From Musa acuminata AAA Group (lineage: Eukaryota > Streptophyta > Magnoliopsida > Zingiberales > Musaceae), in contig NC_088344.1 of assembly GCF_036884655.1 (NCBI RefSeq), positions 32,445,001-32,509,000 on the forward strand: a stretch of DNA of 64,000 nucleotides. Direction: 5' to 3'. Made by a program: the position numbers and the translations under genes. The number at the start of each line of letters is the position of its first letter. Position 1 is the first letter of the stretch. Positions 1 through 64,000 of this stretch are shown here, piece after piece. Under the pieces are notes generated by a model. The model did no database searches, had not been told where the DNA came from, and saw only the letters and a program-made list of their open reading frames with translations.

Positions 1-734
1 GCAATAGTGGTATAGACAAGTATCTTGCCAAGATTGAGTTCCACATGATCTTTTATTTATAGAAAGAATGTTAAAGGTACCTGGATGATGCATTATAATA
101 CATATAAACTATTGTTTGGCAGATATGGTATCCAGGAAATTGGAAAAGCAGCAACAGTACCTAATGCATGGAAGACCAAAATCTAGAAAATTCTTGATAG
201 TAGTGTTAGGATACAAGTATCAATTATTAGTAGGCCATGTAAAGCTGGTTTAAGTCAAAAATTTTTGGAACTCGACTGGATAATTTGTTGATGCGTGTTA
301 TCATTATCTATCGTTGAATGTCCCTCTAAATTGTTCACAACTTCTTCTTTTTATGATTGTATCAATTTCCTTGCTTCCTTCTTTCTGATTATCTATCTAG
401 TATCTTACCTTAATTATCTGCATAGTATGCAATGTTTTGCATGTGAAAATTAAGTGTTGTGATTTTGATCTTTTCCTCTTTAATGGATTGGGAAACAGGG
501 ACCATAAACACCATTCATTTAATCAGTATTAATTGTGGAACTTCTCTTCTATTGGCTTGTTATATATACCATGCTCGTTAATATATGTGCTTTTACAAGA
601 AGCCAATAGAACAGAATTCCACAGCTAATACTAGTGGCTGACCAGTCCTGCATTGAGGGAAAAATATTTTGTGTCCAGTTCCATTGTCTGACATTATTGT
701 TAGTGTCTATCTACTTGTGTTTCCTCGTGCAAAG
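1..734. other. No recognisable gene
   Basis: AT-rich sequence with many in-frame stops on both strands. I see no domain, RNA gene or convincing repeat. It precedes the eIF5-like pseudogene and may include its old 5' flank. Confidence 0.5.
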
Positions 735-1580
735 ATGGCATTGCAGAACATTGGTGCTTCAAACATCGATGATGCCTTCTATCAGTTTAATGTGCCCAAG
801 ATGATAACTAAAGTAGAAGGTTGTGGGAATGACATCAAGACAAACATTTTGAACATGGTGGACATTGCAAATGCCTTGCACCGACTAGCTTCTGACACTA
901 CCAAGTATGTTGGCTGTGAGCTTCGTGCTCAATCCAAGTTCGATGAAAAGACTGGTGCTTAGCTTGTTAACGGAGCTCATGACACTGCCAAATTAGCTGG
1001 ATTACTAGAGAACTTTATCAAAGAGTATGTACTGTGTTATGGATCTGGTAATCCTGTGACTGCACATGCTTTTTGATAATGTGCACATTCCACTGGTAAT
1101 GTGCCTGAGAAGGAAGAGAAGAAAGCAAAATCAAGAGTGGAAAGTGGGAGCTGCAAAAGCAGGAACTGAAGCAAAGGAGACACCTAGCACTATTGAGCAG
1201 ATGATTGTAGAGATCAAAGGTACACTGAAGAAGGGATCCAAACCTAGTGAGCTTGGCTCCTTTCTGGGCTCTGACTGAGTCTTATCAAGAGAAAACGAAT
1301 GCACTTTTTCAGGCCCTGTTTTTGGGTGTGGGTAAAATAGGTTGCAAAATGGGTTGTCAAGAAGAAGAAAGAACTACCTTCTGGCTATAGTGCATGATAA
1401 GGAATCACAGATGCGTCTTCTGTGTGCTATTGGAACATTCTGTGGGAATTTAGTAGGGATGCACTGAGGAAGTTGCTTTGGTAGCTAAATCTCTTTATGA
1501 TGAAGATGGTTTGGAAGAAGATTACATAGTGCAGTGGTACAAAGATGGTCGAATGCTGAGTCAGAGGTAGAAGAGGAGTA
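735..1580 (+). pseudogene. eIF5 (translation initiation factor 5) pseudogene
   Basis: The reading frame from ATG 735 opens with MALQNIGASNIDDAFYQF and continues through a stretch matching the N-terminal GTPase-activating domain of plant eIF5, the factor that triggers GTP hydrolysis by eIF2 in start-codon selection. An in-frame TAG at 961-963 breaks it. The same frame then continues with LVNGAHDTAKLAGLLENF, after which the zinc-finger part and the middle of the protein are missing or rearranged. A C-terminal W2-domain remnant is readable near 1470-1560 (EVALVAKSLYDEDGLEEDY, then IVQWYKDG), also with stops and frameshifts. Plant eIF5 is normally well over 400 residues, so this copy cannot make a working factor. 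I cannot say whether it is retroposed, because many plant eIF5 genes lack coding introns anyway. Confidence 0.85.
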
Positions 1581-1619
1581 ATAATAGTTTCTATCACGTA
1601 TATTAGTACTTTAATCATC

Positions 1620-4071
1620 TCATTTCCTGCCAGAACTAGTATCGATCTGTGTGATGCCTATTTCATCCCTTTGCGAGTTTTAAACTTGGTCATGTACCAG
1701 TACTATTGTGTTTGACTTGGTTCTTATCGAAATAAAGAAGTTATATTGTGGTTGGTACATAGTGTGTATCGTCTGTTTGTTTCGGAATCATGTATTGTTA
1801 TTGGCTGCAAGAATCTTGCGCCAAGCTTGCTATTAAGTTTTCATGTTCACCAGAGAATCCATACCATTTGGGTGAGATGGGATCGTTGTATATGATGTAT
1901 TGGTATCTCTAAATTTATCGTGCCACGTTCCTATTAAGCGTAGCTTATTTTTTAGGTTTGCTTGTAGGCTGCTACTTTTATTAAGATTGCCTATTGTGTT
2001 CAAACAGTGGTGAGTAGCTTGTTATTCTTTTGACATGCATGATTTGTTTTAAAGGATTGGTGTTGGAAATTACTCAAGACCGAAGCAAACTGGTATTTGA
2101 TATATGCATTCTTTCTTATTTTTTTGACATGATATTTGATATTAGTAGTAGATTATTACATACAACTGTTTCAACCAGACACTCATTTATTACACACTCA
2201 AGTGTGTGTGAGTTCGAAGTACTGCAGTTCATTGGCTCTATGTTGATTTGATGGAATACAAAGGATGCGAGTTTTGTACCAAATATATTGCATCCGTCGT
2301 GATGAAGGAAAAGTATGACAACAGTTGATTGGCTCTATGTTAACTCGATTGGATTACATATCAAGAGAGGATGGTGCACTTCAGTCTCAAGAAATCTTGT
2401 ACGCATGCATATAAGCATTTACAATAAAATAAGGCTTTAGTGGCATCCATTTGTTCATTTATCCTTCTGCCAAGCTGCTTCCTTTCTTTGGTCAGCCTAA
2501 AGCTATTTGGTTGTGCACTACTTATACATGCATGTCTGAAGTATTATTGTAAGCTTTACCTATTCTGTTAAATTGCATGTAACAAAATGATGCATGATGA
2601 GACACATCAGTCTTAGCTAGATGGCATGAACTGACTGATACTTTGATGACCCACCTTATTTGGGACCTCAAGATACCCTCTTTTTAGAGGCATACATGCT
2701 TGCTAAAGTTATTTGAAGGCTAGCTTAGAAAAGGTTGCCAATGGACTTAACCAGCTTGCTTGTGTTCCAAGGACCAAACCTGAAAGTTTGAGCTTTGTTG
2801 TTTGATGGAGAAACTAGCATTTTCATGTACTGTTAAACCTGAATTCTCTGTTTCTAAGCCTCATCCAGGAACAGACATAAAGAACAATTTGATGTGTTAG
2901 TTTTCTGAAAAGACAGAGATGCTTCACCAGAAGTGAACGCTATCTTAAGCCTGAAATATCAGAAAGTTTGGAACCATGAATGCAGCTATAATGTAACATT
3001 TTCTGGAGAAGATAGGAACCTCATGGGCTTAGTATTATGCAAAATCATGAGGAATGTTTGTACCCCAAAATACTTTGAATGAGCCAAGACTAAGACATTG
3101 ATGGAAACACACAAGAGGCCACTAAAACTTGAGTAGCAACAGTCTTGGAAATGATGGTGGTGGCAGTGTAAAGAGAGCAGTCAGTCATTTTCTGTGGTGG
3201 ATTTGTGCAGGTCACTCTCTCTGAACATTCAGTGCACTAGAAATAATTCAGTATCTAACTTCAGTTGAAGGTTCTCCAAACAGTGTAAAGAAAGTTTGAA
3301 ATCCACGAGTTCTGTGAGGAGAGGGCTATGCTTTTTGGAAGATCAGCAGCTCCAGGTAGAATTTACCAGATGTCTCAAGTTCTGAGAGAGCCAAGTCCTG
3401 AAATGTCAAACATTGACTATGACAACATTTGAATCCAAGTGAATCTTGCTGTGGTTTTTGGTGCTTCTGATGCATAGTTTGCCTTGAACTGAACTAATTT
3501 CTTATCCCTATGATGTCTTTAAACAGGCACATGAAAACAGGATTTCATGGACATGGAATGGGAGAGTCGTATACAATTCAAGGCATGTCAGCCATGAAAG
3601 TAAAACCTTGTCCGGATTGCTAGAGACAAGTCTTTCAATCTTCTAGCGCAAAGACATCTGAAACATTAGGGTTTTCTTGAAAGCTCACCACCAATAATTG
3701 CCACCACCTGCAAGAGATTCCTGTTGCATGGCAAATATGATATGTGCAGCCACTGTGGCCTACAACCCTTTTTCTGTTCTCTTCCACCGAATCGAATGTT
3801 TCTAGCAGTAACATCGACTGCTATCCAATAAGCAGTTGGGTGTTGCTGTTTTGCCTCTTCGACTCGGTGGTCTTCTTCTTAGTAGCCATGGTTAATGTTC
3901 TTGAAATGATTTCTGATATCATAACAGGACAACTCCTCCATACGTATCACTAAAATTCGTGATGCAAGAGCATTAATTATTTGCATGGTAAACTTGTGCA
4001 TGCAGCCTACCAGCTTAATCACGCTGAGAGAGATGAGAGAGTTCAAAAGGGAAGAACACAAAAAGGAGGAT
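1620..4071. other. Intergenic, nothing recognised
   Basis: Mixed-composition DNA with short unrelated open frames. No conserved domain, structured RNA or repeat could be identified. The right end is the 3' flank of the minus-strand bZIP gene. Confidence 0.5.
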
Positions 4072-4695
4072 TCAACTGTAATCCGAGCCGAGTTCTTCTG
4101 GATTTTGTGGAGCACAACTATGTTCAGGTGGCAGCTTCTCCAGCTTCTTCTGGAGCTCTGTTTCTTCGTCTCTGAGCTGGGCATTCTCGCGGAGTACCTT
4201 CTCGCGCTCTCTCATGGCACGGTTGAGATCATCGAGGAGCCGGCCGTTTGCAGACCGGAGATGGGCAACCTGCGACCGCAGCTCGCTGAGTTGCTTCAGC
4301 TTGCGCATGCGCGATCGCCGCGCGGACTCTCTGTTGGATATCATCCTCCTCTTCCTCCGCTCCTCGGCCCAGCACAGTCGCTGCTCTTCCGCCTCGACCA
4401 CGCTGTGGTTTGGAAGGCCGACTTCATGCATCAACGGCGAGCTCTGAGCTTGGTTCGGGGAGCAACATCCAAAGAGATCGCTCAGGTGGAAGGAGGAGGG
4501 GATGCCGTTGTTTGGAAGGCCGACTTCATGCATCAACGGCGAGCTCTGAGCTTGGTTCGGGGAGCAACATCCAAAGAGATCGCTCAGGTGGAAGGAGGAG
4601 GGGATGCTGTTCTCAGCCATGTGGTACTGAGACTGGCAAGAAGGCATACACGAAGGTGAAAGGTATCTAATGCTGGCAATCTCACCTGGATACAT
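4072..4695 (-). CDS. Group S-like bZIP transcription factor with internal duplication
   Basis: Intronless gene for a 207-residue nuclear DNA-binding protein. The start is the ATG at 4695; the frame is open further upstream but only from a TTG, and MYPGEIASIRYLSP is a plausible family N-terminus. The basic region is NRESARRSRMRK at residues 121-132, with the invariant N-x7-R spacing (N121, R129). A leucine/hydrophobic heptad zipper follows to about residue 185. This matches plant group S (bZIP42/43/53-type) factors, which bind ACGT or ACTCAT elements as dimers. Residues 31-61 are repeated at 65-95 (IPSSFHLSDLFGCCSPNQAQ is the first part) because of a perfectly in-frame 102-bp tandem duplication. 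There is no S1-type sucrose-control upstream frame in the short leader between the TATA box and the start. The DNA-binding assignment is firm; the exact subgroup is inferred. Confidence 0.9.
   Translation of the reverse strand: MYPGEIASIRYLSPSCMPSCQSQYHMAENSIPSSFHLSDLFGCCSPNQAQSSPLMHEVGLPNNGIPSSFHLSDLFGCCSPNQAQSSPLMHEVGLPNHSVVEAEEQRLCWAEERRKRRMISNRESARRSRMRKLKQLSELRSQVAHLRSANGRLLDDLNRAMREREKVLRENAQLRDEETELQKKLEKLPPEHSCAPQNPEELGSDYS
4409..4612. repeat. 102-bp in-frame tandem duplication inside the bZIP gene
   Basis: Copies 4409-4510 and 4511-4612 are almost identical, differing only at the last few bases (gccgttg against gctgttc). The period is exactly 34 codons, so the frame is preserved and the protein gains a second copy of a hydrophobic, cysteine-containing segment. 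The near identity suggests a recent event, or an assembly artefact. Confidence 0.95.
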
Positions 4696-4794
4696 GGTCA
4701 CAAATTTTCCAGAGAATAGAAGATCCAAGAAAGATCTCGGTCACAGTGGGATGTTCTACTGAAGGGGAAGGAAGCATGGAAGGTATTGATGTGA

Positions 4795-4802
4795 ATTTAT
4801 AG
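4795..4802 (-). promoter_or_regulatory. TATA box of the bZIP gene
   Basis: Read on the minus strand the sequence is CTATAAAT, about 100 bases upstream of the ATG at 4695. It predicts transcription from about 4768 and a leader of roughly 70 bases. Confidence 0.6.
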
Positions 4803-4874
4803 AGTTGCAAGACTCGGCAGTACCACTTTGTCCGGTTCAAGCAGCATCTCATCCTGCTGGATGGATGCCGAGCA

Positions 4875-4900
4875 ATGCATGCATGCATGCATCCATCCAT
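4875..4900. promoter_or_regulatory. Overlapping RY (CATGCA) motifs upstream of the bZIP TATA box
   Basis: A short run of GCAT repeats contains three overlapping CATGCA hexamers (4878, 4882, 4886) followed by ATCC repeats. RY elements are known binding sites of B3-domain seed regulators. Here they may be functional or simply a microsatellite 75 bp upstream of the TATA box. Confidence 0.35.
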
Positions 4901-7640
4901 TACAATTCCTCCATCGCTATCAGACGATGGCGTGCAGATGACGGAACCCTCGACACCAAAAACCTTGTTGCCCCCATTAAAGTAGAAGCTGGTTCATTAG
5001 CAGTGACAAGCATTTGCTTTGAAATGAAAGAGGGCCAGGATGTTGGTGCCACTATAATGCGGGCATAGCTTTGGATGCATCTTCAAGAAAAGGAGAAGAG
5101 AAAGGGCACGACTGTGGATGATGGATGACAGAATCATGGGCTAAAACATAAAGACAAACTTGGCTTTCATGCAGTGTCACTGTTGATCAAGGGGAATGTT
5201 TTGGAGCGAGAGAAGGAAGAGGATGTAATTGGTGAGAGGTATGTTAGATTAGATTATTGTTTAGCATGGCTTGATTCAGCTTGTGTCACGCAATTGAAGT
5301 CACTTTCTGTAAAGTGAAGATATAGCATATCAATTGCCATGGGATCCACTGAAATGGACCACTTTGGATGGCGATTGGATGGATAATTGAGGAGCTGTGG
5401 AATCAAATTGATTAGAGCTCATTCCAGTCCCAGCTAAAAAGAAAAAAGTATTTGATCATATTATATATCTATTCAGTTTATTCTTCATTCCAGGATCATT
5501 TTTAATCTCTCAACCATGACATTCTAGATGGTTTGGACCTGCACACTGCTGACATCATCTGAAATGCTTTTATCTTTTCCTTCTAGATTTGGTACATGTT
5601 TATTAGTTTTATAAAATGTAGACTCCACTTCACCACATTGATATCAACATTCATATCTAGTGCATTCTTATTAAATTTAGTTTGTTGACTTAGGTTTGCT
5701 CACAAGTCATTGTAGCCACTCTGAATCTGATGCACAATCTTTATGCTTTGGTGGTTGTTCTTGATATTTATGGTGATGGATAAGAGTGAATCCTTTTGGA
5801 TTATAATATTTGACCCTGTTGCATACATCTTATGTTTTCTCTCTTGTCATATCTTGATGTTTGATGTAGTTGCTCCTACTGGTGCCAAAAAAAAAAGGGG
5901 TGCTTTGTGTGTTCTTTTCCTTTGGCTCAATTATACATTAAGAGGTCACTCCAGTGGGCTTAATAATTGCTACAAAAAAAAATGGTATTTAATTACCTTA
6001 TGAATTTGCCGAAAAGATAATTTTCCAATTAGGAAAGAACAAGAAAAAGGAGCTTTAAATTGTATCCCTGTTCACTTTATTGTTATCGAGTGTAATGGAT
6101 CTCAGTTGACAATGGCAGACCTCTTTTGGCATCTAGCACTTTCTTTTCTGAATAAGTAGATTATTGCTCGCATGAAAATGATGTGTGGTTTGAGTAGTGT
6201 GATAATATATTTGTTTGATTTCCACTTTGCTGGTTTTACATGAGATTACCAGTTCATAATACCTGGTGGAGATTTTTATTTGAGACCCTACATGTTTAAG
6301 ACATGGCAAATTATATCTGAATTATGAGCTTTCAAGGCTGGTTAATGCTGTGTAAAGTCGACGATCGATGAACCGAAGTTTTCAGGTAACTAATTACTTG
6401 TCTTTTTGGTTGATCACTTTGATGCAAATGTCAAGAGACCTATTCTCAGCTGGAAAGGTCTTCTGACACTCGAGTACTATGCAGATTTCTTCTAATTGCC
6501 TTCCTAATCATCTCCAGCAAAGGACAGTAGTTTTCAGAAAGAAAAGTAGCAGCATTGTTCTTGGCTTTGCTATGATTTACCACTCACAGCAAAAAGCTAA
6601 TGTCATTTTGCTTCCATTCTTGAAATGTGATGTACAAATGTTGCACTTGCAGTTTTCCATCACAACCTTTTCCAATAAACAAATCTACTTCGCCAGCATT
6701 TAGTAGTTCTTAGCCTTCTTTCTTTCCTGTTTGGCTTCAGTATCAGGCTGCTTGCTCACTCTGATGTTATAACCATAAGATTGATCCAAATATGCCTACA
6801 AAGATATGTGTACAGGATGTTCTTTTCGGCTATATCTTTGTTTGTCTGGATGACAGGAATGTTAGTAAACCAAAGTGTTCATCCCAACACAGGAAACAGT
6901 AGGGAGGAGGTTTTGTCTTGTTCTTGGACACCAGCATCTTGAAGACTCTTTTTGACTCCATTTCCTGTCTTCCCAAAGGCACTGACACACCTCACTATCC
7001 TCTTCTCTTGTTCTTGAAAGACCAGATGGAACCTACAAGGATGTCCAGGGCAGTAGCTCAACATCCATCATTAGCATTCTGAAGGAGAATGATATAAGCT
7101 GTGCTTGTTTCCATCTTGCCATCAGAATTCGAGTCTCAGGTAAACAGCTACAGATATCATTGGCTCATTGGCTTTTCTATTAACAACTAATACTTGTCAT
7201 CACCTGTTTTCATACCAAAAAATTATCTTTTGCTGTGCTAATTAACTTGCTGTTTTGACAGGCTGATGAGCAGAAAAAGTAATCTGATATCAATAGTCGA
7301 GGTTGAATGAGTTTCAAATTAAACTCTAACAAATCTGACCTCCGAACGAGCTTATATCGATCAGATTTCAAGTAAACTGAGACATTTCTGCAATCCATGA
7401 ACATTTGAAACAGTTGCAGGTAGGAATTCTTGCACCAGTTGACATAACTTGGAACTAATTCCTGGCTCAAACATGCTTGTTCTTCGGTTGCACTCAGGTC
7501 TTGAAATGGTGAGGATGCTTCATCAAACTTGGATCAAACCTGCTTATTGATGCTTCATCAACTATGTGTTCAAAGGACACATGAAAGGATGCTGAAAAGG
7601 GTGGGAAGAAAGTTGATGCATTATTTCTTCAGCAAAGATG

Positions 7641-7662
7641 CAGCAGCAGCAGCAGCAGCAGG
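7641..7662. repeat. (CAG)7 microsatellite
   Basis: Seven uninterrupted CAG units. They are not inside a recognisable coding frame. Confidence 0.9.
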
Positions 7663-8044
7663 AACGATGATTGGGTCTTCCACCAATCTGTCATGGAATT
7701 TTTGAGTACGGAGTAGACCAGGAGTTGACATCTGCTACCCCATCTCTGCACTCTCTTCTGTCTGTGTTGAATAGGCTCAAGCACCATATGGTAGAATTAG
7801 GCCTAAAAGACCAAATCCTTTGTGCAAACAGTTTGAAATCAAGTAGCCTTCTTCTTCTTTTTTGTCTCAGCCAATATATCGATTTCCAGTAAAGCAAAAC
7901 TTTGGTATACTTTGTGATGCAATTCCTTTTTCTTTTTGAGAAGAATGTGGGGAAACACACTCCAACTTTATGCTGATAAATACTTGATCACTTGCTTTAT
8001 TCTCATCCCCCTAATAGGCTGCAATTTCCAAGTCCTGCAAGCTT

Positions 8045-8050
<6 letters not shown>

Positions 8051-8077
<27 letters not shown>
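8051..8077. repeat. (TC)n microsatellite
   Basis: About 13 uninterrupted TC dinucleotides. Confidence 0.9.
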
Positions 8078-9816
8078 ACAGCCACTGTAGATGTTGAACC
8101 TTTTGGTGTTGGGGGTTTATGATCGGATCAAAACAATTTGCTCTCTGCACTGATCCTAATTGTGGGTTGAGACTTGTAAACTTGAATGAATTGCTTCTGC
8201 TGCTGTATACAGTGCTTGGAATTTATGAAGATGATCAACAGAACAGCTTTGACTGCTCTAAATGAATGAGCAAAAGCTTCAATCTCAGGCATTATTCTAT
8301 TGGCCAAGGAAAGAGAAGGCCCTCCTCACTCCATCTACACCAAATGCATCGATACAGCGACTTGCCTTGTCCTTTAGTACCATTGCACTCTGCATAGACC
8401 TTTATGATGCACTATCAATTCGATCCAGCTTTCTCTCACTGTACAGATACATGTTTTTGCTTTTCTTCGTTGATCGTTCTGTGACATAAATTGCATCACG
8501 AGAATGACATTGTTGTGCCCACACATTCCCACTACCAAACAACACTTTTATGTTGATGTGCTGTGTGTTTGGTCCAATAGGATTGGCTCACTAAGGATAA
8601 GCTCACTTGCCTACCCCCAATAATGAAGTCCTGTTGTTCCACACCCACCATTCCACCACTTCCATGGATCTCTTTGATCGATCTTCGATCTTCGATCTTC
8701 TCTTGGCTTCTGGTAGTGGAAGAAGAGGAGGTGTTAGTCCAATGCAAAGCTTGCTCGGTGGGTGGAAGAACGCATGCAGAAACAACAAAAAAGAGGTGTT
8801 GTTTGATGCACTGAGATTGTGGATGACAAAGCTTCATTAGCCTTCTTAAACAAATGACAAGCCATCGTCGTCGTCACTGTCACCGGTCGTGGTGTCACGT
8901 TGGTGATGATGTATGCAGCTTCGAGTCCGAGACGCCTCTTCTTCTTCTTCTTCTTCTACTTACTCTTCTTCCCAGAGGCACGATGAGGAGCTGTCACCAA
9001 AGTAAAGCTCGGCATGGCCATAAAGATGATGAGGTTGATGGGGGGAGGAAAAAGGGCTTCTTGAAGCCACAGAAAGAGATTCCAAGAACATGTTGAGAGT
9101 TGGATTTGCAGATGGATCTGCCTAACACACCTCCATGTCCATGTGTTGGCTGTACAACTACAAGTGGCAAAAGGAGTTTGCAGGATTTTTTAGCTTGGAA
9201 ACCATCACTTGCTACCTCCAAGCAAAAGGTGAGTAGGGAGTGTGAGGGAGTTGCTTCCTTCTCATGCTTTCCTTCTCTTTTCCCAGATTAATACAGGAGG
9301 GATTCCTCCATCCATCACATCACATCACACAAGTCAAATCCTTGGACACAAACAACCTCTACAAACAGTTCAAGTGACTTGTCATGGTTTGTGTTCATCC
9401 AAAAAAGTTAGTGCAAGAATCGATCAGGAGGACCTTCCTTTACACACTGCACCAAAAACAAGAACAATGTGCTGAGTTCCCTCTCTTCTTGATCTGCAGG
9501 TAGCTATTACACACAACAGTTCAGTTCAGGAGGAGCTGTAATTAATGGACAAGGCTAAGCATTCTTTTCGGAGTAACAAGCAAGTTGAACTTTCCATCTT
9601 CATAGCATTCTTAGAGATCCAACCCAAGCTCGGCCCAAATGATCTCTCCGGCTTACGAAGAAAGTCGTATCAGCTCGGCCCGAGCCTATTAAGAAGGATC
9701 GTAATCCAAAAAAATATTAGTTTGATGATGATGTATCAAATATACTTAACATGATTCAAAACCTTACGTCGTAAGCTTTTAAACTAAGAGTTTTAAGTTT
9801 TTTTCTAGAAAAAAAT

Positions 9817-9821
<5 letters not shown>

Positions 9822-9847
<26 letters not shown>

Positions 9848-9848
9848 T
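9822..9848. repeat. (AT)n microsatellite
   Basis: About 13 uninterrupted AT units at the edge of the AT-rich part of the interval; a short TCA repeat follows at 9905-9924. Confidence 0.9.
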
Positions 9849-10269
9849 TCAAATCGAAACATTGTCTTTATAATAATCGGAGGTAAAAAATCGATGGCAA
9901 AATATCATCATCATCATCATCATCCTATTTAGACTCCCAAAAAATTTCAACCTATTGGCGGTCATGTTTTCCTCTGCGAAAACATAATTAACATAAAAAT
10001 TATTAGAAGAGGAGTAAATTGATTATAATAAATTTTTTTCAAGAAAATATATATAGTTCCGATTAAGAATATCCATCAAATGAGTGAAATAATAGCTTGA
10101 ATTCCTCTCTTGAAGAGTCCCTCCCTAATTGCAACAATTTTACAGTGATAACACTTCTAATTCTCCTTACCTTGTTGATCATAAGAAGCTTCAGCTTTCA
10201 GTATGGAGTTTGTGCCAACCCCATTTAAATGAGTCTTTCTCATCTAACAAAATTCTCCCTAATTTGAGA

Positions 10270-10531
10270 CATAAATAAATACCTTAAATGTTACTATGTG
10301 ATGGGAGACACTTCATCTACTCCTCCTTCTTCGTCTTATTTTTCAAATTCATCATCATCATCTTCTTCTTCTTCTTCTTTTCTTTTCTTATCTTATACTT
10401 GTCATAAATAAATACCTTAAATGTTACTATGTGATGGGAGACACTTCATCTACTCCTCCTTCTTCGTCTTATTCTTCGAATTCATCATCATCATGTTCTT
10501 CTTCTTCTTTTTCTTTTCTTATACTTGTCTT
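10270..10531. repeat. Two-copy 133-bp tandem duplication
   Basis: The block starting CATAAATAAATACCTTAAAT at 10270 begins again at 10403. The copies share the CTACTCCTCCTTCTTCG segment and the TCATCATCAT/TTC-rich tail, with a few substitutions and small length changes in the TTC run. Confidence 0.9.
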
Positions 10532-11620
10532 CTTCGTCATAACATGAGATATGGGCCAGAAATCGGATGATACATCAAGACAACACAATAGAGGCATCAA
10601 CATCACACACGCATAGGTGGCTAACCATACAAGTTTAGCAAACGTACATCTCCTTTCTTTTATTAGTAGAAGTTTGTGGCTTCATCAAACCTCTCCTTTC
10701 CTCTACAAAATCATTTGATGTCTCTATTAAAACATTCAATTCATAAAGTAATGAGTTTCATGTTTAAATCCACATATCGAAGTTACGTACGTTATTTAAT
10801 ATAATAAAAATATATTTTATTCTTTTAAAAGTTAAGAAACTAAGATTTTTTTTAATCCGATCAATCGGATTCACGTTGTGTGATGCATGGACCTATAGAA
10901 CATGTTCGAAATTAGTCGACGTTCGTCGAAAAATCCTTCGATAGAGATGTTGCATGTTTAATACCAATAATTTTTTTTAATACTTAAGTTAAATAGTGTG
11001 ATCTTTGAGCGCACACACGAGGATCTTTTAAAGCAAGATGACTGTTAAGTTGGTCGAGAGAGAATAATTATGTGGGTTATCTAACCATAAATATGTTACG
11101 TGGTATGATCATATGCTAACTCGAAAGAACTATAAGTCATAATTGTACATTATTTTTATCCAATTAATTATTTCATTGAACCAAAACTATAATATTCATA
11201 TCATCCTCCTTTGCTAAAAGTTTTTTTTATAATTATATTTTTTTTATAAAAAATGAAGTCGATTATTCAATAAATTGATTCATAATTAAACCAAAGATCA
11301 TAATATAATGTGAATTAGTAAACAAAAGAATGAAATCCTTAAGGAAATAATGGGCATCAATAAATTTATAATATTTATAACTCATTATTTTATCTATCGA
11401 AGGAACTAATAGAATAAAAAAAATAATAACTCGAGTTGAGAGCACGAGGAAATGCTTTGAATAATAGAAGGAGACAATAAAGAATCCCACTTTGTCCCAC
11501 AAGCAATCATCAATCTTGCATGAGAAACACAAATTAGCATCCAATCAATAATGGAGAGCTCAAAGAAATGAATCACTCCCTCGTGGGCAAACTCGAGTCA
11601 CATATTTGGGCCTCAATTAT

Positions 11621-11624
<4 letters not shown>

Positions 11625-11664
<40 letters not shown>
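11625..11664. repeat. (CT)n microsatellite
   Basis: About 20 CT units, with one A interruption just beyond the right end. Confidence 0.9.
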
Positions 11665-11670
<6 letters not shown>

Positions 11671-12274
11671 TTTTTATTTATCTTGACTTATCTAATTGTC
11701 TTGTTTTTAGTGGGACATAAATTTTGATACCATTTGTATCCTCAGTCATAGATATATTACAATATTTGGCTGGATAGAATTAAGTATTAATTAAGTAATA
11801 AATTGTCTCTTCATATTAGTTTATGAGTAAATTTCGAGAAAATCTCCCTATTTTTTAAATTTTTATCTAATATTTGAAATATTATTATTTTTTATCCTTT
11901 TTCTAAAGATCAATCCATTGAGTCTGATTATAATATTTGATAATATTTTTTACTATTATTTTTTTCTTATAATTGAAAATATATAAAAATACTATGATTT
12001 ATTTATTTATTAAAAAATTCTAAAAATAAATTTTAAAGATCTATTTTTTTAAAAAAAATCGTCCATAATTTATTATAATATTATAAATCGATTAAAATCA
12101 TATTGATGGGACGGAAACATATCATTGACGTGATTCTTATGATGGGAAGAAGATGACAAAGTGATGAGATCACCGAAAAAAAAGAAAATAAAAGAAAAAG
12201 AAAAATGAAAATTCATGAGAATAAATAATAGAACATACGCGTCTCGTTTCTGCGTCGGCCCCACCGGTGGGACC

Positions 12275-12280
12275 CACGTG
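12275..12280. promoter_or_regulatory. G-box CACGTG upstream of AVT6
   Basis: A perfect CACGTG palindrome about 1 kb upstream of the transporter ATG, just right of a second 12-bp palindrome (CCCACCGGTGGG, 12260-12271). G-boxes bind bZIP and bHLH factors. Use of this copy is inferred from position only. Confidence 0.35.
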
Positions 12281-12599
12281 ACCGTCCTTTCTGACACCAA
12301 TCGAGATGGTCGGCGGGCGAGTGGATGGGACGGATCCTTTTCCCGGTGGGATTAGCATTGGACGGCTGTCCTCCCACGGCCCGCCGAAATCACAACTTTG
12401 TCCTTCGGTGAAGGCGAGCAAAACCAAATCGTTTCGATTTGTATGAAGGGTAGTAATGTCAAATCGCACATTTAAGGAACACCTGTCTGAATCACGACGT
12501 GAAGTGACAACTTTATCCGTCCATAAATAAGTCCTTTCTATGTCTAAGAAGGGTTATACTGTCAATTCGTAATTAAATAGAAGAATAGCGAGCAACGGT

Positions 12600-13273
12600 A
12601 TCGCCTCTCCTCCCCCACAAATTCCCACCGCAGGAGGCGAGGAGCGGAGAAAGAACTCCTTCCTTTCCGTCGCCGACGATCTCAATCGCACTGGAAACCG
12701 CTCATCGGTCGTCGACGACGGTCGCAGAGCTGGAAAGATCTCATCTTTGCGATTTTCCCTGAGTCATCTTCTCGTTCCGTGTCAAACCAGGGAAAAGGAG
12801 GGCGGGAGACGTGTAGGACACGTAGTATCCACCTCAGATCGTTTTGTGCTTCTTTGATGGTTATCGTTTCTGTCTAAATTTGATTGTCTGTCGTTTAAAG
12901 ATCCTTATTTGCTTCTTGCCGTTTGGATTGCGAAGCCCTGGATCTGGAAAAGCAAACAAAGTTTGGTTCTTTGGACGATTTATTCACAATCGTTTAGTTA
13001 TTTTCCATTCATCGTACTCTGTACAAAGAATTTCATGTTTGGGTGTTAGAATTGCTCGATTCGCTGTAGCTTCTTCACAGATCGAAGGGTCTTGGCAGGT
13101 TGGTTCTCGAAAATTTAGCTTGGAATCTCTGCCCGCAACCCGTTTGATCTGGTTCCCGTTCTCAAAATTTGATCTTTTCCAGCTCTGCGATTGAAATTTA
13201 TCTGTTGCTTGAAGCAAACTTCTCGAGGCCTTTTAATCTTCTCTCGTAGAAGTCCTACTTTTGGGTGTTACAA
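12600..13273 (+). promoter_or_regulatory. Promoter-proximal and 5'-leader region of AVT6
   Basis: GC content rises sharply at about 12,600 (GGCGAGGAGCGGAG, then GTCGTCGACGACGG), as is typical of plant leaders, and stays higher to about 12,840. The T-rich stretch that follows, ending near 13,256 (CTCTCGTAG), looks like a leader intron. The exact start site is not visible. Confidence 0.4.
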
Positions 13274-15700
13274 ATGACTATCGTAAGCATTTCTCCCGAT
13301 GAGAGCAATGGGCAGCGAAGGGGCAAAAGGATTCTTGATGAGACAGTTCCGCTGTTACCGAGCAAGCAGGAGGAAACTGGGGAATTTGATGAGTTCAATG
13401 GAGCTTCTTTTGCTGGGGCTGTCTTCAACCTATCAACTACCATCGTCGGAGCAGGGATTATGTCCCTGCCCGCCACCATGAAAGTCTTGGGGCTGGTGCC
13501 TGGGATTCTCCTGATTGTATTCTTTGCTTTCTTCACGGAGCAATCGATTGATATGTTGATCAGGTCTAGCCGAGCAGGGAAAACGGTTTCCTATGGAGGA
13601 GTAATGGGCGATGCATTTGGAAAAACCGGCAAGGTGTTGATTCAATTGTGTATTATCGTGAACAACGTCGGCGTGTTGATTGTATACATGATCATTATCG
13701 GTACGCTATCTGTCAAGTTTTAATTGCCAGTTATAAGATCAGTCTTGCTGAGGTGAAGAGTGTAATCATTTCTATAGTTGATGCATCCTTATTTAATCAG
13801 TTCATAATTCATTATATGCATGTGCATTTTTCCTCCAAGGTAAATTCATGTTCTCATTTTGTTGTTTTAATTATATATCTGAAACTTGAAACTTACTACC
13901 TTTCCTGATAATTGAACTAGTCAAATATTTTCTTCGACAATTACAATGTTATAGAAGTTTTCATATATGAAATTGCTTTGCCAAGCCATTTTCTTCTCAT
14001 ATCTATTTTACTTCTCTCTTCCTATTCTGATGTCCCTTTGAATGCCTTCTGATAGTTAAAGCAGTCGTTGACAACTTGTTTCAACCATAGTATTGTTTTG
14101 TTCTCGTGGCTTGAATCTTAATCACGATTGTTTTGCCAGGCGATGTGCTTTCTGGAACATCTTCGAGTGGCTACCACCACTCTGGTGTTTTGGAAGGATG
14201 GTTCGGGCAGCACTGGTGGACTAGTCGTTTTGTCATTCTTCTGGTCTCAATGCTGGCAGTGTTTGCTCCATTGGCATGCTTCAAGCGTGTCGGTATGTGT
14301 AATACATCGTGACCGTCTCTAATATCTCATACAATTTTACAAGTCAAATAGTCATCTTCGAGAAGTTAAATTGCTGCATTCTTTTTGCAATTCTGATCTT
14401 ACCATCTCTTTTCTGGCAGATTCACTGAGGTACACATCTGCCTTATCTGTTGCCCTGGCAGTTGTTTTCGTGGTAATTACAGCAGGGATTGCTGTTGTTA
14501 AATTGCTTGCTGGAAGCATCGCAATGCCCAAATTATTTCCGGATGTACCAGATTTAGCATCTGTGTGGAACTTCTTCACGGTGGTCCCAATTATTGTGAC
14601 TGCATATATCTGCCATTACAACGGTAAGAACACTAGAATCTCATATAAAATTGTTTGTAAAATTATTTACATCAGAGTCACACAGATTATAAGTGTGTCT
14701 TTTGTTTGTCAAAATGATGTGATTGATGAATCTGCTTAACAGGATTACTGGTTACCTTTGCTCATTAAAGTTTGGAATTCTGACACACTGACCATTCTTT
14801 CTTGTATTGTGATTATGCAGTTCACCCTATAGAGAACGAACTCGACGATCCTTCCCAGATAAAGCCTGTTGTACGAACATCACTAGCGCTTTGTTCCACG
14901 GTCTACATAACCACGAGCTTCTTTGGGTTCCTCCTCTTTGGTGAATCCACCCTTGATGATGTGCTTGCCAATTTTGATTCCAATCTTGGCATCCCATACA
15001 GCTCTGTTCTGAATGATGCAGTCAGAGTTAGCTATGCTGTGCACCTCATGCTTGTGTTCCCCATGATCTTCCATGCCCTGCGGGTCAATGTGGATGGCCT
15101 ACTTTTTGCATCGGCCAGCCCCTTAGCTTCAGACAATAGGAGGTTTGCTATAATTACAGTGGTGCTTCTATCGATCATTTTCTTGGCTGCAAATTTCATT
15201 CCCAGTATCTGGGACGCCTTCCAATTTACTGGTGCAACTGCTGCAGTCTGCATTGGGTTCATTTTTCCTGCTGCCATTACACTCAGGTGAGTCCTAGCAA
15301 TTCACCATCGCCACTTCCCTTTCCCTTTTCTTTAATAACCACGGCAAAATCACTTCGTTATATGGATCCATTTGATGAAGTTGACTTGTTTCCGAGTACA
15401 GCTTGCATATATGGCAATGACATGTTCGCATCTGACCCTTGGATGCTCGATGGATTCTGATGTGTTCTATGCTTTTTAGAGCCATAAGTAGTTTCTGTAT
15501 CATCTTCAATAAATTTATGCGCTTCTGAGTTCTCTTAACATTGTTTCTCCTATTTCAGAGATCCTCATGGCATTGCGACAAAGTGGGGCAAGATCCTGGC
15601 GGTTTTCATGATCATCCTCGCCGTTCTGTCAAATGCCATTGCTATATACAGTGATGCCTATTCTCTCTTTAAGAAGACCGATGCCTCCCCTGAATCCTAG
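13274..15700 (+). CDS. AVT6: AVT6-type vacuolar amino-acid transporter (five exons)
   Basis: Joining 13274-13700, 14140-14292, 14420-14623, 14821-15286 and 15559-15700 gives an uninterrupted 463-residue protein. Every intron has GT...AG ends and the codons close exactly across each junction. The start is the ATG at 13274; an upstream GTG in the same frame is ignored. The protein opens with an acidic cytosolic tail (DETVPLLPSKQEETGEF) and then a first membrane helix with the family motif NLSTTIVGAGIMSLPATMK. About ten further hydrophobic segments follow, including VWNFFTVVPIIVTAYICHYN. This is the SLC38/AVT6 branch of the amino-acid/auxin permease superfamily, known in plants and yeast to move amino acids across the tonoplast by proton coupling. 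Length and all segments look complete. The leader probably runs from about 12,600 and may contain an intron. The exact substrate and subfamily member are inferred. Confidence 0.92.
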
Positions 15701-17221
15701 GATGATTTTTAATGCCGGTGGCTCATATATATATATCGGATAATGTAATTGTTGGCACCCTGTAAGTTTTCTCCTTCAATAATAGACAGCTCAACATATA
15801 GGTTGAGTTGCATGCTCCATGTATGTAACCTGTACAATTTCTTAATCTGGACCTGTTGTTTGAACATTGATAATTGTCAAGCTGGGCCTGAAAGTATGAG
15901 AATGTCTGTTTCTTCTCAAGTAGTCATGCATTTACAATTAGAATTTTCTCTTAAACTGTCTTGATCAAGATTTTGATGACACTATATTCATGCTGTGATC
16001 CTTTTTCATTTCTCAAACACTTCATATCAGTATAATTAGGTGGATAAAGAGGCCTGATCTTTTTAGACTTACTGAAACAAACATGCTCAACTCACAGGAG
16101 ACAGCCACATCTTTCTTCACTGCATCATTGTTAGCTGTCTTTGAAGTTTCACTGATGTCAAAAGCTAGGCAGGAATGATTTCTACAAAGTTTGACAAAAG
16201 TTCCACACAACATTATATGTATCACATGCTATCATCAGTGAGCAACATGATGTGGAAACTGATGATTTCAGGGGCCAGCAAACTCTTACATGGTTAACAT
16301 CTACATGACTACATGGTTATACAAGATAGTATATCTCGATAATTTTGATTTTCCAAAATGATTCAAACCATCAATTTTTATTTTTATTTAATTTAAAATA
16401 ATTTTTAAAAACATAAAAAAATTTAAATTTATTTTTGAATAATTAAAAATAATTTAAAATCACGATTCAAATGCGAAGATCTGTGCTTCAAGATCATGGT
16501 GAGGACTGCTTGCCTCGAGACCATCGCAGTGGGAGTGATGAGCTGAAGAGCTCCTTTGCCTTCGAGTTGATTCGCTGAAAGCCCGGTGATCTGATCCGAT
16601 GAAGCTGCAAAGATGGTGATATGATGAGAAGGGTCGACACATCACGTGGATGCTTCATTCCATGGCCAGTTTGTGACGCGTGGAATGACAGATCGCAAAC
16701 ATACACAGCCTTCTGTTCTCCACCGAAAGAAAGGAAGGCAAACTTACACGATTTCCTACGCGACTTCCTGTGACCGACTCGTGAGCAGCTGACACGCTTC
16801 TCAAAAGACGCCCACCGGCGGAGAGTTGGGCAGCACGCCCTTGTGTTCTTAAACTCCCCAGCAGTAATCCTCAACCCTAGTGCTTGTTACAGCTTCCTTG
16901 CGATGAAAGAGATGCATGGGTGTGTGATTCCAGGAGCTGCAGTGTTCAGCCTCTTGTTTTCCCACTCCATCCGCCTCACTAAACCCTAGAGAACTCAAAC
17001 CTCCTGCGGGTTCATACTGTTTCCAGGTTCTCAAACAAACCCTTAAATCTTACTCGAAGGTTTCTTCCTCTCTCTGCAAATATTTCTAGTATATGTATCA
17101 GAAGGCATGCCAAGCAACTTCTCTTTCTTCCCCTCCCCATTTCTGTTCTCCATTATAAAGAAAGATTTGATGATTGTTTCACTATGTCTTCGATGATCTC
17201 CCATATAGGATGCTGCTGTCT

Positions 17222-17254
<33 letters not shown>

Positions 17255-17976
17255 ATAGTTAGCTCCTACCATAGGTTTCCCAGATGGTATCTTCAACAAG
17301 CAAAGGATGGAACAATGTTCTCAAGCCACTGCAACCTGATCTGCGCATAGTTAGGCTGCTGAAACGAACCTGTCATTAGGAAATCAATATCGGACAGGAT
17401 GGGCTGAAATGATGTGTCCTAGTTTACCGGGCACGAATCTTGACCTTAATATATTTCCATGTAGCTTAGATATCAACAAATCTTTCAGAGCCTTGCTTTG
17501 TCAGTCCAACCACAGTTTTGACTGATCAACTACACTGTTCGAAGTAGAAGCAATTAAATATCGACATGTGTACTGGTAAGGGCTTCATAAGCCACGTTGG
17601 TCACGGTCAAACCTATTGGGACCAAGAACACATGGATAGAGACTCGGCCAAAACCCTAGGCAAAAGCCATGGTCACCAGACTCCAACCCTCTCATCGTTG
17701 CATGCATGGCGGCAGACAGGCTCTAAGCACCCGTATCTTCCATCCACGCATACGTAGAACCGCGTTCAAGTTTTCTTCTCCATGCTTTGAACTTTGCTCC
17801 ACGGTTTGAGTGCTCCAAAGTACCAACTGGGACGAAGGCATATTTAATTGTTAGGGACCAGTTTTCAAAAGCATACTGTCTGAGTTATATCTGGGAAGGA
17901 TGGAAGTGTTTGGAATCCTGGGTAGCTACTCTCCTTACATCTCTAGAGCAATCTCACCTTAGAGGTCTCTGTGGAC
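15701..17976. other. Intergenic between AVT6 and the RGF locus
   Basis: The first 200-300 bases are probably the AVT6 3' untranslated region. A minus-strand open frame at 16494-16874 has no recognisable domain or start context. A (TC)n run lies at 17225-17253. The right part is the putative promoter of the peptide-hormone gene; no clear TATA box stands out. Confidence 0.45.
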
Positions 17977-18524
17977 ATGGGGTGCATAAGGTTAAGGTTC
18001 CTTTTTCTTGCGCTTTTGATCTGCTCGGTTACTCTTGCTGACTCTATTGCAAGCGCTCGCAGTGGTAGGTTCCATTCCTCTCTTAGAATAGATGATCATG
18101 GAATGGTATGCATCTATACTTACTTTGGTTCCTCTTTTCTCCAGTGGTTGAAGTACTGACGGAGAAGAATGGTGGTGCAATGGGTGTCGATGAGGTTGCT
18201 TTCTTAGATCATCATGAACTTTTGAATACCCTACGATGGAGAGTGATTTCGGCAATGTTTTCTTCACAGGAAGTACTTCCTGGCAGCACGACAAGCAGGA
18301 GCAGATGGCTGTGGGGAAGGAAGATGAGCGCAGAAAGGTTGGAGAAGAAGGACACAGTGGAAACAGGTGCAAAACCTTATGCTGGAAAGTGTAAACATGG
18401 AGGGAAGAGGGGTACGAACTTAGAGAGTGTTACAAGTCTTCACTCGAGGGTCAAACTGGTTCGCCATATACCTTTCAGCTCTGACTACCGTGGCCCAAAA
18501 ACCCATCCCCCAAAGAACAACTAA
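17977..18524 (+). CDS. RGF: RGF/GOLVEN (CLEL) peptide hormone precursor, form 1
   Basis: Exons 17977-18064 and 18145-18524 encode a 155-residue secreted precursor. Exon 1 gives MGCIRLRFLFLALLICSVTL followed by ADSIASARS, a clear N-terminal signal peptide. The donor is G|GTAGGT and the acceptor TCTCCAG|TGG, joining in frame. The variable middle is basic and ends in DYRGPKTHPPKNN (18483-18521) directly followed by the stop. That 13-residue ending fits the RGF/GLV consensus DY-x6-PP-x2-N, in which the tyrosine is sulfated and a proline hydroxylated; the peptides act outside the cell through RGFR/RGI receptor kinases to control root meristem and gravitropic growth. A further small intron is possible between about 18196 and 18270, because TTTTCTTCACAG ends there. 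Confidence in the family is high; the internal splicing is less sure. Confidence 0.82.
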
Positions 18525-18968
18525 GGCAAAGACACCACTGCAACTCCTTTTCTTGAGCTCACTAACCCGTAGATTTAGACTTTGTTTCCTTTTTTGCTTC
18601 ATACATGTCTTAGCGACAACAGGAGAGAAGCCTCTGTGTATGTGTATGAAATGGTTAAAGGAGTAGTAGTAGTAGCTGTTTGTTTCTAACACATATGTCT
18701 TCAAGCTTATGATGAACAGAGTCTTTGTTCAATATTTGTATTATTAAGAATATTTATTCGGGTATTCTGATATCAATAGAAGATTAGCATATCTTTTCCT
18801 TTGTTAACCTTTTAGATTTCCTATCCTTTATATGTCATGATCCTTGGTCTCAAAAAAGGAACCGAGATTAGCACACAGATTTTAAGTAGTTGCTCCATGA
18901 ATGGTGTTATAAGGCACAGGAATTATAAGTTCTTGATCCATTTAAAGTATCTGGATTTCTTGATGCAG

Positions 18969-19025
18969 GACCGGCAAAGATCTCCGAAGAGAAGATACTT
19001 GGTTCAACAACAAAGATGCATGATA

Positions 19026-19093
<68 letters not shown>

Positions 19094-19486
19094 TAAACGT
19101 AAGCACACAAGAAATATTTTGTTGCAGTGTAGAGAATCATGAAAACATTAGAAAGACATGTTAATTCTACCTCTAAATATTTGCAACATTTTCATTTTCT
19201 GATTCAGGATTCCAGAAGAATTAGCATACCTAAGCCAAGGCCAAAAACCACTGTCAAAAAGCATACAAAAGGGAGTTCAGGTGAGGCAGTGAAGCCAAAG
19301 GCAACAGCACAAGCAGCCTCCCATGGATCATCCCATGACCCATTCCAGAGAATTCAACCTAAGAAACAACTGGATGCAGTCACTGAGATGTTCAACATGC
19401 TGCACAAGGACTACCAAACCAAGGCTCGCCGCAGGCCTCCCATCAACAATGACACTCCTTTGAAGCATCTTGATGCTAAGCCCTAG
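18969..19486 (+). CDS. RGF: Second RGF/GOLVEN-like precursor exons (form 2 or paralogue)
   Basis: Two exons are visible: 18969-19027 (PAKISEEKILGSTTKMHDK) and 19208-19486, which ends MLHKDYQTKARRRPPINN and an 11-residue tail before TAG. The motif DYQTKARRRPPINN (19409-19450) is RGF/GLV-like, with one extra residue between DY and PP. The segment EKILGSTT resembles EVLPGSTT in form 1, so the two are probably ancient duplicates. No signal-peptide exon of its own is visible between 18525 and 18968. Exon 1 at 17977-18064 ends in phase 1 with G, and this exon begins GA CCG, so joining them restores the frame and gives a 141-residue secreted precursor. The shared first exon is therefore an inference supported by phase. 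Otherwise this is a decapitated paralogue. Confidence 0.6.
19028..19093. repeat. Compound (TC)n(AC)n microsatellite
   Basis: About 21 TC units run into about 11 AC units. It lies just after the donor site of the 18969-19027 exon, so length changes could affect splicing there. Confidence 0.9.
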
Positions 19487-21884
<2,398 letters not shown>

Positions 21885-24009
21885 ATTGTTATAAGGCTCT
21901 ACCAGAAGCATTCTCATGGACAGCACCAACCGAATGAAGAAAGAGTATCATCTCTTCCCATATGTGCAAATGGCGTTAACACGAGCATTGACTCGAGTGC
22001 ATCACTCTCATCACTCTCTGTTTCTGACACTAATCCTGGCTTGCAATACATGGCAAAGAGGAATGCACACTGGAATCTGCAACAAAACAAGGACCTTTCT
22101 GCATCTCTCTCATGCGTTCCGAGATATTCATACAAGTATGTGATTTATTGATTTTCTGCTGTCGTTAAATAATCTATTGGTTTTCAAAATAGATTGACTA
22201 TGTTACATAGGATTTATTAAGCTGAAGTCCAAGAGATTAACCACTTAACTTCCAAGATGAAATGTCTTCCTTTTTTTTTTTTAATGCGTGACTTATATCT
22301 GAATGAAAGCTCTACTATCCATTAAATATTTTGCAGTCACAAATTCTCCGGCAACTTCAGATTAGGAAGCTTACCTCCATTGTCTTTCTTGAATTTACTA
22401 TTATTTACTGAACTTAGGACTTGGGTGGATCAAATCAACTTTCAAAGTATCCATAGATGGCATGTGTGGGATTGACATATGTTGGGTGTCCCATACTAAA
22501 TTCTGTCTGAAAACACACAACTCAAGAATTTTGGTGCGATCTGATCCACCTAAATAATCTTTTATAAAAAAATATTTTTGAATAGTTCTTGGACAAGAAT
22601 GGAGGAATATTTAGTATTCTTTTGCAGTAGCAGAAAAAAAAAATTATAGAAGATGTTCAGATATTCTTTTTATTGATAGAATTTGTCAAAGTTATTAAAT
22701 GAGAGGCCCAATGATAAATCTATTTGCATGCTACCTTCATGCATGTCTAACTATGTCAAGTTGTTTCAAGCATGGTTCTAAATACTCGTCGGACCAAGCA
22801 GTACATACCCCCTCTGATATATTCCCGACTGATCAGGAATTAATAACGGTATATCAAATCTTGTATTGTTTAAAAAAAGGGTGTACTCAATACACGAGGC
22901 TTCCGCCAATGCAGGGTCTAGGTAGGTCAATGTATACAGCCTTAAATATTTAAATATTTGAAGAGGCTGTTTCCATGATAGCCTAATTTAAAACAATCCG
23001 CTTGATATTATACTTTATTTTTATTTTAAGTGATTGATTGACATTGTTGATATAATGTTTGGTATATTGGTGCCATAACAATCTGGCTAAGGATCGATTT
23101 GGTATCAGATCAAGATTTAAAACACACAAGTTGCAAAATACTGGTTGAATACTTCAACCACAGCATGGTACCATTTGTTGTATATCTACCTTTTATATAT
23201 GAACCTTGATATCTCTCTGTGAAGACCAAAGTCTTCTAAACTCCATTATTAATCCCTCACAGGAGATGTTATATAGTCACATTCAGTTTACAAGATTAAG
23301 GAAATCTCTACATGGTTATGTTAAAATTAATTTAAAGGAGTATTCTCATTCTACATATTAGTCAGTAATGTAAAGGAGTATGTTGACAATAATGTGTTAA
23401 TTCAGTTTACAAGATTAAGGAAATCTATACATGGTTATGTTAGCAATAATGTAAAGAAGACAATACATTTGTCTATATGTTATCCAGGTACTTAGTGAGT
23501 GAACCAAGTAAGGATGTGCTCGTCCTTCAATCGGACACATCTCAGTCATGATTTAAGTTGATGTATAGATCTAAATACATCTCAGCTTGAGAACAGATTC
23601 TTAATAGCGAAGAACCTTATCTTAATTCTGTGTTGCATGATTGAAAGACCGTAATCCAAAGTCTTAACTAGAGTCGATTTGCTTTTCCACGGCTTACACA
23701 TTCTTAAGGATATATGATTGAAATTCTTCTTGGAGTCAAATTTTCTTTTGATAGCATTGGCTTACCTGACGCATCAAATAGTCTCTTGTTTAAGCAATGG
23801 GATATAGTTATCTAACTTCCTGCAGATGGTTAATATGTGCTGGGGATATCCAGAGAGCCACACAGAACTTTACAACAGTTTTAGGACAACGATCTTTTGG
23901 GCCATTATATCAAGCTACAACGCCGACAGGTGAATTGGTAGCTGTTAAGGTGCTTGCAGGTAATTCAATCCAAGGAAAAAAGAGGTATACTGCTCAGTTT
24001 TTGGACTGA
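21885..24009 (+). pseudogene. CRLK-type receptor-like kinase fragment
   Basis: Two exon remnants remain. The first (21885-22134) reads VIRLYQKHSHGQHQ, then LPICANGVNTSIDSS, and ends VPRYSYK; it matches the juxtamembrane part of plant calcium/calmodulin-regulated receptor-like kinases (CRLK1/2). The second (23845-24009) reads DIQRATQNFTTVLGQ, then ELVAVKVLAGNS, covering the start of the kinase domain including the ATP-anchoring lysine. The glycine loop is damaged (GQRSFG instead of GxGxFG). The donor after TACAA has lost a base, no AG stands directly before GATATC, and the frame hits a stop soon after. The membrane helix and the rest of the kinase (catalytic HRD and DFG motifs) are absent. It is a truncated dead copy. 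Confidence 0.8.
23282..23444. repeat. Imperfect tandem duplication, ~118-bp period
   Basis: TTCAGTTTACAAGATTAAGG and the following ACATGGTTATGTTA occur at about 23282 and again at about 23400, inside the intron of the kinase pseudogene. Confidence 0.8.
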
Positions 24010-25042
24010 AATAGCATGAATGAGTTTGCTAACATCAACTGAAAATGTCTTATATTATAGTTTAAGTTTGTCTTAGTGAGATAAAATCACTACTGGCATC
24101 AATCTGAATTAATACACGAGTGAAATCCAAGAAATCAGACAGAAAGCTATTTCAGAACAATTAGACATAAATATTCTCGACTAGGACAATTCACAAAACC
24201 AAGAACTAGCTAGATAATCATGTTAACCTAACCATTTGATTGTGTCAGAACATAAATAAAACATGTCTCATGTAGGCAACCCAGTTGATTAGACTCACAC
24301 ACACATACCCTCAATCAAGATCGTAAAAGGAAAATAAATAAACCAATAAATAAGAATATCATCATAGAGAAGTAAAGTAAGATAAGGATAAGATAACTAG
24401 GCCATACTCTTCAAAACACATAATTTCATTAATGCAAGTTATGATTGTAACACCATGGAAGAAGACCCATGCATATAGACTCATAAGATGTTCATGTCGG
24501 AAGATTTTTCAATTAGACTAACACTCATCTTCCTAAAATTTTATTTGAAGAGATGATAGTAAATGTCATATGTCACCAAAAATTCTATCCAAAAGAAATG
24601 TGTGGAATGTTCAAACATGACCCTAATAGCTTAAACTCTTCCAAGTTTATCTGTGTCCATGATAGGGGACTCAAACTAAAGAATTTAATTTAAAAAAAGT
24701 GTAAATATGACCTAAAATAGGAATTAACAATATGGAAAAAAAAATATCCAAAAAGGTAAGAAAATTAAAAGAAAACCCAAGCTAGACTCACAGCAGTCTT
24801 AAGTTAACCTAAATATGCCCAAACTAGACTAACCTAAGACTAGATGTCTCATGATCAATAAGAAGAAGCATTATGCGTGTATAAAAACAACGAATCATGT
24901 CTCATGATGTACTTACTATGTTGGGTGTGGTTTGAGCAAATGCAACTTCCTCGTGCTTAATGTATAGGCACAGGTCCCAGCCAGGCAGTCCCCATCCTCG
25001 ACTGTCAACTCCTACCATCAGTCTTCTTCTTATCTTCGAGTC

Positions 25043-25077
<35 letters not shown>

Positions 25078-26100
25078 TCCACCTGAAACCGACTCACCAC
25101 CTACTCTCATTAAGATAAGGAAGAAAGGGGAACATCCACGACGTGCCCGAGTCGGTAACCTACAGCTTCTTGATGTCGAAGCTTACCTCATACTATCTCC
25201 ACTTTCCATGTCCCTACCACCAACCAACCACCCTTTCTGGCTTAAGAAAGTACGCCACTTGGCTCCTCGCATGATGGTGCAAGTGCAAACACATGATCAC
25301 AGGGGAACACGCGACATGGGTTGTGCCTTAAGTGTTCAGCATCAATCATAGAGATGCAGCTGAGGATGGGAGGTGGGCTTCCACCATCTTCCAGTCCTTC
25401 TGTGCCTTGATCCCGACTCAACATGGATGTTTCCTGAAGACGAAAAAGAAAGACACATGAGAGCAGGGTTTTATTAATGATGGAGGCACATGACACAACA
25501 AATTTCCGGACACACACACAGATTATTATTATTATTATATTTTGGTAACATCGATCCGTCCAGGACATTAAGTCACAAGGATACATCATCACCCATTGTC
25601 GGCATCTTCCGAACTCTCTTAAGTTCATCTTGACGCAGAGATGCTCTGGTTACGATGGCCGACATTCTCGATCAACTTACACTAGTAACTGTCATAACTC
25701 TGGTTATGATATTTTCGAAAGGCAAGATAAAAGTATCATAAATTATGCAAAGAAACAACATTCTGATTTGAATTACGGGTAAGAAAAGCTAAATCATACA
25801 CAGCCGTAGCCAAGAACTCAAAAAACAACACGGGTTTAAAAAGGTGGTGTGGGTTGTCTACCGGGAAGGCGGAGAAAAGCGGCCACCCCATACTGCCTAA
25901 CCTTTGAAGACAAAAGGAAGGTGAACATGTAGCATACATATAAAAAGAGAGAGGTCTCTCACCTTCTCACGTATCATCATCATCATCATCATATGCGTGC
26001 ATGTTTCAGTATTCAAGTCCTCCTTACTTGAGAATCACATTACAAACTTGATTACCTTTTGTATATATACCAGGCTTGATCCGCATCATCTGTGATCACA
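24010..26100. other. Intergenic; possible minus-strand exon near 25240-25440
   Basis: Mostly AT-rich and featureless. On the minus strand, TTCGTCTTCAG (about 25,435-25,445) resembles an acceptor and is followed by an open frame of about 60 codons (QETSMLSRDQGTEGLEDGG onward) to a stop near 25,242. I do not recognise it, and it could be non-coding. A TCA microsatellite lies at about 25,973-25,993. Confidence 0.35.
25043..25077. repeat. (CAG)~11 microsatellite
   Basis: A run of about 11 GCA/CAG units, outside any recognised gene. Confidence 0.9.
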
Positions 26101-26490
26101 TCAGAAATAGCAGTGAATAAGAAAAAAAAGGCAATGATTCATTATAATAAACATGCTAATAATGCAGGGAAGAAGACATCAGCAAATTTACATTACCCAC
26201 CGAACTGAGTTTTCTTATTGCTGCCGAGTGTTTTCTTTAGGAACATAATAACATACATACAGGCAGGCCATCACACTACCTACCTTCTTCAACCATAAAA
26301 CATATATATACAGAGGCGGCGGCACAGACTCGAGTTTCACCTCCGTCACATCCTCTCAAACATAATACTACTACACAACAATCTGATTCTTACAGCCACC
26401 TTCTCCCTTCATTACACCTACTAGATAAGGGCTCATAGTCAACCGCTGTAAAAACAACCTCTCTCAACTCTCCATACCTATCTTCTACAC

Positions 26491-28443
26491 TCAAAACTGA
26501 CAAGAACTGCCCAACCTCTGCTTGAGCCTCTGGCCAGTGGCACCACACTTCCGGCTACGGAATGCACCTTGCAGCAGCTCCTGGAACTTCTCAAGAAATG
26601 CTGACCACTCCTCTTCTCCCATGTTAGCCAGCTTCACGAAGCTCACACTTGCAGGCAGCTGTTCGTTCGCACTCCTACTATTCCTACCCTGAAGCCCACT
26701 GGCACCACCGCTATTTCTACCAGTGGTAAAATTAGCTCTTGGAACACCAGCCACATAGTTCTGACTATTCCCAGCAAGAGTCATGGTCTTCAAAGAAGCG
26801 GACAGTCTTGAGGCATGTGGAGGCCACTCACGGGCATCCGAGCAGTAAGTAGTATCCTCCATATTGTGCTCAATGTTCTCATCATCTTCCTCCTGCTCCT
26901 CCAAGCTCTCTTCTAATCTTGACAGCGGGTTTCTGGAGATTCTTCCTCTGGATCCAAAATTGAAAGATGGAGATTTCGGCATCACTGGATCAGCTTCCTC
27001 ATAGTCAATATCAAACTGAATTGTGTCATCATAATTTGGACTGATTACTGGAGAAATGACCACTTTTTCTGCTATCAGCCGTCTTGCCTCAATGCACACA
27101 ACTTCCAGTTCGCTTGGCGCCTCTTCCAAGCCCCTGAATTCCCTGCTCATCATCTCACCAATCTCTGCAAGGCAAAGCCCAAATGCAGCTGCTTCCTTGA
27201 GAAAAATTGTTGACAGGATCAAAACTCTAAGGCATGCTTCGCGGATCATGGGCAGCTCCATACGAAGCATCTCAGAATCTTTCACCGGATCAAGGTTTGC
27301 AATATACTTAAGCTCATCCTCACAGAAAGGGATTGATGCCTGTGGCCAGTGGATCCACTCAAAATATGGATCATCCAAACTCTCCGGCAAGCAGAGACCA
27401 TGATCGATTGGAATAAGTTCTGTCTGAGCCCCAAATCTACCAGTTGCCCCTTCAAGTTTCCTCACCAAGAGGTTTCCAGCATGCCTGTCAGTATTAAAAA
27501 TTCTAATATCGAGGATACCAATCCTGTGTATAGCTGCAACAGGGAAACTGGACGTCCCATGGTCACTAGCATCGTAGTCATGAGGAATAAATTGTTGAAA
27601 GGATGCTATCTTGCTGACTGCACTCCGCTTCCTGTCAACAGCCTTGCCGCTAGTATTAGAGTTAACACCTTCATTCACATGGAAAACCGAATGAGTGATC
27701 TTGACAAGGACCGTGGGGGGGACATTGGCAAAATGATCATAATCCAGGAGGTATGCAGCAACTTCCCTGAATCCAGTCTCACCAACCCGCACAGACCTTT
27801 TCAAGCCTGGTTGTCCAAGGGCCTTCCCAGTGAAACCTTTAGGATTATTCGGTGCAAATGGTTCCTCATCTGTGGGCTTCACAATTGCAACACTCTCACC
27901 TTTGGTGTTCCTGAAGTAGTAGGCACCACCAAGCCCACTGTGAACCGGTAAAGGAGCAACGCCATTTTTAATAGCCTTCACAACATCCTTGACCAGCTGT
28001 CTTGTTCGAGAGCAGCGGCTAGAGCACACTAAAACTTCGATTGGGCCACTCCGATCCCTTTGCTGGTGGATGTCCTTTCCAGTAGGAGAGAGGCACGGAG
28101 TGGAGGAACTTCTATGCATGGAATTCCTGGTAAGAAGCAATGGTGAATCATTCCGGACAGCACTGAGATCATTTTTCAACACAAGGTCACCAAAAGTGAG
28201 CGAGCTCTCATCGGTAGGTACATTAAGAGCAATCTGTAACCTTCTCTTCACAGTATGAGCATTATCCGCACGATCCAGTTCAATACCCAATACACATCCA
28301 GTTTCAGTTTGAACAAACACACGCCTTCGTCCACTTGGTTTTCCTTCACTTTGGTTGCTCCGATGGTACTCGTAGTTAAGGGTGTGGGTTAAGACGGAAA
28401 CTGCCATCTGGGTCTTAATGGGGCTGTCCAAGTTAGGCGACAT
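26491..28443 (-). CDS. PI4KG: Phosphatidylinositol 4-kinase gamma (type II PI4K family)
   Basis: A single coding exon encodes 650 residues. The ATG is at 28443 (MSPNLDSPIKTQMAVSV); the frame extends upstream only from a GTG. Residues about 41-106 form a ubiquitin-like region (RVFVQTETGCVLGIELDRAD). The PI3/PI4-kinase domain spans roughly 165-430. It has the nucleotide-binding lysine in VAIVKPTDEEPF (K189), the catalytic loop IFNTDRHAGNLL (D319) and the metal-binding IPIDHGLCLPE (D347). All three key motifs are intact. The C-terminal third is acidic and serine-rich, ending EEWSAFLEKFQELLQGAF and a basic tail. It is closest to the Arabidopsis PI4K-gamma 5/6/7 group. These enzymes are related to lipid kinases, but several members act mainly as protein kinases on ubiquitin-pathway or transcription-factor partners. 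The gene appears complete; the 3' untranslated region runs leftward to about 26,100. Confidence 0.94.
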   Translation of the reverse strand: MSPNLDSPIKTQMAVSVLTHTLNYEYHRSNQSEGKPSGRRRVFVQTETGCVLGIELDRADNAHTVKRRLQIALNVPTDESSLTFGDLVLKNDLSAVRNDSPLLLTRNSMHRSSSTPCLSPTGKDIHQQRDRSGPIEVLVCSSRCSRTRQLVKDVVKAIKNGVAPLPVHSGLGGAYYFRNTKGESVAIVKPTDEEPFAPNNPKGFTGKALGQPGLKRSVRVGETGFREVAAYLLDYDHFANVPPTVLVKITHSVFHVNEGVNSNTSGKAVDRKRSAVSKIASFQQFIPHDYDASDHGTSSFPVAAIHRIGILDIRIFNTDRHAGNLLVRKLEGATGRFGAQTELIPIDHGLCLPESLDDPYFEWIHWPQASIPFCEDELKYIANLDPVKDSEMLRMELPMIREACLRVLILSTIFLKEAAAFGLCLAEIGEMMSREFRGLEEAPSELEVVCIEARRLIAEKVVISPVISPNYDDTIQFDIDYEEADPVMPKSPSFNFGSRGRISRNPLSRLEESLEEQEEDDENIEHNMEDTTYCSDAREWPPHASRLSASLKTMTLAGNSQNYVAGVPRANFTTGRNSGGASGLQGRNSRSANEQLPASVSFVKLANMGEEEWSAFLEKFQELLQGAFRSRKCGATGQRLKQRLGSSCQF

Positions 28444-28725
28444 GGAATAAGTAGGATCCACAGTTATCAACAACAGATACTTCGGCCAAACAGATGATTT
28501 TCTTCTTTCTCTTCTTCTCTCTTGAGCACACGCCACACACGGAGGCTGACGCGGTTATAGAGAGAAGGTGCAGTACAGGATCGATCATTAAGTGAGAAAG
28601 TAATACTGGACCAGCAGACCTTGAACAAAAACTAGAAAGCAGTAGGTCTGTGGGAAGATGAGCGACCACCCTACATTGGAAAACCCATCTTATTGGCCAT
28701 TAGGCTGATATGAAGGAATCAGGAC

Positions 28726-30102
28726 CTGTCAACAAAGTGTTCTACTTGTAAGCACTGAAACAATAAAACCAACTTACGATAGAAAAGGAATTACCGATTC
28801 ATCACATCTAATCTTTGGAAAATTCAAGCAATTCATAGCATGTACATTCGCAAGTGAAATAAGCAATCGTGAACCAGATGAATAACATAAAATTATCAAA
28901 GCAATAGACAGACTGGAGATCAACAATAAATAGTATGAACAATTGGTGGCTACGAAAAAGGGACAAAAACCAAGACAGGACTTCAACTTTACTACTTCGT
29001 TTCTAGTCATGACAATATTATAGAAACTAAAGACACCAAAGAAAAATAGCGCTAAGAAGTTGCCAATCCAATATGCAATAAAACAAGATCCTCCGTATAA
29101 CATTTGTTTTGAAGCATTAGCATAAAATTACCAAAGCAATAGACAGACTGGAGGTCAACAATAAATAGTATGAACGATTGGCCGCAACGAAAAAGGGACA
29201 AAAGCCAAGACAGGACATCAACTTTACTACTTCGTTTCTAGTCATGACAATATTATAGAAACTAAAGATACCCAAGAAAAATAGCGCTAAGAAGTTGCCA
29301 GTCCAATATGCAATAAAACAAGATTCTCCATATAACATTTGTTTTGAAGCATTAGCATAAAACTAATCCATTTGCACCCAAATGTTCTCCAAAATAAGTG
29401 TCGTTTCCTACAAAAACAAAAAGTGCATATCTATAAACAAGAACCGGATAACAATCGATGAGAAGCAACAAATGAGACATCCAAACACATAAACATAACA
29501 AATCAAGTGACCAAGACCCCATGCTGAGATATTTGTTTGATCAGTTGCTGAAAGATAACGATCAAGATTTAGGAGTGTCCATCAAACAATCAAAATGCGT
29601 TGATGCTTCACTGAGAGATTCCACGGACCTCATCAAACCAGAATGAAAACCGTGCAAAGTCTTTGCTACTTTTTCCCCAAAAATCAAGAAAATTATCATA
29701 TCCCAAAAACAAAATACGAGAAGAAGAAACAGTCGACGCTTACTCCACCGGTTCTTGGTTGCTTTAGAACCAAACCTTTCCGTTCCAAAACGTGCCCGCT
29801 AATTTCATGTAATAAAACCTGACGATCTAAGTAGCGATCGTCTCGGTGTAGCCGGATGAAACCAAAACCCTAATATTCCTATGCAGAAACCAAATCGCCC
29901 CCGAAAACCCCATCATCGTGTCCAAGAATCCGCAAGAATCAACCAAACAACCAAAGCTAAAAACGATCTGAGGCACCTAGCGACATCAAGAACGTCCAAA
30001 CGAGGAGATCGTAAAAAGAAATCGTCTAGGAACCAAGCGTCATACTGGCAAGGGAGATCGCGAGAGGCGGCGGAAGTAACCCACCAGCGGCTGCGATCTC
30101 AC
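28726..30102 (-). other. Probable 5'-leader intron of the PI4K gamma gene
   Basis: On the minus strand GGTTCG|GTGAGA (boundary 30103/30102) is a good donor, and TTGACAG|GTCC (boundary 28726/28725) a good acceptor. Between them the sequence is AT-rich with no coding potential, while the upstream leader (30103 to about 30,250) is GC-rich and GA-rich. The two ends were picked by eye; transcript data could move them. Confidence 0.45.
28886..29355. repeat. 235-bp tandem duplication inside the PI4K leader intron
   Basis: Copies 28886-29120 and 29121-29355 start CATAAAATTA and end near GCATTAG, with about 5% substitutions. The two similar hydrophobic minus-strand open frames seen here are simply the same DNA twice, not genes. 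Confidence 0.92.
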
Positions 30103-30250
30103 CGAACCACCAGCTCCACGGCGACCCGACGCGGGAATCCGACCCGGTTGTCGATCCCACGGCGGAGGATCGCGCTCCTCCTCCAAGTCCACTCGCTCTT
30201 TCCCTCTCCCTCTCCCACTCTCTCGCCTCTCTTCAATCTTCTTTGCCCTT

Positions 30251-32021
30251 TATTAGGAGTTGCAAAACAAGCCCGTGGTTAAGGCTTTAAGCCGTAATAA
30301 ATCATATATTAATTACGCCAAACGTTTCCCCCCTTTCTCTATCTGGATTCGAAGTCTCTGGAAGGAAAACGGAGGAAGAGGGAGCCGTTGGACTGGCAAG
30401 CGAGAATCAACCGACGGATGATATCAAGCAACGTGGGGAGAAGAGATTGGTGATTAATGAGGTCGGGTTACCGCCTCATCACCGGAACTGAACTGCCCTC
30501 GGTTGATTGTCTAAAGAATGTATTCCACACGCCCAAATCTTACGAGGAAATACTTACGCGCCGAGATGAAGGCTCGACACTGCCGCGTGTAATCCGAAAG
30601 CTCAAGGAACGCTGGCAGGTACGTGTTTCCGTATTACACCCATTTACTGGACTGGCTGACTGAATCACCCCTGAAAGGATGACGGACATATTTGATGTTT
30701 CTGCGGCCTTTGCGGTCCAGACCGCGTCACCCGTCAAAGGTTTCATGAATGATTGAGCATTCTGCATTGTAGCATTTAAGCTTCACCCAATTTTGGGGGC
30801 CCATAAATTTATGTGGGTCCCACCATCCAAGTGATTAATATATAAGGTTTTTATTTTTTGGGGATAAACAATGAGGTTTTTTTTTTCTTCATATATTAAT
30901 CACCATCCAAGTGATTAATATATGAGGTTTTCTTTTTTTTTTGGGATAAATGGTGAAAATAAAATTTGAGCATGGAATTTTATAATAAAATGTTAAGGTC
31001 TTTATCAGTTAAATAAACTAATGTCTTTAATGATACTTAATTTTTATGCTCACAATGAATAAAAGTATTAACATAATAACATTTAAACTCTTTTAAATCA
31101 TTTTGAGAAAAATAGTAAGATTGAAATTTTCTTGATATATCTGTTATCAGATGACTGGTTCATTTAAAATTAGTATTTTTGTAATATCTATTTTACTAAT
31201 AATTTTAAAATTATAAGTATCATTATCCAATCTAAAGAGATGATTAATGAATTAATTTGTTGAGTTTGAATCATTGATCTTAATTATTTAATTTAAAAAC
31301 TAATAATAATATAGTGGTAGCTCAATACAGTAACATAAAGTTACTAAAGTGTTAAATCTGAATTAATAATATTAGGTGAGATTAAACTAAGATATTGAGA
31401 TAAATAGTTCATCCCAATAATGTTTAGAAGAAAAAGTGCAACTGTGATGTGAAAATTATGTGTAACAGTGTTGTTCTCTTTTATTTTTATTAATGGATTC
31501 AATACCAAAAGGCAAGCTCAGGATTGTGCTTGGTGATCAATCAGGAGTGAGCATAAAACTTAAAGGCACAAACAAAATGATGAGTACTTAAGGAAGGTAG
31601 GAAGTAGAGGTTTATAGGGTGTAGGAAGGGGGGGCAGGCAAGTGATGCTGAGGTGAAAGGAACCAGTCTCTAACCTATGAAGGTGAGTTGGCCCTCTTGT
31701 GATGGAAATTAATTATGCATTTTGCTTAAAGATTGGTGAAGCACATGAACACTGAGAGAGACTGCTTGGACCTTCTTTTTCCAACAGTACTGTGACATGT
31801 TATCCTCCTCCTCCTCCTCCACTGTTGGTGATGAGGCTGCTGAGCTTGTTGAATGAGTCTGTACAATCAAGTGCAGCCTCAACATCTCATGGATGATGAT
31901 AAGGCAATGCTGAACAAAGCTTGTGCTCTAATCTTTTTTTTTTTCCTCAAAAGAAAATTTTATTAGATCCAAATCTACAGAAAGAAATTTTGAAGATCTT
32001 TTCTAGTAAGAAAAAAAAAGG
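30251..32021. other. Interval between PI4K gamma and the tandem array
   Basis: Contains the PI4K promoter and then AT-rich DNA. A short repeat (CACCATCCAAGTGATTAATA) occurs at about 30,820 and 30,901. Bases 31,500-31,920 are more balanced in composition with a (TCC)n run near 31,803-31,820, but no gene is recognisable. The array-like sequence begins at about 31,990. Confidence 0.5.
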
Positions 32022-32439
32022 GGGGCTCTTTGAATGCATGAAATTGACAAAGCTTCCAAGGAAACAACAGAGCAGATGCTTTGGTAAAGCAGCCGAGCAA
32101 TCCAGACTAGCCACGCATCATTTGCTCCGCGTGACTTCCTCATCAAAGAACGATGCAATCTTCAACACGCCGCTTTCGCTGCGTTGCTGCACGCCATCTG
32201 TGAAACCTGCAAGAAACGGTCAACATCGATTTCACTTTCTTTGTGCTCGCCTCCTCTCCTACATTGAACTCCAAATACTGAGTCTTCCTACTAAAAACTT
32301 GATCACCAAGCAACGCAAACATTCCCTTCCCCTATAAAAACTCGATCTGTACAAAGCATTCTTCCTCGAGTTACTACACTTCAGTCTCCTCCCGTCGCCG
32401 AGTTCATCTTCGTGTGTTGGGCCAAACCAAAAGCTAGTC

Positions 32440-32616
32440 ATGGAGATCAGCAACGAAGGCCATAAGAACTCATTCCTGTCGGCGTTGGCGTCGTGGTTCC
32501 GATGCTTCTTCCGCGCCAATCATGCAAAGGGAGAAAAACCGGCGGGATCGGCTGCGCCGGACGCAGCGATGGTTGCCGCTGCTAAGCATTTCTCTCACAA
32601 AGTCAACTTAGGATAG
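32440..32616 (+). CDS. 58-residue microprotein gene, copy A1
   Basis: ATG to TAG encodes 58 residues: MEISNEGHKNSFLSALASWF, then a basic patch (RCFFRANHAKGEKPAG), an alanine-rich stretch (41-48) and the ending KHFSHKVNLG. Residues 12-25 are hydrophobic with one arginine; this could be an amphipathic or membrane-touching helix but is not a typical signal peptide. There is one cysteine (C22) and no metal or enzyme motif. A TATAAA box lies at 32333-32338, predicting a leader of about 75 bases with no upstream ATG between about 32,365 and 32,440. I do not recognise the protein. Evidence that it is real is its preservation in eight copies, its promoter layout and its substitution pattern. In this left-edge copy two of the upstream TTGAC sites seen in other copies are mutated. 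Confidence 0.75.
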   Translation: MEISNEGHKNSFLSALASWFRCFFRANHAKGEKPAGSAAPDAAMVAAAKHFSHKVNLG

Positions 32617-32915
32617 ACTCGTGTTCTTGCATGCCACCACTGTAGTTTGTATTAGTGTTTTCTCGTATATATTTGTAAGCTCTTAAGCTAACTGTACATG
32701 AAAGAATACGCAAGATTTGCTCGTGCTATGATCGATAGAAGTACCTTTGTGATCATTGGAGAAACTTGATGGGAGTATTGATGAAGCTTTTTTAGTTGTT
32801 GATTAGAACATGATAATAAAAAATTGAAAAGCATGCTTTCCTATGGAACAATCTCTCCATGGAAATATGTGTCAGATGACGAATAGTCCTTGTCGTTGTG
32901 AGCCAATGATTCTAT

Positions 32916-33262
32916 ATGCAGCTGAGAAAGCTTCCAGGAAAACTGTTGTTGAAAGTTGATCCACAGGAGTGCATGTATCATCAAAAAGTCAAACGACCGC
33001 ACAACCACAAGTCAATTAGAAACCGGCATGAAGAAGAAGACGAAGTCGCGCTTCCCTTGCCCTCTCTTCATGTAGATCGACTGCCTCCTCATCTGCTGCT
33101 TCGAAGTCCAAACGCTTACTAATTCTTTGACCTCGGCTGCTTTCTTCTTTCTAGGAAAGAGGGAGCGCAAACACTTGATCGCCAAGAAATGTAAACCTCG
33201 ACTGCTCGTTACCATCCGAAGAAAGGTCAAAAGCCATCAACTGCAGAGAGATAGGACATGTT
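32916..33262 (+). other. Conserved non-AT-rich block after A1, possible decayed exon
   Basis: An ATG frame of 68 codons (32916-33122, MQLRKLPGKLLLKVDPQECM onward) is open. Another frame after TTTCTTCTTTCTAG reads GKRERKHLIAKKCKPRLLV, then TIRRKVKSHQLQRDRTC and a stop. The second looks like an exon behind an acceptor. No upstream partner exon or known domain is evident, so this may be a gene relic or an alternative 3' exon of A1. Confidence 0.3.
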
Positions 33263-33579
33263 GAAAATGTTGTTAATAAGTTTCATCACTTATATTCTAA
33301 CATATATATACTCTTATGTATATATATAGTGTCACTTTAATAATAATAATAATAATAATAATAAAGCAGCAAATTTAGTTCTTCCATTAAAAACATTTGG
33401 TATACTCAAATGTTTGTGGCCCTATCAATCTAGTATCACTTGAAGAAAGTAGGTATTTTCTTACATTCACTTAATGGCAAAACTTGAGTTTATATGTTAA
33501 TGGAAAAAAAAAAGTTTTAGAAAATTCGGGTTTGATTGAAAGATAAGGAAATTATAAGATTAAATATTTAAGAATATAT

Positions 33580-34360
33580 AGAAGTGGTGAAAACATATCT
33601 AATGAATTTAAATTTTTTTAAGAAATAATAGAATTTTATATTAATTCACTATGTTATACACACCTCAACAAAATGAATTTTAAAAATTTTCTGAAGTATT
33701 ATATTTTCTAGGATACCAAAAGAAAAAAGAACAAAACTTAAGGTTGACAGTAAAAAATACATCTTATTAGAGTATGCTGAGAATTCCAATTATTACAAAC
33801 TCTACAATCCTATCATAAATAAAGTTATGATATGAAAAAAGTTTGATAAATAATAGATTTAGAATTGAAAAAATTAATGAGTAGAATAAGAAAACTATAT
33901 CTTCATAAGAGGGTGATATAATACAAGCAAACACCGAAGAGTCTTTACCTGAATCATCACCTAGATCGGCTAGGTCACATAATTCAAGAAGTCTGATTGT
34001 AAGAAGGATAAGAACGATTTAGGAGCTATATGATGTGACTCAAAAAGTTGATATTAACAATGATAAATTTTTTTTTATTTTGTCTTTTTATAGGATAATC
34101 CATTATCATTCGAAGAAGATTGCAAAGAAGAGAAACGACGACAAACTATAAATAAGGAGATTCGTGCTATTAACAAAAATGATATATGAGGACTTATTAC
34201 ACTTCCAAAAGACTATCAAAGTGATCAATGTTAAGTGGATCTTCAAAATAAAAGGAAATGCATAAAAGAATGCAGAAAAATATACGACACGATTAGTTAT
34301 AAAGAAGTATTCTTGCACGACCAGAGATAGTAAGAATACTTATTTTCTTAGTAGCTATGA
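33580..34360 (+). mobile_element. Decayed Ty1/copia integrase-RT fragment, unit 1
   Basis: With frameshifts and stops one can read the integrase end (YTPQQN), the linker motif KYILLEYAENSNYYKLYNPI, and the start of reverse transcriptase (EEDCKEEKRRQTINKEIRAI, NKNDI). A piece equivalent to YKARLVAKGY survives as YTTRLVIKKY. The part corresponding to IDYEEVFAPVARLE is missing. Confidence 0.75.
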
Positions 34361-34375
34361 AAAAATTTATAAATG

Positions 34376-35135
34376 CTTACGGGGCACTAAGATTTACTGC
34401 TCTTCTCCTCTACCGCAAACATGCTTGACTACCACAGATAGGAAATCGCCATTGCTACATGAACTATCAAGCCAATTAGTAACAGAGGCTCGGTGGCTCT
34501 TACTCCTTGTTTGGCGAAAAGGTTCTTTTCTAGACACCAATCGACCTACAAGCTCAGGACTCCTCAGACAAGTACTGCACTTTGTATTAACGAAGGAAGA
34601 TATGCCTGGAAAGTTAACGGATGAACTCGAAGTTTTCCATTAGATAAGATAGAGTGACTTTAGTATTTCTTTAAAAAGCTATTATCTACATCAAGAGAAG
34701 GTGGTTTAAAGAAAGAATAAAGCCAGCGGACGAGACTGACCATTGGGACAGACAAAGACAATTATCAATCATTGGAAAATCTCTTGTCGACAAGGGATAT
34801 ATGGAATCTCCATAAGAGGAGCTGTGGTGGTATCGTGCTATTAGACTGTCTGACTGGGTTGGCTATTTTCTACGCTCCCAATGACTGTATTGGATGAAGC
34901 ACTGGAAAGAGAACAAGACAAGGCTCCAATGACTGATTCTACTGCTCCTCCACCCAGGGAAGGAATGGAGCTTCGCTCTCTGAAGAGAGAGTTGAGAGTT
35001 CTTGCTTCCTGCCTTCAAAGTAGATTCAAAGAGATAAGATATGATTCCTTCAGCTGTCCATTCACAGCGGATGAAGAAATAACATTGTACAGTGCGAACG
35101 CGGAGTAGAAAAGACGCAAGGTTCTACCACTTTAC
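34376..35135 (+). other. Balanced-composition block of unknown, possibly organellar, origin (unit 1)
   Basis: About 760 bases with clearly higher GC than the AT-rich DNA around them. Two short ATG or near-ATG frames (34425-34643 and 34881-35108) are open but resemble no family I know. The look recalls plant mitochondrial intergenic DNA; that is an impression, not a match. Its last 100 bases (GCGAACGCGGAGTAGAAAAG) have a diverged relative at about 40,745. Confidence 0.3.
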
Positions 35136-35663
35136 CTCATTCGTTTTCTCGTCATTCATTCTCTATGCATTTGTCATATTATCAACAAAATCTCTTAATT
35201 TTTTTCTAAGAAAAAAGTTAGTTTATACTTTCCAGAATTATCTTCTCTAGAAAAGAAAAAAAAAGGGGCTCTTTGAATGCATGAAATTGACAAGGCTTCG
35301 GAGGAAACAACAGTCAACAAATGCTTTGGTCAAGCAGCCGAGCAATCCAGACTAAGCCACGCATCATTTGCTCGGCGTGGCATCTTCAACACGCCGCTTT
35401 CGCTGCGTTGCTGCACGCCATCTGTGAAACCTGCGAGAAACGGTCAACACCGATTTCACTTTCTTTGTGCTCGCCTCTTCTCCTACATTGAAGTCCAAAT
35501 GCTGAGTCTTCCTACTAAAAACTTGATCACCAAGCAACGCAAACATTCCCTTCCCCTATAAAAACTCGATCTGGACAAAGCATTCTTCCTTGAGTTACTA
35601 CACTTCAGTCTCCTCCCGTCCCCGAGTCCATCTTCCTGCGTTGGGCTAAACCAAAAGCAAGTC

Positions 35664-35840
35664 ATGGAGATCAGCAACGAAGGCCATAAGAACTCATTCT
35701 TGTCGGCGTTGGCGTCGTGGTTCCGATGCTTCTTACGCGCCAATCATGCAAAGGGAGTAAAACCGGCGGGATCGGCTGCGCCGGACGCAGCGATGGTTGC
35801 CGCCGCTAAGCATTTCTCTCACAAAGTCAACTTAGGCTAG
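35664..35840 (+). CDS. 58-residue microprotein gene, copy B1
   Basis: This is a type B copy. Compared with type A it has V32 instead of E32 plus synonymous changes at codons 13, 47 and 58. It alone carries F24L (TTC to TTA) in the hydrophobic segment. TATAAA is at 35557-35562. About 220 bases upstream of the box a 22-base stretch present in B3 and B4 is missing. It lies 3.2 kb downstream of A1 in the same orientation. Confidence 0.73.
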   Translation: MEISNEGHKNSFLSALASWFRCFLRANHAKGVKPAGSAAPDAAMVAAAKHFSHKVNLG

Positions 35841-36044
35841 TTTTGTGTATCTTTCATGCGACTGTAGCTTGTATTTCTCAGCATTTTTATGTGATTGAGT
35901 TTTGAAACTTATTGTTCATAATCCATCAAAAATGTATATGTATCTCACAAAAGTATAGAAGATTACCGCATTATGTACTTTTAGATCGACAATTTCCTTG
36001 TTTTCTAAATATCTGCAAGACTGCAATGATTCATCACAAATTAA

Positions 36045-36047
36045 AAG

Positions 36048-36080
<33 letters not shown>

Positions 36081-36082
36081 TA
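36045..36082. repeat. AT-rich microsatellite after B1
   Basis: A short (TA)n run with a GT interruption. The equivalents after B2 (45,598-45,692) and B3 (54,448-54,526) are much longer and built of (TATATG)-like blocks, so this site is length-variable between copies. Confidence 0.85.
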
Positions 36083-37177
36083 AGAATATAAATAAATAAA
36101 TAATAGGATGCTTCTTTCTCATTAATAAACAAGAGGGTTTGGAAATTATTATTTTCTGAAAATTTGAAAAGTTTCTTGAATTAAAATTGCATTAAGTCAA
36201 CCACATCGTTATCATTAATTTTCATTTTATTGAATTTTTTTATGACTCGATAAAAAAAGAATAAGCTAATGATTTTTTTCCATGTTTTATTTCTTCTAGG
36301 CGTGAAAGAGATCAAGAATCCGTTTAAGGACTAAAAATAAATTATTTATTTTGACTTTCTTTACCCATATTAATTTTATGGCCTTTCTTTCTGTTTTCAC
36401 TCGTATTAATGATTCTCAGGTTATTTGATTAAATATTTTTTGTAATATCTAAGACAATTAGCTGCGTCTCATAGTTGGAGTCCTTTGATCAAATATATTT
36501 TAATCTCTAATATAATTAACAAATTATATAATATTTTGGATAAATTCTTGAAAAAATACTCAGCTTTTTCACCACTGATTGATAGAATTATCAAACAATG
36601 TTAGCTTTTTACCTAACACCTTTGAATATCTTTTTTTCTTCTTTTTATAATGGATCGGTAAACGGGTCCAGAAATAATATAATGCAGTATAAAAATATTA
36701 TAATATAATAGTTTTTATAAATTTATGAAAATATTATGCTTTTATTATTATTTTTATATTATGTTATCGTAGTTTTAGTAATATTAGAAAAACTATAACA
36801 TTATAAAAAAATTCTATAAGATTTTATTTTTTATCTTAATCATACCAAAAAAATATAACACAGCGTTTTTATTCTATATTATAATATTTTTAGTTTTACT
36901 GAAAATATTTTAACATAATATAAAAAATACTGTAAATTCATCGATCCACTCAATGGATTGATTTAAAAAAAAAAGTAAAAAAGAGATAAAATGGGGGTTG
37001 GTGACAGGGGATATTTCAAAACTTAGATTAAAAAAATGATGTTAAAGGGATACTTTTCTAGAAAATTCTATTTTTAAACAAAATTCATCCTAGTGTTTTT
37101 TTTTATTTCTTAGGAGATTAAGATTTACATTTGTTATTTACAATCCTATAATAATTTTTTTAATATTCCTAGGTTAT

Positions 37178-37221
37178 CCCTTTATATATATACATATATA
37201 CATATATATACATATATACAC

Positions 37222-37252
<31 letters not shown>

Positions 37253-37267
37253 CATATATACATATAC

Positions 37268-37298
<31 letters not shown>

Positions 37299-37310
37299 CA
37301 TATATATAAC
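37178..37310. repeat. (TATACA)n-type microsatellite, unit 1
   Basis: About 130 bases of TA interrupted by single C. The unit 3 copy (55,621-55,748) has almost the same interruption pattern, whereas unit 2 has only a short run near 46,740-46,777. Confidence 0.85.
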
Positions 37311-37594
37311 ACTTAATTCTAATAAAATCTTCTCACTCCTTATCTATCATTTTTTTAATTTTTTTCTTCTCCGCTATTTCTTAATCATCGATGATACATA
37401 AAATGATAAAAATAGATAAATGGTGAAATGAAATAATATGAAAATGGAAGAAGAAGAAGGGAAAGTCAATGTCATTATAATGCACCAGAAAAGAAAAAAA
37501 AAGTAGGTAAAAAATGAATTAGAGGAGTTGTAAATAATAAAATATTAATTTATTAATTTTTAAAAAGATCATGAATAATAATGATGTTGTGAAT

Positions 37595-37672
37595 ATTATT
37601 ATTATTATTATTATTATTATAAGAATAATTATTATTATAAGAATTATTATTATTATTATTATAATTATTAGA
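37595..37672. repeat. (ATT)n microsatellite, unit 1
   Basis: Three ATT runs separated by ATAAGAAT. The unit 3 copy (about 56,035-56,112) is one repeat longer; unit 2 (47,070-47,098) has a single short run and then a deletion of the following roughly 60 bases. Confidence 0.85.
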
Positions 37673-37929
37673 TGATAGAGGGTAGGGGTGGAATTTTTCT
37701 TAAAAAATAAGCTACTTCCGTTCATGTCGTCAGTAGCTTCCGAGCACACTCCACCACTGCCACCCCCAGGTTTATCTTCTTCTTCGTTTTGCTCTCCTTC
37801 CTCCACAACTTCATCTCTTACTTGGGGCGCTTGAGAGCTGCGGGAGAGGTTTTAGTCTTGAAAAGGAGTTGCTTGAAGCCGGATGATAAGCGATCCATGG
37901 AGGTCGCCGCTTTGAGAAGACTACTAACC

Positions 37930-38840
37930 AGAGATTTATCGGACAAGAGAAACGTTTATTGTATCAAGAGAATAAATGGATTAAATATCCATAGAAAAAC
38001 AAACTCTTGGAAAGGTTTCTTAAAAAAGATAATTTATTTTAAAAATAATTAATATAATATTTCTGTGGAGACTATATAAACTCCATATATTGAGTCATAA
38101 AATATATAGAGTTTTGAAGTCGTATAAAATTTTAAGTGAAATATAGAAGATTTAGTTTTCTCATACACTTCCTTTGTGTGATAAATATATCTCTTTTTTA
38201 TTTATTTTTAATATTTAGTATCAAAGTAGAGGTTAAGCTATGACTTTTTCTCCAAACACTATCTAATTCCAGATCCCTTAATTGACAAAAAAAAAAAAAT
38301 ATGATATATGGTGCATCTAAATGAAGGTATTTTTAGACTCCCAAGATATATATGGAAGATTGTAAAAGATGAATTTATTTAACCAAGTCTAATAAAAGAT
38401 GGAGTAATAAATACAGAAGCAAGAACAATTCAAAGATAGAGAATAAAGAAAGAGAAAAAAATATTGTTCATAATCTACTAAGAGCTTAATGATATAATAT
38501 TCGAGATCATTGCTCTACAAATACTTCAAAAGAGACATGAGAAAAAGCATTTAGTGATGTGGATAAGGTAAAAAAGTTTCGTCCATAAGTTTTACAAGTT
38601 AAGTTTGAAAAATTACAACAAGATACTTATCAATCTATTTTTAATTATTTCTTAAAAGTTATTTCTATTGTTCGAGATAAAATGGTAAACAATTAAGTGA
38701 TAAAAAGTAATAGAAAAAAAATACTAAGATCTCAAGATTCAAAGTTTGATTTTATTGCTATAGCAATCGAAGAGTCTAAAGATTTAGAACAATTAATGGG
38801 TTCTCTTTAAGTTCATAAATAAAGGCTCACAAAAAGATAA
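37930..38840 (+). mobile_element. Plus-strand copia 5' LTR remnant and gag relic, unit 1
   Basis: An LTR-like stretch (about 37,930-38,216, with TATA at GACTATATAAAC) is followed by GTATCAAAG at 38218, a decayed copy of the initiator-methionine-tRNA primer-binding site (TGGTATCAGAGC). Gag follows with stops; near 38,725-38,815 it still reads ILRSQDSKFDFIAIAIEESK, then DLEQLMGSL, a standard copia gag segment. Confidence 0.72.
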
Positions 38841-39599
38841 GAAAAAAAATCTAAAATTATGTATATCATTATGAATATTATTTCTTTAATATCAGTTAGG
38901 ACTAATCCCTTAATATTATTTTATAAGTTATTAGTCTAAGTCACTTTGGTGTCTACAAGACCAATACAATAATATAAATATAATTTAAAATGTCCTATGA
39001 ATGATAAAACTTTTATTATAATTTATATCACAAAAGTCTATCATCCCAAGACATTTTGGTAACTATAAGTCAGATAAAACTTAAGGAGATGATTTACAAA
39101 TAATATTCATCAAATTTTTTTAATTTAATTTATGTTAAGCAATTCAATGATAAAATAACAACCATAATAATTATTGAATATTAATCAACAAAAGAAAAAG
39201 TACATATGATAATCATGATAACATATAAATTATTGAAAGATGAATATTATTTTATAATTTTAAATATATACATGTGATTAACCAAATGAATATCCAAAAC
39301 AATAATTAGATTTTATTTATCACATGTAAAAATATAATCAACGATTCATATGAGAAAATTATAAATGTAAATCATAATTTATATTTTTAATAAAAAATTA
39401 AATCCAATCATAAATATAATCATGATCAAATTCAAACATAATTATAATAAATCATATTTATCAATTTTCTAATTGATGATATAAATTAGAATTCTCAATT
39501 TCATAAGGTAAAACTGTAAATATGTTGACAAGATATAAATTGGAATTACGAAATTTATAAAGGATGGAACTATAATTTGATAAAAACCTAGCTTCGAAG

Positions 39600-40656
39600 G
39601 AAAAACTGTAAATATGTTAGAAACCCTACTACTTGTGCCACCGTTGCCTGCGCGTGCACGACTACCGCAGGGTTGTCGTCACCTACGCATGGTTGATACT
39701 GCTTGCGCATGGTTGACCACGGTTCCTGCCCACGTGTGGCCGCCACTTGGGTGCGGCCTGTGCTTGCACGTGGCTACCGCTTGGGCTCGACCTATCCACG
39801 TGCGACTGTCGCTTAGGCGGTTGTCTGCCCTCGTGCGACCACCGCATAGGCGATGTGATGCTCGCGTGTGTGTGTTGCTTACATGTGACTACCGCCTATT
39901 GCAACTACTGCTGTGGCGTGCACGTTGCCCGGCGTAGCCTCTATCGCCAGCAGATTTGTTGGTCGTACGTAACAAGATCGGTGACGTCCATTTGCTTCAC
40001 ATTCATGGAGATCGTGTTTACAACAAATCTAACATTACTAGCAGTAGACAATAAAACAGAATAGATAGGAATACAGATCGATGAAATATAGATCATTCAA
40101 GCATTGTAAACAAAAATAATAAATCTAGTACATTTGATCTCAAGAACCTATGTTTTGATACCAATTGTAAACATAAAATCTATAATATGATATGAAAAAA
40201 ATCTTTTATGCTGAAATTAAATAAAATTAGATATGGTTTTACGATACATACTTTTTGATGTCATATGAAAAATAGATCTTTGTGTGATCTGTAAAGGCAC
40301 CGTCTTTAGATCCAAGATCGCAGTTAATCTACAAAGAGAACTAGATCATTCTCCTCTCTTCCTATCCTTTCATAGTACCACTTAGATTGATGGTTAGGGA
40401 GAAGAGTTAAGAGAAAGACTATAATCCCTATGAGTTGTGCAACCTCTATCATCCAGTCCCTAGAGATCTTATCTATTTATAAGTAAGAGTAAAGGGTCTA
40501 TGATAACTTATTATGAGAGTTCCTCCCATCTAAGGTATCATCCCTAAGGAATTCTATTTTAATATGGACTTCTTTTCTATTGGTTAATATATATCATCAA
40601 AATTTAATTAGTTATATTATATATCTTATCCAATTATAAAGGACAATAAAATCTAA
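39600..40656 (-). mobile_element. Minus-strand LTR element with GC-rich leader, unit 1
   Basis: Read on the minus strand, an LTR-like block (40,656 down to 40,166, TATA-like TTATAAATAG near 40,475) ends in TTTACAA. It is followed at once by TGGTATCAAAAC (40163 downward), a near-perfect methionine-tRNA primer site. The DNA beyond it (39,610-39,960) is strikingly GC-rich. The plus-strand arginine- and leucine-rich open frames there (39614-39937 and 39747-40064) are shadows of this leader. No intact gag or pol is seen. Confidence 0.6.
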
Positions 40657-41145
40657 CCGTTCCTTTAGCCCACTCATTCATAGCGGATGAATTAATAACA
40701 TTGTAACTTCAAATGTTTTTGCTAACCCTCCCAAAAGCTCGTGCGAACACAGAGTAGAAAAGACACAAGGTTCTACCGCTTAGTAAGGTAAGTACCAAGT
40801 ACATAGTACCGGTCCATACCGATAAAAAGGTCTAAGTAAGCTCCTCAAATTGCATCTTATCTTTCTAGCGCTAAGCATATCATATTGCCCATAATAATTT
40901 TATGCTACGAAATGATTTGTTTCACTTAAACCTATTCTCTTTCTCGTCTTTCATTCTCTATGTATTTGCCACATCATGTCAAGACAACCGGATAAATAAT
41001 CAATATACTCGTAAAACCTTTTAAATTTAAAATATTTTAATAATTAAAAAAATGACATATTAGATGTAATAAGTTTAAGGGGTGAGAATACTAAAATTAA
41101 ACTTATTGAAGTATGATAAAAAGATTCATCGCATCAAGTGAGAGG

Positions 41146-41430
41146 TTTATTACATTAAGAGGAGAAATAGATTAAATGCTTATAGAAGGACAAACCAATA
41201 TTGATTATTGTTTCTTAAAAGGATTTCTTGAAAAAGAATGATTTATTTTAAAAATAATTAATATAATATATCTATGAGATTACATAAACCCTGATCATAA
41301 AACATATAAACTTTTTGAAACTATAAAGAGTTTTAAATGAAAGATAGAAAATTTAGTCTTGTCCGACTTTTTCTTTATAAAATAATAGAACTATCTCTTC
41401 TTCTTATCTATTTTTAATATCTAACTACCA
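41146..41430 (+). mobile_element. Second plus-strand LTR remnant before A2
   Basis: It shares GGTTTATT, TTATTTTAAAAATAATTAAT and the GAGTTTT-AA-TGAAAGATAGAAAATTTAG block with the LTR at 37,930-38,216, so the pair may be the 5' and 3' LTRs of one decayed element. In unit 2 the equivalent is deleted near 50,365. Confidence 0.6.
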
Positions 41431-41975
41431 GTTAGAAGGTACTAAGATTTACTACTTTTTTTTTTTTCCACTAGCCGCAGACATGCGTTACTACTTGAAC
41501 TATCAAGCTAATTAATAACCATAAAGAAAAAAGGGGCTCTCTCAATGCATGAAATTGACAAAGCTTCAAAGGAAACAACAGTCAGCAGATGCTTTGGTCA
41601 AGCAGCCGAGCAATCCAGACTAAGCCATGCATCATTTGCTCCGCGTGACATCCTCATCAAAGAACGATGGCATCTTCAACACGCCACTTTCGCTGCGTTG
41701 CTGCACGCCATCTGTGAAACCTGCAAGAAACAGTCAACACCGATTTCACTTTCTTTGTGCTCGCCTCATATATTTTGACTGACGCCTATTCTCCTACGTT
41801 TTAAGTCCAAATGCTGGGTCTTCCAACTAAAAACTTGATCACCAAGCAACGCAAACATTCCCTTCCCCTATAAGAACTCGATCTGTACAAAGCATTCTTC
41901 CTCGAGTTACTACACTTCAGTCTCCTCCCGTCCCCGAGTTCATCTTCCTGCGTTGGGCTAAACCAAAAGCTAGTC

Positions 41976-42152
41976 ATGGAGATCAGCAACGAAGGCCGTA
42001 AGAACTCATTCCTGTCGGCGTTGGCGTCGTGGTTCCGATGCTTCTTCCGCGCCAATCATGCAAAGGGAGAAAAACCGGCGGGATCGGCTGCGCCGGACGC
42101 AGCGATGGTTGCCGCTGCTAAGCATTTCTCTCACAAAGTCAACTTAGGATAG
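41976..42152 (+). CDS. 58-residue microprotein gene, copy A2
   Basis: Intact type A frame with one private change, H8R (CAT to CGT). Its TATA-like box reads TATAAG (41869-41874), a weaker form than in A1 and the B copies. The stretch between the W-boxes and the TATA box contains a short insertion (CATATATTTTGACTGACGCC) shared only with A3. Confidence 0.75.
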   Translation: MEISNEGRKNSFLSALASWFRCFFRANHAKGEKPAGSAAPDAAMVAAAKHFSHKVNLG

Positions 42153-42451
42153 ACTCGTGTTCTTGCATGCCACCACTGTAGTTTGTATTAGTGTTTTCTC
42201 GTATATATTTGTAAGCTCTTAAGCTAACTGTACATGAAAGAATACGCAAGATTTGCTCGTGCTATGATCGATAGAAGTACCTTTGTGATCATTGGAGAAA
42301 CTTGATGGGAGTATTGATGAAGCTTTTTTAGTTGTTGATTAGAACATGATAATAAAAAATTGAAAAGCATGCTTTCCTATGGAACAATCTCTCCATGGAA
42401 ATATGTGTCAGATGACGAATAGTCCTTGTCGTTGTGAGCCAATGATTCTAT

Positions 42452-42798
42452 ATGCAGCTGAGAAAGCTTCCAGGAAAACTGTTGTTGAAAGTTGATCCAC
42501 AGGAGTGCATGTATCATCAAAAAGTCAAACGACCGCACAACCACAAGTCAATTAGAAACCGGCATGAAGAAGAAGACGAAGTCGCGCTTCCCTTGCCCTC
42601 TCTTCATGTAGATCGACTGCCTCCTCATCTGCTGCTTCGAAGTCCAAACGCTTACTAATTCTTTGACCTCGGCTGCTTTCTTCTTTCTAGGAAAGAGGGA
42701 GCGCAAACACTTGATCGCCAAGAAATGTAAACCTCGACTGCTCGTTACCATCCGAAGAAAGGTCAAAAGCCATCAACTGCAGAGAGATAGGACATGTT
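42452..42798 (+). other. Same block after A2
   Basis: Identical in translation to the block after A1 in both frames. Confidence 0.3.
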
Positions 42799-43120
42799 GA
42801 AAATGTTGTCAATAAGTTTCATCACTTATATTCTAACATATATATACTCTTATGTATATATATAGTGTCACTTTAATAATAATAATAATAATAATAATAA
42901 AGCAGCAAATTTAGTTCTTCCATTAAAAACATTTGGTATACTCAAATATTTGTGGCCCTATCAATCTAGTATCATTGGAAGAAAGTAGGTATTTTCTTAC
43001 ATCCACTTATTATTGTAATGACAAAACTTGAGTTTATATGTTATTGGAAAAAAAAAAGTTTTAGAAAATTCGGGTTTGGTTGAAAGATAAGGAGATTATA
43101 AGATTAAATATTTAAGAATA

Positions 43121-43911
43121 TAGAGAGGTGGTGAAAACATATCTAATGAATTTAAATTTTTTAAGAAATAATAGAATTTTATATTAATTCACTATGTTAT
43201 ACACACCTCAACAAAATGGTATTCCCGAATTTTAAAAATTTTCTGAAGTATTATATTTTCTAGGATACCAAAAGAAAAAAGAACAAAACTTAAGGTTGAC
43301 AGTAAAAAATACATCTTATTAGAGTATGCTGAGAATTCCAATTATTACAAACTCTACAATCCTATCATAAATAAAGTTATGATATAAAAAAAGTTTGATA
43401 AATAATAGATTTAGAATTGAAAAAATTAATGAGTAGAATAAGAAAACTATATCTTCATAAGAGGGTGATATAATACCAGCAAACACCGAAGAGTCTTTAC
43501 CTGAATCATCACCTAGATCGGCTAGGTCACATAATTCAAGAAGTCTGATTGTAAGAAGGATAAGAACAATTCAGGAGCTACATGATGTGACTCAAAAAGT
43601 TGATATTAACAATGATAAATTTTTTTTTATTTTGTCTTTTTATAGGATAATCCATTATCATTCGAAGAAGATTGCAAAGAAGAGAAATGACGACAAACTA
43701 TAAATAAAGAGATTCGTGCTATTAACAAAAATGATATATTAGGACTTATTACACTTCCAAAAGACTATCAAAGTGATCAATGTTAAGTGGATCTTCAAAA
43801 TAAAAGGAAATGCATAAAAGAATGCAGAAAAATATAAGACACGATTAGTTATAAAGAAGTATTCTTGCACGACGAGAGATAGTAAGAATAGTTATTTTCT
43901 TAGTAGCTATG
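43121..43911 (+). mobile_element. Decayed Ty1/copia integrase-RT fragment, unit 2
   Basis: As in unit 1 but retaining 13 bases (GGTATTCCCGAAT region near 43219) that complete TPQQNGIPE; units 1, 3 and 4 have lost them. Unit 2 therefore keeps the more ancestral state at this site. Confidence 0.75.
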
Positions 43912-43927
43912 AAAAAATTTATAAATG

Positions 43928-44687
43928 CTTACGGGGCACTAAGATTTACTGCTCTTCTCCTCTACCGCAAACATGCTTGACTACCACAGATAGGAAATCG
44001 CCATTGCTACATGAACTATCAAGCCAATTAGTAACAGAGGCTCGGTGGCTCTTACTCCTTGTTTGGCGAAAAGGTTCTTTTCTAGACACCAATCGACCTA
44101 CAAGCTCAGGACTCCTCAGACAAGTACTGCACTTTGTATTAACGAAGGAAGATATGCCTGGAAAGTTAACGGATGAACTCGAAGTTTTCCATTAGATAAG
44201 ATAGAGTGACTTTAGTATTTCTTTAAAAAGCTATTATCTACATCAAGAGAAGGTGGTTTAAAGAAAGAATAAAGCCAGCGGACGAGACTGACCATTGGGA
44301 CAGACAAAGACAATTATCAATCATTGGAAAATCTCTTGTCGACAAGGGATATATGGAATCTCCATAAGAGGAGCTGTGGTGGTATCGTGCTATTAGACTG
44401 TCTGACTGGGTTGGCTATTTTCTACGCTCCCAATGACTGTATTGGATGAAGCACTGGAAAGAGAACAAGACAAGGCTCCAATGACTGATTCTACTGCTCC
44501 TCCACCCAGGGAAGGAATGGAGCTTCGCTCTCTGAAGAGAGAGTTGAGAGTTCTTGCTTCCTGCCTTCAAAGTAGATTCAAAGAGATAAGATATGATTCC
44601 TTCAGCTGTCCATTCACAGCGGATGAAGAAATAACATTGTACAGTGCGAACGCGGAGTAGAAAAGACGCAAGGTTCTACCACTTTAC
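43928..44687 (+). other. Same balanced block, unit 2
   Basis: No amino-acid change in either short frame relative to unit 1. Confidence 0.3.
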
Positions 44688-44838
44688 CTCATTCGTTTTC
44701 TCGTCATTCATTCTCTATGCATTTGTCATATTATCAACAAAATCTCTTAATTTTTTTCTAAGAAAAAAGTTAGTTTATACTTTCCAGAATTATCTTCTCT
44801 AGAAAAGAAAAAAAAAGGGGCTCTTTGAATGCATGAAA

Positions 44839-45114
44839 TTGACAAGGCTTCGGAGGAAACAACAGTCAACAAATGCTTTGGTCAAGCAGCCGAGCAATCC
44901 AGACTAAGCCACGCATCATTTGCTCGGCGTGGCATCTTCAACACGCCGCTTTCGCTGCGTTGCTGCACGCCATCTGTGAAACCTGCGAGAAACGGTCAAC
45001 ACCGATTTCACTTTCTTTGTGCTCGCCTCTTCTCCTACATTGAAGTCCAAATGCTGAGTCTTCCTACTAAAAACTTGATCACCAAGCAACGCAAACATTC
45101 CCTTCCCCTATAAA
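44839..45114 (+). promoter_or_regulatory. Type B core promoter with W-box cluster (B2 as example)
   Basis: Four TTGAC cores occur before the TATA box. They are 44839-44843 (plus), 44865-44869 (minus), 44881-44885 (minus, canonical TTGACC) and 44995-44999 (minus, canonical TTGACC). TTGACC/T is the known binding site of WRKY factors, and clusters like this are common in defence- and stress-inducible plant promoters. The equivalent regions before B1, B3 and B4 keep the same sites. Inducibility is inferred. Confidence 0.5.
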
Positions 45115-45215
45115 AACTCGATCTGGACAAAGCATTCTTCCTTGAGTTACTACACTTCAGTCTCCTCCCGTCCCCGAGTCCATCTTCCTGCGTTGGGCTA
45201 AACCAAAAGCAAGTC

Positions 45216-45392
45216 ATGGAGATCAGCAACGAAGGCCATAAGAACTCATTCTTGTCGGCGTTGGCGTCGTGGTTCCGATGCTTCTTCCGCGCCAATCATG
45301 CAAAGGGAGTAAAACCGGCGGGATCGGCTGCGCCGGACGCAGCGATGGTTGCCGCCGCTAAGCATTTCTCTCACAAAGTCAACTTAGGCTAG
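45216..45392 (+). CDS. 58-residue microprotein gene, copy B2
   Basis: Type B reference sequence, with protein identical to B3 and B4. TATAAA is at 45109-45114. The promoter shares the 22-base deletion of B1. The 3' flank after the stop (TTTTGTGTATCTTTC) is B-specific and loses similarity to A copies within about 80 bases. Confidence 0.75.
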   Translation: MEISNEGHKNSFLSALASWFRCFFRANHAKGVKPAGSAAPDAAMVAAAKHFSHKVNLG

Positions 45393-45597
45393 TTTTGTGT
45401 ATCTTTCATGCGACTGTAGCTTGTATTTCTCAGCATTTTTATGTGATTGAGTTATGAAACTTATTGTTCATAATCCATAAAAAATGTATATGTATCTCAC
45501 AAAAGTATAGAAGATTACCGCATTATGTACTTTTAGATCGACAATTTCCTTGTTTTCTAAATATTTGCAAGACTGCAATGACTCATCACAAATTAAA

Positions 45598-45614
45598 AGT
45601 ATATGTATATATAT

Positions 45615-45691
<77 letters not shown>

Positions 45692-45692
45692 A
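45598..45692. repeat. Expanded (TA)n/GTATA microsatellite after B2
   Basis: About 95 bases of TA with regularly spaced G, several times the length at the unit 1 site. Confidence 0.85.
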
Positions 45693-47068
45693 AGAATATA
45701 AATAAATAAATAATAGGATGCCTCTTTCTCATTAATAAACAAGAGGGATTGGAAATTATTATTTTCCGAAAATTTAAAAAGTTTCTTGAATTAAAATTAC
45801 ATTAAGTCAACCACATCGTTGTCATTAATCTTCATTTTATTGAAAGTTTTTATGACTCAATAAAAAAAAGGATAAGCTAATGAATTTTTTTTCTTCTGGG
45901 CGTGAAAGAGATTAAGAAAACCTTTAAGGACTAAAAATAAATTATTTATTTTGACTTTTTTACCCATATTAATTTTATGGCCTTTCTTTCTCTTTTCACT
46001 CGCATTATTGATTCTCAGATTTGTAATATCTAAAACAATTAGCTGCTTCTCGTAGTTGAAGTCCTTTGATTAAATATGTTTTAATCTCTAATATAATTAA
46101 CAAATTATATAATATTTTGGATAAATTCTTGAAAAAAAAAAAAACTCAGCTTTTCCACCACTGATTTATAGAATTCTCAAACAATGTTATCTTTTTTTCT
46201 TCTTTTTATAATGGATCGGTAAACGGGTCCAGAAATAATATAATGCAGTATAAAAATATTATAATATAATAATTTTATAAATTTATGAAAATATTATGTT
46301 TTTATTATATTTTTATATTATGTTATCGTATTTTTAGTAATATTAGAAAAACTATAACATCATAAAAAAATTCTATAAGACTTTATTTTTTATCTTAATC
46401 ATACCAAAAAAATATAACACAGCGTTTTTATTCTATATTATAATATTTTTAGTTTTACTGAAAATATTTTAACATAATATTAAAAATACTCTAAATTCAT
46501 CGATCCACTCAATGGATTGATTTAAAAAAAAAAGTAAAAAAGAGATAAAATGGGGGTAGGTGACAGGGGATATTTCAAAACTTAGATTAAAAAAATGATG
46601 TTAAAGGGATACTTTTCTAGAAAATTCTATTTTTAAACAAAATTCATCCCAGTGTTTTTTTATTTTTTAGGAGATTAAGATTTACATTTGTTATTTACAA
46701 TCCTATGATAATTTTTTTTAATATTCCTAGGTTATCCCTTTATATATATAAATATATACATACATATATATATATATAACTTAATTCTAATAAAATCTTC
46801 TCACTCCTTATCTATCATTTTTTTTAATTTTTTTCTTCTCCTCTATTTCTTAATCATAGATGATACATAAAATGATAAAAATAGATAAATGATGAAATGA
46901 AATAATATGAAAATGGAAGAATAGGAAGGGAAAGTCAATGTCATTATAATGCACCAAAAAAGAAAAAAAAAGTAGGTAAAAACTGAATTAGAGGAGTTGT
47001 AAATAATAAAATATTAATTTATTATTGTTTTAAAAAGATCATGAATAATAATGATGTTGTGAATACTA

Positions 47069-47100
<32 letters not shown>

Positions 47101-47299
47101 CAAGCACACTCCACCACTGTCACCCCCAGATTTATCTTCTTCTTCCTTTTGTTCTGCTTCCTCCACAACTTTATCTCTGACATGGGGGGCGCTTAAGAGT
47201 TGTGGGGGAGGTTTTAGTCTTGAAAAGGAGTTGTTTGGCGCCGGATGATAAGCGATCCATGGAGGTCGTCGCGTTAGAAGACTAATAACCAGAGATTTA

Positions 47300-48180
47300 T
47301 TGCACAAGAGAAACGTTTATTGTATCAAGAGAAGAAATAGATTAAATATATATAAAAGAACAAACTCTTGGAAAGGTTTCTTAAAAAGAGTAATTTATTT
47401 TAAAAATAATTAATGTAATATTTATGTGGGGGCTATATAAATTTCATATGTCGAGTCATAAAATATATAGAGTTTTGAAGTTGTAAAAAATTTTAAGTGA
47501 AAGATAAAAGATGTAGTTTTGTCATACTCTTCCTGTGATAAATATATCTCTTTTTAATTTATTTATTTTTTATATTTAGTATCAAAGTAAAGGTTAAGCT
47601 ATGACTTTTTCTGCAAACACTATCTAATTCCAGATCCCTAAAATGACAAAAGAAAATTATGATATATGATATATCTAAATGAAATTTTTTTTAGGTTCCC
47701 AAGATATATATGGAAGATTTTATAAGATGAATTTATTTAACCAAGTCCAAGAAAAGGAGTAATGAGTGTAGAAGTAAGAACAATTCAAAGATAGAGAATG
47801 AAAAAAGAGAAAAAAACATTGTTCATGATCTATCAAGAGCTTAATGATATAATATTCGAGATCATTGCTCCAGAAATACTTCAAAAGAGATTTGAGAAAA
47901 ATCATTTAGTGATGTAAATAAGGTAAAAAAGTTTAGTCCAAAGTTTTAAAGTTGAGTTTGAAAAATTATAGTAAGATACTTATGAATCTATTTTTTATTA
48001 TTTTTTAAAAGTTATTTCTATTATTCATCAAATGAGACAAAATGATAAATAATTAAGTGATCAAAAAGTAATCAAAAAATACTAAGATCTCTGGATCTAA
48101 AGTTTGATTTTATTGCTATAGCAATGGAAGAGTCTAAAAATTTAGAACAATTAATGGGTTCTTTTAAGTTCATAAATAAA
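47300..48180 (+). mobile_element. Plus-strand copia LTR and gag relic, unit 2
   Basis: The primer-site relic GTATCAAAG is at 47579. Gag is more decayed than in units 1 and 3, with many independent substitutions and indels. Confidence 0.7.
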
Positions 48181-48889
48181 AGCTCACAAAAAGGGAAGAA
48201 GAAAAATCTAAAATTATGTATATCATTATGAATATTATTTCTTTAATATCACTTAGGACTAATCCCTTAATATTATTTTATAGGTTATTGATCTAGGTCA
48301 CTTTAGTATCTACAAGACCAATACAATAATATAAATATAATTTAAAATATTCTATAAATGATAAAGCTTTTATTATAATTCATATCACAAAAGCCTATCA
48401 TCCCAAGACACTTTGGTAACTACAAGTTAGATGAAACTTAGGGAGATGATTTACAAATAATATTCATTAATTTTTTTTAATTTAATTTTTGTTAAGCAGT
48501 TAAATAATAAAATAACAACCATAATAAATATTGAATATTAATCAGCAAAAAAAAAAACTCATATGATAATCATGATAACATATAAATTATGCCTTCACGT
48601 GAAAGATGAACATTATTTTATAATTTCAAATATATACATGTGATTAACCAAATAAATATCCAAAACAATAAAGAGATTTTATTTATCACATGTAAACATA
48701 TAATCATGATCAAATTCAAACATAATTATAATAAATCATATTTATCAATTTTCTAATTGATGATATAAATTAGAATTCTCAATTTCGTAAGGTAAAACTA
48801 TAAATATGTTGACAAGATATCAATTAGAATTATGAAATTTATAAAGGACGGAACTATAATTTGATAAAAAAACTAGCCTCGAAGGTAAA

Positions 48890-49920
48890 ATTATAAATAT
48901 GTCAAAAACCCTACTGCCTACGCCACTGCTGCCTGCGCGTGTGCGGCTACCGCGGGGCTGTCGTCACCTACGCATGGTCGATCGCGGTTCCTACCCGCGT
49001 GTGGCTGCTGCTTGGGTGCGGCCTATGCCTGCGCGCGGTTGCCGCTTGACCTACTCACGTGCGACTGTCGCTTTGGCAGTTGTCTGCCCTCGTGCGACCG
49101 CTGCATAGGCGATGTGATGCTCGTGTGTGTGTCGCTTAGACGTGACTACCACCTATTGCAACTATTGCTGCGGTGTGCACGTTGCCTAGCGTAGCCTCTA
49201 CCGCCAGCAGATTTGTTGGTCGTATGTAGCAAGGTTGGCGACGACCATTTGCTTCACGTTCGTAGAGATCGTGTTTACAACAAATCTAACATTACTAGCA
49301 GCAGACAACAAAACAGAATAGATAGGAATACAAATCGATGAAATATAGATCATTTAAGCATCGTAAACAAAAATAATAGATCTAATACATTTGATCTCAA
49401 GAACCTAGGTTTTGATATCAATTGTAAACATAAAATCTATAATATACTATATTAAATATAGAAAAATCTTTGTTAAGATTGAAATCAAATAAAATTAGAT
49501 ATGGTTTTACGATGCTTACTTTTTGATGTCATCTGAAAAATAGATCTCTGTGTGATCTGCAAAAGCACCATCTTTAGATTCAAGATTGCAGTTAATCTAG
49601 AAAGAGAACTAGATCCTTCTTCTGTCTTCCTATCATTTCATAGGACCACTTAGATTTATGATTAGAGAGAAGAGTTAAGAAAGAGACTATAATCCCTATG
49701 AGTTATATAACCTCTATCATCTAATCCCTAGAGATCTTGTCTATTTATAAGCAAGAGAAGAGGGTCTATGATAAGTTATTATGAGAGTTCCTCGACATCA
49801 TATATAATGAATCATACTTTAATATAAACTTTTTTTCTATTGGTTAATATATATCATCAAAATTTAATTAGTTACATTATATATCTTATCCAATTATAAA
49901 GGACCACAAAATCTAATCAT
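48890..49920 (-). mobile_element. Minus-strand LTR element with GC-rich leader, unit 2
   Basis: The primer-site relic (TGATATCA at about 49,413-49,420) is more decayed, and the GC-rich leader is shortened and diverged. LTR edges look similar to unit 1. Confidence 0.58.
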
Positions 49921-50425
49921 TCCTTTAGTTAACCCTCCGTAAAACGCTTATACGAACGCGGAGTAGAAAATACACGAGGTTCTACCACTTAGTAAGGTTA
50001 GTACCAAGTACATAGTAGTGGTCCATACCGACAAAAAGGTCTAAGTGAGCTCCTCAAATTGTATTTTATCTTTCTAGCGCTAAGCATATCATATTGCCCA
50101 TAATAATTTTATACTAGAAAATGATTTGTTTCACTTAAACCTATTCTTTTTCTCGTCATTCATTCTATGACGTATGCATTTGCCACATCATGTCAAGACA
50201 ACTGGATAAATGATCAATATACTCGTAAAAACTCTTAAATTTAAAATATTTCAATAACTAAAAAAAATTTGGCATATTAGATGTAATAAATTTAAGGGGT
50301 GAGAATACTGAAATTAAACTTATTAAAAGTATGATAAAAAGATTCATTGCATCAAATGAGAGGTTTATTAATAACCATATTATTAATAATCATAAAGAAA
50401 AAAGGGGCTCTCTGAATGCATGAAA

Positions 50426-50745
50426 TTGACAAAGCTTCAAAGGAAACAACAGTCAGCAGATGCTTTGGTCAAGCAGCCGAGCAATCCAGACTAAGCCATG
50501 CATCATTTGCTCCGCGTGACATCCTCATCAAAGAACGATGGCATCTTCAACACGCCACTTTCGCTGCGTTGCTGCACGCCATCTGTGAAACCTGCAAGAA
50601 ACAGTCAACACCGATTTCACTTTCTTTGTGCTCGCCTCATATATTTTGACTGACGCCTATTCTCCTACGTTTTAAGTCCAAATGCTGGGTCTTCCAACTA
50701 AAAACTTGATCACCAAGCAACGCAAACATTCCCTTCCCCTATAAG
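50426..50745 (+). promoter_or_regulatory. Type A core promoter (A3 as example)
   Basis: TTGAC cores lie at 50426-50430 (plus), 50468-50472 (minus, TTGACC) and 50604-50608 (minus, TTGACT), ahead of TATAAG at 50740. A GTCAAC site of the B promoters is changed to GTCAGC here. Confidence 0.45.
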
Positions 50746-50846
50746 AACTCGATCTGTACAAAGCATTCTTCCTCGAGTTACTACACTTCAGTCTCCTCCC
50801 GTCCCCGAGTTCATCTTCCTGCGTTGGGCTAAACCAAAAGCTAGTC

Positions 50847-51023
50847 ATGGAGATCAGCAACGAAGGCCATAAGAACTCATTCCTGTCGGCGTTGGCGTCG
50901 TGGTTCCGATGCTTCTTCCGCGCCAATCATGCAAAGGGAGAAAAACCGGCGGGATCGGCTGCGCCGGACGCAGCGATGGTTGCCGCTGCTAAGCATTTCT
51001 CTCACAAAGTCAACTTAGGATAG
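50847..51023 (+). CDS. 58-residue microprotein gene, copy A3
   Basis: Protein identical to A1 and A4. TATAAG is at 50740-50745. The promoter matches A2 through the shared insertion, although the downstream unit sequence groups with unit 4. Confidence 0.75.
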   Translation: MEISNEGHKNSFLSALASWFRCFFRANHAKGEKPAGSAAPDAAMVAAAKHFSHKVNLG

Positions 51024-51322
51024 ACTCGTGTTCTTGCATGCCACCACTGTAGTTTGTATTAGTGTTTTCTCGTATATATTTGTAAGCTCTTAAGCTAACT
51101 GTACATGAAAGAATACGCAAGATTTGCTCGTGCTATGATCGATAGAAGTACCTTTGTGATCATTGGAGAAACTTGATGGGAGTATTGATGAAGCTTTTTT
51201 AGTTGTTGATTAGAACATGATAATAAAAAATTGAAAAGCATGCTTTCCTATGGAACAATCTCTCCATGGAAATATGTGTCAGATGACGAATAGTCCTTGT
51301 CGTTGTGAGCCAATGATTCTAT

Positions 51323-51669
51323 ATGCAGCTGAGAAAGCTTCCAGGAAAACTGTTGTTGAAAGTTGATCCACAGGAGTGCATGTATCATCAAAAAGTCAAA
51401 CGACCGCACAACCACAAGTCAATTAGAAACCGGCATGAAGAAGAAGACGAAGTCGCGCTTCCCTTGCCCTCTCTTCATGTAGATCGACTGCCTCCTCATC
51501 TGCTGCTTCGAAGTCCAAACGCTTACTAATTCTTTGACCTCGGCTGCTTTCTTCTTTCTAGGAAAGAGGGAGCGCAAACACTTGATCGCCAAGAAATGTA
51601 AACCTCGACTGCTCGTTACCATCCGAAGAAAGGTCAAAAGCCATCAACTGCAGAGAGATAGGACATGTT
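51323..51669 (+). other. Same block after A3
   Basis: Both frames are unchanged relative to units 1 and 2. Confidence 0.3.
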
Positions 51670-51986
51670 GAAAATGTTGTCAATAAGTTTCATCACTTAT
51701 ATTCTAACATATATATACTCTTATGTATATATATAGTGTCACTTTAATAATAATAATAATAATAATAATAAAGCAGCAAATTTAGTTCTTCCATTAAAAA
51801 CATTTGGTATACTCAAATGTTTGTGGCCCTATCAATCTAGTATCACTTGAAGAAAGTAGGTATTTTCTTACATTCACTTAATGGCAAAACTTGAGTTTAT
51901 ATGTTAATGGAAAAAAAAAAGTTTTAGAAAATTCGGGTTTGATTGAAAGATAAGGAAATTATAAGATTAAATATTTAAGAATATAT

Positions 51987-52740
51987 AGAAGTGGTGAAAA
52001 CATATCTAATGAATTTAAATTTTTTTAAGAAATAATAGAATTTTATATTAATTCACTATGTTATACACACCTCAACAAAATGAATTTTAAAAATTTTCTG
52101 AAGTATTATATTTTCTAGGATACCAAAAGAAAAAAGAACAAAACTTAAGGTTGACAGTAAAAAATACATCTTATTAGAGTATGCTGAGAATTCCAATTAT
52201 TACAAACTCTACAATCCTATTATAAACAAAGTTATGATATGAAAAAAGTTTGATAAATAACAGATTTAGAATTGAAAAAATTAATGAGTAGAATAAGAAA
52301 ACTATATTTTCATAAGAGGGTGATATAATACAAGCAAACACCGAAGAGTCTTTGTTTGAATCATCACCTAGATCGGCTAGGTCACATAATTTAAAAAGTC
52401 TGATTATAAGAAAAACAAGAACGATTCAGGAGCTATATGACGTGACTCAAAAGGTTGATACTAACAATGATAAACTTTTTTTATTTTATCTTTTTATAGG
52501 ATAATCCATTAACGTTCGAAGATTGCAAAGAAGAGAAATGACGACAAACTATAAATGAGGAGATTCATGTTATTAACAAAAATGATATATGAGAACTTAC
52601 TATACTTCGAGAAGACCACCAAAGTGTGTATCTTCAAAATAAAAGGAAATGCACAAGAGATCGACTATGAAAAAATATTCATGTTAATTGCTCGATTAAA
52701 GATAGTAAGAATACTTATTTTCTTAGTAGCTTATATGAAA
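51987..52740 (+). mobile_element. Decayed Ty1/copia integrase-RT fragment, unit 3
   Basis: Carries IDYEKIFMLIARLKIVRILI (52,655-52,720), matching the RT motif IDYEEVFAPVARLETIR, but lacks the YKARLVAKGY part kept in units 1 and 2. The deletion is different, so it was not copied from them. Confidence 0.75.
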
Positions 52741-52757
52741 TGAAAAAATTTAGAAAT

Positions 52758-53518
52758 GCTTACGGGGCACTAAGATTTACTGCTCTTCTCCTCTACCGCA
52801 AACATGCTTGACTACCACAGATAGGAAATCGCCATTGCTACATGAACTATCAAGCCAATTAGTAACAGAGGCTCGGTGGCTCTTACTCCTTGTTTGGCGA
52901 AAAGGTTCTTTTCTAGACACCAATCGACCTACAAGCTCAGGACTCCTCAGACAAGTACTGCACTTTGTATTAACGAAGGAAGATATGCCTGGAAAGTTAA
53001 CGGATGAACTCGAAGTTTTCCATTAGATAAGATAGAGTGACTTTAGTATTTCTTTAAAAAGCTATTATCTACATCAAGAGAAGGTGGTTTAAAGAAAGAA
53101 TAAAGCCAGCGGACGAGACTGACCATTGGGACAGACAAAGACAATTATCAATCATTGGAAAATCTCTTGTCGACAAGGGATATATGGAATCTCCATAAGA
53201 GGAGCTGTGGTGGTATCGTGCTATTAGACTGTCTGACTGGGTTGGCTATTTTCTACGCTCCCAATGACTGTATTGGATGAAGCACTGGAAAGAGAACAAG
53301 ACAAGGCTCCAATGACTGATTCTACTGCTCCTCCACCCAGGGAAGGAATGGAGCTTCGCTCTCTGAAGAGAGAGTTGAGAGTTCTTGCTTCCTGCCTTCA
53401 AAGTAGATTCAAAGAGATAAGATATGATTCCTTCAGCTGTCCATTCACAGCGGATGAAGAAATAACATTGTACAGTGCGAACGCGGAGTAGAAAAGACGC
53501 AAGGTTCTACCACTTTAC
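52758..53518 (+). other. Same balanced block, unit 3
   Basis: Essentially identical to unit 1 although the copia DNA immediately to its left differs strongly, so a similarity boundary lies at about 52,760. Confidence 0.3.
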
Positions 53519-54067
53519 CTCATTCGTTTTCTCGTCATTCATTCTCTATGCATTTGTCATATTATCAACAAAATCTCTTAATTTTTTTCTAAGAAAAAAG
53601 TTAGTTTATACTTTCCAGAATTATCTTCTCTAGAAAAGAAAAAAAAGGGGCTCTTTGAATGCATGAAATTGACAAGGCTTCGAAGGAAACAACAGTCAAC
53701 AGATGCTTTGGTCAAGCAGCCGAGCAATCCAGACTAAGCCATGCATCATTTGCTCCGCGTGACTTCCTCATCAAAGAACGATGGCATCTTCAACAAGCCG
53801 CCTTCGCTGCGTTGCTGCACGCCATCTGTGAAACCTGCGAGAAACGGTCAACACCGATTTCACTTTCTTTGTGCTCGCCTCTTCTCCTACATTGAAGTCC
53901 AAATGCTGAGTCTTCCTACTAAAAACTTGATCACCAAGCAACGCAAACATTCCCTTCCCCTATAAAAACTCGATCTGGACAAAGCATTCTTCCTTGAGTT
54001 ACTACACTTCAGTCTCCTCCCGTCCCCGAGTTCATCTTCCTGCGTTGGGCTAAACCAAAAGCAAGTC

Positions 54068-54244
54068 ATGGAGATCAGCAACGAAGGCCATAAGAACTCA
54101 TTCTTGTCGGCGTTGGCGTCGTGGTTCCGATGCTTCTTCCGCGCCAATCATGCAAAGGGAGTAAAACCGGCGGGATCGGCTGCGCCGGACGCAGCGATGG
54201 TTGCCGCCGCTAAGCATTTCTCTCACAAAGTCAACTTAGGCTAG
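54068..54244 (+). CDS. 58-residue microprotein gene, copy B3
   Basis: Type B with no private amino-acid change. TATAAA is at 53961-53966. The promoter keeps the 22 bases that B1 and B2 lack and so is closer to the A promoters. Confidence 0.75.
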   Translation: MEISNEGHKNSFLSALASWFRCFFRANHAKGVKPAGSAAPDAAMVAAAKHFSHKVNLG

Positions 54245-54447
54245 TTTTGTGTATCTTTCATGCGACTGTAGCTTGTATTTCTCAGCATTTTTATGTGATT
54301 GAGTTATGAAACTTATTGTTCATAATCCATAAAAAATGTATATGTATCTCACAAAAGTATAGAAGATTACCGCATTATGTACTTTTAGATCGACAATTTC
54401 CTTGTTTTCTAAATATCTGCAAGACTGCAATGATTCATCACAAATTA

Positions 54448-54451
54448 AAAG

Positions 54452-54524
<73 letters not shown>

Positions 54525-54526
54525 TA
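54448..54526. repeat. Expanded (TA)n/GTATA microsatellite after B3
   Basis: About 78 bases, intermediate in length between the B1 and B2 sites. Confidence 0.85.
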
Positions 54527-55620
54527 AGAATATAAATAAATAAATAATAGGATGCTTCTTTCTCATTAATAAACAAGAGGGTTTGGAAATTATTATTTTC
54601 TGAAATTTTGAAAAGTTTCTTGAATTAAAATTGCATTAAGTCAACCACATCGTTATCATTAATTTTCATTTTATTGAATTTTTTTATGACTCGATAAAAA
54701 AAGAATAAGCTAATGATTTTTTTCCATGTTTTATTTCTTCTAGGCGTGAAAGAGATCAAGAATCCGTTTAAGGACTAAAAATAAATTATTTATTTTGACT
54801 TTCTTTACCCATATTAATTTTATGGCCTTTCTTTCTGTTTTCACTCGTATTAATGATTCTCAGGTTATTTGATTAAATATTTTTTGTAATATCTAAGACA
54901 ATTAGCTGCGTCTCATAGTTGGAGTCCTTTGATCAAATATATTTTAATCTCTAATATAATTAACAAATTATATAATATTTTGGATAAATTCTTGAAAAAA
55001 TACTCAGCTTTTTCACCACTGATTGATAGAATTATCAAACAATGTTAGCTTTTTACCTAACACCTTTGAATATCTTTTTTTCTTCTTTTTATAATGGATC
55101 GGTAAACGGGTCCAGAAATAATATAATGCAGTATAAAAATATTATAATATAATAGTTTTTATAAATTTATGAAAATATTATGCTTTTATTATTATTTTTA
55201 TATTATGTTATCGTAGTTTTAGTAATATTAGAAAAACTATAACATTATAAAAAAATTCTATAAGATTTTATTTTTTATCTTAATCATACCAAAAAAATAT
55301 AACACAGCGTTTTTATTCTATATTATAATATTTTTAGTTTTACTGAAAATATTTTAACATAATATAAAAAATACTGTAAATTCATCGATCCACTCAATGG
55401 ATTGATTTAAAAAAAAAAGTAAAAAAGAGATAAAATGGGGGTTGGTGACAGGGGATATTTCAAAACTTAGATTAAAAAAATGATGTTAAAGGGATACTTT
55501 TCTAGAAAATTCTATTTTTAAACAAAATTCATCCTAGTGTTTTTTTTTATTTCTTAGGAGATTAAGATTTACATTTGTTATTTACAATCCTATAATAATT
55601 TTTTTAATATTCCTAGGTTA

Positions 55621-55665
55621 TCCCTTTATATATATACATATATACATATATATACATATATACAC

Positions 55666-55696
<31 letters not shown>

Positions 55697-55748
55697 CATA
55701 TATACATATACATATATATACATATATATATATATATACATATATATA
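55621..55748. repeat. (TATACA)n-type microsatellite, unit 3
   Basis: The order of C interruptions is preserved relative to unit 1, showing that this half of the unit was copied recently. Confidence 0.85.
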
Positions 55749-56033
55749 ACACTTAATTCTAATAAAATCTTCTCACTCCTTATCTATCATTTTTTTAATT
55801 TTTTTCTTCTCCGCTATTTCTTAATCATCGATGATACATAAAATGATAAAAATAGATAAATGGTGAAATGAAATAATATGAAAATGGAAGAAGAAGAAGG
55901 GAAAGTCAATGTCATTATAATGCACCAGAAAAGAAAAAAAAAGTAGGTAAAAAATGAATTAGAGGAGTTGTAAATAATAAAATATTAATTTATTAATTTT
56001 TAAAAAGATCATGAATAATAATGATGTTGTGAA

Positions 56034-56064
<31 letters not shown>

Positions 56065-56372
56065 AGAATAATTATTATTATAAGAATTATTATTATTATT
56101 ATTATAATTATTAGATGATAGAGGGTAGGGGTGGAATTTTTCTTAAAAAATAAGCTACTTCCGTTCATGTCGTCAGTAGCTTCCGAGCACACTCCACCAC
56201 TGCCACCCCCAGGTTTATCTTCTTCTTCGTTTTGCTCTCCTTCCTCCACAACTTCATCTCTTACTTGGGGCGCTTGAGAGCTGCGGGAGAGGTTTTAGTC
56301 TTGAAAAAGAGTTGCTTGAAGCCGGATGATAAGCGATCCATGGAGGTCGCCGCTTTGAGAAGACTACTAACC

Positions 56373-57283
56373 AGAGATTTATCGGACAAGAGAAACGTTT
56401 ATTGTATCAAGAGAATAAATGGATTAAATATCCATAGAAAAACAAACTCTTGGAAAGGTTTCTTAAAAAAGATAATTTATTTTAAAAATAATTAATATAA
56501 TATTTCTGTGGAGACTATATAAACTCCATATATTGAGTCATAAAATATATAGAGTTTTGAAGTCGTATAAAATTTTAAGTGAAATATAGAAGATTTAGTT
56601 TTCTCATACACTTCCTTTGTGTGATAAATATATCTCTTTTTTATTTATTTTTAATATTTAGTATCAAAGTAGAGGTTAAGCTATGACTTTTTCTCCAAAC
56701 ACTATCTAATTCCAGATCCCTTAATTGACAAAAAAAAAAAAATATGATATATGGTGCATCTAAATGAAGGTATTTTTAGACTCCCAAGATATATATGGAA
56801 GATTGTAAAAGATGAATTTATTTAACCAAGTCTAATAAAAGATGGAGTAATAAATACAGAAGCAAGAACAATTCAAAGATAGAGAATAAAGAAAGAGAAA
56901 AAAATATTGTTCATAATCTACTAAGAGCTTAATGATATAATATTCGAGATCATTGCTCTACAAATACTTCAAAAGAGACATGAGAAAAAGCATTTAGTGA
57001 TGTGGATAAGGTAAAAAAGTTTCGTCCATAAGTTTTACAAGTTAAGTTTGAAAAATTACAACAAGATACTTATCAATCTATTTTTAATTATTTCTTAAAA
57101 GTTATTTCTATTGTTCGAGATAAAATGGTAAACAATTAAGTGATAAAAAGTAATAGAAAAAAAATACTAAGATCTCAAGATTCAAAGTTTGATTTTATTG
57201 CTATAGCAATCGAAGAGTCTAAAGATTTAGAACAATTAATGGGTTCTCTTTAAGTTCATAAATAAAGGCTCACAAAAAGATAA
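56373..57283 (+). mobile_element. Plus-strand copia LTR and gag relic, unit 3
   Basis: The primer-site relic is at 56661, exactly 18,443 bases from that in unit 1, and the whole relic is nearly identical to it. Confidence 0.72.
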
Positions 57284-58044
57284 GAAAAAAAATCTAAAAT
57301 TATGTATATCATTATGAATATTATTTCTTTAATATCAGTTAGGACTAATCCCTTAATATTATTTTATAAGTTATTAGTCTAAGTCACTTTGGTGTCTACA
57401 AGACCAATACAATAATATAAATATAATTTAAAATGTCCTATGAATGATAAAACTTTTATTATAATTCATATCACAAAAGTCTATCATCCCAAGACATTTT
57501 GGTAACTATAAGTCAGATAAAACTTAAGGAGATGATTTACAAATAATATTCATCAAATTTTTTTAATTTAATTTATGTTAAGCAATTCAATGATAAAATA
57601 ACAACCATAATAATTATTGAATATTAATCAACAAAAGAAAAAGTACATATGATAATCATGATAACATATAAATTATTGAAAGATGAATATTATTTTATAA
57701 TTTTAAATATATACATGTGATTAACCAAATGAATATCCAAAACAATAATTAGATTTTATTTATCACATGTAAAAATATAATCAACGATTCATATGAGAAA
57801 ATTATAAATGTAAATCATAATTTATATTTTTAATAAAAAATTAAATCCAATCATAAATACAATCATGATCAAATTCAAACATAATTATAATAAATCATAT
57901 TTATCAATTTTCTAATTGATGATATAAATTAGAATTCTCAATTTCATAAGGTAAAACTGTAAATATGTTGACAAGATATAAATTGGAATTACGAAATTTA
58001 TAAAGGATGGAACTATAATTTGATAAAAACCTAGCTTCGAAGGA

Positions 58045-59099
58045 AAAACTGTAAATATGTTAGAAACCCTACTACTTGTGCCACCGTTGCCTGCGCGTGC
58101 ACGACTACCGCAGGGTTGTCGTCACCTACGCATGGTTGATACTGCTTGCGCATGGTTGACCACGGTTCCTGCCCACGTGTGGCCGCCACTTGGGTGCGGC
58201 CTGTGCTTGCACGTGGCTACCGCTTGGGCTCGACCTATCCACGTGCGACTGTCGCTTAGGCGGTTGTCTGCCCTCGTGCGACCACCGCATAGGCGATGTG
58301 ATGCTCGCGTGTGTGTGTTGCTTACATGTGACTACCGCCTATTGCAACTACTGCTGTGGCGTGCACGTTGCCCGGCGTAGCCTCTATCGCCAGCAGATTT
58401 GTTGGTCGTACGTAACAAGATCGGTGACGTCCATTTGCTTCACATTCATGGAGATCGTGTTTACAACAAATCTAACATTACTAGCAGTAGACAATAAAAC
58501 AGAATAGATAGGAATACAGATCGATGAAATATAGATCATTCAAGCATTGTAAACAAAAATAATAAATCTAGTACATTTGATCTCAAGAACCTATGTTTTG
58601 ATACCAATTGTAAACATAAAATCTATAATATGATATGAAAAAAATCTTTTATGCTGAAATTAAATAAAATTAGATATGGTTTTACGATACATACTTTTTG
58701 ATGTCATATGAAAAATAGATCTTTGTGTGATCTGTAAAGGCACCGTCTTTAGATCCAAGATCGCAGTTAATCTACAAAGAGAACTAGATCATTCTCCTCT
58801 CTTCCTATCCTTTCATAGTACCACTTAGATTGATGGTTAGGGAGAAGAGTTAAGAGAAAGACTATAATCCCTATGAGTTGTGCAACCTCTATCATCCAGT
58901 CCCTAGAGATCTTATCTATTTATAAGTAAGAGTAAAGGGTCTATGATAACTTATTATGAGAGTTCCTCCCATCTAAGGTATCATCCCTAAGGAATTCTAT
59001 TTTAATATGGACTTCTTTTCTATTGGTTAATATATATCATCAAAATTTAATTAGTTATATTATATATCTTATCCAATTATAAAGGACAATAAAATCTAA
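58045..59099 (-). mobile_element. Minus-strand LTR element with GC-rich leader, unit 3
   Basis: Matches the unit 1 copy at the 18,443-base offset with almost no change, including the same open-frame shadows (58057-58380). Confidence 0.6.
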
Positions 59100-59588
59100 C
59101 CGTTCCTTTAGCCCACTCATTCATAGCGGATGAATTAATAACATTGTAACTTCAAATGTTTTTGCTAACCCTCCCAAAAGCTCGTGCGAACACAGAGTAG
59201 AAAAGACACAAGGTTCTACCACTTAGTAAGGTAAGTACCAAGTACATAGTACCGGTCCATACCGATAAAAAGGTCTAAGTAAGCTCCTCAAATTGCATCT
59301 TATCTTTCTAGCGCTAAGCATATCATATTGCCCATAATAATTTTATGCTACGAAATGATTTGTTTCACTTAAACCTATTCTCTTTCTCGTCTTTCATTCT
59401 CTATGTATTTGCCACATCATGTCAAGACAACCGGATAAATAATCAATATACTCGTAAAACCTTTTAAATTTAAAATATTTTAATAATTAAAAAAATGACA
59501 TATTAGATGTAATAAGTTTAAGGGGTGAGAATACTAAAATTAAACTTATTGAAGTATGATAAAAAGATTCATCGCATCAAGTGAGAGG

Positions 59589-59873
59589 TTTATTACATTA
59601 AGAGGAGAAATAGATTAAATGCTTATAGAAGGACAAACCAATATTGATTATTGTTTCTTAAAAGGATTTCTTGAAAAAGAATGATTTATTTTAAAAATAA
59701 TTAATATAATATATCTATGAGATTACATAAACCCTGATCATAAAACATATAAACTTTTTGAAACTATAAAGAGTTTTAAATGAAAGATAGAAAATTTAGT
59801 CTTGTCCGACTTTTTCTTTATAAAATAATAGAACTATCTCTTCTTCTTATCTATTTTTAATATCTAACTACCA
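59589..59873 (+). mobile_element. Second plus-strand LTR remnant before A4
   Basis: Counterpart of the 41,146-41,430 remnant at the 18,443-base offset. Confidence 0.6.
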
Positions 59874-60396
59874 GTTAGAAGGTACTAAGATTTACTACTT
59901 TTTTTTTTTTCCACTAGCCGCAGACATGCGTTACTACTTGAACTATCAAGCTAATTAATAACCATAAAGAAAAAAGGGGCTCTCTCAATGCATGAAATTG
60001 ACAAAGCTTCAAAGGAAACAACAGTCAGCAGATGCTTTGGTCAAGCAGCCGAGCAATCCAGACTAAGCCATGCATCATTTGCTCCGCGTGACATCCTCAT
60101 CAAAGAACGATGGCATCTTCAACACGCCACTTTCGCTGCGTTGCTGCACGCCATCTGTGAAACCTGCAAGAAACGGTCAACATCGATTTCACTTTCTTTG
60201 TGCTCGCCTCCTCTCATACAATGAACTCCAAATGCTGAGTCTTCCTACTAAAAACTTGATCACCAAGCAACGCAAACATTCCCTTCCCCTATAAGAACTC
60301 GATCTGTACAAAGCATTCTTCCTCGAGTTACTACACTTCAGTCTCCTCCCGTCCCCGAGTTCATCTTCCTGCGTTGGGCTAAACCAAAAGCTAGTC

Positions 60397-60573
60397 ATGG
60401 AGATCAGCAACGAAGGCCATAAGAACTCATTCCTGTCGGCGTTGGCGTCGTGGTTCCGATGCTTCTTCCGCGCCAATCATGCAAAGGGAGAAAAACCGGC
60501 GGGATCGGCTGCGCCGGACGCAGCGATGGTTGCCGCTGCTAAGCATTTCTCTCACAAAGTCAACTTAGGATAG
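60397..60573 (+). CDS. 58-residue microprotein gene, copy A4
   Basis: Protein identical to A1 and A3. The box is TATAAG (60290-60295), like A2 and A3, but the region just upstream (CTCGCCTCCTCTCATACAAT) resembles A1 rather than A2/A3, so the promoter is a mosaic. Confidence 0.75.
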   Translation: MEISNEGHKNSFLSALASWFRCFFRANHAKGEKPAGSAAPDAAMVAAAKHFSHKVNLG

Positions 60574-60872
60574 ACTCATGTTCTTGCATGCCACCACTGT
60601 AGTTTGTATTAGTGTTTTCTCGTATATATTTGTAAGCTCTTAAGCTAACTGTACATGAAAGAATACGCAAGATTTGCTCGTGCTATGATCGATAGAAGTA
60701 CCTTTGTGATCATTGGAGAAACTTGATGGGAGTATTGATGAAGCTTTTTTAGTTGTTGATTAGAACATGATAATAAAAAATTGAAAAGCATGCTTTCCTA
60801 TGGAACAATCTCTCCATGGAAATATGTGTCAGATGACGAATAGTCCTTGTCGTTGTGAGCCAATGATTCTAT

Positions 60873-61219
60873 ATGCAGCTGAGAAAGCTTCCAGGAAAAC
60901 TGTTGTTGAAAGTTGATCCACAGGAGTGCATGTATCATCAAAAAGTCAAACGACCGCACAACCACAAGTCAATTAGAAACCGGCAAGAAGAAGAAGACGA
61001 AGTCGCGCTTCCCTTGCCCTCTCTTCATGTAGATCGACTGCCTCCTCATCTGCTGCTTCGAAGTCCAAACGCTTACTAATTCTTTGACCTCGGCTGCTTT
61101 CTTCTTTCTAGGAAAGAGGGAGCGCAAACACTTGATCGCCAAGAAATGTAAACCTCGACTGCTCGTTACCATCCGAAGAAAGGTCAAAAGCCATCAACTG
61201 CAGAGAGATAGGACATGTT
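60873..61219 (+). other. Same block after A4
   Basis: One base change (CAT to CAA) turns a histidine into glutamine in the 68-codon frame and removes the ATG of the lysine-rich alternative frame, which argues against that ATG being used. Confidence 0.3.
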
Positions 61220-61536
61220 GAAAATGTTGTCAATAAGTTTCATCACTTATATTCTAACATATATATACTCTTATGTATATATATAGTGTCACTTTAATAA
61301 TAATAATAATAATAATAATAAAGCAGCAAATTTAGTTCTTCCATTAAAAACATTTGGTATACTCAAATGTTTGTGGCCCTATCAATCTAGTATCACTTGA
61401 AGAAAGTAGGTATTTTCTTACATTCACTTAATGGCAAAACTTGAGTTTATATGTTAATGGAAAAAAAAAAGTTTTAGAAAATTCGGGTTTGATTGAAAGA
61501 TAAGGAAATTATAAGATTAAATATTTAAGAATATAT

Positions 61537-62290
61537 AGAAGTGGTGAAAACATATCTAATGAATTTAAATTTTTTTAAGAAATAATAGAATTTTATATTA
61601 ATTCACTATGTTATACACACCTCAACAAAATGAATTTTAAAAATTTTCTGAAGTATTATATTTTCTAGGATACCAAAAGAAAAAAGAACAAAACTTAAGG
61701 TTGACAGTAAAAAATACATCTTATTAGAGTATGCTGAGAATTCCAATTATTACAAACTCTACAATCCTATTATAAACAAAGTTATGATATGAAAAAAGTT
61801 TGATAAATAACAGATTTAGAATTGAAAAAATTAATGAGTAGAATAAGAAAACTATATTTTCATAAGAGGGTGATATAATACAAGCAAATACCGAAGAGTC
61901 TTTGTTTGAATCATCACCTAGATCGGCTAGGTCACATAATTTAAAAAGTCTGATTATAAGAAAAACAAGAACGATTCAGGAGCTATATGACGTGACTCAA
62001 AAGGTTGATACTAACAATGATAAACTTTTTTTATTTTATCTTTTTATAGGATAATCCATTAACGTTCGAAGATTGCAAAGAAGAGAAATGACGACAAACT
62101 ATAAATGAGGAGATTCATGTTATTAACAAAAATGATATATGAGAACTTACTATACTTCGAGAAGACCACCAAAGTGTGTATCTTCAAAATAAAAGGAAAT
62201 GCACAAGAGATCGACTATGAAAAAATATTCATGTTAATTGCTCGATTAAAGATAGTAAGAATACTTATTTTCTTAGTAGCTTATATGAAA
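61537..62290 (+). mobile_element. Decayed Ty1/copia integrase-RT fragment, unit 4
   Basis: Nearly identical to the unit 3 fragment, with the same deletion structure. Confidence 0.75.
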
Positions 62291-62307
62291 TGAAAAAATT
62301 TAGAAAT

Positions 62308-63068
62308 GCTTACGGGGCACTAAGATTTACTGCTCTTCTCCTCTACCGCAAACATGCTTGACTACCACAGATAGGAAATCGCCATTGCTACATGAACTAT
62401 CAAGCCAATTAGTAACAGAGGCTCGGTGGCTCTTACTCCTTGTTTGGCGAAAAGGTTCTTTTCTAGACACCAATCGACCTACAAGCTCAGGACTCCTCAG
62501 ACAAGTACTGCACTTTGTATTAACGAAGGAAGATATGCCTGGAAAGTTAACGGATGAACTCGAAGTTTTCCATTAGATATGATAGAGTGACTTTAGTATT
62601 TCTTTAAAAAGCTATTATCTACATCAAGAGAAGGTGGTTTAAAGAAAGAATAAAGCCAGCGGACGAGACTGACCATTGGGACAGACAAAGACAATTATCA
62701 ATCATTGGAAAATCTCTTGTCGACAAGGGATATATGGAATCTCCATAAGAGGAGCTGTGGTGGTATCGTGCTATTAGACTGTCTGACTGGGTTGGCTATT
62801 TTCTACGCTCCCAATGACTGTATTGGATGAAGCACTGGAAAGAGAACAAGACAAGGCTCCAATGACTGATTCTACTGCTCCTCCACCCAGGGAAGGAATG
62901 GAGCTTCGCTCTCTGAAGAGAGAGTTGAGAGTTCTTGCTTCCTGCCTTCAAAGTATATTCAAAGAGATAAGATATGATTCCTTCAGCTGTCCATTCACAG
63001 CGGATGAAGAAATAACATTGTACAGTGCGAACGCGGAGTAGAAAAGACGCAAGGTTCTACCACTTTAC
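62308..63068 (+). other. Same balanced block, unit 4
   Basis: One change (AGA to ATA, R to I) in the second frame and a TAAG to TATG change after the first. The weak constraint gives no sign of coding use. Confidence 0.3.
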
Positions 63069-63617
63069 CTCATTCGTTTTCTCGTCATTCATTCTCTATG
63101 CATTTGTCATATTATCAACAAAATCTCTTAATTTTTTTCTAAGAAAAAAGTTAGTTTATACTTTCCAGAATTATCTTCTCTAGAAAAGAAAAAAAAGGGG
63201 CTCTTTGAATGCATGAAATTGACAAGGCTTCGAAGGAAACAACAGTCAACAGATGCTTTGGTCAAGCAGCCGAGCAATCCAGACTAAGCCATGCATCATT
63301 TGCTCCGCGTGACTTCCTCATCAAAGAACGATGGCATCTTCAACAAGCCGCCTTCGCTGCGTTGCTGCACGCCATCTGTGAAACCTGCGAGAAACGGTCA
63401 ACACCGATTTCACTTTCTTTGTGCTCGCCTCTTCTCCTACATTGAAGTCCAAATGCTGAGTCTTCCTACTAAAAACTTGATCACCAAGCAACGCAAACAT
63501 TCCCTTCCCCTATAAAAACTCGATCTGGACAAAGCATTCTTCCTTGAGTTACTACACTTCAGTCTCCTCCCGTCCCCGAGTTCATCTTCCTGCGTTGGGC
63601 TAAACCAAAAGCAAGTC

Positions 63618-63794
63618 ATGGAGATCAGCAACGAAGGCCATAAGAACTCATTCTTGTCGGCGTTGGCGTCGTGGTTCCGATGCTTCTTCCGCGCCAATCA
63701 TGCAAAGGGAGTAAAACCGGCGGGATCGGCTGCGCCGGACGCAGCGATGGTTGCCGCCGCTAAGCATTTCTCTCACAAAGTCAACTTAGGCTAG
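63618..63794 (+). CDS. 58-residue microprotein gene, copy B4
   Basis: Type B, identical in protein to B2 and B3. TATAAA is at 63511-63516. It is the last complete copy before the window ends. Confidence 0.75.
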   Translation: MEISNEGHKNSFLSALASWFRCFFRANHAKGVKPAGSAAPDAAMVAAAKHFSHKVNLG

Positions 63795-64000
63795 TTTTGT
63801 GTATCTTTCATGCGACTGTAGCTTGTATTTCTCAGCATTTTTATGTGATTGAGTTATGAAACTTATTGTTCATAATCCATAAAAAATGTATATGTATCTC
63901 ACAAAAGTATAGAAGATTACCGCATTATGTACTTTTAGATCGACAATTTCCTTGTTTTCTAAATATCTGCAAGACTGCAATGATTCATCACAAATTAAAA

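Follow-up and report, generated by a model that had tools for sequence, protein, structure and literature searches.

A Likely Small-Protein Gene Family with Chimeric Copies in Tandem Array beside a Phosphatidylinositol 4-Kinase Gamma Gene of Banana

Introduction

Tandem gene clusters in plants vary in copy number and give rise to fusion genes through unequal crossing over. The banana array described here resembles such clusters in its tandem units, haplotype-specific numbers, and fusion genes, but its gene encodes only 56–60 residues and the fusion junction lies inside a conserved coding block. At the protein level, described systems of similar kind are the plant elicitor peptides, systemin, and ZIP1 (PMC11756074), which are small, without an evident secretion signal, and endowed with a conserved C-terminal segment, as here; peptide precursors lacking a signal peptide are a known class (PMC11756074). 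The likeness is one of general plan, however, and the banana protein shows neither a Pfam match nor a sign of processing. We analyzed a window, by which we mean the whole 64,000-nucleotide stretch of banana DNA, in which the original prediction had placed a multiplied small gene.

Overall Structure of the Array

Direct reading of the eight predicted 177-bp frames gave 58 codons from ATG to TAG, intact in 8/8 and at the predicted starts. The two types, A and B, alternate along the window (Table 1) in units of ~9 kb, each composed of A, 2.6 kb, B, and 5.0–5.7 kb, with successive A copies 8.9 to 9.6 kb apart, and on this contig the copies extend to about window-equivalent 98800. Outside the frames, some blocks, such as 32871–33170 and 34639–35238, are 99.7 to 100% identical across all four units and other blocks fall to 87–94%; the contrast drawn with decaying surroundings is only partly borne out. 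The sole Pfam match above the cut-off in a six-frame translation of 31000–45603 was a retroelement SH3-like domain, and no Rfam family was found in the window. All three antisense frames over the coding sequence contain stops in the five A/B and C copies checked (5/5), and one antisense frame is open in class D; the reverse-strand frames are unlikely to be genes.

Table 1. Positions of the array, its gene copies, and associated features in the window.
Feature	Coordinates	Strand	Remarks
Phosphatidylinositol 4-kinase gamma gene	26491..28443	-	4.0 kb from the first copy, in head-to-head orientation
Tandem array, part within the window	31996..64000	+	starts near 31996; goes on beyond the window end
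Promoter and 5' leader of A1	32024..32439	+	TATA box at 32333; stretch common to the eight copies of the window
Copy A1	32440..32616	+	58-aa frame
A-type 3' flank (a3)	32617..33139	+	
Copy B1	35664..35840	+	58-aa frame (F24L, V32); chimeric
A/C crossover zone in B1	35799..35837	+	between codon 45 and codon 58; counterpart zone in B2–B4
C-type 3' flank (c3) behind B1	35841..36284	+	86% to the C-gene 3' flank on contig C7
Copy A2	41976..42152	+	H8R
Copy B2	45216..45392	+	chimeric
Copy A3	50847..51023	+	
Copy B3	54068..54244	+	chimeric
Copy A4	60397..60573	+	
Copy B4	63618..63794	+	chimeric

The TATA-type box predicted at about 105 bases ahead of each frame was recovered as a TATAARA box 107 bases 5' of the ATG in all eight window frames, and CTTGATCACCAAG lies directly upstream of that of A1. 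Furthermore, CTTGATCAYCAAG is present in 7/7 promoters examined, drawn from A, B, C, and D. The 500 bases upstream of the frames contain, in order, 1, 3, 3, 3, 3, 3, 2, and 3 TTGACY motifs. The window's left half averages 0.45 per 500-base segment, with 3 motifs in 16 of its 630 overlapping segments. The motifs of the claimed W-box cluster are thus present, but the cluster was overstated, since the eight counts all fall within one shared promoter and are not independent observations.

Paralogue Classes and the Kinase Neighborhood

Matches across the genome, 41 of 41 without stop codons, fall into three paralogue classes (24 A/B, 14 C, and 3 D), between which the length differences of A, C, and D are in-frame. 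In what looks like a triploid Musa assembly, the contig of the window carries 15 copies and its two homologous contigs carry 18 and 5, and the three arrays differ in composition: the homologues C7 and C29 show A-type genes in alternation with the diverged class C; no class C gene was found on the contig of the window, where B genes stand instead. Seven A-type remnants, five on C7 and two on C29, have kept the promoter and are devoid of the TATA box and the coding sequence. The C-terminal block P-D/E-A-x-M-V-x-A-A-K-H-F-S is found in 39 of the 41 copies and in both units of a Canna protein described below, the two exceptions departing by one residue each: C7:38103416 reads PNAAMV, and the class D copy on C21 reads AAEHFS.

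The family stands head to head with a PI4K-gamma gene on all six Musa contigs carrying the two closest PI4K-gamma types, and it is an A-type gene that adjoins the kinase. Two duplicated blocks hold PI4K-gamma together with the family; in the second, the PI4K-gamma is 85% identical and class D occurs as a single copy on each of three other contigs. No family copy was found within 5 kb of two more distant PI4K-gamma genes (on C25, and on C7 at 4.6 Mb).

Chimeric B Copies

A new result is that the B copies are chimeras with an A head and a C tail, joined within the last ~40 coding bases. Their promoter and coding sequence are A-type and their 3' flank is C-type; the C-class base is absent at codon 45, whereas codon 58 and the 3' flank carry it. 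The similarity between A and B breaks just after the stop because B carries this C-class tail, and selection was rejected as the cause of that break once the B 3' flank had matched class C. Neighboring A-type and C genes would have recombined inside their common 3' coding stretch, deleting the C head and leaving an in-frame A/C chimera, after which the A+B unit may have multiplied, as a 9-kb unit at first and as an 18-kb unit later.

Canna Homologue and Coding Constraint

The hypothetical protein Cni_G21094 of Canna indica (123 aa) aligns with 95% of the 58 residues at 56% identity (E 9.5e-19, from a longer-frame search scoring only the 58 residues). Like the Musa family, it has LAxW and PDAxMVAAAKHFS in each of two units; unlike the Musa genes, it holds the two units within one annotated protein. 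To judge from the sequence, these are probably two adjoining tandem genes wrongly fused through a false intron starting at the GT of a Val codon. The Cni_G21094 contig and the contig of a Canna PI4K-gamma gene are of equal size, the sole sign of linkage in Canna. Word-based protein searches found this single Canna protein, and a search of database proteins of ~32–101 aa returned no candidate sharing three words. The gene is hardly annotated, as the original prediction expected. In Pfam, A3 and B1 matched no family even with E allowed up to 10, and PDB sequences, phage protein records, and plasmid DNA records gave no match. No paper was found in literature searches on the motifs AAAKHFS and KHFSSAHKV (the latter from a possible relative), on Cni_G21094, or on the Canna genome, and none on banana microproteins was on point by its title and the start of its abstract.

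A tree of 12 proteins separates A/B (93/98), C (85/92), and D (100/99) and joins the two Canna units weakly (53/59). It thus does not show the A/B–C pair to predate the Musa–Canna split; DHGVK, common to C and Canna unit 1, is the sole hint of this.

The alignment is short and dS for class D is near saturation, and within these bounds dN/dS is 0.30 for A–C (bootstrap 0.12–0.67), 0.27 for A–D (bootstrap 0.00–0.55, the zero including resamples with saturated dS), and 0.26 for C–D. Synonymous differences per site exceed nonsynonymous ones (Fisher p 0.004 for A–C and 0.0004 for A–D, on rounded counts), and start, stop, and C-terminal block are retained in A/B, C, D, and Canna unit 2. At the codon level, a dN/dS of ~0.3 shows purifying selection between the paralogue classes. 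Homologues outside the array with codon-level conservation, whose absence would have told against the original prediction, do exist, namely the Canna homologue and the single-copy paralogue. Within the arrays, 14 variable sites are nonsynonymous and 6 synonymous (synonymous to nonsynonymous 3:6 in A/B and 3:8 in C); the A/B coding sequence has 5.1 variable sites per 100 and no gap spans, against 8.6 and 6 in the promoter, but in class C the coding sequence, at 6.4, exceeds the promoter, at 4.0. Such variation suggests constraint that is at most weak, and therefore many copies may be drifting. The proposal that selection kept and multiplied a small gene holds insofar as the amplified gene is real, but the intactness of the copies is weak evidence of selection because they are near-duplicates of recent origin, flanked in part by equally uniform DNA.

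Predicted Protein and Alternative Explanations

The protein begins with an aromatic segment predicted to be helical, which a variable linker of low complexity connects to a near-invariant C-terminal segment, PDAAMVAAAKHFSxKVNLG. A low-confidence model (mean pLDDT 64) places helices at residues 5–28 and 42–55 and matched no PDB fold; the amphipathic moment is 0.69 in A, 0.78 in C, and lower, at 0.45, in D. No secretion signal is evident by eye. Our best guess is a small intracellular protein of two helices whose conserved C-terminus is a putative binding segment. More tentatively, it might touch a membrane, bind a partner through that segment, and have its dose set by copy number.

We consider it highly probable that these copies belong to a real small-protein gene family, old in the banana/canna lineage and amplified recently by unequal exchange. 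A noncoding RNA, or frames that arose by chance in repetitive DNA and yield no protein, would agree with the failure to find an annotated protein of this size and with an indecisive codon-usage scoring, in which other frames scored above the 58-codon frame; the codon-level conservation among A, C, and D, the similarity to the Canna protein, the in-frame length differences, and the conserved start and stop make either very improbable. Equally improbable is an assembly artefact that falsely repeats units. Spacers 1 and 3 are indeed near-identical, but spacer 2 differs from both by 2 to 14% in each 300-column block with enough aligned bases, the three contigs bear differently composed arrays, and the letter N is absent from the fetched stretches.

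The small gene may also be the precursor of an unconventionally secreted signaling peptide, planned like the plant elicitor peptides or systemin, whose conserved C-terminal 17–19 residues, preceded by a variable front part, would be freed on damage. The absence of a visible signal peptide fits, and all 11 variable sites in the 14 C copies precede the last 19 codons (p 0.017); however, two nonsynonymous variable sites of A/B (codons 41 and 54) fall inside the block, which is itself predicted, at low confidence, to be helical, no Pfam family matched, the W-boxes are modest, and there is no link to damage or a receptor, so that we hold this unlikely. An even chance attaches to the view that the gene was a passenger in a recombination-prone tandem block, its copy number unselected. 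Part of the adjoining DNA is as uniform as the genes, contigs whose PI4K-gamma differs from that of the window at dS under 0.01 range in copy number between 5 and 18, and recent variation is weakly constrained, while the long-term dN/dS near 0.3 shows that the protein itself matters. Passenger amplification bears on the amplification and not on the gene, and can be compatible with an old family expanded by unequal exchange.

Conclusions

In a major crop, annotation has skipped or fused a conserved protein-coding family that adjoins a conserved kinase gene. As a speculative reading that we think improbable, it might be an old Zingiberales microprotein or peptide signal whose dose was reset independently on every chromosome set of triploid banana, in part via chimeric genes that arose where recombination cut into the conserved coding block, and which influences a trait such as the response to stress or disease. 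The homologous contigs are almost identical in their neighboring genes, yet carry 5, 15, and 18 copies and different paralogue sets, and dosage effects are therefore directly testable among banana accessions.

The small-protein gene array and its copies in the assembly

All eight intact frames described in the original prediction are present, the proposed amplification of a small gene was confirmed, and the gene family is real. Self-comparison of the window reveals tandem units of ~9 kb, each consisting of an A gene, ~2.6 kb, a B gene (A and B being the two alternating types of 58-residue frame), and 5.0 to 5.7 kb of spacer; the array extends past the window end. Searching all 1060 contigs of the assembly (1.53 Gb; the window lies on C18), we found 41 matches to the frame, none of which has a stop. 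Class A/B comprises 24 copies, 15 on C18, 7 on C7, and 2 on C29, the latter two contigs being homologous to C18. Class C (56 aa) comprises 14 copies, 11 on C7 and 3 on C29, and none was found on C18 in this search; class D (60 aa) occurs as a single copy on each of C10, C21, and C32.

Two loci of the family each occur as a near-identical set of three contigs, and the phosphatidylinositol 4-kinase gamma (PI4K-gamma) protein encoded beside the array shares 97% identity with a Musa textilis protein and 91% with that of Ensete; hence, we take the genome to be that of a triploid AAA banana with its chromosome sets phased. PMC10493638 describes a Cavendish assembly, likewise triploid, of 1.42 Gb in 33 pseudo-chromosomes, which we do not equate with the assembly analysed here.

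Spacers 1 and 3 are 99.7-100% alike, and spacer 2 differs from both by 2 to 14% per block, a pattern that would fit a 9-kb duplication followed, after intervening exchange, by a recent 18-kb duplication. The A-to-B parts mostly agree better than the spacers, with weaker agreement at 31996-32270, 33754-34053, and 34054-34346.

Features of the window and of contigs C7 and C18
Feature	Position	Remark
102-base tandem duplication	4408-4611	99% matches
bZIP_1-matching frame, 207 aa	4072-4695 (minus strand)	Encloses the 102-base duplication
Frame with partial amino acid transporter domain match	13274-13723	
PI4K-gamma gene	26491..28443 (-)	Neighbour of first array copy
235-base tandem duplication	28886-29362	94% identical; upstream of the PI4K-gamma frame
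Array start	31996-32011	Window self-comparison
Block upstream of B	34347-35238	99.7-100% identical in four units; small gaps at left end
Open frame, 84 aa	34854-35108	Inside the block upstream of B; no Pfam match
Retroelement SH3-like domain fragment (PF25597)	~43229-43390	One further stretch within 31001-45602, same frame
Final C18 copy	C18:32542352	
Example A-type remnant	C7:38066492-38066805	Module map

Chimeric origin of the B genes

The likeness between A and B is limited to ~640 bases covering the promoter, leader, and coding sequence, with a divergence of 4.8% in the 5' part and 2.5% in the coding sequence. Past the stop, divergence reaches 35% over the nearest 50 columns and 53% over the 100 columns beyond, and no above-chance similarity exists from 51 bases past the stop onward. 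That the B 3' flank is a diverged A flank is ruled out by its match to the C flank: the B-C match spans -46 to +661 at 86%, and in a second pair reaches ~+1560 at 87%, whereas the A-C match reaches only +213, at 70%. In the module map, A consists of its promoter, coding sequence, and 3' flank (a3), and C of its own promoter, coding sequence, and 3' flank (c3), whereas B joins the A promoter and A coding sequence to c3. The C-specific base at codon 45 is absent from B but those at codon 58 and in the following flank are present, which places the exchange point, on these diagnostic sites, within the final ~40 bases of the coding sequence; the A and C sequences do not differ between the two codons, and the exchange does not change the protein encoded by B. 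The C at codon 47 of B occurs in no a3-flanked A copy and no C copy, and thus probably arose within the chimera. Half of the window's copies are chimeric in origin. In addition, the final C18 copy joins the B tail to a head resembling that of A2.

Promoters and A-type remnants

A TATAARA box lies 107 bases upstream of the ATG in all eight window copies; class C has a TATAAA box at -141 (3/3 copies examined), and no TATA box was found by that pattern in the two class D copies examined. The near-palindrome CTTGATCAYCAAG exists in all seven promoters examined and, by alignment, in all eight window copies, starting at -142 in A, B, and the C7 A/B type, at -176 in C, and at -139 in D. The module map also contains seven A-type remnants, five on C7 and two on C29, which retain the promoter and have lost the TATA box and coding sequence.

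The PI4K-gamma neighbour

The first family copy lies 4.0 kb from PI4K-gamma on C18, C7, and C29, and D lies 4.4 to 4.5 kb from a PI4K-gamma with 85% identity on C10, C32, and C21; the head-to-head arrangement is identical on all six contigs. No family copy was found within 5 kb of two more distant PI4K-gamma genes (C25; C7 at 4.6 Mb). The PI4K-gamma dS between the A/B-C block and the D block is 0.42, as an old block duplication would give. The PI4K-gamma gene of C18 differs from those of C7 and C29 by a dS of only 0.009 and 0.007, respectively, so the restructuring of the array is fast.

Coding constraint and possible function

A Canna indica homologue (Cni_G21094, 123 aa) contains two copies of the family unit, each with an M-G-S start. 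Its first unit ends at HFSNK, where Musa reads AAA-GTC-AAC; hence, the predictor may have wrongly treated this GT as a splice donor, fusing two genes that lie in tandem. The dN/dS values between Musa classes are 0.30 (A-C), 0.27 (A-D), and 0.26 (C-D), with wide intervals, and per-site synonymous change exceeds nonsynonymous change (p 0.004 for A-C and 0.0004 for A-D, on rounded counts). Within arrays, 14 variable sites are nonsynonymous and 6 synonymous, which counts against constraint. Variability per 100 is lower in coding sequence than in the promoter for A/B (5.1 and 8.6) and than in the 3' flank for A copies with a3 (2.8 and 4.4), and higher than in the promoter for C (6.4 and 4.0). All 11 variable sites of class C precede the last 19 codons; in the C-terminal part of A/B, codons 41, 47, 54, and 58 vary, two of the four synonymously. 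The protein is thus under long-term constraint, which is not clear among the recent copies.

The predicted structure contains helices at 5-28 and 42-55 (mean pLDDT 64) and shows no match among PDB folds. In A, the N-terminal segment is rich in aromatic residues and amphipathic, with a moment of 0.69 (C, 0.78; D, 0.45). We favour an intracellular small protein whose C-terminal block would bind a partner, the main rival being a precursor of a peptide signal. The amplification of the gene itself may be passive.
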